Shown: in pieces, positions 1 to 64,000 of the stretch | How positions within the stretch are numbered: position 1 is the first letter of the stretch | Layout: the number at the start of each line of letters is the position of its first letter | NCBI GenBank assembly: GCA_032358255.1 | Contig: JAULBX010022409.1 | Coordinates: 1-64,000 of the forward strand | Direction: 5' to 3' | From: Heterotrichella gracilis | Taxonomy: Eukaryota; Sar; Xanthophyceae; Tribonematales; Xanthonemataceae | Length of the DNA stretch: 64,000 bases | Notes under the pieces: generated by a model | Seen by the model: the letters and a program-made list of their open reading frames with translations, nothing else | Told to the model about the DNA's origin: nothing | Databases searched by the model: none | Translations under genes and position numbers: made by a program

Positions 1-1032
1 CACCATCCCCACGCCCGCCCCCACCATCCCCCCGCCCACCACCATCCCTCGCCCACCACCGCCCTCGCCACCCTCACCGCCACCCCCATCACCATCACCC
101 CCTCCCCCCACCCCTCCACCTCCTTCCCCACCACCAACACCTCCTCCAAGCCCCCCCCCACCCAGCCCACCACCACCCTTTGGCAGTGAGTATACAACAA
201 TTTCATCCATATATTGAGCATACGATTGCCATTGGATCACCTTGCATTATGGTCATAATCACCTCACTCGTGGTCCCCTAAGCCTTCCTCGTGTGCACAC
301 ACGCACACAACCCACCTTCCAGTTGCCAAGGACTCTGCGTACCTGACCAATCACGATTCACACATATAAACCCTAAGCCGCTCCTGGCAAACGTTAACCC
401 TTACCCCGGCCTGGAGCAATTTAGTTTACTGAATTCCTGTCCCGTTTATAAACTATAGGATAACGTTTCTAGTGCAAAATTGCATCAGCATATTAAGTTG
501 ATAATATATGCAATCTTAACTACCTTCATTTCCCCTCATTTCTGCAGCTTTCTGCTCCCCCCCTTCCAACATCACATCCAACGCACGCTGCGGCATCCGG
601 CTGGTGGGCCCAGACCGCTTGAAGCCCTACATTGGGCGGGTCGAAGTCTTCTACAATGGAACCTGGGGCACAGTCTGCGATGACTCCCTGGATGTTGAAG
701 ACTTTGGCGCCAATTTCGCCATTGCAGTTTGTCAGACCCTAGGGTATTCTGGGGCCTCGTGGGTTGGGACAGTTGGCGGAGGCGCTGGCCCAGTCTGGAT
801 GGACGACGTGCAGTGCCCCATTGACGCTGAGAACATTGCAGCAGACTGCCCGTTCAATGGGTGGGGGATCAACGACTGCAACCACAAGGAGGACATTGGA
901 GTACGCTGTCTAAAGACGCCACTGGTGTATGGCAGCGTTGCAGGGCAGTCGCTGGCTCTGTCAGCTGGTGTGGAGGGAATAGGCGGCAGCACCAGGGGAG
1001 TGGTTGTGCAGGTGGCTAACATCCCCAAGTGA
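1..1032 (+). CDS. SRCR-domain extracellular glycoprotein, 3' end
   Basis: Two exons are visible: 1-185 (continuing off the left edge) and 548-1032, with a GTGAGT donor at 186 and a CAG acceptor ending at 547. The exon phases join. Exon one encodes about 60 residues of Pro-rich stalk (runs of SPPPP, TPPPP and PPPSP), the kind that is hydroxyprolinated and glycosylated in green-algal walls. Exon two encodes a scavenger receptor cysteine-rich domain: IRLVGP, GRVEVFYNGTWGTVCDDS, then VCQTLGY, then paired cysteines, the typical SRCR order. The protein ends about 45 residues after the domain with no membrane segment seen there. SRCR domains bind ligands at the cell surface; a role in wall or adhesion is an inference. 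The N-terminus and any signal peptide lie outside the window. Confidence 0.85.
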
Positions 1033-2996
1033 TTTTGCATGTGTCATCTCAACAATGGGTCGAGCCAAGGTTTGAGCGGCAAGATGGGGCACCATCCTTG
1101 GGTGTACCAAGTACCCATGAGCACGATGTGGACAGCTCACTTCCAAATTATTCACTTGAGCGACCTTTTGTCAGCAACTTGAAAAGCACAGGTACTACTG
1201 TAGTGGGCCAAAAGCCATCCCCAAAAAACCCGGCTCCATGAGACGTCTGGCACATATGGTTATTGTCCAACACAAATTGCCAAGTTTGAAGTAGTTAGGT
1301 GCGCAGGCCCACCATCGCACCACACCATCACCTTGGCGCATCCTCACTACTATCATAGGATGGAGGCCATCTCGTCGTTTGGTTTTGCGCCCCAATTATT
1401 TTGTATTGTGTGTGTTTTTTGCGTCAGGCACAAAGAGACCAAATCTGGTTCAATTTCTTTGGCTGGCTATACTGGTATACACGTGGGGAAAGGCAAGAAA
1501 TGATATTTGGTTTCCTATTATCCATGTCGATGCCTTGCTGCAGCCGAAACTGCCATCAGCCAGCCCAGTTGTGATCGATCGTGGATCACCATTGGTGACT
1601 GGGTAGCTTTTTTATTGTTAATATTATTTAGAATTGCCGTTATATTATTTTTATGGTTTCTAGTTATAGAAAATTATAACTTTTGATTTTTTGTTCTTGC
1701 ATGTAGTGTTCCAGATTGTTGTCTGACTGCACTTTCTGAAGCTTGGTATCATAGAAAATTGCGAAATAGTAATGGGCTAAATGGACATGCAGCTAGCCTG
1801 GTATCATAGAAAATTGCGAAATAGTAATGGACTTAATGGACACGCAGATGATCAAGCATGGTAGACACTTGAAATGAGGCTGCCAGCTGCAGCTCACTTG
1901 ATGTACACACCATATGCAATGTTCCTTGCAAATTTGAAGGCTTTAAAGGCTTGCAATTGGAGCAAATTTAAAGCCACCAAGTGGAAATTGAAAAAATGTA
2001 AGTGGTGGTTTTCCATTGAAGTAATGTTACAGCCATAGCCAACTTGTGATGAATTTCCACTCCAGTTGAGACTGAACTGGGCTGAGGAAACTTCACTTGT
2101 TGCCGAGGTGCAATCACGGGTCTTACCATCAAGGGCACGCAAAGAAAAGGTAGGTTAATGAAGCTGGTTTTACCCCAGGGTATGTTCACACTGCACAGGA
2201 GGGCAGGCTCTAAACTAGCCATGGTTGTGTTTGCAGTGAGCAGTTGTGTTTTGCTATGATGCAGGAGAGCCATATCGGCGCCATATGGGCGCATGGCATT
2301 ACAGATAGCAAGCTGAAGTGCCAGCTTTACAACTTACCGTAATTGCACCATATTTGTTTGAAGTAAGGTGTTGGTTGGGCTGCGAGGTAGTGCGCAAGCT
2401 CTAAATATGCTTTGTCGAGGGAAGCTCCATTGCAGCTATTATTATTTAGGTGGGCAGACTGAAGTGGGCAGCTGCATAAACGGTTTGTGTAGCAACAGGA
2501 AAAACTAAACCTTTCTAGCTTGCTTGAAGCAATTATGCAGTTCTGACATAGGTAGTGATAGTGAACCTAGGAAACAATATATTCTCCTGACTCAAGGGCA
2601 AGGCAGGAAAACAGGTAGCTGTAGACGACTGTCGGGTTGAACCTTGCCTTCTAATGCAAACAAGCATGTGACCCAGTTTCAAGCAGCAAGTCGCCAGTAC
2701 TGTGTGTTTGTAGGGTTGCATTTATTCCCCTGCAGGTTGACGTCATCAATACCGCTTGATACCCACATGACCAAGCATAGCCATGCATACGCATGACCAC
2801 TTCAGCTTGTGAGGGAATCAATAGCCCCTCCACATAATAGGTTGCGAGAGAAACACAGTACGAACACAGTATGCATCTAACAGTATATATGCATGCATTG
2901 TATTCGAAGTGTAACCCTCAACAAGGGTAACTCCTCCCATCCCCGTATGATGACTTTTTTTTTATGGATCTCACTTTGGGCAGTCTGTGCAGAGCC
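1033..2996. other. Intergenic, no gene seen
   Basis: This holds the 3' flank of the SRCR gene and the 5' flank of the small gene at 3102. It is AT-richer than the genes and contains a two-copy 55-bp tandem repeat at about 1744-1853. No open frame here has domain-like or exon-like composition. Confidence 0.6.
1744..1853. repeat. 55-bp tandem duplication, two copies
   Basis: A block beginning TGGTATCATAGAAAATTGCG at 1744 recurs at 1799 with a few substitutions near its 3' side (GGGCTAAATGGACATG against GGACTTAATGGACACG). The two copies are adjacent. No coding content is seen. Confidence 0.85.
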
Positions 2997-3005
2997 TATT
3001 TATAT
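2997..3005 (+). promoter_or_regulatory. Candidate TATA box of the small gene at 3102
   Basis: TATTTATAT lies about 97 bases before the ATG at 3102, a usual spacing for a TATA box plus a short 5' leader in a compact algal gene. The flanking sequence is GC-richer. There is no experimental support. Confidence 0.4.
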
Positions 3006-3101
3006 CGCCTAGGCAACTGTTCTTCACAAACCTCAACCAAGCTTGCACTCCTAGTCCCCTCGTTACCCCCATTATCTACCTTCCATACCAACTTGCAAAC
3101 C

Positions 3102-3486
3102 ATGGATGCCTTGAAATCCGCAGAGGCGAAGGTGGTTGATGTGGCCAAGGATGTCGGGGAGTCAATCAAGGAGTTTGCGGAGACTGCAAAGGTGATGCAC
3201 CTAGCCCCAGCCTCTGATCGGGTAGTTGGGCTCCTGTTTCGCTGTGTGTGAGTCAACACTGTGACCTTGGCTGACGCTGTTGGGTTGTTTGCCACAGGAG
3301 AGCCTGACTGGCCATGGTGGTGAGACGCTGTACGGTGAGGCCAAGGAGGGGAGCATGTTCGGCGCAGTGGACAAGCAGGCAGAGAAGATCGATGAACGAA
3401 AGGCGGAAGCTGCTGCTGCTGCTGCCGGTGGTGGCATGTTTGGAGCCGTGGAGGAGGGAGGAAAGGAGGGGACCATGCTGGCCTAG
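3102..3486 (+). CDS. Small hydrophilic LEA-like protein, 92 aa
   Basis: Two exons, 3102-3191 and 3298-3486, joined in phase 0 (donor GTGATG after the Lys codon, acceptor ACAG). The 92-residue product starts MDALKSAEAK and is predicted to be an amphipathic, Lys/Glu/Ala-rich helix for the first 30 residues. The second exon carries two copies of a GxMFGAV motif (GSMFGAV, GGMFGAV) around an Ala-rich stretch and ends GTMLA. There is no signal peptide or membrane segment. Composition resembles late-embryogenesis-abundant or other desiccation/stress proteins, but I do not recognise the family; the LEA comparison rests on composition alone. The ATG is chosen because a TATA-like element sits about 97 bases upstream and the frame has stops before it. 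Confidence 0.65.
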
Positions 3487-5722
3487 GTGCGTGAACTCCG
3501 ATACTGGTATCCACGTCATGCGTGTGTCAGCGGGGGGATTAAGTGCCCTGAGCTCAATTAAGCAGAGTTGCGCGTTGCACACGCCGTGTTTGGTGGGTTT
3601 TATGCAATGCTAGGTTGAGGAATTGCCCGGTGGGTGGTTGATTTGTTCACATGACGCCGTTTTCCCGCCAGCCTGTCGCATCACCTCGGATGGTTTGGTG
3701 AGCACCTGCAACTTCTAGCTGTGTTGGCGTATACATATCAAACCTGCATGGCAACTGGATTCGAAGCGTTGTGCTGACACGCGGTGGTGAATACGCCTTT
3801 CTTGCCCTGTTTTTTCATCACGGACCTGGGCACATTCTCCCAACCTTGGATGTCTCGGATGGGCCGTAGCCGTTCCCCGCCGTTGGTGAAGCACGTCCGT
3901 TGAAAACGGATCTGTAGGTCTTGACGCTGCGGTATAGCGCGTGGCTTGCCGAGTGGCTGTGCAGCAACGAGATGGGCTGTTTTGGCGCCAGATTTGCGGC
4001 TGGCAGAACTGGAGATGTTTGCTAGATTGCAGGTAGTGCTCGTACAATTCGTCGTGTGAACACCAGCGGCTGATCTTGCACTTGAGTTACTAACAAGATG
4101 CAACGTGCACCTTGTCAGATCCCGGTGCAGACGCCTGATTTTAAGCTGTTTCGGGCAGCTAGGTGCCAGCAGGCGATGGCGTGAGTGTGTGTGTAAGCGT
4201 TCACTGGGCCACTGGGGATCTGAACTGATTTGATTGGACTTTTTGCAGGAGGATGTGAGGCTGCGGCATCGATTTGGTCACTGGAGCTGCAAGGGGACCC
4301 AATTTGGATGATGTTGTCAGTTGGGTGTATCCTTGGCCCTCAATAGGGCCTCAACCCACTGTTCTCTTTTCATAAAAGTGTTGTGTACAGTTCTGGGAGC
4401 CCACTGGGGTTCACGTTGTCCTAGCTGTCCTGCAACCCCTGTTGCTGGCTGTCGTTGGCGCAAACATACCCTCTGTTTCCAATGCCCTTGTGGCACTACT
4501 GCCGTTACTGCAACCATCCCCCATCTGTCGCCCTGTGCTATATTTATCGTAGTCAACCTAACTGTAAACTAGCACTTTGAACTCAGGTTTGTAATATACC
4601 TCCTAGTACGCCATGTGGTCAACTACCGCTGTGCCATACTATATGGCACATACTACAGGTATCTGTTGGCAACTGCACATTGAGTGGCAAGCTGGAGACC
4701 CTGCCACAGTGCCCTCCTTCAGCTCCTTCCAGGACAATGCCAAAGCCCCACGCAAAAGTGGAGCATAGGAACAAACAGCAGTGGCGACACAGTGGTGCAG
4801 CCACCATTGAGAGCAAGGAACCACACTCCCCAGTATGCGTGGCCACAAACCTGCCCAATCTGCAACAGGCAACACAGTCCTCTGCTCTCACCTTTGTGTT
4901 ATTACCAGGACATTCTCATAGGGGGGGGTCATAAGTACTCTGCAGAAAGCATAGCATCTGTCGCCGCAGGGTGTGACAGGGTACAGTTACTAGTGCATTT
5001 TGGAAGCAAGAGATGTGCCAATTAGCCAGCGAGTCCTCCCGTGCAAACTGTTCCCCACCAGTGAAAGTTTTAAACACGGCGTATAGGGCCCAGTTGCCGG
5101 CCATCCCAAACCAGTCAGACTAACTTCAAATGCTGATTCACCTTTATTGCCCTAGGGGCCCTAAATGGCGCCGAGTCACTTCTAGGAGACGGCTGGTCAA
5201 CCCGTTTCAGCTATTAGTCTTTTGCCACAAGCTGTAAAACAAGTGAGTGTTCACTAACGAAGGCAAAATTATCACAAAAAATGTTTGCATATGCTAGGAT
5301 AATTCCCAGATGTCAACAGAGTGGCGTGGCAACACTGGTTACGCCCACCTCCTTGCGCCCCCCTTCCACACCACACAGCGGTGGTTGGACGGCTACCTCC
5401 CAGCAGAGTCATCACCCCTAAAACCAACACAAAACGCACCAACAGCCCAGCCACGCAAACACCACTCCCCCATCCTCCCCAAACATACCTCCACAAACTG
5501 TCTCACTAAGGTTCAACAGCCACACACACCCAATACCCAACGCCCCGTCAGCGGCCGCACGAACGCCGCCACCCCAACCCCATTGAGTCATCCTCGACAC
5601 CCTCAACTGCTCCACCCAAAAAGAATTAAATCAACCACGCGCTCAGTCGCCGCACCCCCATCTTATGTCCCTTCGCCCGGTACCGCCCCTGACACAAAAA
5701 CTCTAGGTAAACCCTAAACCCC
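3487..5722. other. Intergenic, no gene seen
   Basis: About 2.2 kb between the small gene and the stop codon of the minus-strand SMP-30 gene. Open frames here are short and overlap on both strands without domain content. Single-stranded C-rich stretches near 5340-5640 give long Pro/Thr-rich readings that look like low complexity, not exons. Confidence 0.5.
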
Positions 5723-8700
5723 TCACAGCGGCCACACGTACGCAGACGCAGCCCCCGCCACCCCCGGCACCTCCACCCGGTACAGCCCCCCCGCATGCTT
5801 GGCCCTGTCATCCAGCTTGCCAAACTCGCTCTCCCTGCGGGTGGTGACGTACAGGTGGCGCAAGCCTGGGCCCCCAAAGGTGCACGCAGTGGGGCGGTTG
5901 ATGGGGAGGGAAACCCTGCGGTGTTAGGGTTCTGTTAGGGTTTTTGCTACAGTGCTACAGTACAGGTGGCGCAGGCCTGGACCCCCAAAGGTGCACGCGG
6001 TGGGGCGGTTGATAGGGAGGGAAACCCTGCAGTGGTAGGGTTTGGTTAGGGTTTTTGCTTTTGGGGTGGCACAGGCCTGGAACCCAAATGGTGCACGCGG
6101 TGGGGCGGTTCACGGGGAGGGGAACCCTGCAGTTTTGAATTTGATTAGGGTTTTGTGTTACGGTATCATTGGTGCACGCGGGGGCGGATCATAGGGATGG
6201 ACACCCTGCAGCGTGAGGGTTATCAGTAGGGTTGTTTCCGATGGTACAGTGGGTGCAGGCTCAGCCCCACACAGGTGCACGCAGAAGTGCAACTCACGGA
6301 GTCCAAAACCATCCATGATATCCAGGCATCTGACCAGGGGGTCAACTGGGCCATGCAACTGCAATGACACGCGGCAGAAGTGCCCCAAATGACTATGATT
6401 TACTGCGCCACGTGCATCTTGTGTTTTTGCTCTGGTGCAGCAAAAGGCTCGCAAATGCATATGCAATTCACAAGTACAGAAAAGGGAGGTGGTGACCGCC
6501 TTGCATCCCCTGCGCACCTGTTGATTTCCTCCCCGTTTGTTGGGTTGTAACACACCACCGACCCGCTCTCCGCTAGGACCACCCACAGGTTGCCCTTGTT
6601 GTCAATGGTGATGCCATCTGGGGGGCCCGGCGAGGCAGGGGGGGTGACCACAGTCCTGCGGGAGGACAGGTTTTTCTTTAGTCCAAGGATTAGTACTCCA
6701 GGGATAAGGGATGTAGAGGTTAGGGTGTAGGGTACTGTGTATCTAGCTCATTGCCTTCGCCGCATCGATAGCAGTCCACGACATTCTTGGGTGGTTTGTA
6801 CTTGCCCTAGTCGGGCGAGCCTCACAAATGGAATGCCTCAAATGGAACGTGGCATGGGAATGGATGGAAGGTGTAGTATCCATTAAAGCAGCCTGCCCTG
6901 GCCCTGCGCACTGCTTGCACTGCATTGATGAAGACGGCAGCTGCCAGCCAGTTCTATGCCACATTTAGTTTGAGGCAACCAATGGGTGAAGCTCGAACCA
7001 GGACCTGAGCAAGTACAGCCCATCAGGCAATGACGCTAGCTTTCTGGCTCAGTTTTTTTCCCTTTCGCTTTTTCGATGCGGTGAAGGCAATAAGTAGCTA
7101 TAGGTGAGGTATCTGTATGAGGGTTTGTTTCTTGCTCATAATGATGAATCCTCCGGGCCACCCACCATCCCCCCCCCACACACAACTTGCAGTCAGGCTC
7201 CCTCCCTGCCAGCCCCCACCATCTCCAACCCACCTTGCAGCCGATGATACCCACGCCACCCCATCCCCACCCACTTACATCCACCTTGCAAGCAGGTCCC
7301 TCCCCACCCCATGCCTCACACCCCTTGCCAGCAAATTTCCCTCCCATGGCATCCCGACCCCCCACCGCCCCTAACAATATTGAAACAACCACGCCCCCCT
7401 TCCATCCCCACCTACCTTGCAATCAGCTTTCCCTCCCCGTCCCTGGCCATGGCCCCAGTGCCATCCACCTGGTACTCGGTGATGGTCCCCTTCCCAGTGT
7501 CGGCAAAATAAATCACCCCCTTGGCCTCGTCCCAGGCCATGCCGTTGGGCAGCGTCACCTCCCCAGGTCGCAGCACCTGCAGTGGTGGGCAGCATTTATG
7601 GACCCTAAATCCCTAGATCATATCCCAAATATCTTGGTCCCAGGCCATGCCGTTGGGCAGCGTCACCTCCCCAGGTCGCAGCACCTGCAGTGGCGGGGAC
7701 AGCATTTAGGGACCCTAAATCCCTAAATCATATCCCAAATATCTTGGTCCCAGGCCATGCCGTTGGGCAGCGTCACCTCCCCAGGTCGCAGCACCTGCAG
7801 TGGCGGGGACAGCATTTAGAGACCCTAAATCCCTACATCAGATCCCAAATCTCTTTGTCTCAGGCCATGCCATTGGGCAGCGTCACCTCACCAGGTCGCA
7901 GCACCTGCAGTCGAGGGTGGGGGCAGTGTTAGGGTTTATAGCTGTACCCTAAATCCCGTTCCAGACCATGCCGTTGGGCAGGACAGCCTCAGGGCCCAGG
8001 AGGGGATGAGGGAGACAAGTACAACTCAGGTTTAGGGGTTCACACAGCCAGGAATCCTTAATCCCTATAGGGTTTCACGCAGCCAAGGGGGTGGAGACCA
8101 GTTCACATTGGTGGTAAAAGGGTCAGTAGCACTCTGGGGGGAGTGTGCAAAGTCTCCGAATTATGTGGACCCTACAACTCCAAAACCCTGAATCTCTATA
8201 AGATTTTGGAATTGCAGGATCCACAAAAATTCCAGACATACCTCTAGGGGTTTAGGGTTATAAGCCTGTATTGCCCTAGCGTCTACCTGCTCCATCGTGT
8301 CTGGCTTGTCCGGCATCAGAGATTTGTGGACCCTACAACTCTAAAACCCTAAATCCCTATATGATTAAGGGTTAATAAAGCCTGTATTGCCCTAGCGTCT
8401 ACCTGCTCCATCGTGCCTGGCTTATCCGGCATCAGAGATTTGTGGACCCTACAACTCTAAAACCCTACATCCCTATATGATTAAGGTTTTATAAAGCCTG
8501 TATTGCCCTAGCGTCTACCTGCTCCATCGTGCCTGGCTTATCGAGCATCATTCTCAGAGATCTGTGGGACCCTACAAATCCAAACCCTAACCCTAAAGCT
8601 GCAGTGCCCTGACCCTTACCTGCTCCATCGTGTCTGGCTTGTCCGGCGTGAGTCGGTACAGGATGCCCTCCTCCCCGTCCCTCCAGGAGGTGTGCATCAA

Positions 8701-9967
8701 CCCCACTAGTAGGGTCCCCTGGGGCGACACCTTGCCGTCGTTGAAGCGCATGCTGCCGGGGTCACGCAGGTCGGCAGGGGGAACGCTGGCGATTACCCTG
8801 AAGAGCAGGAAATGGATAATTGGACATGGAGATTATAGCGCCCCACCTTCATGGACGAGAAATGTCCACAGACGCCAGTCTAGGTGGGAAACGCACAGGG
8901 CGATTTTTTGTCCCGGATCCTGACCCCAAACCCAGCCTAGGGTTTTGCTGCGCACGTCTACCTGGGTCTCTGCTCTCCCACAAAACCATTGGCCATAACC
9001 TAAACCCCAGCTTGGCATACGCGCATCAACGACGGTACCACACTGCCCTAGCCCAGGCCCTAGCATGGGGTTTTTGCCGCACCTGCCGACCTGCTTGCTG
9101 CTCACATCCAACAGTCTAGGAGGAGCGCACAGGGTCAACTAATTTTACCCCAATTCCTGACCCAAACCCTAGCATAGAGTTTTTGTCGCACCTGCCAACC
9201 TGCTTGCTGCTCACTTCCACCTCCATCACCTCGCTTTTGGTAGCCACCAGCAGCTTGTTGGGGTCGGATGTGGGTACTATGTTGGCTGCCACCTCGGGGA
9301 TGGTGATGGTGGTGTGCCTGGGGGGAGGGCAAGGGGGGAATGGGTCCATTCAGATGTGGGTATGATGGTGATGGTGGTGTGACTAGGCGGGGGCCAAGGG
9401 GGGGAGTGGGTCCATTCCGGTGTGGGTATGATGGTGATGGTGGCTGCAAGGTCAGGTATGGTGGTGTGCATGAAGTGGAGCTATGGAACTAGTTGGTGCT
9501 AGTTGTGAGTGCAGTGCATTTACACCCTGCGACGCAACCGGCATCACCCCAGTTTATTCCATGCAATTCCGCCCCTGCGGCGTACACCCAGCACCAGCTA
9601 TATTGCACCTACGTGTGTGCATCCATGAGAACAGCTATGTGCAAAACAATTAATTCAAAATTGGGCCTTCCTGTTACTCAAAAACACCCAATTTCTTCAT
9701 TATGCACTTTGCAACCTAAATGCCCACCAACTAGGTGCACCTCTCTGAGGACCACCACCCCAAACCCTTACGTGGGGTTTCTGCTGCACCCTACCTCTCT
9801 GTAGACCCTTCCTCAGCATCTGGTTGGAACACGTGGATGGTTTTCCCGTTAATATCCACAAAGTAGAGGCGCTGCGTTCGATCGTCCCACACAGGGCTTT
9901 CCCCTAAATCGCAGCCGCAGTCCAGCGCTAGTTGGACGGTGGCCTGGGCGGTGGGGGTGGCGGCCAT
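5723..9967 (-). CDS. SMP-30/gluconolactonase/regucalcin family protein, 322 aa
   Basis: Six exons on the minus strand: 9967-9795, 9317-9192, 8797-8620, 7576-7416, 6655-6518 and 5915-5723. All phases agree and give 322 residues, close to the roughly 300 of regucalcin. Family landmarks occur in order: LGESPVWDD with YFVDING in exon 1, PEVAANIVP in exon 2, RFNDGKVSPQG (metal-binding loop) and YRL in exon 3, LPNGMAWD with IYFADTG in exon 4, PDGITIDNKGNLWV in exon 5, and FGGPGLRHLYVTT near the end. This is a six-bladed propeller lactonase with a divalent metal site; its substrate cannot be read from sequence. No signal peptide is seen, so it is probably cytosolic. The introns between exons 2 and 6 carry tandem copies of exon edges, listed separately. 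The divergent neighbour is aspartyl protease A. Confidence 0.93.
5859..6215 (-). repeat. Tandem copies of the acceptor edge of SMP-30 exon 6
   Basis: The 5' edge of exon 6 (the reverse complement of the stretch containing GGTGCACGCAGTGGGGCGG and AAACCCTGC) recurs at about 5950-6030, 6065-6130 and 6170-6200, each followed by a TTAGGGTTT-type heptamer. Each copy keeps a potential CAG acceptor or a close variant. Only the copy adjoining the open frame at 5915 encodes the full last exon. Confidence 0.8.
7571..7990 (-). repeat. Tandem 108-110-bp units copying the acceptor edge of SMP-30 exon 4
   Basis: The block containing CAGGCCATGCCGTTGGGCAG and CAGCACCTGCAGTGG occurs in the true exon and again with CAGCACCTGC at 7679, 7789 and 7899, plus a decayed fragment near 7965. 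Spacing is 108, 110 and 110 bp. The spacer of each unit holds CCCTAAATCCCTA-type sequence. Each unit repeats the CAG acceptor and about 55 bases of coding sequence. Confidence 0.9.
8281..8640 (-). repeat. Tandem ~116-bp units copying the donor edge of SMP-30 exon 3
   Basis: The end of exon 3 with its splice donor (on the plus strand TACCTGCTCCATCGTG, then CTGGCTT.TCCGGC) is at 8619 and again at 8286, 8402 and 8518. Spacers contain CTCTAAAACCCTA and CCCTATATGATTAAG. Four donor sites therefore follow one exon. Confidence 0.9.
9060..9120 (-). repeat. Partial copy of the donor edge of SMP-30 exon 2
   Basis: The stretch GCACCTGCCGACCTGCTTGC at about 9081, with the intron sequence before it (CCTAGCATGGGGTTTTTG), duplicates 9169-9215 with few changes. 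The copy includes the splice donor and about 30 coding bases. Confidence 0.75.
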
Positions 9968-10868
9968 GGCGACGGGCTAGCTGTGGGGACAGAGGTGGAT
10001 TGTAGGGTTGGCTGGGGTTTTGTTTGGGGTGTGGATAGGGTTTGGTGCCTCCTGTGTGATGGTGTGGGGGGGAAGTGATAGGGTATGGGGTGTCCTGGGA
10101 GTGGGGTTGTAGGATGTTGCAGGGTTTGGAGGCGCAGGAACGTGTGTGTTGGCAGTCGAGTACCAGCCGTGCGGTGGCTTGCTACAGGCACAGAGGCGAG
10201 CTGTGGGGTTGAGTTACCAAAAGGGCTTCGTTAAGGGTGTGGGTAGGGGTTTTGTCGGTATGGATGGCCTGGGGAGTATAACTGTTTGAGGGGTGGGGTA
10301 TGTGTGTGTGGAGGGGGCGGGGGGGTTGGTGGGGGGGTCACTGGAGTGCGATTGGCAAGCTCAGGTGATCTGAGAACAGTTGCATTGCAGCTTTGCACAG
10401 ATGAGCTCACACTTAGGGTTTGTGGTTAAAAAAAGGAAGGTGTACAGGTGGCTGTTTGCTACCTTGCAAGGCTTGGTCTGTGCCTTGGACTGAGGGCTGG
10501 TTTGGTGTGTGGTGTGTGTGCTGTCCACTCGAGGGATATGGTGGGAATACGGTATTCTTGAGGCACACTTGAATGTAACCCGCGGTTTGCGATCTGACAA
10601 CAATACGGTGCACAACTGGACTCGCAAGTGGTGCAAAAATATGCCTTTAGTGAGGGTTGTGGCTTACCTTGCAAGGCCGCGGTATTCTTGGACACTCGGG
10701 TGCCTAGTGGGTCAGCTTCAGCACTGGTTCTCTGCGCCTACAGGGTGGTTGGGGCACAAGCAAAGTGGGGTGGGGTTCACAAGATGCGATACGGGTGTGT
10801 ACCACACGCTTTTATGCAACGCTCTGTTTAAAAAGAACGCAGCAGTTCGTGATGCTGCGTTGCCAAGG

Positions 10869-10879
10869 GGAATCGAACC
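10869..10879 (-). promoter_or_regulatory. Pol III B-box-like motif (tRNA-related remnant?)
   Basis: The reverse complement reads GGTTCGATTCC inside GTGGGTTCGATTCCCC, an exact match to the tRNA T-arm/B-box pattern. I could not build a full cloverleaf around it: the T-stem pairs poorly and no clean A box or anticodon arm is seen. It may be a decayed tRNA or the head of a tRNA-derived short element. A second match is at 12771-12781. Confidence 0.3.
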
Positions 10880-11508
10880 CACGACCTCCCTATGCATGCA
10901 TATCCATGGGCGATGCATGCATGCATCGTCAAATGCACGCAAGCGAGGAGCTGGGTCCTTGCTGGTGCACCTCAAACAGGAATAAACAACAGAGCAAGGT
11001 TGCAACGAACCTTGTTCAAGAATGTACGTATACCGGTGGAAGGTTCCCCGGGTTCTGGCGCATACCCTCTATTGCAAGCAGGAAAACTGTGAACACAGGA
11101 AAGTCGTGCAGAGTTTCACCGACTCGCGCATATTATTCCCTGCCGCGTGGAACCAGTTTAGTATTGCTGCTTGCACAACTGTTCCTCCAGCATGCATTGC
11201 TGAGGCTACGAGTCTGGACCTTGCGTCAGACCCTGCAGGGTAAGTGCAGGGTTTTGGTTTTGCCAGCAAGTGCCGCGGCAACGTATACGGTGTGACGATT
11301 GTGACTGGGAGTTTTTTTAAACGTATCTACGTCTACGATGTCTCCGCTCACTCGTAGTTCTAGCCCGAACACAAACGCTCAGGGAATACAGTAGTCTACG
11401 CCCGTGACATCCTTGCTTCGAAGGAATTCCACTTGAGCTTGCCTTGATACGGTATCATTGACGCGACCCAACAGGTTGCTCACCCCAAGTAGTCGAACCA
11501 GACGCATT

Positions 11509-11518
11509 TTTATATACT
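11509..11518 (+). promoter_or_regulatory. TATA-like stretch just before protease A
   Basis: TTTATATACT sits about 10-18 bases before the ATG at 11527. That is too close for a normal TATA box serving this ATG unless the leader is nearly absent, so either it is not used or transcription starts elsewhere. Confidence 0.25.
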
Positions 11519-11526
11519 ATACGACC

Positions 11527-14500
11527 ATGGCGCGCCACCTGCAGACCTCAACGTTGCTGCTGCTCGTTTGGGTGGCACTGGGCGCGGTCAGTACATCTGT
11601 GATGGGACGTAACCTTACTAGCGCCCCGCCTGAAGGTATGGTTCCAGCTGCAGCGCACTGGTTCAACCTGACTTGGTGCCTTGGGTGGCAACGTGTGCAC
11701 TATTCCTTTATGGAGCCTGGCTGTGACACACCAGGCTGGACTATGAGCATGCCGCATTCGTTTGGGCCAGTGACGTCACATCTGCCGTCGGCATGCGGGC
11801 ACGATGATACTGCAATAAATAAACAAGAATTGAGCCGCAGAGAGGATTTATTGTAGTAATCATTTCCTGTGAACTTTCTGTTTTCTTTACCTGCAATCTG
11901 CACTGCAGTGTACACACTGCAGTGTACACACTGCCAATGTGCCCTGGGCTTGGTTGATTAGGCGCAAGGTAGTGTTAATATCATGCATCGGTGCTCAAAG
12001 CCAGGTGCACAACCTGGTTGTTGCTGTAGCACAAGGTACACCGTTAGCCAGGTGCCAAGTACTGAGAGTCGATGGTACATTAAATTTGGTGGATTATGCC
12101 CATTTGGTGCATGGTGTAGGGTTTAGGGTTTCAGGGTGACCCTCGAGTACAGGTTTGGTCACCATGAGGCCTGCGGACCACAGCCATGTATGGCAAAGCG
12201 CGCGGCAGGTTCAACGGCAGTTGAATCTGCCGCTATGCAGTACCGAGGTTGTTTCAGCTTTTCCAGTTTGCAGGGTCGCGACGTACCGCATGCGGACTCG
12301 TGTTTCTGCATAGCGACACTTGTGAAGCAGTGCAGTACGACGTTAGATAAAGCTTATGAACAGGAACACGAACTCACCAAACACCGTTAAATATTCGTGG
12401 TGTGCTAGCTTTTAACCGGAGTAAGACAGCAACTCGGGACTGGTTGGATGTGGGGATCGGGGATTCGCAAAATCGCGGATCATATATTTTTGGGCTGTTT
12501 TGGCCAGCGCGCGTCTGTCTAGGGGCGGCTAATATATAAATAAATAAATGCAATAAATAGATAAATACATGCAATAAATAAATACATAAATGCAATAAAT
12601 AAATAAATAAACAAATAAATAAATAAATGCAGCGCAAGTTGCGTGAAGTCAGGCACTCGTACCTAGGCACATAAGCAAGGGGTGTATGTCAGGCTCCTCG
12701 GTAATTCCATGTCCTTGCGTGCAGTTAGCTAACCCTAGGGTTTAGGGTTAGGGACTTAGGGTTTAGGGCTGGATTCGAACCATGGACCTCAACTTGGTTA
12801 ACAATGTTCTCGTTGCCGTGCCAGCTGGCAGCATGGTATTCCAGGTGGCCTACCACAAGCGTCCACTGCCCAAAGTGCCCATCCGTCAAAGTGGGGCCCG
12901 CTACTCCACTCTCTCAACCACACTCAACTTCAAGGCTGGGCCCAAGAGCTTGGGGTAAGGCCCAAGTGCACCCTCTGACCAAACCCTAAACTCTGTGCAC
13001 CATGTACCCAGCCCTTTTGACACAAACCCTAAACCCTGTGTAGGGTGTACACGATCGATATCAACGTGGGCACCCCGCCCCAGAAGCTGACTTCAGTGCT
13101 GGATACAGGGAGCCCGACCATCAACATGGCGTGCACCGGGTGCACCGGGGAGGGGTGTGCAGATGTAGGTGGAATAGGCGGGGCCTGGAAGGGAGAAAAA
13201 TCGTGCCCAAATGTGGTCTCTCGAATGTGCTTTGAAATGCACTTCCTGGCATTTATTTGTGGTGCAAGGAAGCAATGTTGTCTAGGGCTCCCACCTTCCC
13301 ATGCACTGCCCCTGTCTTTGCTAAAACCGCAACCCATGAACCCCAACTGTATACCCTAAACCCTAAACATACCATGCCGGCCAGCCTTCAACCAGTTCTT
13401 AAACCACCTACCCCCCTGAACCCCAACCCTAAACCCTAAACCCTAAACCCTAAACCCTAAACCCTAACCGAGTCATGCTGGCTCCTCGCAGCTGAAGCCA
13501 CTCTTTAACCCCTCCAAATCCACAACCAACTCGGGGCCTGCCAAGTGCGGCAGTGCCCCTTGCAAGGCGCTGTGCGGCTCCTCCGGCAAGTGCGAGAGCC
13601 GCAGCTATGTGCCGAGAGAGTGCATGGTGTCAGGCTGCGCCTGCGACAGCAAGAAGACCTGCCAAGTGACCAGTGCATACGGTGCGCAAGGGGGGGATCA
13701 TAAAAAACGGAACAGGTGGCAACGTTTCAGGGTTTAGGGTTTATGGCGTGGCTGCAAACTCTGTGCACATGTATGTAAGTGACTAGCAAAATCCGTGTTC
13801 AGGTTACCCGTGGGGCTTAGGGTTTAGGGATTAGGGTTTTACAGCCAGGTGTGTGCACCTGGGGCTCCAATTCACAGTGGGACAGCAACAACAACAAATG
13901 CTGTGTCCTTATCAGATTAATCCCATGCATTTCCTCGCTTGGCAACCAACAACTTTATGCCCTCCCCTCGTGGCTGCAGGGGACGATTCTGTCGCAATTG
14001 GCCCCGCAATGTCCGACATGGTCTCCTTCCCCCAGTTCCCCAAGTTTAAGCCCCAGCGCCTCACTTTTCACTGCGCCGCCTCAGCAGAGAACAGCATGTA
14101 CCAAGGCTCGGTCACCATGATGGCGGGGATAAGCTTCTCCCCTATTTCGCTCTTTGCACAGGTACGCTGCTGTGTTGGGATTCAGAGGAAACCGTGACCA
14201 GTAAGCTACTTATCAATATGTGAGCCAATCAACCATTGGGGTGTAATTCTGAAGGGGTGCTTGTTACTAAGGTTCCTGACTTATATTAGTATTTACCACC
14301 AAAATGGTATGTTTGTCCCCAAATCACATTTCCCTCCCCTTTTAAACCAACATCACTCATTTCCCACAGCTGGTGAGCTTGAAGCAAATCGACCCTGTGC
14401 TCCAAATATGCATCGGGGATGGGACATCCAAGGGAGGCCCAGGGACCGTAGTCTTGGGCAGTGCAGCCCCAAAAAACAAGTTCAAGTACAGCGTTGCCGC

Positions 14501-16380
14501 CCTGCTTGACCCTCCAAAGTGGTCTGCGGCTGATCTCAACAATGGGCCACATGTCAAGCTGACCGGGGTTACCCTAGGTGGGGGTAAGTTTGGCAAGGAA
14601 ACCACCAACGTCCTGGTGAGTGGCGAGTGTGGTGGAGCTGCCGGTTTGATTGTCCTGTCTCAACCTTTGCAACACTATGATAGTAATTATAAACCATATA
14701 TCTCACCAGCAGGGCAGCAAGGGACATGCTATGGTGCTGGACACAGGCAGCAGCGCCACCACCCTAAACCCTAAAATACAATTTCAAACACATATCCGCA
14801 GGACGGCAAGGTGCTATGGCATTGGACACAGACAGCACCACCATCACCTTAAACCCTGACCTAAACCCTAAACCCCCATCCGCAGAGCGGCAAGGAACCC
14901 TTTGCCATGCTACTGGACACAGGCAGCAGCGCAAGCACCCTTCCCAGTGTGGTTTTCATCAAAGTGTGGCAGCAGCTGGTCAACTTCTATGACGCCGCGG
15001 CAGCGGTGGTGGTATATGACTACGGCCAAATGGTGGGTGGCTGGTGTTTGGGTGTCCAACAAGGGTGTATTGGGTTTCCAAGTTGATAATGAAGTAAAAA
15101 ACGCTAATTATCAGTCACCGATACCTGTTACCTACCTGTAACTGTGATTGTAAATTGCATACAGTTATTTCATTGCCATGCATGGCTCCAGGGATGCATA
15201 CACTGACAGTGGCCACATGGGTAAACGCATTTCATCCCTGTCCTTCACAGCGCAATGCTTCACTGGTCAATGTGGTGCGTACCCACAGTTGAGAGCATTG
15301 TCCTGGGTATTTAGCTCGCGCTAAAACTCAAACCTTAAACCCTTAACCCTAGCCCAAATGCCCCGCTTGCAGAGCTTTGCCTATGGCGACTTCCCAGTGA
15401 TCGGGCTTGCAGACAGCTACAAAAAAGGCATGACAGGTGCCCAGCTGGACGCGTACTTCCCCACCCTCAAGTTTGCTATGGCCGGACTCGGGGCCTCCAA
15501 GCCCATCACAATTGAGCTCAAGCCCTCCCAGTACATGCTCCAGGTCAGGATGAGCCATGCACATCATCAATGGCAATCAAATTTAAATTACTGCTAATGG
15601 AAAAATAACCAAAACCCTTTACAATACAAGGCGTCCCAGTATATGTGTACATGCTCCAGGCCAGGTTCACCACAATGACAATTTCCATCATGATCATAGT
15701 TGCAACTATGTAAATATTGAGAGTCCAAAGTGAAAGCCACTGTTGTTTCCAGGAAACTGGGGATGGAGCGGATCCCACGATATACTACATTCTGCTTGGC
15801 GACAATGCAGCGGGATCATATGGGATCAATGCTTGGGTGAATAATATGAACTATGGGGTCCTGGGCAACAACTTCCTCAACAACATGTACATGCGGGTAA
15901 GGTTGAGATGCAGGGAACAGAGCCAACATGGCATGGTTTTGGACAGCAAAAGGAACTGCATCGCATGCCATGGGAGGGTTTTCTATGAGCAGGATGGACC
16001 ATTGGGATTAAGGGGGGGGGTTGGCCCATGTCGTGGCTGGACTCATGATGAATAAATTTATATTCTAAGATATGGAAGGTATGCAGGAAGAGGACATGAT
16101 GGCACATTATATGGTTGCATTTATGGCCTTCAAGTTGAAAGTATAAGGCTTACAAGGCTTAACCCTCTGCCAATTGTCAATCTGGCAGAGGCAAGTACCG
16201 TATAATATATTTAATATCTGGTATTACCCTGCAATAAACTCACCCTATTCCATGCAAAAAACCCTTTAATTCTGAACGCTTAATCCATATTAACATGTCT
16301 CCCCCGTCTTGCAGATCGACAAGGGCAAGACCAGTGTCTCGTTTGCCAAAGTGGCAAAATGCAGTGATGTTCAATTCTGA
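11527..16380 (+). CDS. Secreted pepsin-type aspartyl protease, copy A, 501 aa
   Basis: Ten exons: 11527-11635, 12825-12954, 13044-13164, 13492-13681, 13980-14161, 14370-14615, 14886-15032, 15373-15543, 15753-15896, 16315-16380. All phases agree; the product is 501 residues. Residues 1-25 form a signal peptide (MARHLQ, then a Leu/Val-rich core). Exon 3 has YTIDINVGTPPQ followed by the first catalytic motif LDTGS and a CTGC pair. Exon 4 is a Cys-rich insert. Exon 7 has the second catalytic motif LLDTGSS. Exon 8 ends in the PSQYML strand and exon 9 has YGVLGNNFL, the usual C-lobe end of family A1. It should cleave proteins in an acidic compartment (vacuole, wall or medium). Copy B at 33428 has the same intron positions. 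Introns 6-7 carry duplicated fragments of exon 7. Confidence 0.92.
12532..12632. repeat. AAATAAATAAATGC-type AT-rich simple repeat
   Basis: A run of AAATA units broken by ATGC, inside intron 1 of protease A. It is simple low-complexity sequence with no coding content. Confidence 0.85.
13417..13470 (+). repeat. Telomere-like (CCCTAAA)n block in an intron
   Basis: About seven near-perfect CCCTAAA units lie immediately before exon 4 of protease A. This is the longest perfect interstitial run seen in the window. It sits within a gene and is flanked by unique sequence, so it is not a chromosome end. Confidence 0.9.
14708..14945 (+). repeat. Copies of the catalytic exon 7 edge in protease A
   Basis: Two decayed copies of the start of exon 7 precede the real exon at 14886. 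One begins after CAG at about 14713 (GGCAAGGGACATGC-like, then TGGACACAGGCAGCAGC), the other at about 14802 (GACGGCAAGGTGCTATGGC, then TTGGACACAGACAGC). Each carries its own AG acceptor, breaks off where the exon reads ACCCT, and continues as ACCCTAAACCCTAAA-type repeat. Confidence 0.85.
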
Positions 16381-17746
16381 CACGTTGGCAACTACTCCAG
16401 CAACTTTCAGACGATCATCAAGTTGAACAGCCACATGGAGATGATGCACAAAGTGCACTGCGGCACCAAGCTTGAAAGATGTTCAACAGCCTGTAGTACT
16501 GGTTCAACTGATAATACCAGCCAGCTTAAGGACTCCGGCAGGGAACGGCCGTGGGCTTTATCCCACCCAATTCCCAACTTGGACTTCCCAATTTAGACTT
16601 TGGAGCTGGCTGGGGTCACCCAAAATGCAGTCCACTGTCCCGCTGGCAGGATCATACCGTGTCCAAGCTCTGTCAGGGAGGCATTTATTAAATAAGGCTG
16701 TAAGGCAAATGGCATAAAGATATCCCCAGCAGATACTAAATAGATAAACAACTACGCAGCTTGTCCTTGAACGAGCGCGTTGGACTCCAGGAGTTAGCAG
16801 GGAGCAAATTATCTCCCGCAGTAGAGTAAGTAGAGTATACCATGTACCCGCACCATGCTGGCAACAAGCCAGGGTGAAAACTTTTTTAAAGATACCTTTG
16901 CAGGTTTGGCATAGCGAGTATACATACTCATCCAACATACGATCAGTCTTAAACTTCCAGGTATCCATTTTCTAATTTGCAAGATTTCCCGTTATGCAAT
17001 TACATGAAGAGTTACCATTCTGCCTGGGGTGTCATTCAGGCTGAGTGCAGGCGCCTTTGTTTTTGTTGGACATGCAGGAGGACAGTTTACGTGCCCTGGT
17101 GTGAGCCATTTGGGTTGCAATTGCGTTCCTTAGTACTGGTGTTCCCAATATGCATATCAATTTCCCGTGCCACCACTGGTTTTGTTTCGAGTTGGACTCC
17201 ACTTTAAACATTTGCGCTCCAATGCTTGACCTTGCATCGTATAAGAACCAACTTTTTTTTAGCCTCCACAGGATTTTATATTTCAGGTGTTACAGTACTA
17301 GTCTGCGCAACTTTGCACTATCAGCAGATGTGCACCTGGAAAAGAAATTTTTGTGTTTTACTTACAGTCTGATTGCATGTGCATATATTTAACGGATAAT
17401 TAGCAATGGGTGAATCAGTGACTGCGGTACTAGCCTAGCTTGGCTCGACAAAAAAGTAAGGAAAATAAAAAAATAGGCAGCACACAACTGAGTAGCAAAG
17501 AAGCATACAAAGTTCCATCCTTGCAAGCAATGACTGATTGCAGCCCTGATGTAAATCATGCTCAACATTGTGACATAGACACGACACCTGCTTTAAAACA
17601 CGGCATGCTTCTGACCCATTCCCCACCCTAGTCAGTGTCTAGGGTCCTGTCCCCACTCAGGGCAAACTTTGGGATGACCCTAACCCTCAGGGCAGGACGG
17701 TGCCCCCCCACGCTCTCTCGAGCTTCTTTGTGCCCTAGTTTAGGGT
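16381..17746. other. Intergenic between convergent protease A and PhoD, no gene seen
   Basis: About 1.4 kb between two converging stop codons. It should contain both 3' untranslated regions. The open frames are short and of ordinary AT-rich composition. Confidence 0.55.
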
Positions 17747-20700
17747 TTAGGGCAGCGAAGAGGACGACTGGAAAGGCGCTGTGTTGAGCTTCTTGATACC
17801 CTGGTAGGGTGTGCCGCTGGGGATGGGGGAGCACTTGACCTCAGTCAGGCCATCGGGCAGCTTGCGCCTGGCTGCCTCGGCGCGTGTGTAGCGCTCAAAG
17901 GACTTGACGCAGTACGCCTGGGGACAGGGAGGTTTGAGTTGAAAGTGGGTTTGAGTATGTTTTGTGTGCGGGTTCAGTGTCGATGATGCAGTACGCTATG
18001 TGCGGGGTTTGCGTTACTCGACACGGTGGCACAGCAGAGCATGGAAGTGTTGCTTGTGCGCTTTCCTTATCCAAGTAGTATGCCTGGCAAATGTTGTTCT
18101 TGTCATTAAATGAAGGAACATTAAACGAGATGAAAAATCAAATCTTAATATATAACGGTGACTTCCAACCTTGCACTCTGGCTGGCAGAATGTTGTCCAC
18201 CAGTAAATTCAATGCAATGTAATTAGCGGCGTACTGGTCATCAGCAATGTAGTGGCAATGCCCTCCCCTACCTTGTAGTCTGGCTGGCAGATGTTGTCCA
18301 CCTTGATGTAGTCAACCTTCTGCTTGGAGTTGTCCAGGTACACGTACATGAAGCCCTTGTGCTGCTGGTCGGCCCACACCTACATTGGAATGAATAACGA
18401 TGTATAAGAAAAGGTGCGAGAGATATGGGAGGTACACATAGTATACGTTACATGAAGTCCGTGCTGCTGATCAGCCCACACCTGACAAGAGGGGAGAATG
18501 GGGGGGTCAGGGGAGGAAGGGGGACAGTCTGATGGGAAGGGGACTGTTCCTTCTCAACAGGTACAGGTATGCAAAGCCCACACCTTATAATGGGATGGGA
18601 TGATGGAAGTCAGGCATTAACATGTAATTGAATGCTCTGTGCTGCTGGTTGCCCCAAATCTGTGGCCGCGGCCCTAGATGGGGTGGCGTGTGGAAATAGG
18701 GATGTTCAAGTGCGCCACACGTGTATGCGAGTTCAACAGCCCAAGTAGTGCACCCTTGCATAGATATACAGGAATACAAGCCTCCACAGCAAAACGACGT
18801 CAACGGGTACACGTAGAATTCATGCACATCCCAAGTGGAACCCTAGGGAACCCTACAATAGGGTGTAAACGAGGGTTTTCGCACCGTCACGCTCTCGTTT
18901 GAGCCTGTGCTGGCCGCCACTGTGCCGTTTGCCAGCAGGTCCAGGGGGAAGATGTTGAATGCGTTCTCAAACCCAGGGGAGGTCACACCCGCGCCATTGA
19001 ACTCAGCGTGGATCACCTTGCCCTGCATGGACAAACAAAATATATGAGTAATTTACATTCCCTGTCGTCCTTAAATGTGTGATGAAAGTGCACGTACATC
19101 ACATATTCAAGGGTGAGATGCAATATATGGATCACCTTTCCCTGCATAATTGCCGTGCTTGCCCCCGCCATACTCGATGACTGGTGGTATACGTTTCAAG
19201 AAGCAAGTTATTATCAGATTATGAATGACGTCCAGGCAGTATGGTGAGAGTTTACAAGTAGTGGGCATGAATTCTGATATTCATTGCGCCTCTAAGCCAC
19301 CCCCCTCCCCACCTTTCCGTCCATGTACAGGCCTGCGTAGTCGTTGTGGCTGTCTCCACCATACACGATGGCGTTAGTGGCGGTCTTCTCCACAGCAAGC
19401 ATCTTCTCCTTCTCAACGGTGAATCCCTTGAGAGCAGGGGAGGTGTCCATTTTGTGCAAAAATGAAATAGCTTTCTTTCAAATAATACACACACACATGC
19501 ACTATTATAACTAGCAAGGGACCCAAACGAGTCTAATTGATGGTGACTACATAAGAGTAGGGGCATACAACATCTACCATGGCGCTCGCTGGCTGTTGAC
19601 GTATCCTAACCACGACCACCATGTGACCCGTAACACACGTGTAGGCTTGGAAGTGGTGGCCACGAATGAATAATCTAGGGTTTGGGCACAACCAGTCATT
19701 GGCCAGGCCACAGTTGGCCTTTCGATCCCCCTATCAACCGCCGATCACTCACCTGCCAACCGTCGGTGTTGAAGTTAATCCTGTACTTGCCCATCAGCGC
19801 AGCCGCCCTGGCGGTGGAAAAATTTGTTTGAATAGTGGATTCCAAGTACATAACAATAAAGTACATAACAATGAAAATGGATGATGGAAACTATGACGAA
19901 ACGCGGTTCTGGAGATGCCACTATCTTCCTACCTGGCGGTGACGATGGTGGTGGTGGTCACTGGCTGGGGCTTGCCGTACTTGAACTGCTGATAGCAGTA
20001 GGGGTCGGAGGACAGGTAGGTCTTGGGCACACCGGGAGTGAGGATGGTGATGTTATCAAGGGCCTGCTGCCAGGTGGCGGCCACCTCGGGGTCCTTGGTC
20101 CTGCACACGGTAGAGTTGTTTTTCAACCGCTGAATGCTTACTGATGTGTCATGGTTGCAGCCTGCTCAGCATTGAATGCATGCAGCCTCCAAGAGACCAG
20201 CTGGAAGGATCACAAAGCCCACCTGTAGAGTTCCAATGTATTGTACATTGTGACCACAATATGCATACACTGCGTATAGTGCACTCCACACAGTACCAGG
20301 CCCTAGGGTGTATACATCGATGCTACAAATAAGGGTTGTGGATCAAGAGCAAATCCGGACGTCCATGCACACTGCTTACAGTGTAGGGCCACTCACTTCA
20401 ATGGTGTCCACAAGGTTGGGGAACCACTGCAGACTCTGAACCAGACTCAACAGAACCCTGAAGAGCTGACTAGAATGCTGACCATACAGCTGCCATGGTG
20501 TAGGGCAGTACGGTATGTACAAGATTGGTGCAACTTCGATGGGCCGTGCTCCCAATCCAGGACACCGTGCACGCAGTTTACTACAACTGTGTTTAGGGTT
20601 TTCAGTATTTGGGGTCCAGGGCCACTCACTTCATTGCATCAATGGCGCCGACCAGGTCGGGGAACCACCAGTCCAGCATGACCGTCTGCTGGCCATACAG

Positions 20701-23700
20701 CTGCCAGGTGGTCTTGGCGGCCACAGACTTGTTGGTCTCGGCGGCAAACCAGGCCACCTGCTGGTCTCCCAGGATGTGGGAGTTGGGCAGGTTGCGCACG
20801 GCCTCGGTGGCGGTCTGTGGAGGGAGGAAATGGTTGATATTGGAAGTGGTAGGGGAAATAGCGGACAGGAGAGCAGCGCCTTTCTCGTGGCTAATTCTCC
20901 TTCATTACACAACGCGCCTGTTGAAGGATAGGCGGTGTAGCTATCTGTATTTGTACATTGGAGATCGAACCACTCTAAATCAGGATGAATTTAATCACCC
21001 TGGATTAAATTCACTTGCCGTCTGTGGAGTGAACACCAAACATGCTGCAGGTGGGGTCGGTATTATAGGCTAAACCTCAGGTTTAAACTTTCAACCCTAC
21101 AACCTAGCCACCCCAGTCCGCACCTTGATGGCCTGCATGGACGCCTCCTGGGTGGGGGTGAGGGTGAACGGTGTGGTGGAGGTGGGGTTGGCACCAAAGG
21201 CTGCTGATGCCACACCAATAACGCTGTTGAAGCCCTGGGTGGCATTGGCAAAGGTGCCGGGGTCCTGGGTACGGCCCTGCAGAGGGTTGAGGAAGTAGGG
21301 TTCATTGGAGTTATGGACAATGATTTATTGGGGTTACCTAGGGTATTGGGTAGGTTTAGGTGGGGTGTTTAATTTGGATGTTTTTGCAGCACGGGCTCCT
21401 GAGAGGAGTAGAGATTGAGTAAGGGGTAGATCAGGTTAGGACCTAGATTCGTTCCCCAGAGTAAACCCCCAGCCATGATGACACCAATATGGAAACAATG
21501 AACAAGTTGCAGTTTCTTATTTGGCGTTTGAGACAGTAACCGTTGTGTCCCCATGGTCTGCTTGTCAGACGCTAGGTGGTGGACTTCCTGACTTGCACAT
21601 GGATTGGTTTGCGGGTGTAACATTATGCGAGCGCTGGCGTTGCACGGACTTACCAACTTACAAGAGGTGGAATACATGTTTCATTTCACATAGAATGCCA
21701 ACAGCCAGTGACTAGGGCGTCGTTGCGTAGGGTTCACCGGGCCTGGGTTTAGGGTTTAAGGGTGACCCTAGGGTTTCTGTCCGCACCGTGACCCTGCCCT
21801 CTGCCATCATCAGGGTTGCAAGCTTGCCAAACTGGAAGGTGCGGTTGATCTTGGCACCGATGAAGGAGCCGTTCACGTAGCTCCTGATGGGCAGCCACTC
21901 GTGGTAGGCCTGGATGGCGTTGTTCTTGCGCACCTCCCAGTCACCCTCTGTAGGGTTGGGCAAGGGTTTGGTTAGGGTTTTGGGTGGGCGCAATTGGGTG
22001 TGGTTAGGGTCTGGATGGCAGCGGCCTTGCACAGGTCAATAAAGTATAATGTAAAATTGAGGTTTTCATGGGTGCGATAGAGTGGAATTAGGGTTGGATG
22101 GCAGCGGGACGCCGTGCCTTCCAGGTGCTCTCTGTAGGGTTTGGGCAAAGCATTAGGGTTTCTGGCGAGGTATTTGTGTTCACATGTGCGGTGGAGGAAT
22201 TAGGTTGTTGGCAAGGGCAGGGGTTTAGCAAGAGGCTCTAGTGTACTCAGTCAGAGTTCGGCAAGGGCTGGGGTTCAACAATGGTTTAGATGCGTACGCG
22301 CAGCACTGTTTAGGGTTTTGGCAAGGGGTTTCGTTGCGTACGTGTGGTGGAGTTGTGGTTCTCTGCGCCGTTCATGTACGCGTTGTTTGCAAACTCATGG
22401 TCATCCCAGATGGCAACCAGGGGGGACGCGGCGCTCAGAGCCTGCAGGAAGCAACTGTCACGATTACAATTGATCAAATGATTGATCACAAATGATTACA
22501 ACAGATCACACTCACAGATGGCAACCAGGGAGGTGTTGGCAGCAGAATTTGCATGTTGCAGTCACAACGATCACACTGAATCATCACATGAAGCAAGCGT
22601 GTGCAATCATGTGCAAGTATTTAGGTTTCCTAGGCAAATTTCCAGGGGTTTCATCTAGTTCTAAGGGCTCTTGTGCCTCACCTGCAGGCCTGCATCCTTG
22701 CGGTAGGTCGAGTAGCGCTGGCGGTAGTCGCTGAGGCTCACGATGTCAGTGGCGGGCTGCAGGCCTGCAAAATGGGATAATATTTTTTAAACGTTATTGA
22801 CTAAAAACCAACCAAGGTAGTCGCTGAGGCTCACTATGTCGTTGATCGGCTGCAGGCCTGGCAAAAGGGGTAGGATTTATTATTGATGGTCAGCCAAAAA
22901 ATATCATGTCAAGGTCAATGAGACAGCCCATGTTATGGGCGGGCTGCAGGGCCTGGCAAGAGGGGTGTCACAGTTTTCACAACTACATTCTTCTGTTCGA
23001 ATACTTTTGATATGCTTTGCCGGATCAAGGACGAGTTCCCGCTTGTGTGGAATGCATTGTAGATTATCGCAAACCGTTAAAGCCTCATAGGAACCATGGC
23101 CGTGGCCTAGAAAAGCGATGCGCTTGCGGATCGCTTTTCTAGGCCACGACTAAGGTTTTTATGAGGCCACGACCATGGTGCGGGCATACACAGACTATAG
23201 TATATATCTGATTGTATCACGTATGATAAAGGTCGGCACCAGCATGCATGATGCATGCACGTGTAATGCACACTGCTGCTTTCCGTAATCTAAGTACTTA
23301 GTTACGCATCTGCAAATTCATTATATTAACTCATTATTGTACAAATAACAATTACTGGTAGGCGACAACAAGAAAATCTGGAGGGTGTTGTATATATGCT
23401 CACCCAGTGGTGCCTCAGCGTACCGCCCTGCCTGCTGTGGTGAAGGGTAGGAGTTGACGCCATACTCATACACCTGCACACAACGGGTGGGAGGTGAGGA
23501 CAAGCCAAGCCAGGGGCCCCATGTGGCATATGCGGCACTGTATACTTTGCCCGACAAGAGAATGGTGCTAGTGTGCTTTAGGTGTGCAGGGAGTATGGTT
23601 CCATGTCCCTGGAATAGGGGCTCATGTGACAACACAACACTGATGACTGATGCAGCACTGGTGACGCGGCACGACAGCGTCACTAGTAGAGTTGTCATGG

Positions 23701-25684
23701 CGGCACATGTGGTGTTTCGTAAAGGACTGTCACTTTCGGGGGTTGGGTTTAACACCCGCATCACTCTCAGTTGGAACAAGTATTAAGGGTTTGGAAGCCG
23801 GGAAGGGAGAAATGAGAAGCACAAATTTGGAATAAGCTTGCAGCATTAGAAAACCTGGCCAGGGACATGTACTCAAGGGATCTTAAGGTGAGCTAACCTT
23901 TAGGGTTTGAGGTTTAGGGTACTCACAAAGTCACCAAGATGCACCCAGAAATCCAGGGGGTACCTCGATGCCAGGTCGTATGCGTTGAAGTAGCCAAAGC
24001 CCCAGTTGGAGCATGAGAAGACAGCGTAGCGCAGGGAGGACATACCTTGGCCTGGAGGAGGTGGAAGGGAATGGATATTAAACAAATAACTTCAAGAATG
24101 TGGAGTTGTCTCTATATGGAGTAGTGGTTAAACAGTATTTCATCCCCATTCATCTTGTCCAGGCTACATTAGATAAATGACTAAGAGGACAAGGATTGGC
24201 CACGCTTTTCGTCTCGAGCATTAGTAAAGAGATTGACAGAGCATTGCTGTGGTAGGAGGCATTGGTAGAAATAGAGGTAATTGGTAGAGACAGGCATTAG
24301 AGGGCATTGGTAGAGGAAGTGACAGAGCACGTGCGCCTGTTGTGGAAGCAGTCCCTGCTGAGGTGAGGACTGCTCGTACCTGCTATACCTGCTGCCAGGT
24401 GAGAACACTCTATGAATCTTTTTAACTGTTTTAAACCAGTGAAACTATTAAAAGTTTCAAAAGTTTAAAAAATCACAATACCCGTACAAGTATTGCCCGT
24501 ACCTGCCGCCTTTGGGAGCTTGAACTTGCCGACGGGCGAGACAAAGCCCAGCTCTGAAACAAACCGGAAGTAGTACCGCACGACTGAGGACAAGCCAGTC
24601 ACATCCACCTGCAGGTGGGGAGAGGGTGGAAACCGGTCAAGGCGCTGGTACCAGGAAGTATCAACCCATGCTGGCTATGCTGCAGTTTTTTGGTCAAGTT
24701 TACATTTCAGTTTATGTTTGGTTTTATAGATTATCCCCTGCATACCCACCCACCTTGACGGTGTAGTCGACGGAGGAGTTGGTGGTGGCGGTGCCGGTCT
24801 GCTCGATGACCGAGAAGTCGGACATAGTCGACACCTGCCACGTCGTGCTGAACTGGGTGGCGGCGGTGGAGGACAGGGTCTTGCCGGAGACGGGGGGGCG
24901 GGGGGTGAGCCTGCATGCGGGGGAGGGGGGGTATTACGTAAGGAAAAGTGGGATCTGAACTGCAGTGCGAGGACGACCACGTAAGGGACATGGAAAAGGG
25001 TTGAAGGTGCTTAGCATTCATGATGATGTGGGCGTTTGTAGAATAGTGCAAGGTGAATAGCCGTGGCTGTCGTGAAAGTGTGCCAGTTGCATGCGTGCAT
25101 GCCATAGAATGTGCGCCTTGAGACGTCTGCGTGGTTGTCTATTAACCTCACGCGTGCAAGCTGCAAACGGCCATGCTAACCTGTAATTAAAACAGGCTGT
25201 CACTTTCGACCAGCAAGTTTGGCGGCGGCTGGGTTACTTTTTTCCTGACGAATATTCTCGCGCACAAGTTTAATCACATGCATCATGATGGCTGGCATAC
25301 TGCACAGCGCTTCAGGAAGCCATCCGAAAGTCACACACTTAAAACTACCTTACACCTACTGTCAGATGTCAAAGACTGTGCAGTGTTGCGCAGTCATTCC
25401 AAAGGTTGCAGTCTTGTGCTATCTACTCACAACTAGGGACCATGGCCATTCCAAAGAACGGACTAGTGTAGTGGAAATTGCAGTGCTACTCGACGTCTAC
25501 TAGAAGGAGCAACTTAACAAACCTGTGAACAAATCAAATAAAACTGTATGCCGGCTCACCTCGTCCAGATGATGACCGCCGTGGGCAGGGGGTCGCCGGA
25601 TGCCACGCCATGGTCGAACGAGTACAGTGCTGCATGGGCACCGCTACACAGCAGCAGAACAGCTGCGAACACGATCGCCGCCAT
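17747..25684 (-). CDS. Secreted PhoD-type alkaline phosphatase/phosphodiesterase, 688 aa
   Basis: Sixteen minus-strand exons: 25684-25560, 24910-24754, 24608-24503, 24051-23927, 23473-23404, 22764-22682, 22441-22342, 21947-21787, 21276-21124, 20814-20630, 20100-19933, 19807-19753, 19474-19313, 19022-18885, 18379-18272, 17917-17747. Phases agree throughout and give 688 residues. Residues 1-20 are a signal peptide ([18 protein letters not shown]). Family motifs follow in order: [42 protein letters not shown] then [23 protein letters not shown] (metal ligands), [28 protein letters not shown] and VTSPGFE. The enzyme would release phosphate from extracellular mono- and diesters with Fe/Ca-type metal centres, as known for PhoD. 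Exon 13's acceptor (GAAAG) is the least certain join. Several introns carry exon-edge copies. Confidence 0.92.
19118..19150 (-). repeat. Copy of the acceptor edge of PhoD exon 14
   Basis: ATGGATCACCTTTCCCTGCAT duplicates the exon 14 edge GTGGATCACCTTGCCCTGCAT at about 19010 with one substitution in the acceptor region. Confidence 0.7.
20385..20440 (-). repeat. Copy of the donor edge of PhoD exon 10
   Basis: GGGCCACTCACTTCAATGG and GTTGGGGAACCACTG copy the end of exon 10 and its splice donor at 20620-20670 (GGGCCACTCACTTCATTGC, GTCGGGGAACCACCAG). Confidence 0.75.
22798..22965 (-). repeat. Two copies of the acceptor edge of PhoD exon 6
   Basis: GGTAGTCGCTGAGGCTCAC with GGCTGCAGGCCTG at 22816-22862, and a poorer GGGCGGGCTGCAGGGCCTGG at about 22937, repeat the exon 6 start at 22720-22768. 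Each includes an AG acceptor. Confidence 0.8.
23083..23166. repeat. Foldback with 19-bp perfect arms
   Basis: CGTGGCCTAGAAAAGCGAT at 23101-23119 is the exact reverse complement of 23130-23148, around a 10-base loop. Imperfect pairing continues outward to CCTCAT (23083) and ATGAGG (23161). It lies in a PhoD intron. It could be a small foldback/MITE-like element or a structural hairpin in the intron. Confidence 0.85.
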
Positions 25685-26160
25685 CTTGCCAACTTAGTGC
25701 CAAATGATTGACAACTAATTGCCTGGTGTATGGGTGCAATGCAATGTCATCCAGGAATATAAACACATCTCACCTGGGGTGCGCTCAACCAAGGGAGTTT
25801 GACCCTGGACAAGGTGGATTACCACACGGTGCACGTGGGTCGAGGTCATTCAGGCTGCAGCTCTTTGTGTGGTGGGTAGAAGGGCACCTTTAGGGTTAGA
25901 AGGTGAAGGGCAGGAGCACCTTTTAGGGTTTTGTGCCCTTTTTACTGCCAGTCCCTTACCCGTGACAGGCAGATGAGTTAAATCTCCACTGCCTGCTGCG
26001 GTCAGATATGTGCTCCCGCCGATCTGCGGGGCCACCGTTGTCCCACCGGCCAATGGGTGCAATGCATGCATATATGCCCGTTGTCTAGACAACATCTCGC
26101 AGTGGGAACCTCGTACATGCACAAGACATCGAGACCAGCACCACTGCTGAGCAGCAAAGC
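25685..26160. promoter_or_regulatory. Divergent promoter region, PhoD and the 26 kb gene
   Basis: PhoD starts leftward at 25684 and the unrecognised gene runs rightward from about 26167 or before. The first exon and start codon of the rightward gene were not found here. No clear TATA element is seen. Confidence 0.35.
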
Positions 26161-26166
26161 GAGAGC

Positions 26167-27188
26167 TACAAGCGGGTGGAGGCGGTCACCGCGCCTGGGC
26201 GGCGCGCCAAGATCTGCGACGTGGTCCGCAACAACCCCGAGTTGACAGAGCAGGGGCTGAGATGATGCTCCACCCCTGCAGGTGCTCGCCAACGGCATCT
26301 ACAAATTCCCTGGGACCTACAGGGTCCTCAGGGAGCTTCACAGCGCACCCGAAGCCTCCGAGGGGTCGCAGAGTGGCGCTCGGCACGGTTCCAAGGACCT
26401 GCCCTTCAAGATGACGTACCCGCAACATCCACCAGGTATAGCAAACCCCTAATTATGCAGTGACTATGCAAAACACATACGAACTTGGAGAAGCGATCAA
26501 CACGAGCTGGCTGTTCTCCATTCATAGCTGTTGACTCATTGGCAGTATTGTCACTGATAAGATGGGGTCCTGTGCCATATTGACAAGCTGCGTGGTCTAG
26601 AGTGACCTTCCAAATCATCATACTCGTATTGAATGTGTATTATCATGATTTAATATTATCAGCATTATAATCAGCACAACACCCATGCATGCATATTGCA
26701 GCACCAAGTGTATACGCCCCTTTGGACAAGTACAACCACTGCAGTGGGTGCTTAGCCAGGTCTTCACACCTTGAGTTGCTTATGGCTTTCTTTTCCCTTG
26801 TGTGCTTAGATCTTTGGGGGACAAGGACTGTCCATTTTTGCACCCAAACCCCTCCTGGCGTGTGGTATGAAAGTACTGACCCCTGAACCAATCAGCATTC
26901 TTTGTTGCACCAGGGTACGGCGTCGAGAAGAGGGCCGCGCTGCGCGTCAGGCGCCCAGTGGATGCTGTAACCGGCGAGGCGGACATGGTCAACATCGTGG
27001 TGATGGACCCCCAGTGGCAGGGGCCGCCCGAGGCGATCACAGCCTGGATAATGCGGGTCTTTGGGTTACCGAGGACGCTGATCACGCGCTGGAGGGAATG
27101 GATCATTGTCCTGGAGGAGGAGGGGCGGCCTGAGATGAGCCTGGTGGAGTATGGACGGCACCAAAAGATCAAGATTGCCGGCAAGTAG
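26167..27188 (+). CDS. Unrecognised protein, start and first junction unresolved
   Basis: Two exons are firm: 26282-26435 and 26914-27188 (stop TAG), joined in phase 1. They encode VLANGIYKFPGTYRVLREL and then a segment with VDAVTGEADMVNIVVMD, RTLITRWREWIIVLEEEG and a basic end KIKIAGK. An upstream open stretch, at least 26167-26253, reads YKRVEAVTAPGRRAK and ELTEQ in a frame that would continue naturally into VLANG. The 28 bases between (26254-26281) end in CAG but begin GGG, so they are not a standard intron and are too short for one. No in-frame ATG is found upstream; the frame is closed by TAG about 100 bases earlier. I do not recognise the family. Either there is a sequence error or deletion in an intron, or the locus is damaged. 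Confidence 0.5.
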
Positions 27189-28232
27189 GGGTGGGTGTTA
27201 GTAGGGGGTAGGGGATTCGCGTGGGGGCTTGCGCTGGAGGGCTGGCTGGCGGTGAACGCGCACTGCATGGACTGGCGCGCGCTGCCGGCATCCATTCTTG
27301 GGAGACATGACAGCTATGGGCGCACAGGCACTGTTGTAGACATTTAGGTGAGCACAAGAACTTCACTGCGTGGTGCGCACGCAAAGACGCCGGGGATGAA
27401 TTTGGTAGGGTTTAGGGTTTCATTTGCATTTTGTCCTTGTCTGCCTGCAAGTGCAGACCATCTGTGTACAGTTTGGTTTGCTTGCCTGCCTTCCTGTTCT
27501 TCCTTTTGGCGTGTCAGAGGCTGCTATCTATCGCTGCTTGGTATAATATACAAGCTAGGCACCATGACAGCGTGTATAGGGTATTCGACCTCATGGGTAT
27601 TCCCCAGGCTTGTCAGAACGCAGCTAGTGTTTAGTGCAGCATGCACGCATTACCCTTCTCTGGGGTTTGTGGAACAGTGCAGGGTGATTATGAACATATA
27701 GGGTGACTTTTTCGTTTAAACAATAACAGCTGCACTCAGTTTTTGACAAGGCAAGGTTCGCTGTATGCTGGCGGTGCAGCAACCAGGTCGTTGCGGAGTG
27801 CAAAGTTCCGTTGACACGAAGGGCTCTTCGTTACAACTGTGCAGTGGATGGCCTGCAACTTTTGAAGCCGCTGCCAGTGTTTTTCAATTATGAAACTAAA
27901 TGTGCACCATTTTCTGCTGAGGGACTTCTGGGGGAAGGTGCTGATGGTGATCTGGGGCGTACCTCATATGTGCACAGGAAGCCGTTAACAGGCGTTGTAG
28001 TGCAGCTTTTACAAGCGCGAGATGTTGGCTAGAAGACAGGGGCGCAGTTCAGGCAGACAGACCTTTGGCAAAGGCTTTGCAACACATCCCCTTTTATAAA
28101 GGGGTTCCGTAAGCAAGTTGCGACAATCTGGGATTGTCAAAAACGTTTCAGGTCCCCAAAGTCTTGAGCCCAACGTTGTCATTGCCACTTTTGTGCCTCA
28201 AGTCACCTAACTTGTTGAGGGAAACAGTGGAG
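27189..28232. other. Intergenic, no gene seen
   Basis: About 1 kb between the unrecognised gene and the likely start of the TEX30/KANL3-type gene. Nothing with coding character was found. Confidence 0.5.
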
Positions 28233-31200
28233 ATGGTATCCATATTAAGTATCTTGAACGGAGGCTTGTTCTTTTCTGCCACTCCCATCGCATCTCGTGC
28301 TCGCATCTCGTGCGCCCGTTGTCCCGTGCATATACGAGGTTCCCACTGCCCCCGCGTTGTTAAACCAACTCCAAATAGCTGTTACGTGTCAGTCTCGAAG
28401 CCGCTGGCACAGGTGTCCGCGGTCCGGGCCCCCAACTCTACTTCAAGAGTCACCTTGCCAAACCAGTCCCTGAGATCACTATTGAATACGCCTTTTCAAC
28501 GCTGTTTCAAGGAACAGCCTACCTACGATGGCCCTGATCTCGTGTAATACCCCGCATCCCCCGTTGCACCGCTTGCCGTGACCCCCCGGTTGACCAGGAT
28601 TTGGCCCCGGTTTATTTCCGCCTTTTCAAAAAAACCACCGTGCATGTGAGCGTCATGGTGCGGTTCCACTGGCACGTGGAGAATGGCTTCAGCGCCTTTG
28701 TACCCCCAGGCTCCTTCGTGCTGCACAAAGACAGCACGGTTCGCAACGCACAGGTGGACATAGAGGTGAGGCCCGCCCCACACCCACCTCCCCCTCCACT
28801 TGGGGGGGGGTGTTCAGCTCCGCAGTAGAAGTTCCACCCCAACACCAAGCAGAAGTAATTTAACACAAAGCCGGAAGCTGGTAGTTGGTCCTGCATAACG
28901 ATGGTATACAACTGGGGCTTTGTGGTATTGACCGCAAGGGTGCTGCACGCCAGTTTGCACGCCGCCGTGCCTGGTCTGCCCTTGCCACCATACCAGACCT
29001 GGCCCTATACCCTAAAGAGTAAACACTAAACAGTGCGACTGCTGTCGCATGACCATCAGGCAGTTTGGTGACCATCAGGCATCAGGGTTCCTCCCAACCT
29101 ACTTCCGCTCACAGCATATCGTACACCCCCTGCTTACAGATTCCCGGCCAGAATGAGCCCACTGCCTCCCTGCTCAACCTGCCACCAAACTTCATGCAGG
29201 AGGACAAGGTAAGGGTGTGTGCATGCTGGGGGAAGCCCTAGGGAGGGTTTCAAGTTGGGTGGTGTGCACAATCTGTGAGAAACCCTTGGAGAAATGCCTG
29301 ATGGCATATGGTGATAGGGAGTGAGCACTACCACGCCCCAACCCCACCCACATCCGCGACACCTGCCCAGCACCGCCCGCATCCGCTGCACCTACCTAGC
29401 AGCGCTCATGACTCTGCCTCTCTCTGCATGCGATGCCACTCCATGAGTCCACGTGACCCCGTGCAAACCAACCCCCCCCCTCCCCACAGGTCCAGTTTAT
29501 CGGTGTGGTAATCGCGCATGGCAACAGCTCCCTGGACTGGAAGGGCAAGCTGCTCACGGAGCTGGCGGTGGCGCTGGCCTCGCAAGGTGAGGGGCAGTAC
29601 CCCTAGGGTTTTGGTAGGAAAACCCTTAGGGTTCGTACTGAGTGGTACCTGGAGGGCAAGCTGCGCATAGTGCTGGCGGTGGCGCTGGCGTCGCAAGGTG
29701 AGGGGCATGATTCCTTAGGGTTTTGGTGGGGACAGGGAAAACCCTAAGGGTTATATACCCACCTGGAAGGGCAAGCTGCGGATTGAGCTGGCGGTGGCGC
29801 TGGCCTCGCAAGGTGAGGGGCATTACCCCTTAAGGTTTTGGTGGTGACAGGGAAAACCCTTAGGGTATCATGCCCACCTGGAAGGGCAAGCTGCGCATTG
29901 AGCTGGCGGTGGCGCTGGCCTCACAAGGTATCATGAATCACCCTTCGGGGTTTGAGGGATTAGGGGAAATTCTTGGCCACCTTGGCCGCTGATACCCTTA
30001 ACCCTTCATTCCACCCCTTCCTCCCCCAGGGTACCTTGTGATGCGCTACCAGTGCGCACAGAAGGAGCAGCGGAGGCAGCGCATGTACGAAAAGGCGCTG
30101 GATGCGTGCGCCACCTCGCCCTTCGCCAGGGGGGTGGACAGGTGGCTGCTCATAGGTGCGTGGGGGGTTTCGTGGGTTCAAACCTTTGACAGGGACCAGC
30201 GGCTGTTAAAAGTGGTGGACGGGATGCAGCGGTGGTGGTGGTGGTTTTGTGTGGTGGTGGTGCATCTATGAGAAGGGTTACTTGCATATGCCACCTCGGC
30301 CTTTGACAGGGAGTTGTAAATAGGTGGCAGGTAATAGGTGGTCGGTGGCTGTGTGATGAGACATGTAGGGCGGTTGGGACAGGGCGATGGGAAGTGGTCC
30401 CTGAAAATTGACCCCAGGCACATCCCTAAACTATTCCATTTGCTATGCCCTACAATAAACCCTCCCTTGCACCTGACACCCTCCCCTCCCTTGTGGAGGC
30501 GCCTACAAGGAACCCTATCGCTGAACCATATGACACCCCCTCTTCCTCTCGTGCGCAGGCCATGGCAGTGGGGGCCGGGTGGCGTCGGTGGTGGGGTCCC
30601 GCTGCCGGGGAGTGGTGGCGGGCTACTGCCTACTGTCATACCCCTTGGAGGTGAGCAGGGGGAGAAATGTACTGGGTTGGGTGCATCACACCAAGGTGTG
30701 CATTGTACTTATGGACAATGCAGTGTGTGTAGCCGCACCTTTTCCCGCTTTTGCATGCAGTTGGTGTATTACAAACTAAAAATGGCCATCCCTTTCCATG
30801 ACCCGAAACCGGATCCCTGCCCCCCCCAGGAGCCGATGCCCATCATGAGCAAGAGCAAGAAGAACAAGGAGGAGGAGCGGGTCACGCATCTGCCTGACTC
30901 GGTGAGGAAAACCTTAGAACATGAGCCCTGTGGTTTGTTGCTTTAAACCCTATGTTGCTTTAATTAAACCCTAAACACTACACCGTACTAGAAAATAGGG
31001 GAGAGGAGCGCGTCACGCACCTGCAGACTCGGTTTCCTCACCCTTAACCCTACATCCTGAACCAGAAGGCTTTGTGGGCAAAAGTGTAAACCTTGACATG
31101 AATGGGGTCCCGCGGGCAGGCAAAAGGGTGGTACACCTATTAATCCCGGTGCATGGAGTCCTAAAATCTGCACACTGCTTACTGGGGGCGACCTAATAAG

Positions 31201-32570
31201 GCCAGAATCACAAGGAAACAATTGCTAGGATGTTTGTCTCCTTGCTGTGAGGAGGCTGGCCCCCCATCCTCAGGCACATGTGTTGCCTCCCTCCACCCAC
31301 GTCCACCCCCCACCCACACATGCCCCCCTCCCTTCCTCACCCAGGAAACCCCCCTCATGAAGCTGTCCTCCCCTGTGCTGTTCATCAAGGGGGACACAGA
31401 CGAGTGGTGCAGGACCAGCAAGCTGGCGGAGGCGTGCACTCGAATGCCCGCCCCGGACAAGCGCATGGTGGTCGTGCAGGTGAGGGTTGTGGGTAGGGTT
31501 TGGTTAGGGTCGCCGTGAGGGTTTGCGGCACGGTGCAGTCTCAAGCTATGCTCAGTAGTCCAGGGAGGGTGTGGTAGGTTCCATTTGGTTACGTTCTTAG
31601 TTTTGGATGCGTTCCTGCATGCGTGCCCATGAGTGACTGTAATTTAGTTTTGAAGTCCATGCCCAAGGCAGCTCCACCAACGATACGCACATGGCACATG
31701 GCACATGGCACACCCCTGGCGCGCCCGCTGATTTGCCCCACCCCCCTCGCCCCTCCTCTGCAGGAAGCAGATTGCAATTTCAAGACCCCCAACGGCAGGG
31801 GCATTTCTGTGACGGTGATCCGCCTCCTCGCCAACCACATCCTCACTTTCCTCAATGCCCTCAAATCTGAGGACCCCGCGGCGCTCAATAAACTGCCCCT
31901 GCCGCCAAATCCGGCGGATGTGGTGGACAAGTTTGTGCCCCGGCCAGTCATTGAGCCCCCCCCTCCGCCGCCGGAATCCGCCCCGCTCATTTCGCCCAAG
32001 GGGGGGAGAGGGAAGGGGAAGGGCAGGGGGCGGGGGGGCAAGGGGCGAGCCAAGGGGGACGCGCTGAAAGTCCAAGATGGGGTGGAGAAGGTGAAGGGGG
32101 AGCGAGGGGCGGGGAGGGCACGAGGGAGGGGGGGGAGAATATTGCCGGGGCATGTACACATGGAGGGGGGCGTCCCTCAAGGGGTGGCAGCGGTGCAGGG
32201 AGTGGAGTCGGGGGCCGGTGTGGGGGAGGTGGGTGGCGTGGGGGGGATGGCGCACCCCCACCCTGTCTTCGTCCTCCCAGGGGATGGAGAGATGGGAGCT
32301 GCAAGGGAGGGGAGGGAAGTGGGTGCTGGTGGTGCAGGGGAGAGGGGAGGAGTTGGTGCTCGTGGTGCAGGGGAGAGAGGAGGAGTGGGTGGTGGTGGTG
32401 CAGGCCCTGTCCTGGAGCCTCCCCACCATGCTGGTCACGATGCGCATGGGGAGGGAGGGGAGGGGGGGGAGCAAGGGGGGGAGGGTGGGGAGGACTACGG
32501 GGAGGCGGAGGGGGAGGGGGTGGTGGGGGTGGGGGGTGACGAGGCACCCTTCATGGAGCTGGCACCTTGA
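28233..32570 (+). CDS. TEX30/KANL3-type alpha/beta hydrolase with basic Gly-rich tail, about 624 aa
   Basis: Exons: 28233-28541, 28598-28765, 29140-29208, 29490-29586, 30030-30155, 30559-30650, 30830-30901, 31345-31479, 31764-32570; all phases agree. The hydrolase core shows FIGVVIAHGNSSLDWKGKL (first strand and oxyanion loop), LVMRYQC, then LLIGHGSGGRVAS, the position of the nucleophile elbow, GYCLLSYPLE, then SSPVLFIKGDTDEWC (acid strand). This order matches TEX30/KANL3 proteins. The elbow lacks the GxSxG spacing, so catalysis is doubtful. The last exon adds a Lys/Arg/Gly tract (GKGKGRGRGGKG) and a 200-residue Gly/Glu-rich tail. Exons 1-2 are less certain: the first intron would be 56 bases, and the N-terminus is Ser/Arg-rich, possibly a transit peptide. 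KANL3 is a histone acetyltransferase complex subunit; any such role here is an inference. Confidence 0.8.
29570..29935 (+). repeat. Tandem ~115-bp units copying the donor edge of a hydrolase exon
   Basis: The exon end GAGCTGGCGGTGGCGCTGG plus TCGCAAGGTGAGG occurs at 29580 and again with TCGCAAGG at 29691 and 29806 and TCACAAGG at 29921, spaced 111-115 bp. Each copy has about 45 coding bases and a GT donor. Spacers carry ACCCTTAGGGTT and TTAGGGTTTTGG sequence. Confidence 0.92.
31002..31050 (+). repeat. Copy of the donor edge of the hydrolase exon ending 30901
   Basis: GGAGCGCGTCACGCACCTGC then GACTCGGTTTCCTCA at 31008 duplicates GGAGCGGGTCACGCATCTGC then GACTCGGTGAGGA at 30873. The donor GTGAGG has become GTTTCC in the copy. 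Confidence 0.75.
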
Positions 32571-32908
32571 CTCAGATGCTGAGCTGGCACCTTGAACTGA
32601 CTCGGGGTGTAGGGTTTAGGGTGATTCAGGGTTTAGGGTCTTACAGAGACAGGTGCCAGTGCCGCGTATGTATATGCAGGCCTTCAAATGTGGCATGGGT
32701 TTTTCTTTCCTTTTTTGTTCTCTCTGTCGTTGGCATGCAGGCAAGTGTCGGTGCTGGAAGGGTGAGAGGCGCTTTCACCATAACCAGTCTGCCAAAAATG
32801 GTGAACCATTAGGGCAGGTTTGCGTAGTTCACCAGGCTCCACACTAGCTAGTGCACTGCTGCAAAACCCACCTCAAAACCCTACTAGGGTTTATGCCCAT
32901 GCATGCCT

Positions 32909-32916
32909 ATGATACG
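32909..32916. repeat. Left 8-bp target-site duplication of the hAT-type element
   Basis: ATGATACG directly precedes the terminal CAG of the element and is repeated exactly at 33202-33209 after the terminal CTG. Confidence 0.85.
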
Positions 32917-33201
32917 CAGCATCCACGGCGTATGGGCGTATGAGGGCGTATCGCATACGCCCGCCGCTGGACCATACGCCCGAGCATACGCCCTCCCAGG
33001 GAAGTTATGATATTCGGTGAAATGGGGGTGTAATTCACACATTAAATGCAATAAATAATTTTTAATGAATAAAAACATCATTTTAATACTTTTAATGCAT
33101 TTATTTATTAAACAGCATACGCCCATAAGCCCTCGTACGCCCTATACGCCCCGGGGATACGCCCATACGCCTCGGGGAAAAAGCATACGCCGTGGATGCT
33201 G
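32917..33201. mobile_element. Non-autonomous hAT-type MITE, 285 bp
   Basis: The element starts CAGCATCCACGGCGTATG and ends with the exact reverse complement, CATACGCCGTGGATGCTG, giving 18-bp perfect terminal inverted repeats. It is flanked by an 8-bp direct repeat ATGATACG (32909-32916 and 33202-33209). CAG...CTG termini and 8-bp duplications are typical of the hAT superfamily. Both subterminal zones carry many copies of the motif CATACGCCC or its complement, as hAT transposase-binding zones often do. The AT-rich centre has no open frame. It must depend on a transposase elsewhere. Confidence 0.88.
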
Positions 33202-33209
33202 ATGATACG
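33202..33209. repeat. Right 8-bp target-site duplication of the hAT-type element
   Basis: ATGATACG, identical to 32909-32916. Confidence 0.85.
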
Positions 33210-33427
33210 AGGTTCCTGGGGCTCAGGAACCTCGACCTCGACCTTGAAATTCGGAGAGATTTTGCAACTAGCTGTTCCAAAAACACACGCAAGTGTGTAC
33301 ACTCGGCTAGCGCGTGTCCGTACCACGCCCTACCGGTTCCCGTTGCCTTGTAAGACGGTGTCCACGTCGACCCACCTCACCCACAGGTCAAACAACTCGA
33401 GTCAACAGTCGATTCGAACCGGCAGCC

Positions 33428-36400
33428 ATGGCGCGCCACAGTCCGCTTGGACTCCTATTGCATGTTCTGTGGCTAGTTATGGGCGGGGTGCCGGTGTGGG
33501 TGGTGGCGGGTAGCGACAGCAACAGCACAAGCAGTCCAGGTGGGTGCCAGCTGATGTACTGTGCTGTGCCAGGTGAAGTGGGTCCTTGCCCGAGTCCCTT
33601 GTACAGTGTCCAAACCTATCTGGGTATTTTTACCATGTTCGTTACCTTAAGAACCTTCTTAACTAAACTTGCCCCCTCTTGACACATATCCACCCTGTTG
33701 CCTTATCCTCAGCCTTTGTGCCTTATGAGAACACTAATGGACATGATATATACCAAGGTGTACAAGCATGCACCCTGATCCTAGGCACCCAGCAGCACCT
33801 AAGTGCCTGAACCAAGGCTTGTACATATAGGAATATTTTGCACCTGGCCTGTGGGCACTTTGCACCAAAGCGCGCCACAACCTTACCCCAACTCTTGATG
33901 TTCCAATCCACCGTGCCATGGCAGGCAGCCTGGTGTTCCAGGTGGCTTACCACGAGCGGCCCCTGCCCCAAGTGGCAGTGCCCACAAGCCCGCACCGCTA
34001 CTCCACTTCCTCAACCACGCTCACCTTCAAGGCTGGCCCAAGCAGACTGGGGTAAGGCATGTGCACCGTTCCAAAACCCCATTCCACCCAACCTGTGCTG
34101 GCTAGCTTCTCCTGTAGCCAACTCGTACACAACCCTAATACCGATTCTAAACCCTGTGCAGGGCGTACACAACCCTAACACCGACCCTAAACCCTGTGCA
34201 GGGCGTACTCAACCCTAACACCGACCCTAAACCCTGTGCAGGGCGTACACAACCCTCACACCGACCCTAAACCCTGTGCAGGGCGTACACAACCCTAACA
34301 CCGACCCTAAACCCTGTGCAGGGCGTACACGATCGACATCAATGTGGGCACCCCACCCCAGAAGCTTACTGCACTGCTGGACACGGGCAGCGGCGCTATC
34401 AACGTGGCTTGCACAGGCTGCACTGGGGCGGGGTGCGCCAAGGTGGGTGTGTAGGGTGTAGGGTTTCAGGTGCACCAAGGTGGGTGTGTAGGGTGTAGGG
34501 TGGGGGGGAGGAAGCAGCGCTTTGTCTTTTCTAATGCAGACCCTGCCTTAGCGCACCCGACCTATATTTATGATTAATGTTTTCCTTTCTGTTAAATGGA
34601 ATAAAATAATATAGAGCGCAATCTGATGTCATGTTGCCCCTCGCAGCTGAAGCCAGTCTTCAACCCCGCCAAATCCACAACCAGCACAGGCTATGCCAAG
34701 TGCGGCAGCAGTCCCTGCAAGCTGCTGTGTGGCGCCTCCAGCAAGTGCGATGGGCCGTATAGGTGCAGCGCCTCGGGCTGCACTTGCGACAGCAAGAAGG
34801 TCTGCCAAGTGGACTCCTCATACAGTGCGTGAGGGTGTAGGGTGTAGGGTGTAGGGTGTAGGGTTGATGTGTGTGCCATGTATCCCCCTCAAACCCTAAG
34901 CCCTAAACTCTTCCGACAGCAAGCAGGTCTGCCAAGTGGACTCCTCATACAGTGCGTACCACCCTAAACCCTAAACTCGAAACCCTAAAGGGACTCATCA
35001 TACAGTGCGTGAGGAGGGGGCTGGGGGGTGATGAGTAACAACCTCAAAATCCATTCCTGTTCGAAAGCAGGATTAGTGGTCAACCCCTTAACATGCAGCG
35101 CCAGGCAGGTCTGTGCTGACACTGCTTGGACCACTTTTAAATTTTTGAGCGCTTACAGAACTATGGGGACTAGACTAATAGGTATACGTATACCTATTAA
35201 TAAATGGTAGATGGTGAAGTGTGGATAAGAGGTAATGGTGAGCGGTGCTGTGTGGGTAGCAGACAAAATAATGATGATGGTGTAGTGTGGATAACAGAAT
35301 GGTGTAGTGTGCATACACCCAAGCACGTGTCCTAAACCCTGAACCCTTAACCCTGCCAATTGTGTAGGGTGGATGCACACCACGCACATGTCCTCCCCTG
35401 CCAATTGGCCAACATTGCCCATCTCCCCTTGACTGCAGTGGACTACACTGGCGTGCGTGGCCCCGCGACATCCGACATGTTCTCCTTCCCCCAGTTACCT
35501 GGATTCAAGCCCCAGCGCATGGCATTCCAGTGCGCCACCTCATCCCCGGATAGCCCCTACCTACCCGGTTTCTTCACCATGCTGGCGGGGATAAACTACT
35601 CCCCAGGCTCGCTCTTGTCACAGGTGCGGTGCTGTGTTAGGGTTTAGGGTAACCTCATGGCAGAAAATTTGGGGCTTAATGGGCAGAATACTCACCTGTT
35701 GCATGCAAGTGTAATTCCTGGGACCCCACATTCCAGTGCGCCACCTCATCCACAGATAGCCCCTACCTATCGGGTGCCTTAACCATATTGGTGGGGATAA
35801 ACTTTCCCCCTGGCTGGCTCTACTCGCAGGCACGGTGTTCACCCTTGGACAGGATTTTGAGGTTTCCATAGAAAGGGCTAATCCCCTAATTATACTACTT
35901 GAGTTGCCCAGTGTACATGTGGGCCGAACCCATGCACTTTCTTGAGTCCAGTTTGATGTTAGCTAATTTTAAGTCTGCTCCCAAACCACTCAAACTGAGC
36001 AATTTGCTCTTTGCAAATTCCATGGACAAATTATTCTCCCTCATCTCATCTGTGTTCACGCATTCATCCACCCTTTAATTTACATTCCGGCCATTCCCTG
36101 CAGCTGGTGAGCTCCAAGCACATTGACCCCATCCTCCAAATCTGCATTGGGAACGGGACCTCCAAGGGCGGCCCTGGGATCGTGGCCTTTGGCAGTGCGC
36201 AGCCAAAAAACAAGTTCAAGTACACCGTCGCTGCCCTGATAGCCAACCCTTCGAAATGGTCGGCTGCTTCGCTGAATGAAGGGCCGTATGTCATGTTGAC
36301 GGGGGTCACCATTGGTGAAGTAGGCGGAACCTTCTCCAAGGGCGCAAAGAATGTGCTGGTAGGTGGCAGGGGACGTGGAGGTGGCAAAAACCCTGGTAAA

Positions 36401-39074
36401 ACCCTACTTGGGAAGTTGCGGGAATGGTTGGGTGGGGGGTCCCAGGTATTTTTTATATTAATCAACAGTTTGCAATGCCACTTCAAGGGACCTAGAACAG
36501 GGCTATTCTAGTCCCCCTGGCCATTTGAACATGTGAGTGGCAGCGGGAGTGCAAGGGGTCCTTGGGGCAACTCCTCCATTGCCCTAACTGTACCAATATC
36601 TTTATTGCACAATTTCCTTGAAACCTTTATTGCACGAAACTGCACCTGCACAAGGTATGGCAAACTCGCACTGCACAGGTTGACTAACCCTAGCATGCTC
36701 GCTGTGCGCTTAAAACACACTGCCAGTGGGGAGCCCAGGCTGGCGCACATCACTGCACCCGTCCGTGCATGTGTGCGACGTGCACGCCATGTTGATGCAG
36801 GGCAGCAATGAACAGTTTGCCCTGGCGCTGGACAGGGAAGCAGCTCCACCACCCTAAACCTAAACCCTAAACCTGGACCCTAACACCGCAGGGCAGCAAT
36901 GAGCAGTTTGCCCTGGCGCTGGAGACTGGCAGCAGCTCCACCACCCTAAACCCTAAACCCTAAACCTGAACCCTACACCCGCAGGGCAGCAATGAGCAGT
37001 TTGCCCTGGCGCTGGACACCGGCAGCAGCTCCACAACCCTCCCCAGTGCGGTGTTCATCAGAGTGTGGCAGGGCCTGGCCGCTGCGTATGATAAGTTGAA
37101 GGAACTCTTGGTGGTGGAGGATTACCTGTACGACCAGAAGGTAGGTGGCTGGGGAAACGATGAATGGGGTTCCTTGTAGGGGATTTAGGATTTTTGCAGG
37201 GTGCAAATGTGCGCTACCTGTACGCTTGTCATGGCAGGGTCCAAGCAGGGGTTGCCGTGTATCTCCTTGTATGGCCAGGTTGTTGACCGGTTTGGACATG
37301 GGCATTACCAATGATGAGTGTCAACATGTTGGATGCAGATACGTTGCATGTGCATGCATTACATGTCGATAATGTGCCCAATGATTGCGCTGGTGTTTGC
37401 CGGGTACTTGCCATTTTTTGTAGGATCAACGACCGATCAACGACCGATCAACGTGGAGTTGCAGTTAAAGGCAATCAGTTGTTGATCTGATGTGTTTTAC
37501 AATTTGCAGAGCTTTGCCAATGGCTACTACCCAATTGTCTTCCTTTCTAGTTTGTTTAAAGATGGCATGACAGATGACGGGATAAACAAGCTCTTTCCGA
37601 CCATCAAGCTCACCATGGCCGGCCCCTCAAAGACCTTCACACTCACATTTAAGCCCTCCCAGTACATGCAACAGGTCAGGATGCACAGCATCCGCAGCAA
37701 CAACTACCATCAGGTTTACATTACTAGGAATGAAAAAGAATCAAAACCCTTTACAATTGGGCACAAGCCCTCGCAGTACATGCCCCAGGTCAGGGTGGGC
37801 CATGCATATGATGAATAATCACAGCTACAATCATGATTACAACTACAACAACTATTATAATCACACTCACGTTCAAGCCCTCCCAGTACATGCAACAGGT
37901 CAGGGTGGGCCATGCATATGACGCAGAAGCACAGCTACAATCATGATTTGAGCTTCAACAACCATTATGACCACGACTACATGCTACACGCCAGGCTGGG
38001 CCCTGTCACATTACAATCACAGCTGATGCATGTGTGCTCAGTGCATTTTGCAAAGGATGTTTATCAATTTTCAAGCATGGACCTGGGGGATAATATCGAT
38101 ATTGACAAATTTACGGTCCTTGTCATCAAACTCATTCCAACTCCTTGTTGTCTCCAGGCTGCAGATCCTACTGTGTACTACATCTATATCACTGACAACG
38201 CATCCGGAGCAATTGAGATTAATGATTGGGTGAACACCATGAATTTTGGGATTCTGGGGAACAACTTCCTCAACAACATGTACATGCGGGTAAGGCTGGA
38301 AATTGCAAACCCTGAACCTCAACCCTGAACATGGAGGGTACTGTACTAGCTGGTAAGGCTAGAAAGTACTGCAGGAATAAGTCAATTATCAAGCAGAGCA
38401 AAGGTGAAGCAGTGCATGCCATGGAGGGGTGCATGGTGATCCCTGGCACGTGGGGGGTAGGGTTTGTGTGCCATTTTGTGCCATTGAAGGTCACAGTTGT
38501 TGGGAATGCGCATGCTTTGTTTAGTTGCATTTGTGTTATAATTTAAGAGAATTGCATCGTGCTGCATGGATTGCATGTTAAACTGTCCATGCTTGGCCTC
38601 AGCAATGTCGTTCTGTTTGCTCTCGTCCCTTGACTGTTGCACTGAAGAAGAGTTCATGTGCATTGTTGACAGTGCTGTTCAGAGTCATGCATGAGACATA
38701 TGGCCATTATCCATCAGCACTGAAAACTGTTTGTCCCCTCCTACTCTTTAAGGTGGCCCTGGCCTGTGGCAATCCCTGCATGTGGAATTTCACTCCCTCA
38801 GAATCCCACTGAAACATCTGCTGCCTCTACCCCATTTAATGCATACCTGCCTGTCTAGAGCTCTAGCCTGTCCTGTCAATCCACCATCATTCCATTGATG
38901 GATTGGAAATTCACCCCTCTCCCGGGAAATCCTCTCCCTTCTGACATCAGTCCGCTGTCATCAAAGTAACTCCCTAAGTTCTACATGTGTACTATTGCCC
39001 CCCTGCAGATTGACAAAGGCAAGAACAGGGTTTCTTTTGCCAAAGTGGCAAATTGCAGCGATGTCAAATTCTGA
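33428..39074 (+). CDS. Secreted pepsin-type aspartyl protease, copy B, 498 aa
   Basis: Ten exons: 33428-33539, 33925-34051, 34322-34442, 34647-34824, 35439-35623, 36104-36358, 36985-37140, 37510-37674, 38158-38289, 39009-39074. Phases agree and give 498 residues. It begins MARHSPLG with a hydrophobic signal core, as copy A does. Exon 3 has YTIDINVGTPPQ and the first catalytic LLDTGS with CTGC; exon 4 is the Cys-rich insert; exon 7 has the second catalytic LDTGSSS; exons 8-10 end with PSQYMQ, FGILGNNFL and a short tail ending SDVKF. The intron positions and phases match copy A one for one, so the two are paralogues. The first DTGS is followed by GAI rather than PTI as in copy A. Both catalytic aspartates are present, so both copies look active. 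Confidence 0.92.
34131..34330 (+). repeat. Five 40-bp tandem units, each with a splice acceptor
   Basis: The 40-bp unit starting ACCCTGTGCAGGGCGTACAC begins at 34151, 34191, 34231, 34271 and 34311. The last copy is the true acceptor of exon 3 (after 34321). Each earlier copy keeps GTGCAG plus about 9 bases of exon, then runs into AACCCTAACACCGACCCTAA. Confidence 0.95.
35735..35830 (+). repeat. Diverged copy of most of exon 5 of protease B
   Basis: From TTCCAGTGCGCCACCTCATC to TCGCAGG, this intronic stretch copies 35524-35623 with substitutions and changed residues. Its donor has become GCACGG, so it is unlikely to be spliced in. Confidence 0.75.
36786..37036 (+). repeat. Two intronic copies of the catalytic exon 7 edge in protease B
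   Basis: GGGCAGCAATGA.CAGTTTG and CCCTGGCGCTGGA occur at about 36800 and 36894 and in the real exon at 36984. Each copy has an upstream CAG, carries about 50 coding bases to AGCAGCTCCACCACCCT, then turns into CCCTAAACC repeat. The first copy has an altered catalytic motif. Confidence 0.9.
37650..37925 (+). repeat. Tandem copies of the donor edge of exon 8 in protease B
   Basis: AAGCCCTCCCAGTACATGC then CAGGTCAGG (real donor at 37675) recurs at about 37766 and 37876, each followed by GTGGGCCATGCATATGA. The copies keep the GTCAGG donor. A weaker copy of the equivalent edge is seen in protease A near 15630. Confidence 0.85.
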
Positions 39075-40277
39075 GGCTCTAGCAGTAAGGGGGTGGGCGA
39101 TTGGGCATCATAATCTTACACGAGTCTGCGCTTGCATAACACTTTTGTTGCTCCTCTTGCTGCTTGCTGCCTGGCATTTGGCATGGAATCAAATGCTCCC
39201 GTGATTTTCGCATACGTGACCGCTTCTTTGCTGCTCTCACACAGCGCCAGCACCAAGTAATTGCCAATGGTTGGACTGGCCGCACTCGAGCGAGTGTGGT
39301 TTGTGCCACTGACTAACTGGTATCACCCCGCAGGCACTCTGACTGCCCTCCATCTACCATTTACCCAAGCCCTTTCCCTCAGCATGCGCCTCCAAATTGC
39401 TGCTGCCCGACACTCATTTGCTGCCTACCGAGCCAGGCGCTACCTCCTAGCTACCTCCTCATCAATCACACCTATGCAACCCTCATTTTGAAGCCAACAG
39501 CCCATGACAGCCTCCAGAGAATAAGCCCAGCCAATTGCCTCAATATTGCCTCCCCAGCCTCATATGTTGCCCCACACCGCTAGCAACCCCACTACCTTGC
39601 CCCCTGTTGCTACCTTCAGAGTCTGCCCACACTCCGTACACTCCGCCCCCACCTTCCGCTATAATCTGTATGATGCCCGCACGCGCCGCAGACTTGATCC
39701 CAAGGCATAGCCTAGGGATTTGCGCCTTTTTTATGGCTCGGCAACGTAGAACACGCCCTGCGTGTATGTGTGGTGTGCCTGGCTGTTACGTTGTGGGTGT
39801 TTCCTTTCCTCCTTTCTTTCTTCTTTCTTTCCTGACTTTGGCTGCTGTAGCATGCTGACGTGCCTGAGCCATGTTTTGCCAGCTGTCACCCCCAACCAAA
39901 TTGTTTGTGAATTCGAACCTGCCCGGTTCACATCGGAGCATTACGTCATACCCCGGTTGTATGAAGTTTTTTGTCGAAAGTTGCCCGGTCGTCACGCGCG
40001 TCACGCGGCGTCCCCTCCAAAATAGTATGTTTTACACTTTCAACGGAGTTGGGCTTGCTTTGCTGATACCATCAGTGATAGCGCACTGCGTGAAGTCTTC
40101 AAGTTTCAAGGCCTTTGTGCAAAAGGCTGTTAAATAATTTTTGTCACTCCTGCAATTGTGGCCACCGGTGCGGAGTGCCGGCAGGCGTGCTGTGCGAAGG
40201 TGCAAAGACATGACTTAGATGACTAAAGCACTCCTTGCAGGCGAATTGCTAATCTCTTAACCCCGACGCCAGGACCC
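39075..40277. other. Intergenic, no gene seen
   Basis: 1.2 kb between protease B and the Pro-rich gene. There are pyrimidine-rich tracts (39800-39840) and a few ATGs with short frames, but nothing exon-like. Confidence 0.5.
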
Positions 40278-43200
40278 ATGGCAGCGGGAATGGAAGACAG
40301 GCGCCGGATCCGGACTAGTGTGGCGCTGGCGGTGGTTGCTTGGGCTCTGGGTAGCGGGCAGACGGTGTCAGGTGCGAATGCTGTACGTACGCACGCGTGT
40401 GCATATGCATGCATGCAAAAGCTAGCTGAAAACAGCCATCCTGTGTGACCTTGAGCGGGGTCAAATTGAAGCACTTCAACTTCGGATGAGTAATTCGTCA
40501 ACGTGCGAGTTCAGATCTGTGCAGATAGGTTTGATCAGATGTGTGTAGACCTGTTCGCTACTCGGTTTTTGACCTGCCGCGGCGAAGTACGGCGTGGTGA
40601 GTGCATGCCGCGGCAGGTATGGCGTGGTGCGAATGTACTGGCGTGGTGCGTGCACTAAGCATTCGGGAGAAGTTTGTGGGGAGGATGGCTTGTCAGATGG
40701 TTCTCCGTCTAGAATATTGAGAAGCTCAGCAGAAGTACGCTCTCAGTTCCGTCTTGGCCGTTTAACCTGGCGCACATGTCGAACTCAAGTGCCGGTCTAG
40801 ACCTCAGCTTAGGCACCCAAGCGTCAAACGTAGCTGCAAACTCGCTCAGTACATATACGCCGGTGTGCTGCCGCCCAAACTTCTAGGTTTAGCACGGTAG
40901 TCTGCCGCGAGCTCACTGCACGAATTGCACTCGTGCCAATTGGTCTGCGCCTGCCGGCATGCAGTACATGTGCACATGCAGTACACGTCCACATGTGCAT
41001 ACATGCAGTAGCGGGGTTGCATGCAAGCAGTACCAGTACATAGGTAACATAGGGCCTCAGCAGCGCACAGGTTACATGGGTAGTTTCACGCGCCCTACAC
41101 CTGCCTGTTTGCAGCCGCCACCGCATACCTTGGCATCCAAGTCACCACACGGCACCCTGGTTAGTTAACTAACCCAAAAATTAGTCAAAAGTTGTTAGCC
41201 AAAGGATAGTCACAAGGCTTAGTAGGGAGTTGGTTCAGTCGAACTAACATGCTCAACTAACCAGGCTACTAACGTGCATTACCCTGGTAGGGTTTGGCAA
41301 AGTTAGTTGCTGCACCAGCCCCTACTAACGTGCATTGCCCTGGGTAGGGTTTTGGGGTGGTTTGGGTGGCTGCATGAATTACCCATGCTTAGGGTATGCA
41401 TCAGCGACTGCGAGGACATATGTTACAGGTATAAATTGTCTTGTATTCCGTCAATTGCAAGATTCTTTGCACCCCTTGCATCATGCGACGCAAATATATG
41501 TTACCTGCCTATGGCACAAGTCATTGATATGAATCAGGGGTTACCGCTAAGTCCCCACACCCTAGGGTAGGCTTGTCTGTGGCACTACTGAAGCCACCTG
41601 CCAGGTGGAAACCAAAAAAAAGCTGTAGGTTGCTCAGTACACGAAACAGCACATGCAATTTCCACACAGGTCACTCAACGCAGCCTAACGGGCAAGCCAG
41701 CCTAGCGCGCACCACATTGCTTGCTGTCAGAGGACTCTGCTGTGGGAGCCCCTGGCTTCTCCATTGGCACTGGCTTCTTCCCTGCCTTTGTTCCTGCCTC
41801 TTCCTTGGCAGCTGCAGCTCCAGCAGTTTCACTCACAGCAGCACTGGCAGCTTCAGAGCACTTGCGTCTGCGGGAGCTTCACTGACCGGAAGAAGCCTTT
41901 TTCCTTCAAGTTGGAGCTTTTTCAGAGCTGCATCCCTTTTTACTGCAGGGTGGAAGCAAGCCCAGTTTAGTGACCAGGTTGCAAACTGGTGCAATTCAGG
42001 ACATAAAGAATGCAATGCCCTTGAGTGCAGCGCTGCGTGCCTTGCAACAACAATGGCAAACAGACATATATGCATTTGTGTAAGGGTGCAAGCATACACA
42101 CCAGTTGCACTGCAGCGACTGTTACACTTACTTGTGTTTTACAATACCCTCAGGGTGCAACCCCTTCAGTTGACACGCTTGCGGCATCTATTTGCCAGAG
42201 TGGCCATCCATTTGTCTCTTCCTTGTTCCCTTTGATGCACCTGCACCAATAAAAACTTGTTCAATAGCTGCACAAGCTGGATAGAACGTCACTAACGGAG
42301 GGCATTTACGGTGGCAAGTCAAGAGGCGTACAGCCGCGCTTGCAAGCCTGTTGACTTGCAAGTCAATTGACTGCAAGGTATGCCTACCTTGCCAATTTGG
42401 GCTCATTGTTGAGCAGATAGCAATCCGGCTCCTCGTCCAAAACCGAAAAACATTTCTCGTCAGCCAAAACTTGTGACGCCCAAAGGCAAAAACCTGCAAG
42501 GCGTTTGTTCACTGCAATCCGTGCATCCCTCTTGTCGCACTTGGGTACCCGGCGGATCCGCCACCAGCGCCACGGATCCGCCACCAGCGCCACCCTGGGG
42601 AGTGTCTCCTACCTCTTCTCAACAGGCCTGGGTGGGAGCGCAGTCTGCACGGTAGCAGGGTGCACCGTCACCTCACCAACCTCCACTACGCGCCTGGCCA
42701 CATGCTCGCAGCTGCTGAGGACGCTACTGGCTCCAACAATCAGCTGTGTCAGCGGGTTGACCACTGAGACTGCGACAGCCACTACCTACAAGCTAGGTGA
42801 GGTGCATGTGCAAGCATCCAAGGCGGCGCAACGCGCCTGGCCATGCACCTAATGCACCTCTGCGCGGGTTGGATGTTGGTCTCACTTTTGGCGTAATTTG
42901 TTTGTCTTTGCAATGCTAGCAGCTGCAACATTTGTAACAATGGAACTGTGCTAGTCCTGACTTGCAGTACTTGCAGCTTAGTTTTTAAAATTCAAATGAC
43001 ACTGATTTAGTGTGATAAACTATCAAAGCAATGAACTGTTAACTCCTTGCGCAGGCTCTCCATACACCGCCTACGGCGGCACAGGCAACAAGATCACGTC
43101 TGTGTCCAGCACCTACCCACCCACCATCACCTTCCAGTCCTATGATGCTGCGCTGGCCCTATCCAGCGTCACCATCATCTGCGTGGTCACAAGTGTGTTC

Positions 43201-45519
43201 ACGGACGGCCTGGGCGCCAGCGTAACGCTCAACACCTGCGACGGCATGACGGTGGCGGCGCCCACGCGCACCGCCCTGGGGTCTGGACTCACGCCGTCAA
43301 CATGAGTTACTAAATTAAACTCTAATTATAAACCCATCTGTGGGGTGTGTCTTACTAGTCTTATATTGGGCCATAAACGTGCCATGGCAGGATTGCTTGG
43401 CCCAATGAGGTGCAGCAAGGAAGGCAACAACAATGGCACATGGTCTGCATGATCAAGCTTGGATGGTGGCTGTGGTGGTTGCATGGGTTGCACCAATGCA
43501 TGGCGACCAGACCTGACCTGCGCCGCCCCCACATTGACCAGGTGCTGCGCGCTGGTGTCCCCAGGTACACCACCACCGTCACCTCCGCCCTGTTCACCGG
43601 CAACTACCAGTTCCAGCTGAGCGATGTGACCAACGCACAGGGCACTCTGGGCGTGGCCTCGGCGTACAACGGCTACTACTCGGTGGCAGGTGAGGCAAAG
43701 GTCATCGGCCCTGCAGACGACGCAGGCAAACCTAGCAAGCCCCAACTACGCTGGTGTGGGATTTTGTGCGTTTTTTCTATTTTAGGCATGTGCGCCAATG
43801 TCAGTGTCCACAGGCTCATTACATTGCAACTCCTTGTTGTCCATGCTGATGTCGTTGTTGCATGCTACACTACAAGGTGGCTGATCACCGCTTCAGCACC
43901 CAGTGCACACCCTACACCGCATCGCGTGCGCGTTACATGGCCTGTGGTGACCGTGCAGCACCACCACCTACGCCGCCACCACCACCATCACCTCCTCCAT
44001 CTACACCACCACCAACCAGCCCTTCACCACCACCACCACCGCCACCACCACCAACGCCGCCACCTCCGCCACCACCTCCTCCATATTCACCACCACCGAC
44101 GAGCCCTTCACCTCCACCACCACCGCCACCATCGCCAACGCCGTCACCACCACCACCTCCTCCTCCAGTGCCACGGACGTCCCCATCCAGCCCAACTTCT
44201 TGTATCTGTTGCTGCCAATGTGCGGTGTGGGCGCACATGTCTCACTTGTCCCCTCGCCCATGCAGCGCAGTCTAGGCAGTCGCCAGGCGCATGGGTCACA
44301 TACACGCATGCATCATTTCAAATTGTTGCATGTTCTCAGTCTCACCCTGACTCTCTTCCACCGCAGCTACACCCTCCGCTTCTCCTCCTCTGGCGCCGGC
44401 TCCCTCACCACCGGCAACTATCAGGTCGCAGTCTCCTCCGCCAGCAACAGTGCAAGCAGCGCCACCCTCTCGCCCCTGCTGGCCTACCCCTCTCAGCCCT
44501 ACTACCTCAAGGTCAACGGTAAGCCACAGGCAAAGGGGCAGGGCGGCAGGGTGTACGTGGTGCATGCTGTCCTTTTACTATATTATATAATCATCCCGCA
44601 TCCAAACAACATCTCAAAATGCCTCCTGTCATTTTGTACTCAAGGTTTGACTGCCGATCATGCGTTCTGTATACCTGGAAATTGATGCCGTTAACATCTG
44701 CCCCAGCATTGATGTGGTCTGACATAATTGGCAAGATTAAATTCTCCTTGCCTTACTGTGCACACCCCGCAAAATACACCCCGCAAATTACACCCCGCAA
44801 AATACACCCTGCAAGATACACCCCGCAAGATACACCCCGCAAAATACACCCTGCAAGATACACCCCGCAAGATACACCCCGCAAGATACACCCCGCAAGA
44901 TACACCCTGCAAGACACACCCCGCAAGACACACCAAATACATAATGTGTCAGCTTACCACCAGCGTGTAGAAGTCCTTAGCCCCCTCTGTGCTGTTCCCC
45001 GCAGCTGCCCTCAGGGCTGCCGCCCCACCGACCCGCACATCATGGGCTTTGATGGCAGCACTAGCATGCAGGTGGGGGCAAGGCATATATCATCATTATC
45101 TGTACATTATTTGCACAACTGTTTTGCTAACCATGCATGACGAGTGTCCAGTCAAGTTAGGGAACTAAGGGACCTTTGAGCGTCGGCCACCCTGTGCAAG
45201 CATAGTGGAATCCATGGAAGTTCCCACTTGGCATGTCTCACAAGACATCTGCGAATATTGTTGGCACCATCAATTCGAACCGCTTTCCCTAACCGTTCTC
45301 CCACCCCCAGCTCTACCTGGTTGGCGACTACGGCTGCCTTCCCCCCGGCACCGCCCATGGCGTCATGGCCAGACCCTCACCCGCCCTCCGCTGGACACCG
45401 CCAACCTCACCCAGGCGCAGGCGGCTGCTGTGGGCTCCTACCAACACTTCATCGAGGGGCAGCTGCAGGATTACGCCGTGACAAACCTGTGGGACGCCAG
45501 CTTCAAGTACAACAGTTGA
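40278..45519 (+). CDS. Pro-rich extracellular-matrix-like protein, model partly uncertain
   Basis: Likely exons: 40278-40371 (basic start then a hydrophobic stretch VALAVVAWALG, a signal peptide or anchor), about 42530-42797, 43055-43280, 43565-43689, 43959-44178, 44367-44518, about 45011-45071 and 45311-45519. Exons from 43055 to 44518 join in phase. Two related segments, ending TGNYQFQLS and TGNYQVAVS, flank a 70-residue Pro-rich linker of SPPPP/TPPPP type. A later exon has CRPTDPHIMGFDG. The acceptor of exon 2 does not phase with exon 1, two donors (GTCTGG, GTCCCC) are poor matches, and the last exon shifts frame near 45363-45375 and meets TGA at 45517 although coding-like sequence continues. 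It looks like a wall or matrix glycoprotein of unknown family, possibly decaying. Confidence 0.45.
41156..41265. repeat. Small element with 11-bp inverted termini
   Basis: CCTGGTTAGTT at 41156-41166 pairs with AACTAACCAGG at 41255-41265. Inside are many TTAG/CTAA motifs. No target duplication is recognised. A nearby direct repeat, CTACTAACGTGCATTNCCCTGG, occurs at about 41267 and 41325. Confidence 0.5.
44757..44935 (+). repeat. 14-bp minisatellite, about 12 copies
   Basis: ACACCCCGCAAGAT repeats about twelve times with C/T and G/A variants, in an intron of the Pro-rich gene. It gives open readings in more than one frame only because the unit lacks stops. Confidence 0.93.
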
Positions 45520-48076
45520 GTGGACGCCAGCAATCCCATCTTCCTTGCCAATGCCAGCGGCTGTATTCTGCAGCCCAGGCAAGCAGGGGCAATATAGATG
45601 CTACATATGCTACACCCACTCTCTACACTCACAAGTGCTTGGTCACATAATGGTGCATGGTCGTGCACATCACTTGGCCATGGAAAAGCTATAGTTACAT
45701 CTGATGCGCACTAATCAAAATGTTTATTAAATGGGGATGTTTTTGGTGGGGTGCCAGTCAGTGGAACCGCCGCACAAGCAGCCCGGGTAGCGCCACCCAA
45801 TGCATGCGCTTCACCCCATCTGACCGTGAGCATATTGTGAGTGCTCCCCACGCTGCAGGTTCACTGGGGCGCCCACCCCCTGCGGCCCAGCTCGACCCGT
45901 GGCTCAGCTGATGCTGCCAAAGTACACAAGAGGGGACGCTGATGATGGAAGGGCAGGGGCGCCTGCCGCCGCTGCCGCTGCCGCTGCCCGGCGCATGATG
46001 TTTCGTTGAGGCGGAGGGGGGCTGCGCCCAATTCTTTGAGGCTACATTTGTTTTTAATTGAAGATGTGACATGGCGTGGAACAAGAGCTGCTGAGCGCCG
46101 CATTTTGGCGCTTCCAGCTGCAGGTGTCAGCGCCATGTGTACACAGCTAGTGCAGCAATCGGTGTGTGGATGTAGTCAAATAAATTGTTCTGATGAAGGC
46201 AACTAATTGTACGCAGTGCAGTTTGCTTTTGAGCCTTTTTAGAAGTAAAACCGCTACCGGGTAACTGCAATTGTACGTGTTGCATTGGAATTCATGTACT
46301 GTATTGGAAAGAATTTCTGTTGGGGAGTACATGCATCGTTTGTGCATCATTACTACGCAGTATTATTATAGTTTTGCTTGTCAAATTCTTACCATTCATT
46401 GGCCGCTGAAACGGTTTCGAAAATAAATTGCTATTAATTTACTTGCAGCCGATTGATTTGCTCAAGCTGCTTTCAAAGGAGTATTCTTCCTTTTGCCGAC
46501 AGTGGCAGGACATGGACTGGTCAGTACCATGACGCCATTATTGATTGAATAGTTGGTTCGCAATATACCAAGCAAACTGACTCACGTGGCACTTTTTGGA
46601 GACCTTTGACTCAACATGTTTGTGAGCATTTTATATTATTATCACAAGTTAGGGATAGCCCAAACTAGTTGGACTCGTGATTATGCACATGTTGCATCGG
46701 ATGCTGAGGATAGGCTACTACCGTGAATAAAAGGCAGCCCTTGAAGAATAAGGTCAAAGTGCTGGTATGTGGAACAGTCGTCCTGATTTAAGTGCATAGC
46801 AATGCGACCAATTTTGCATCCGCACTCCATTTTAAAATACATTTTGAATCGCCGGGTCGGCTCCCTGAATGTGACTGTCATTGTCTTAAATCTTGTGTTC
46901 TTGTAAAAATCAGATTCTGAGATGGTCACCAGATCCTGATTCCACTACTAATACTGTGATAGCATGACTGCATTGAATTTAAACGGGAATGACTTATAGT
47001 ATCTAAGATACTACACAGATTCTTGTTCGCCATGAAACAATATTGCCAACGTTGCCTGTAGTACAGGCAAGTTGAGCATGAAGCGCTGATTGCAAACTTT
47101 AAGGTGGCGTGAGAATCTCGAAGCCTGAATTGCCATGGCTGCAGTTTGAGACTTTCATGATTTTATACTATATGAAATTTACAATAGTGGCAGTACACTA
47201 GTGCTGGAGCTTGCCTATCCACGTGCCACGTTGGATTGTAGACCATTTTTCTTTTTTCTTTTTTTTCTTTTCAAGACACCAAGGAGGGCTATCACAGTAG
47301 CCCTGCCAGGGGTGCAGAAAGGAAAGCATGGCGTAACTTTGTCTGCATGCAGGTACATGTATATGGACTGTCTCCCCCACCTCCGCAGACTAGCGCACAA
47401 ATAGACGCGCAGTGAAGAGTAACACCAAGTGCTGCACACCTCCCCACTCACTTCACTCTTTTACAAAGTGCCATATCTCATCTGGAGTTTGGGGGTTATT
47501 TTTGCCCTGCACACGCCATCGTACGTGGTTTGACCCAAAAGGACTGTGGTGACCTGCTATAAGCCGTTTTATGCTCTAACTCAAGCGTTCCCTTCTTCCT
47601 TTCTTTCTGCCATGCCAGGGCAGAAAGAAATGTGCAGCACATTTTATTCAAGGTGTAAAGCTTTTGCAAGACAAGAGGGGAGGGGCAGACCCGAGTTGTT
47701 GGACAGACCCGAGTTCCCCTGCTTTCCGCAGAAGCCACTGCAAGACATGGCAAAATAGATATGCAAACTCATTGACCTATCGACACCCAAAACGTCTCTC
47801 TAGCTATTCCGAGTCTTTGGCGCTGTTTTCATGCATGCATCTATGCATGCATTTGCATGTCGTACGCACTTGACCCCTGCGTGCACGACCACGCCCACCA
47901 CCCGGGCATGTCTAACTGTATCCCAGTATTTTCACCTCGTTCCGAAGCATGAAAGCAGCGTCGTAGGTGCGCCACTGACCCCACATGCCGTATGTACGCA
48001 CACATGTGCATATTCAGCAAGACTTTCACCCTACAGCTGTGTTACGCTACCTGTGTTACACCACTCGCGCCGCAGC
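45520..48076. other. Intergenic, no gene seen
   Basis: About 2.5 kb, AT-rich. It includes the coding-like remnant 45520-45582 after the last exon of the Pro-rich gene, GCATGC-rich stretches near 47830, and otherwise no gene signal. The 3' part should contain the promoter of the CapA-like gene. Confidence 0.5.
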
Positions 48077-51075
48077 ATGAAACCAGCATATCAGGCAGCG
48101 AAAGCATGCACCCGCCTGTTCCTCTGCGGGGATGTCATGACCGGGCGAGGGGTGGACCAGATCCTTCCCCACCCCAGCAAACCCCACCTGTACGAAAGCC
48201 ACGTCAAAGACGCTCGAGTCTACGTGTATCTCGCTGAGAAGAGGAACGGGCCCATCCCCAGGTCCGTTTCCTGGAGCTATATATGGGGGTCCGCGCTGGA
48301 TGTGCTCGATGGCTCCCAGGTGGGTCTAATAGGGAGGGCATAGGTTTGATACTTTGCGCAGGCCCAGTGCTTGCTTCCCACCGAGTCCTGGATGTTTCAT
48401 GTTTCAAGTATCTCCTTGGTCCCCTGCTCAAACTGCTCCTGCACTTACTCAGCGCATTGTTCAAGACCCTGTCACTTGATAACCCTATAGTACCCTAAAC
48501 CCTAAATTGCTTTCCTCAGTGTCCATAACGTTCTCAGGTGCTTTTGGTAGCTACCTGCAGGTACACAAACCTAAACCCCAAATGTTGAACCCTAAATCCA
48601 TTCCTGCATGTTGTTTTCAGGCGGACTCTCGGGTGATAAACCTGGCGAACAGCAACGACAAGGGCATCACTACGGCATGCACCCAGCCATTGTGCCGTGC
48701 ATGAACTATCATGGGTTGCCCCTTGCAACTGCACTCGTCATGCGGCGCAAACCTTAAATCGTAAACCCTAACCGTGAACTCCAAACTCCTTCTTCAGGTG
48801 GACTACCGGGTGATCAATCTGGAGACCCGCGTCACAAGCGAGGCAGCCTGGCCTCACAAGGGCATACTGTACCGCAAACACTACCGCAGAAACTATCGCA
48901 TACACCCAGCCAACGTGCTGTGCATGCCCGTAGGTGACGCCTTGCAGGTGCATGCACAACCCTTAAACCCTCAACCTAAACTTCAAACTCCTTGTTCAGG
49001 TGGACTACCGGGTGATTAACCTGGAGACCAGCGTCACAACAAGCGAGGCGGCGTGGCCCGACAAGGGCATCCAGTACCGCATGCACCCAGCCAACGTGCC
49101 GTGCCTCACGGCTGCGGCAGTGGACTGCTGCGTGCTAGCCAACAACCACGTGCTGGACTGGGGGCGCAGGGGGCTGGTGGAAACCCTAGAAACCCTACAG
49201 GGAGTGGGCATAGCCACCGCCGGCGCCGGCAGGAACGCACTGGAAGCAGGTAATACTCATAATTACTTAGTAATTTACAGGGCATGTAATGACCCATCTT
49301 GACGAGGCTAGGCTTTTCTATGTGTCTGGCAAGAGGAGCAATGGTGCGTGCTAGCCAACAACCATGTGCTGTCCTGGGGGCTGGAAGGAACTGCCAGAAC
49401 TCATGTCACAGGTGGGAAGTCAGGTCAGAAATGTGCCCCGCCAGCAGGGTCCCCAGTTCTGCAAAAGCATGACAATGCCCCGCTGGCCCACGTTTCCTAT
49501 GCCATGCCCAGCAGCGGGGTATTTGGGAGGGAAAAAGCATCCATGCTCATATAAGGGGGGAAATATGGAAATGTATCATGATTTTTAGGGCTGTTTACAA
49601 GCTGGCTGCTCACAACTGCTGTTATCTTATTTTCCAAATTTGTTGGAGGTCCACAAATAATTCATCACCTGGCTGTAGTGCCAACCCCCTCGTCATTCAA
49701 TGTCCACACATGCCCACCTACTAGGGTCTCGGCAGTTCTTCACAAGACTGGCAAGGCCCCTGTGGCCCTCCTGGCCTACGCCATGCCCAGCAGCAGGGTA
49801 CCCAGGAGGAAATTGGTATTATACATAGAAAATCACTTCAATTGTATCATGATTTTTTAGGCCTTTTTAAGCTGGCTACTCACCTGGCTGTACTGCCAAC
49901 TTCATGCCGCTAAATGTCCATATGTACCCCTTGCCAGGGTCTCCAACAATTCTGCACAAGCCCGGCAAGGCCCCTGTGGCCCTCCTGGCCTATGGCATGC
50001 CCAGCAGCGGGGTGCCGTACAAGTGGGAGGCGGGCGCCAAATCCCCAGGGGTCAACTTGCTCCCCAACCTGTCCCCAGCTTCGCTTGCGAGGGTGGTGGA
50101 AGACATTCGGTGCTGTAGGGAGGAGCACTCGTCCAACAGGTGCAGGTTGTGCACTCCGATGGATGCATGGCTTTTCTCCCCCCTTTCTCGTTGAATATTT
50201 CTTGTTTTTTATTCATTTTATTTGCAGAAAATCAATTCCAAGCATTTTTCTCTGGAATCACCCACATGCTTGGCCGCCCTATTTACTGGGAGGGAACTGA
50301 AGCGTAATGATGCCCCCCTGCTTGCAGCTCTGGACCCATCCTGATCGTGTCCATCCACTGGGGTGGGAACTGGGGCTATGACGTCACACACAGGGAGCGC
50401 CAGTTTGCGCATGCGCTCATAGACGCAGGGGCACAAATCGTCCACGGCCACTCCTCGCACCACCCAAAGCAGGTATTTTTATTGGTTTTCATTCTTGACA
50501 TCGATATGTATCTGCAAGCTTGGTTTTGCCAAAACGGTCATGCACAAGTATGTATTCACCAAAGATAATGGATCATAACCCAATAACAAGGAAAGCCAGG
50601 GCTGTGCTGCTGGATATATTTTTTCCCCCTATATATTATTACTCAAAGCCTGTAAATCTACAGTAATGTACCTTGGCTGAATTTGTACCAATCAACATAG
50701 GTGGAGGGCTACAAGGGGGGTGTGATACTGTACGGGTGCGGGGACTTCATCAACGACTACGAGGGCATACGAGGGCACGAGGAGTATCGCAGTGAGCTGA
50801 CGTACGCGTACTTGGTGGAGTGTTATGCGGATGCTGGAGGGGAGGAAGAGGGGGGAGAAGGAACAGGTGGACGAGGGGGAGAGTATGGTGCGGGGGAGGA
50901 GGAGGGGGAGGGGGAAAAAAGGGAGGCAGGCCCCTCCACAGAGGCAGGGGGGGGCAAAGGGTGGCAGTGCGAGGTGGTGGCTGTGCCCATGCGCATGTTC
51001 CGCCTGCGCCTGCAGAGGGCGAGTGAGGAGGAGGCGGAGTGGCTCCGGGGCAGTGTGGGGGAAGGGGTGGGATGA
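48077..51075 (+). CDS. CapA-family (PGA_cap) metallophosphatase, 404 aa
   Basis: Five exons: 48077-48319, 49000-49249, 49938-50139, 50328-50472, 50701-51075; phases agree and give 404 residues. Motifs of the CapA/PgsA calcineurin-like family appear in order: LCGDVMTGRGVDQ, VINLETSVT, ANNHVLDWG, IVSIHWGGNWGY, VHGHSSHHPKQ and ILYGCGDFINDYEG. The metal ligands Asp, Asn, His are all present. In bacteria CapA acts in poly-gamma-glutamate capsule export; eukaryotic homologues have no settled role. The last exon inserts a 35-residue Gly/Glu tract before the final strand. No clear signal peptide follows ATG 48077; the frame stays open upstream to 47831, so an earlier start or a further 5' exon is possible. 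Bacterial origin by transfer is plausible but the gene now has four introns. Confidence 0.9.
48621..49045 (+). repeat. Tandem copies of the acceptor edge of CapA exon 2
   Basis: GTGGACTACCGGGTGAT after a TTCAG acceptor is real at 49000 and copied at 48799 (with GAGGCAGCCTGGCC following) and, more diverged, at 48621 (GCGGACTCTCGGGTGATAAA). Spacing is about 178 and 201 bp. Spacers hold AACCCTAAA-type sequence. Confidence 0.9.
49336..49400 (+). repeat. Intronic copy of an internal part of CapA exon 2
   Basis: GTGCGTGCTAGCCAACAACC, CATGTGCTG and CTGGGGGCTGGAAGGAA copy 49126-49185, which includes the metal-binding NNH motif. The copy is not adjacent to a good splice site. Confidence 0.8.
49441..50010 (+). 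repeat. Three tandem copies of the acceptor edge of CapA exon 3
   Basis: After an AG, GGTCTCCAACAATTCTGC (real, 49938) is copied at 49448 (GGTCCCCAGTTCTGC) and 49725 (GGTCTCGGCAGTTCTTC). All continue through GCCATGCCCAGCAGC.GGGT. The two copies then break off into AT-rich intron. Confidence 0.9.
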
Positions 51076-51876
51076 CGCTGTTGGGGATTGGAGGGCACAC
51101 GGGCCCGGGTGCACTGTACCCATATGAGGTGGTAGGTTGATGGTGGAGTGATGTTGGTACCATTTTTTGGGCATAATGACAATCCCAGCGCGTACATCTT
51201 CCATGCACCGCTGCAGAATGTACTTAACACCTTGTACAATCGCAAGCAAGCTCAGCTTCCAGCCTGGAAGCCGAGCACCATAATTATGCCATATCATGGT
51301 AGTCAGGGTTTTAAATGTTCGTAGACTAACTTAGAGTAGGCTGCTACTAAAATAAATTAGGCACATGGGGTCGCCCTTGCTCAGAGCAATAGCTGCTATA
51401 GGTTTTAGGTTACACGTCCATCCATCCTGGCGCACTGCCAGCAGCAAGCCATGTGCAAGGGATATCAGCGCGGCGCAACACCCAACAATGAGTGTAACCA
51501 CCTGCACAAAGGTCTCACGAGGGGATGTCCACTCATTGCAAAAGGCGGCTCCTGTGCCACATTTGAAATCTTACAGTAACTGTCATTATTGGGCCAGGCC
51601 TGGTCTTACGCTAGCCATTTGCACATCTACTCTGCTACCCATCCTGGAGCCGGTCCAGGCTTCACTCCCATTTGCAACATGTGTACCAGAGCCAAAAGCC
51701 AATAAATGTTCCAATACTGTGTAGTCTCCCCTCACTGCTACCATGCCAACCCCAACAGGCATCTTGTACCCTACAGCAATCAGCCAATAAGGCCAACATC
51801 AACGCTAACTGTTCCTATAGCAATATGCCAATAATATGCCAACTGACAACTGTGTGAGAAACCCCTCCCCGTTCCC
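51076..51876. other. Intergenic between convergent genes, no gene seen
   Basis: About 800 bp between the stop codons of the CapA-like gene (+) and the ankyrin gene (-); it should hold both 3' untranslated regions. Confidence 0.55.
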
Positions 51877-54800
51877 TCACTTGTGATGTGTCGGATTCCC
51901 CCCCTTCATGCCAAACATCATGATGGCGGCGCGCAGCCGGGCTTGAGAGGGCCAGTCGTTCTGCAGAACACCAAGAAAACCATTGAGGGTGGTAGAATTG
52001 CTAACCCTAGCGTGGCAAAATGCAACGTGGTAGAATAGTTAACCCTAGCGTGGCAAGATGGCAAAATCGACATGCATTGCAAACCCTAAGCTTACTTGCC
52101 CGGACGCCATCATGACACAACACACGCAGCAAAACTCAAGTCTGGCAGAGTCAAACCTATGAGGTATGCGCCATCCCACCCCAACCTTCCCTGCACACAA
52201 TCATATGATATCGCACCTCCTTTGCGATATCCGCCGCAGTGCGCCCCTGGCCGTCCTTTACCCTAGGGTCTGCACCCGCATCCAGCAGCAGCTTGGCATT
52301 ACCCATGGGCTGGGCATGCATCAGTGCGGTGCGCCCCTCCTTGTCCACAGCGTTCACATCGCCCCCTCCCTTGATCAGGAAACCGAGGATGTGCGACTGG
52401 GCCAAGCCTGCAGGAACCGGGGTTGCCTTTTAGCCAACTTTGCATTTCACCAGACGGAAAAGAGGCTTGAGGCTGGGTGGGTGGGAGTGCACTGTTACAA
52501 GTATGTTGCAACATGTCCAGCCACCCGGCCCCAAAGGTGGCATTTTCCAAACCTGTGCATTGCCAATGCAACTCGTGAACATGAAGCCGGAATCACTAGT
52601 GATCGTGGATCAGCACGCCACGGTGAATACGTACGTGAGCCTGCCTAACTTGGCCCCCACCCCCCCACCCCTTCCCTGCCTGGCAACACCCTGTAAGGCT
52701 TCAAGGGTTCCTCGAACTGGAACCTCCACCCCACACATTGGAAGATATTCACCTGGGCACACATGCAACAATAACAGTAGCTGCCGGTGCTAGGGTATTC
52801 CTTAGGGTTCTATTAGGGCCTAATGCCCTCCCGCACCTGCTGCCAGCATCAGCGGCGTCTTGCCGGTCAGCAAATGCCCTAGGTTAGGGTTTGCACCCCC
52901 CGCCAGCAGCTGCTTGGCCCGGTACCTGCAGCGGCAGCAAACGGGCTTGCAACCAATTTGTTTAACATACACCCCTGATGGGATCTCAGATGGGGCAAGA
53001 TTAAAAAATCATATGCATAGTGCCAGGGTATGAATGCTTGGCCCTTCTCGTGCACGCCTGCCTGCTAATCAATTTAATTACAACTTTACTTTACTTTACT
53101 TCAATCATGATCTCAAAAACAATACTGGTATCCTCTTTTAGACGGCATGGGGCAACTATCACACACTATCCAAAGATCCACTCACTTGAAAGTCTCCTTG
53201 CCCGCGCACAGCAGCAGCGGCGTCTCCCCCGCGTCGTTGTACACGTCAAGCTGCGCCTTGAGGTGAAGCAAGCGGTCCACCGCGGCATTGCCCTGCTGGA
53301 TGGGGGTCTGGACGGCATGGTGGAGCAGGGTGCACCCCCTGCAGGCCAGAACATTGGGATTTAGGCCTCAAGACCTTATGTCGTGAGATGTGGACAGCTG
53401 AATGAAGCCGGGTAGCAACCCCTGAAATAAGAAATTGCGGGCATATCTAGGGCTGGCGCCCCAGCAGCGGTGCCCTGCTGGATGGGGCTGTGGATGGCAA
53501 CGAGGACCAGGGTACAACACCTGCTAACAGGTACTTAGGTACACCCCATCACCCCTGCAGAATCCGATATGATGGCACTCCACCTTCTAAGCACGATTTG
53601 CCCTCCACGACACTGGACTCGATCCATGCACTAGGTCCATGCACATGACATGGCCCAACAACACAAAGAAACTCTAGGCAAGGGTAAATACCAAGGGTAC
53701 AAGGGTTCCTGTGCCTTACCCCTCGTATCGCTGGTTCACATCCCGCTTCTTCTTCTTCACCTCCTTGCACAGCTCCACAAGGGTCTTCCCCTCCACCTTG
53801 ATAATACTACTGTACGCCGGGGGCCCCTTCACCTCTGCCAATGCCGCTGCCATGGTGGTGGGGGTGGCGGCGGTGGCGGTGGTGGTTGTGGTGGCGGTGG
53901 TGGTGGTGGCTATGCTGGTGGCGGGCTGCTGTGTGGTGGGGGGCGGCGCAGAGGGTGTGGGGTGGGGGGACAGCGCTTGGTCGGCGAAAAAGGGGTGGGG
54001 GTCAGGGGGGGTGGCGGCGGGCGGCTGGTGTGGGGGCGGTGCGACCTGGCTGAGGTGGGTGGGGGTGCGGGCTGGTGGGGCGGAGGAGGGACGGGGGGCC
54101 CCCTGGGGAGAAGACTCTCCCTGACTGGCAGTGCCGGTGGTGGCTGTCGCCTGGGTGGGTGGGGAGGCGGGGTGGAGGGTGTGGTGGGTGGCGGGGGCAG
54201 CGGCGCTTGTCTCCTGTGGCCTCGCTGCTGCATCCTGGTTGGGCGAGGAGGGGCGGGGCGCCACATGATCGTCCGAGGATGGGCGCGGCGGCACCTGATT
54301 GGCTGGAACAGAGGCCGCCGGAGGCTTCTGGATGGCTACTGGGGCAGCCGCTCCTGTAGCTTGACCTGTAAATGGGCCACTAGCCGCACCTTGGGGAGCC
54401 AATGTGCTTGCGAGCCCTGCATTGCCCGCTGGCACAGCTGCCACTGGGGGTTTGGGGGTTGGCGGGGTGGGTGGTGGTGGTGGTGGTGGCGTGGAGGGGC
54501 TTGGGGCCGCAGCAGCGGTGGCTGGGGCAATGGTGGCGGGTGGTCCTTGCCCGGTGGGGTGGGCGGCTGTTGGGCGCTGGGTAGACACTGGAGCACCCCC
54601 TGCAGCTCTGTGGTTGGCTGTAGCAGGTGCTGCCGTGCTCTGATTGGCCGGTGGAGCCTCGGCCTGCGCCTGAGTGGCTGCAGCGCCCGCCGCCGCTCCC
54701 CCATTGGCCGGTGCGGCGGCCGCTGCGCCGTGAGTGGCTGGCGGAGCCTTGGGTTGCGCCTGGGTGGCGGGTGGCTTTGCCGCTCTCCAATTGACCGGTG

Positions 54801-57800
54801 CCGTCCCCGCTGCGCTGTGAGCGGTGTAGCCAATTCCAGGCCTGGCTCGCCCCTGACTGGCGGGTGGATTTGCCGCCCTCCCATTGGCTGATGTGGCAGC
54901 ACTGGAACCTGCGCTGTGGGTGGCCGGTGCAGATTTGGGCGCTGCCACCGTGGGAGGAGGCTTTGGCGCGGCGTGATTGGCCGCTGGGGGCTGTGCAGCG
55001 CTGTGGGTGGGTATCATGGTCCTGACTCGCGGCCTAGTGGACTGTGGAACTGGCGCGCTGTGATTGGCTGCTGGGGGCTGAGCTGCGGTGCGGGTGGGTG
55101 CTGATTGGCTGGAGGTGGGATCTGCCGACACCGCCGGGGCTGAGGCAGGGGGGCGGGTGTGGCCCGAGGGGGGCTGGAGGGTGATGGGGGGTTGGAGGGT
55201 GATGGGGTGCGGGCGGAGGAAAGGGTTTTGGCCCTTGTACAGGGCCTGCATGACACCCCCAAGGGGCGTGGGGGCTGGCGGGTGGCCTGGTGGGGGCTGC
55301 GGCGGGCGGAGGGTTGGGGGCGCCGGAGGGGGTACCGTGGTGGGGATGATGAGGGGCACGTGTACCTGCCAAGGGGGGATGGCATTTGCCATGTCACCAA
55401 GGTGTGCCACCCCCGTTCCACTGATCCCCACACCCCCTTCCTCGTCCGAGCTGTACACAGGCTTGCAGGGGTCGTACATCGCCTCCCCTCCACCCCCATC
55501 GCCCCTCCCCCCTTGACGCACCTCCCCAACCGCGGGCCCGCTTGAAGGGGGTGGCAGCAATGGGCTCATCGCCCCACCACCCCCAACCCCACCGCCACCG
55601 CCCTGCGCCACCCGCTGCATCAGCGCCGCAAGCAGCGGCGGATCCCCCACCGCCAGCACACGTGCCGCCACACGGGGGACCTCATCAACCCCCGCCCCCG
55701 CGTGCAGCAGCTGCTCCACCGCCATGTAGTCCTGCACCGCCAGCGCGCCGCGCATCGCCGCCGCCAGGCCGCGCGAAAACGCCTCGCTGTCCCACGGCAT
55801 GCCCCCGCCCTGGAGCACCCGGATGAGCTCGGTGGCGCCACCTGGCGGGAGCCGCCATCCCGCCACCGTCGCCGCGGTCAGCGCCACGCCCCCCGCGCCC
55901 ACCCCCGCGGCGATGAGCTTGTGACACGAGTCGGCGTCGCCAGCGTCCACGCACAGCTGCAGCGCGCGGGAGAGCGCCGCGGCGTCGGCGGCCGCCGCGC
56001 GCCGCGACGGCGGGAAGAGGAGCGCCATGTGCTCCCGGGGGCAGCCCGCCAGCACCGCCCGCACCCCCGCGGCGTCGGCGCCCTCCAGCAGCGGCAGGAT
56101 GCTCCAACCGGCGGCCACCAGCGCCTCCACGGCGTCCGGGTCGGCGGTCGTGAGGTGGCGCAAGAAGGCGTCGGCGTGCGCGCGGGTGCCGACGTCCAGC
56201 CCCGCCTGCGCCAGCTGGCGCAGCACGCCAGGGGGGGCGGTGGACGAATACTGAAGCACGGTGTCGGGGGAGAGGGGGACCGCGATGCGCACCCCGGTGG
56301 CCAGCAGCCGCTCCACTGCCTCATGATCCCCCCCCCGCACGCCAGCGATGATGCCCAGGTTGAGGATCTTGGCCTGGGTGTCGTCCATCCCCCCGCCCCC
56401 CTGGCTGAGAGGGGCGGGGGCGGGCACAGCCTGAGCCACCACTAGGGCGCCGCGCACCACTGGGGAGGTGGGCATATTACTCGAGAAGAGCTTGGTGGTG
56501 GCAATAAACATGCCGCGCTCCACCGCGGATTGGAGCGCCGCCTGCGCCACGGGCCCTGTGCGGGATCCCGCAGCATCGATGAGCCGGTCGAAGAGCTCCT
56601 GGCCCTTGGGTTCAGTGGCAAGGTTGGCGGCCATGGCGAGGAGGAGGGGAGGGACCTTGGCGGACCCTTGGCCGGGGTTTGGGTTGCAGCAGGTGAGGCG
56701 TGTGGCCAGGTGGTGTAGGAGGTCGATGCGCTCCCCCTTGTGCCACTTGGCGGCATCCAGCGCCTCCAGCAGCGCGGCAAAGGCCCCCGGGGCGCAGCCG
56801 GAACCCTCCAGGAGGGTTTCCACCGCCCGCGCATCCCTGCGCTTGACCACATCACGAACCGCAGCAGCCCCATCCGCCCCCGCCTCCACCAGCGCCGCCA
56901 CCACCCCCGGCGGGCAGTAGGCGGCCGCAAATGCCAGGCAGCTGAGCTGGACCCCATCCCGCACGCTAACTGCGCCCAAGCTTCCTGGATATGATGCTGC
57001 CAGTCCCGGGATCATGCCAGGGTTGACCAGCGCTGCCCACGCCATGGGAGTCACGTGGCCCCCCTCGCCCCAGTGCTTGTGGGTGCACCCCAGCTGGCCC
57101 CAATCCAGCCCCAGCTGCTGAGTCAGCATGTCCACGATCGCCGGGTGGTTGTACTTGATCGCCGCAAGCACCAGCTGGCACCCGGCATCCTTCCGCGCCC
57201 TGATCTCCTTCTTGAAACCCTTGACAAGGGCTTCCGCCATGGCCCGCCCCCCCAGGCGCACCGCCTCGCCGACCTCCCCGTATTTGGCCACCTCCCAATT
57301 TATACCCACCCCTTGCTCGGCCAGCAGCTCCCCTACAGTGGCTGCGCTGCGGGTGCGGACAGCCGCCAGCAGGGGGGTTACCCCCCCTGGGAGGAAAGGG
57401 GAGGACAGGTCGAGGCCCAGCTTTCGCGCCTCGTGGCAGGCTTCACGCATGTCGCGCAGGAGGTTGTTGTCAATGGCATTGGCCAGGGCGCACGCGCACC
57501 GGTGGGTGGCGTCGGGGGGGTGTTTGGGGGTGCGGGGCTTGGAGGGCGTGACTGCGGGGGGTGGGGGGTGGAGGGTGGTAGCGGGTGGAGTTAAGAGGTT
57601 GGTGCATGGTGTGTTGGGTTGAAAGGCTATACATGGACTATATAGGTGCATATCACGATAGGGGCAGGCACACAACCTTTGCTGGGAGATGTTTTTGCAA
57701 GTGGTATTGTCGGATGCAAGGTACTGGTGGGGCCAAGCAAAAGGGGAAAGCAAAAGGGGCAAAGTACCTGCAGAAGAGGAGGTACTAGATGAAGGTACTG

Positions 57801-58787
57801 GTGGCTGTGCGGCAGGTATGTCAACCCTTAGAAAGGGTCGTGCCTCATTGGCCCCGTCGCCACTGACCCTAGTGGAGGGCTTGGCCGCTTCGCCAGAAAC
57901 CCTCTGCAAGGGTTTAGCTGCTCCATCCCCGCTGACCCTAGAGGAGGGTTTGGCTGCTTCAACATGGACCTTAGGCAAGGGTTTGCCTGCCTCGTTGGGA
58001 GACTTAGAGGAGGCTCTGGGCTGGTCCAAAGCTGCGGGTGCCTTGGCTGCCTCGACATCCGCAGACTTGGCTCGCTTGGAGGCATGGGCTTGGGGCTCGG
58101 GGGCAGCCCGCTTCTTGACGGCATCGGAGGAAGTACCGGGTTCGGTTGGCGGCTGGGGCTGCGCAGGGGATGGTGCTGGTAGTGTGGCTGGCGGTGGCGC
58201 TGCTGCGGCTGCGGCTGTGGCTGCGGCTGGTGGTGGTGCGGATGTGGCTGCTTTTGGGGCGGTGGTGCGTGTTGGTGGCAGGGCCTGCACAGGTGGAGTA
58301 GCAAGGTGTAATATCACAAGGACAACGCAAGGAGGGTAGGTAATGCCCCAAGACGAGTTGTGCTATCTGGCATCCCTAGACGTCAAACTCCCTAGACCCA
58401 CGCCTTGCCTAGGTAAACTGGATACCCAGTGCGACAACACATATCACTATGTCAGTAGCGTAATCCTATGCTGTTCAAAGGTTGGTTCCTGCGGGTGAAT
58501 AGGTACTGGAGTAGATGTACCTGTTAGGCCTGTACCTTGTGGCAGGGTGGGGTTGACTGGTCTAGGCGACCGTGGCTACACAATGCCTCATGACCACTTA
58601 CTAGTAAAAAGCAGTTCTGAAATTCCACCCACCTTCAAGTTGATACTAGCTAGTTATCCACCGAACCACCAAAAATCGGCCAGCCCTCTATTCGTACCTT
58701 GGCTGTGGGTTTGGGGGGCGCAGTAAGCGCCTTTTGCAGCAAGTGACTGTACGACAGAAGCTGGGACAGCTCCTCCAAGTAGTTCAT
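51877..58787 (-). CDS. Very long Pro/Ala-rich ankyrin-repeat protein, about 1651 aa
   Basis: Minus-strand exons: 58787-58698, 58284-57768, 57551-53720, 53338-53186, 52925-52837, 52407-52217, 51960-51877; phases agree, 1651 residues. Exon 1 begins MNYLEELSQLL. The next part is Ala/Pro/Ser/Lys-rich with a basic KKRAAPEPQ...KRAKS patch that could be a nuclear signal. The 3.8-kb exon has degenerate ankyrin repeats (GVTPLLAAVRTRS, LVLAAIKYNHPAIVDML, VVAALVEAGADG, AVERLLATGV, AVEQLLHAGAGVDEV) and then about 600 residues of Pro/Ala-rich linker. The last exons have clear ankyrin repeats: CTLLHHAVQTP, AGETPLLLCAGKE, GKTPLMLAAG, GRTALMHAQ, LLLDAGADPRVKDGQGRTAADIA. It is presumably a scaffold; no enzymatic domain is seen. 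The intron 57552-57767 is 216 bases and stop-free in frame. The family is not recognised beyond ankyrin. Confidence 0.87.
57552..57767 (-). other. Exitron-like intron inside the ankyrin gene
   Basis: The segment has a good donor (GCAG|GTACTT), a pyrimidine-rich tract and a CCGCAG acceptor, but it is 216 bases long (72 codons) and reads through without a stop. Retention would add 72 residues with unlike composition (Cys, Tyr, Phe, Leu) to an Ala/Pro-rich protein, so splicing is the more likely default. Confidence 0.65.
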
Positions 58788-59823
58788 CGTACCGTCAAGG
58801 GTTGAACCCGCACCATTAGGGGCCTAATAGTACAGACGGCGAGGTCCTAGGCGAGATGGTTGCCACCACTGCCATATGCATGCATTGTGAGACTGGAGCT
58901 TGATTTACATAAGGCTTTTGCAGAGTGAATGCAGTGGAAAATAGAACAACGTGGCTATCTTTGTTTACTGTGGGTGTATCAGGTCGGCGTCAAGGTATTC
59001 GAGGCAAACGTTTGGTGTTTGCAAGAGGCGTCCACGGAAAATAAATGGATTTCTGTGCAAGTAAAAAGGCTTATTTTGAGTAGACACATAAACACTAGTT
59101 TTCAAACCCTTCTGCATACGATCCTGGGTCAATAAAGCGATGCTGGACCCGTTGATCGTACTACGGGACAGGGTTGATTATCCCTGGTGTGTTTGGACAC
59201 CTGAGTCTTGTTCGGTGCAAGCCATCGATTACGTTCTCACCCACGCCCATCCACACTGAAGAAACTGAGGTAAAGGCCAATAGCGCCTCCTGTCTGAGGG
59301 ATTTAAAGCCTTTTCTCGATCGACACTTGTGGAGAAGGGTTTGTCTTTCCTCCAGGTACGAATCAGCAACGCATGCATATTCGTTCGAGTGGCCATGGTT
59401 AGGCCTGGGTCATGACCATTGATCGAAGATGACAGGGCTTCGAGGCGCGTGGGTGTCGCAGAGCGAGCTTAAGCATGTGGGATCTGGACGGGTGCAAGTT
59501 TCTGTCGCCTTGTCCGCTCTTTAACGGCGAAATCTTCAGGTTACGTTGCCGATGTGCCCAAAAGAGCAGTCCTGGCCCTCGGCTCCCATATACCTGTACT
59601 AGCCATAAAACCTGCACCATTATGGCTTTAAATCGCACTAAATACATTCCCCACCTTGGCCAACACCCATGGCACACTCCAAGCTTGTATTGTGTTGCAT
59701 CCAGGCAGTTGTGATGAGCAAATGGGCTTTAAAACTGCATCTAAGGCGTGTTTGAGCTGTCTGCACTTGGCGCGCAGGAGATCCCCCCTGCTGGGTGTGA
59801 TGAAGGGGTGAAGCACCAGTAAT
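58788..59823. promoter_or_regulatory. Divergent promoter region, ankyrin and AT-hook/DDT genes
   Basis: About 1 kb between two opposed start codons. Both promoters should lie here. No TATA box at a convincing distance and no gene were seen. Confidence 0.4.
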
Positions 59824-62800
59824 ATGGAGGAAGGGGATACAGGTGGTGGGGTCAACCCAGAGCCACCCATCAAGCGTGGCAGGGGGCGTCCACCCAAAAG
59901 GAAACCACCACCACCAGCAGCAGCACCAGCAGCAGCAGCAGCAGCAGTACCCACAGCCGCAGCCACACCCGCAGCCGCAGTCAGCAGCCCCGATGGCGAC
60001 CCCACCCAACTCCCCAATTCTTCTGAGTTCAAGAGAGGCCCCGGCAGACCCAGGAAAAATGCCTTGCCGCTTCCCCGCCAGGAAACCACCGCCACGCCCA
60101 CGCCAGAAATTGCAAAAAGGCGGGGCCGGCCCCCGGGATCCAAGAACAAACCCTCCCTTCTGAGACTGAAACAGTCAAACCTGGGGCAGCCAGGGCCCAG
60201 CTTAACTGCATCTGGCAAGCGCAGGGGTAGGCCACCCAAGAACAGCAATGCGCTTCCACCCAGCAATCTTTTCACGGGGGGTGGCAGGGGTTCCAGGGGG
60301 GGCAGACAAGGCGCCTCCGGTGGTTTCAGGGGGAGAACGCTCATGGGGAGAAGGGGAGGTAGCGGCAAGGGGAGGGAGAAGCCTCGTGGAAGGGCTCCCG
60401 CAAGGGTTGTGGGTCCAGGTGGGTGATTTCTCAGCGGCCTTTTTTAATCAATTTTTGGCCCAGCTTGGGGATTCATGATCCTCACCTGGGGATGCTTTAA
60501 ATCCTGCCTGCCCTACCCCTGCACGCGAGGACAACTTATTCTCTACATACCCTGAAACCTCCATTTTTGGAGTGGTTTATGGCATTTTACATTGCCGCGG
60601 CGCATACCCTTATGATGTCCTGTAATATGGAGCACCCAATGCACTATAAACTTTTATAGTTTTAATAATAAAATCATGTCAATCATGTCAACCATGTGCC
60701 TTTATTTATGCTGCTGCTTATTTCCCGTCCATAGACCTTGTTATATTATATTAAAAAATACGATTATTAAATCGTTTTTCCTTGCACTCCAGGTGGGGGT
60801 GACAGCTCCTCGGGGGAAGAATCCTCAAGCGATGAAGAAGAGGAGGACGAGGAGGAAATGTTGGTAGAGGTGGAATCAGAGGACGAGCAGGACACGCCTG
60901 AGCGCCCCGGCAGGGGGGGTGGCAGGGGCGGCAGCAAGGGGCCCAAGGCGCGGGGGCGAAGGCGGCGGGGGCGGCGGCGGGCGGGGGAGTCCTCGGATGG
61001 TGGCAGCGGGGAGGACGGGGCTGGTGGTGGGGTGGAGCTATTGGCGGATGTGGCTGGTGGTGGGGAGGGTGGCAACTCCAGTGGAGGAGATTCAGGTGCG
61101 CTGTGGTGTGGGTAGTACAGGGAGGTGATGTTGCAGTGGCGCATGGGGTGGTTGATCCTGAACACGGCTTGACGCGCCATGTCTGACTATTCCTCTACTC
61201 CATACCCCACATCGGTTTGCTCGCTCCTCCCAATTGTGTGCGTGGTTGCAGCATCAACCACATTTACTTCCACCCCCCACCATCCACCAGCTCTCATGAG
61301 CTCACCACCCTACTTTCAACACCCCCCTCCTCCCCCTTGCAGATGATGAGGGTGGGGAACGCCCACCTCCCGTGGACCTGAACCCTGCGTCCTCCAGAAT
61401 TGCTTCCACCGTGGCCATTGATCGCCCCAACAAGCCACCCCTGGTGGTGTCATCGGAGGCCATAGGTGGGTGGGTGGGGTGTGGCTGGGGGTTGGGAGAG
61501 GACAGGGATATGGAGAGGAAGTGCGGGCATGTAGGTAGCATGGTCATTTGGTGCCGCGAGCCATGAGTAATTGAAGTACTCCATGATAATCTTGACCACC
61601 AGCTTATTACGCGCACCACTGATTCATTCACCACAGACCCATCATGCCCATCGTCACATGACCATCACGAATCACTTGGAATCATAACGCCCATTCAACA
61701 GGACACTATATTCGGGTTGTCGGGTTGACATCTCTTGTGAGTGGGCGCGCTGTGACGTGAAGGTCACGTGCATGCAATGAGTACCACGGTCACACACGTG
61801 CATGGTCAACGTCGAGGAGTGTGCCCATGTGGTGGCCAGGGACGTGGTCATGAACCACTACCCCCAAATCTTGATAATCATTTTGCATACCGAGACACAG
61901 AAATGTTACACAGAAATACCTACCATCCTCTGTACCCACAGGCGATGCCATGACCGCATATGCCACTCTGCACGCCTTCTCATGGCAGCTGAGGCACTCC
62001 CCTTGCATTTTTCGGGACCTGTGCCTAGCGCTGTTTAGCCAAAGCTCTACACTCTTAACTTCTTATGTTTACATTTTACATACATATGCTACCAATGTTG
62101 TACCTCCCCCCCTCACACCCACACCCACACACCCACCAAACCCTGTCAACCCGTGCAGGCGACGCCATGACCGCCTACGCCATCCTGCGCGCCTTCTCCT
62201 GGCAGCTACGACTCTCCCCCTGCACTTTCCGGGACTTGTGCCTTGCGCTGTTCAGCTCCCAGTCAAGCTCCCTGGTGGACGAGGTGCATGTGTGCGTGCT
62301 GCGTGCGCTTGCGTGTGATGAAGACAAGGATTTGAGGGCGGATAGGGAGCTGGACTTGGGGCTGCTGGATGGGGTGACGTGGCCTGAGTATGTGTGGGAG
62401 TGGCTGCGGTTGAGAGGTGGGTGGCAGTGGTGGGTGGTGGTGGTCGGGTGGTGTGATCAGAGCAATTGCATAGAATCATATTTTTTATCATGAATTGTAA
62501 CCCATGATGCATTTGCTACTTGTAGAGTTTGGCCAAAAAACAGTAATAGTATGATTGTGCGGACTTTGGTGGCAGGCACAGTGATGATTGGTGTCAACCA
62601 TGATGATTGCTGTCTCAATTATGCATTGGTTGCATCATGGTCTCCCTCCATGTTGCACTGATATCCCTTTTGCTGGTGCACAGAGGAGAATGTGCTCTCC
62701 CGGTACCAGTGGGCGGTGCAAGCACAGCCACCTCCACCACCACCAGCCGCCAACCCCCCACCACCGGCACTACAACCAGCACCAGCACCAGCAGCTCCGG

Positions 62801-64000
62801 CACCATCTGTACCACCACCACCACCACCACCAGAGGCAGCCTCTGCATCAGTCCCCATGGCACCCCCTGTGCCTGCTTCCTTGGCACAGCCACCACAGCA
62901 TCAACCACCACCAGCCACTGCAGCGGTGGGGGTTGAAGGTGCGGAGGCGGAGATGGTGGGGGGCGCTGGGGAAATTAGCGCACCAGCACCCACCACAGCG
63001 GCAGGGGGTGGGGACCCACCACTGCCACAGCCACAGCCACAGCCGGCGGCTGACGCACCACCCACTGGAGGCGCATCCCAGCAAGGGGCTGTTGATGATG
63101 GTATAAACGAGGAGGAAACCATCGCCCCAGAGCAACCCAGCTCCATCCCGACCACTGCTGCCAGCGTCGACCTCCCCACTGCATCCACCACCTTCACAGC
63201 ATCCCCCTTGGGGCAAATGCTGCGGACCCCGGAGGGGGTTGGCCTGGCTTCGGCGCTGACCCTAACCAGCCACCCCCTCCCTCCCCTTCCCTCTCCTGCA
63301 ATTGATGCCGCCCCCCTGGATGCCCCAGCAGCCCTACAGGGTATCGACGCGGTCTTGGCGCAGACGGCTCCCCCCTCCACGGATGGGACAGCAGTCCCCA
63401 CCAGTGCCTTGTTGCACCAACCAGGGGCCATCGCATCCACATCTGCAGCCGCTGGTGGTGGTGTGGGGTGTGTGGCGATGGTGCCGGTGGGGATGCTGGC
63501 TGGTGGTGGGATGTCGGCTGGTGGTGAGGTGGTGCCAGTGGGGGATGCCAGTGTGGTTGCTGGCTGCTCCCAGGCTGGGGATGACTTTGTTGAGGGGCGG
63601 GCTGTCCTCCACCGCCTGCTGGGCCCCAAGCCCTCCTTCCGGGACCCTCACAAGATGCGCTGCGAGTACTACCTGCTGCCCAATGAGGTGCGTGAAAGGG
63701 AGTTAACCATAAATAAAGGAAACCACTGAACCCTTGCGCAGTGCGCCGCCCAGTGATATCCGCTACGCGCAAAGTCTGAAGCATTTGGTACTTTGTATGT
63801 GTATTGATAGCAATGTTTAAATTTGAAACTGTTTTATTTTGTTTTAATTCATATCATTATTTGAGTTAATACTATTATCAATGTTTGAATTTTAGCCTTT
63901 GTTTTAAAGGTCCTGGCGTTATAGACAGACCCCAACCCCAACCCCATCCCCAGGTGAAGGCGCGCATCCTTGCCTTCCTGTGCAACGACCTGCTTGACGT
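59824..64000 (+). CDS. AT-hook and DDT-domain chromatin protein, partial at 3' end
   Basis: Exons 59824-60418, 60793-61095, 61343-61465, 62159-62416, 62684-63687 and 63954 to beyond the window; phases agree. Exon 1 has four AT-hooks: KRGRGRPPKRK, KRGPGRPRKN, KRRGRPPGSKN and KRRGRPPKNS, then an RG-rich end. Exon 2 is an acidic Ser/Glu/Asp tract followed by RRRRGRRR. Exon 4 is a DDT domain: AYAILRAFSWQLRLSPCTFRDLCLALFS, SSLVDEVHVCVLRAL, then LLDGVTWPEYVWEWL. Exon 5 is a 330-residue Pro/Ala/Thr linker ending MRCEYYLLPNE. The last visible exon, VKARILAFLCNDLLD, resembles a WHIM1 motif. DDT-WHIM proteins bind ISWI-type remodellers, and plant PTM proteins have DDT plus PHD. The PTM or ACF1-like identity needs the missing C-terminus. 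Confidence 0.9.
59913..59960 (+). repeat. Coding GCA/CAG trinucleotide run
   Basis: CCACCACCACCAGCAGCAGC and further CAG triplets, read as Pro then poly-Ala between the first two AT-hooks. It is likely to be length-variable. Confidence 0.85.
61944..62036 (+). repeat. Intronic copy of the acceptor half of the DDT exon
   Basis: After CACAG, GCGATGCCATGACCGCATAT and the following 75 bases copy 62159-62240 of the DDT exon with several substitutions (for example a His for Leu) and an early stop TAG at 62037. It keeps its own acceptor, so a competing splice choice is possible. Confidence 0.88.

Follow-up and report, generated by a model that had tools for sequence, protein, structure and literature searches.

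Exon-edge copies in the window

What places copies of exon edges, each with its splice site, in the introns next to them? This question is raised by a 64-kb stretch of Heterotrichella gracilis DNA (contig JAULBX010022409.1, positions 1 to 64,000; hereafter the window), in which a first, sequence-only reading had listed 11 such arrays. Windowed self-comparison found local duplications at all 11 (5859, 7571, 8281, 14708, 29570, 34131, 36786, 37650, 48621, 49441, and 61944); its clusters for 14708 and 49441 began 17–43 nt late, and alignment showed the stretch that they lacked. TRF, which was also run, recovered 7 of the 11 by itself, without 14708, 48621, 49441, and 61944. Collapsing the arrays in silico before gene finding was dropped in favor of the self-comparison, since the unit that was kept had often lost its splice site at the TRF border. 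The self-comparison added five duplications to the list (marked in Table 1). For the PhoD gene, which had been named with no coordinate, an exon-start copy of 42 aligned nt was seen at 22816–22857 (minus strand); it lies upstream of the real exon start, at a distance of 93 nt, and is absent from the self-comparison clusters. The gene names were borne out by Pfam domains in all seven proteins, namely, SGL (SMP-30), TAXi_N/Asp (both aspartyl proteases), PhoD, Abhydrolase_11, PGA_cap, and DDT.

Table 1. Exon-edge duplications and a heptamer run in the window
Positions	Strand	Gene	Feature
5845–6213	-	SMP-30	Tandem acceptor + exon-start copies (exon 5723–5915), unit 111, CCCTAAC heptamers between
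7521–7920	-	SMP-30	Acceptor + ~50 nt of exon start, 3.5 copies (exon 7416–7576), unit 110, 95% matches
8155–8655	-	SMP-30	Exon end + donor copies (exon 8620–8797), unit 116
9052–9218	-	SMP-30	Donor-edge copy of exon 9192–9317, distance 109; not in earlier list
9302–9436	-	SMP-30	Acceptor-edge copy of exon 9192–9317, distance 65–66; not in earlier list
13414–13467	+	Aspartyl protease P1	7.9 tandem CCCTAAA heptamers in intron, just upstream of acceptor at 13492
14708–14945	+	Aspartyl protease P1	Acceptor + exon start, two degenerate copies (real exon 14886–15032), heptamers at joints
15544–15760	+	Aspartyl protease P1	Intron after exon 7, weak donor-edge copy; aligns with P2 array intron
22682–22857	-	PhoD	Real exon start + upstream copy
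29535–29933	+	Alpha/beta hydrolase (earlier TEX30/KANL3-type)	Exon end + donor, 3.5 copies (exon 29490–29586), unit 115, AGGGTTTT/AAAACCCT between
34123–34339	+	Aspartyl protease P2	40-nt unit, 5.2 copies, of heptamers + acceptor + few nt of exon start (exon 34322–34442)
34779–34962	+	Aspartyl protease P2	Donor-edge copy of exon 34647–34824, distance 127; absent at same P1 junction; not in earlier list
35520–35786	+	Aspartyl protease P2	Donor-edge copy of exon 35439–35623, distance 206; absent at same P1 junction; not in earlier list
36793–37042	+	Aspartyl protease P2	Acceptor + ~58 nt of exon start, 2.7 copies (exon 36985–37140), unit 93, heptamers start at exonic joint
37633–37961	+	Aspartyl protease P2	Exon end + donor copies (exon 37510–37674), unit ~110–114
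48614–49109	+	CapA-like (PGA_cap)	Acceptor + exon-start copies in ~200-nt steps, upstream of exon 49000–49249
49120–49383	+	CapA-like (PGA_cap)	Exon-to-intron duplication, offset 216; not in earlier list
49441–50017	+	CapA-like (PGA_cap)	Start of exon 49938–50139 copied twice, steps of ~214 nt and more
61939–62257	+	DDT	Acceptor + ~98 nt exon-start copy (exon 62159–62416), distance 217, one heptamer-type word in span

The copies were 77–93% identical to their originals. We regard it as extremely improbable that assembly collapsed or expanded repeats to give artefactual arrays, a proposal for which we found no supporting point: besides this divergence, the periods differ between arrays, many arrays consist of two diverged copies only, and some are common to separate paralogs.

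Frequency of edge copies

The sample comprised 314 kb, made up of the window and pieces of two other contigs (C2 and C46), and exon borders were taken from a gene finder trained on these 314 kb, not from RNA. The gene finder called one copy of a CapA-like array (48798–48947) an exon; 15 predicted short exons inside duplications were relabelled as copies before counting. Low-complexity windows were filtered in the self-comparison, the edge test, and the counts at CDS ends. The edge test covered 674 splice-site edges, leaving out exons shorter than 31 nt, and each edge was compared, as a control, with the intron of one other junction or gene.

A recognisable copy of the edge was observed in its own adjacent intron for 63 of the 674 splice edges and in another gene's intron for 2 of the 674. 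Shuffled sequence served as a second comparison: the real 314 kb yielded 5,045 window hits, whereas a single set of block-wise Markov shuffles yielded 0. Together, these two contrasts exclude chance. The sequence-only reading had proposed a process at work throughout the genome, and the phenomenon does extend past the window, with copies at 41/431 edges in C2, 9/106 in C46, and 13/136 in the window. At least one copy was present in 32 of 57 multi-exon genes in the sample, and the variance in copies between genes showed no excess (p 0.19). Introns with a copy were longer (median, 480 nt) than those without (294 nt), and their median was 314 nt once the unit was subtracted; recognisable copies made up 8.3% of intron length in the sample.

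Shape of the copies

In 69 of the 100 local duplication clusters given by the self-comparison, a copy aligned with a real junction, in two of them with only 1–2 nt of exon. The distance to the copy was 40–225 nt in 67 of these 69 cases. The intron part of the unit was also similar in 44/69 (SW z > 4, splice consensus included), as tandem duplication predicts. The exon part measured 20–70 nt in 55/69, with a lower limit that is partly a detection effect and an upper limit that is not, and it did not lengthen with the unit (KS p 3e-7, 57 of the 69 cases used).

Telomere-like heptamers

TTTAGGG is the plant-type telomere repeat, and the sequence-only reading had placed CCCTAAA/TTTAGGG heptamers in the usual spacers of the arrays, though not in every one. 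Heptamer-covered bases amounted to 32 per kb in introns, 6.6 in intergenic DNA, and 2.9 in exons (reversed controls, 3–6); their density in introns was thus about five times that between genes, with a peak within 60 nt of splice sites. Of the 61 introns with a copy, 50 held heptamers, against 135 of the 297 without one; the odds ratio was 5.5, and 4.3 when the comparison was confined to introns of 250–700 nt. The association with copies is therefore real, but heptamers are not a constant part of the spacers: 24 of the 69 edge clusters held none, including 7 of 14 at distances of 190–230 nt. Judging by their sequence, heptamer runs would carry stop codons in every frame.

One possible origin for such spacers is the capture of telomeric repeats at genic breaks, by which telomerase would set repeats on a broken end that is then joined to the sister copy, giving the order exon edge, heptamers, exon edge. 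At C2:89655, a 34-nt spacer with heptamers parts two exon-edge copies, and no heptamer occurs in the ~150 nt past the second copy; this one clear case suggests addition of heptamers during the duplication event. Heptamer cover was higher between copies (0.152) than in the outer flank (0.110; Wilcoxon p 0.014) in 58 of the 69 cases, the other 11 being dropped for insufficient length or for lying on the other side. Insertion of interstitial telomeric sequences at double-strand breaks is also documented for mammals (PMC7215372). However, the outer flanks are nearly as heptamer-rich as the spacers, indicating that most heptamers were already there and were copied along, not added; this comparison supported heptamers as purely a joint filler only weakly. 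The CCCTAA orientation prevailed in the 60 nt next to 3′ splice sites (50 vs 23 introns), a bias that splicing constraint explains equally well. According to PMC7215372, 31% of human interstitial telomeric sequences lie in introns, the random expectation, and so show no intron bias. We consider telomeric capture an unlikely source of the copies. CTNAC-like words and CCCTAA both peaked 15–60 nt upstream of acceptors; a role of the heptamers purely as branch sites does not account for their occurrence near donors, where the two orientations are almost equally frequent (53 and 57 introns).

Start and stop codons and the age-matched test

The sequence-only reading had proposed that duplications survive only where one intact splice site is left, and this rule fits: copies occur at splice sites and also at stop codons, positions that keep an intact version, and start codons gave no clean one. 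Copies were seen directly at 4 of 48 CDS stop-codon edges (all four in C2; distances 56, 101, 114, and 245) and at 1 of 43 start-codon edges, that one being low-complexity.

The same reading took exon–intron junctions to be the target. Duplication may be aimed at them if breaks or template switches are set off by transcription, by R-loops, or by the heptamers that lie just within the intron; the breakpoint on the exon side would then mostly fall 20–70 nt into the exon. The narrow range of the exon part, whatever the unit length, and the heptamer peak beside splice sites agree with such aiming, as does the cover of local duplication, which was 0.6% of intergenic bases vs 8.9% of intron-interior bases. 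On the other hand, stop-codon edges have no splice site and yet a similar rate, and a third or so of the edge clusters lack the heptamers. All CDS ends together (5/91) did not differ from splice edges (63/673) in a Fisher test with small n (p 0.32), and splice sites as such are not supported as the target.

Equal rates in mid-intron sequence had been named as evidence against targeting, and we made this comparison between age-matched duplications, scoring intron-to-intron similarity only. Among 14 clusters with units of at least 60 nt, 11 lay at junctions and 3 elsewhere (mean expected junction share, 0.41; P = 0.003), and targeting was not refuted, although the sample is small. A stricter set left out three clusters whose sole match was at a multiple or odd offset, as well as a 38-nt array that had been scored at double its unit; it gave 8 junction vs 2 other clusters (expected, 0.31; P = 0.002). 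Chance and visibility thus do not explain everything. Clusters with units below 60 nt behaved differently from these, with 11 in introns only and 1 at a junction, which equals the placement expectation; the longer units accordingly do not fit microsatellite growth, which had already been doubted, or ordinary minisatellite growth with short units blind to gene parts. With this evidence on both sides, aiming at junctions seems to us rather doubtful, and splice sites should not be named as the target of exon-edge copies until an age-matched control has been made.

Decay of the copies and protease paralogs

The copies had also been viewed as a store of alternative or decoy splice sites, and they might be kept for such a function, as regulatory sites or as cassettes for unproductive splicing. 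In 46 of 63 copies (donors, 29/38; acceptors, 17/25), the splice dinucleotide matched the original at both bases, and neighboring exon base pairs were identical in 39–42 of 63. A weak constraint on the splice pair is possible from this difference, but the difference is small, the original splice site itself cannot vary, and decoy sites do not appear to be maintained. Copy distances modulo 3 (20/21/28) ignore the reading frame, and the copies at stop codons have no splicing role.

The protease paralogs give the function some support. Three P1/P2 intron pairs with an array in at least one copy aligned (z 8.6, 15.5, and 10.9), whereas the other four pairs failed to align (z 0.4–1.8), and fourfold sites of P1 and P2 were 65% identical. 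The alignment of array introns between such diverged genes suggests constraint, conversion, or recurrence, with exon-derived parts inflating the alignments. The exon-7 donor-edge copy was common to P1 and both other paralogs, P2 and P3 (z 4.9, weak, in P1; 23.6 and 6.6 in the other two). Some copies are lineage-specific among the paralogs: donor copies of exons 3 and 4 were found in P2 and not P1 (compared in these two), and acceptor copies of exons 3 and 5 in P3 and not P1 or P2. Taken with the splice-site, frame, and stop-codon data, we regard retention for function as very unlikely.

Proposed origin of the copies

The reading that we favor, with a probability of about 0.6, is that local tandem duplications arise often, some of them seeded in heptamer-rich DNA near splice sites, and that they survive and are visible where a conserved coding edge remains. 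Some 40–225 nt of DNA would be duplicated in tandem through replication slippage, template switching, or end joining of sister copies. A duplication within a coding exon would presumably be purged, as would one over a start codon, which would set a false start upstream; one straddling a splice site or stop codon would leave an intact edge and survive. The copies decay much like neutral sequence, and an edge copy would outlast a mid-intron duplication in recognisability because the original coding edge is conserved. Heptamer-rich intron DNA near splice sites is probably a hotspot, and heptamers may sometimes be added at the joint. The age-matched junction excess and the aligning array introns of the paralogs resist this explanation.

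Comparison with known systems

Introner elements are families with the same intron sequence dispersed over many genes. The edge copies, which alone were compared, do not form such a family, as the 2/674 matches to introns of other junctions indicate. Tandem duplication of AGGT-containing sequence, in the published model, is likewise a short local genic duplication that copies splice-like sequence; there, an exonic segment is duplicated and the sequence between the AGGT copies becomes an intron, whereas here the unit straddles an existing junction inside a longer intron. Intron birth of this type does not fit, because the copy is not one intron length away at the opposite end: in 64 of 69 cases it sits 117–942 nt from the other splice site, the remaining five being atypical (other side or beyond the intron) and uninformative.

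The closest parallel is the potato RdRp gene, for which PMC4974935 describes a boundary-crossing tandem genomic duplication that takes in the 3′ portion of one intron and the 5′ portion of the exon after it, together with an 83-bp internal tandem duplication in the first intron. The acceptor-type unit here, an intron end and exon start in tandem, is alike. As described there, potato RdRp is one gene, and RNA reads back its new spliced intron. Here, the duplications affect about 9% of the edges sampled and include donor edges; most gene models place the copies within introns, and heptamers are often involved. Mutually exclusive exons, which arise by tandem exon duplication and are clustered with one included in the mRNA (PMC6071210), likewise duplicate an exon and adjacent intron. 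They differ in having a whole exon, both splice sites, and a compatible frame; here, partial edges decay, frame is ignored, and the whole-exon copies numbered 1/69, in a doubtful gene model. Mammalian interstitial telomeric sequences resemble the heptamers as short telomere-type runs inside chromosomes, sometimes with a flanking duplication (alone at 3 of 66 horse loci, and with other changes at 2 more; PMC7215372), and the crowding of the heptamers in introns at splice sites is unlike the random placement in human.

Our literature search, with limited cover of subscription journals, did not find genome-wide exon-edge copies with telomere-like repeats. The kind of mutation is known, but it is unusually abundant here; the scale and the heptamer link are new. 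It is conceivable, and we put it forward tentatively, that introns here lengthen chiefly by taking up tandem copies of the exon edges beside them, with splice-proximal heptamers as the seeds, about 8% of intron length still being recognisable as copies and older ones having decayed; the splice signals so supplied could contribute to the gain of introns across the genome. Intron growth and origin are still argued from few cases. With about 1 splice edge in 11, more than half of the multi-exon genes, and a measurable share of intron length affected, the birth, decay, and loss of duplications can be measured within one genome, and boundary-crossing duplication here lets one test whether telomere-type repeats near splice sites raise its rate.

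Exon-edge copies are common in the sampled sequence

The assembly comprises 68.5 Mb in 903 contigs, and we analyzed a 314-kb sample (approximately 0.5% of the genome) consisting of the window, which belongs to contig C226, together with 200 kb of contig C2 and 50 kb of contig C46. A Viterbi gene finder trained on the same sample predicted 59 genes, 57 of which were multi-exon. Pfam recognized all seven window proteins submitted (five of the 12 window models were left out), a result in favor of the exon structures predicted for the genes that the sequence-only reading had named. Every one of the 11 exon-edge arrays listed in that reading was found in the sequence; TRF by itself reports seven of them.

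In an ungapped self-comparison (32-nt windows, at least 27 matches, offsets of 28–450), local duplication covered 0.56% of bases in intergenic sequence, 4.3% in exon interiors, 9.9% at exon edges, 5.4% at intron edges, and 8.9% in intron interiors, the site of the exon copies. Markov shuffles (one set) gave zero matches, and none of 5,000 circular label shifts reached the observed intergenic depletion, exon-edge enrichment, or intron-interior enrichment. The matches grouped into 100 clusters: exon plus intron, 76; intron only, 12; exon only, 6; intergenic, 4; and other, 2. When exon sequence alone was used as the anchor and searched in the adjoining intron, a copy was detected for 63 of 674 edges (donors, 38/335; acceptors, 25/339), against 2/674 for the intron of another gene and 9/364 for exon interiors 64–152 nt from a junction. 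The affected edges were scattered over genes with no excess variance (p = 0.19). The pattern is real and common within the sample. Copies were scarcer in first (3/98 edges) and last (5/87) introns than in middle ones (55/488), to which errors of the models at gene ends may contribute.

Residual preference for coding borders

The sequence-only reading had held that exon–intron junctions are targeted. Stop edges, which have no splice site, were also copied (4/48, all in C2), in the same size range as splice-edge copies; these are tandem duplicates of the coding end including the stop region, 56–245 nt downstream. The single start edge with a copy (1/43) was of low complexity, and terminal edges (5/91) did not differ significantly from splice edges (63/673; p = 0.32, small n). 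Since conservation of the coding edge also leaves old copies recognizable, an age-matched test was run on intron-to-intron similarity only. For duplication units of at least 60 nt, 11 clusters straddled a junction and three did not. If clusters are placed at random and each retains its offset, the mean share expected at junctions is 0.41 (P = 0.003); under a stricter choice of clusters the counts were 8 versus 2 (expected share, 0.31; P = 0.002). Among units shorter than 60 nt, one junction cluster versus 11 others matched the placement expectation. For the longer units, the age-matched counts thus leave an excess at junctions over mid-intron sequence, a residual preference for coding borders with few events behind it; copying also extends to stop edges. 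The exon part of the unit was 20–70 nt in 55 of 69 cases and did not scale with unit length, contrary to random placement.

Frequent local tandem duplication probably generates the exon-edge copies, which would then be filtered by selection and by visibility, the likely hotspot being heptamer-rich splice-proximal DNA. The closest case in the literature searched is one single potato gene (PMC4974935).

Coordinates of exon-edge copies and other features
Feature	Location	Strand	Description
Stop-region copies	C2 ~180,427, 220,794, 260,338, 270,421	genes on -	3' flanks of four predicted genes
Heptamers	C2:89655		resemble joint filler
L039, third aspartyl protease paralog	C325:22424-25693		own set of exon-edge copies
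SMP-30 mini-exons	window 7667-7684, 7777-7794, 7887-7904	-	three exon-edge copies spliced in-frame by gene finder
Tandem repeat	window 44762-44934		14-nt unit ACACCCCGCAAGAT x12.4, 92% matches, inside predicted intron
Open frame	window 53716-58362	-	1,548 residues, proline/alanine-rich stretches; overlaps two of the seven exons in a gene model
Open frame	window 520-1032	+	presumably resembles a scavenger receptor cysteine-rich domain

Telomere-like heptamers near splice sites

Coverage by heptamer words (CCCTAA/AAACCCT and reverse complements) was 32 bases per kb for introns, 6.6 for intergenic sequence, and 2.9 for exons (reversed controls, 3–6). They peaked in the 60 nt nearest each splice site and rose again at 105–150 nt, consistent with the duplication unit. 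In the 60 nt next to 3' splice sites, CCCTAA was the prevailing sense (50 versus 23 introns); near 5' splice sites both orientations were present (53 and 57 introns). Heptamers were associated with copies (50/61 introns with a copy versus 135/297 without), but 24 of 69 edge clusters contain none. Their density was 0.152 between copies versus 0.110 in the outer flank (p = 0.014; 58 cases), and since they are dense in both places, most were duplicated along with the unit.

Age and fate of the copies

The aspartyl protease paralogs P1 and P2 are 64% identical at the amino acid level (0.65 at fourfold sites). Three of seven comparable intron pairs align (z = 8.6, 15.5, and 10.9), and in each of them P1, P2, or both carry an array. 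The remaining four fail to align (z = 0.4–1.8); two of these have a copy in P2 and none in P1. The alignment of the exon-7 intron takes in ~75 nt of non-exon-derived sequence between donor and copy. Simple neutral decay does not explain why these introns align, for which conversion, recurrence, or constraint may be responsible. The exon-7 donor copy occurs in all three paralogs (z = 6.6 in L039, a weak 4.9 in P1, and 23.6 in P2), no clear exon-6 acceptor copy was found in L039 (z = 2.5), and L039 has its own copies at exons 3 and 5 (z = 14.3 and 12.3). By the paralog comparison, some copies are old, whether retained or re-made, and others are recent.

Both bases of the splice dinucleotide were identical in 46 of 63 copies, about equal to or slightly better than adjacent exon base pairs outside the detection anchor (39–42/63); intron pairs 3–4, 5–6, and 7–8 were identical in 35, 31, and 24 copies, respectively. 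Because the neighbors are kept about as well and the original splice site cannot vary, this retention does not clearly point to selection on the copy. Distances modulo 3 (20/21/28) had no frame preference. Median intron length was 480 with a copy versus 294 without, and 314 for copy-bearing introns after subtraction of the unit; counted as one extra unit for each recognized copy, the added sequence makes up 8.3% of intron length. In SMP-30, the gene finder model contains mini-exons of 18 nt each, encoding VLRPGE-type repeats, which, if real, would represent intron gain out of an array.
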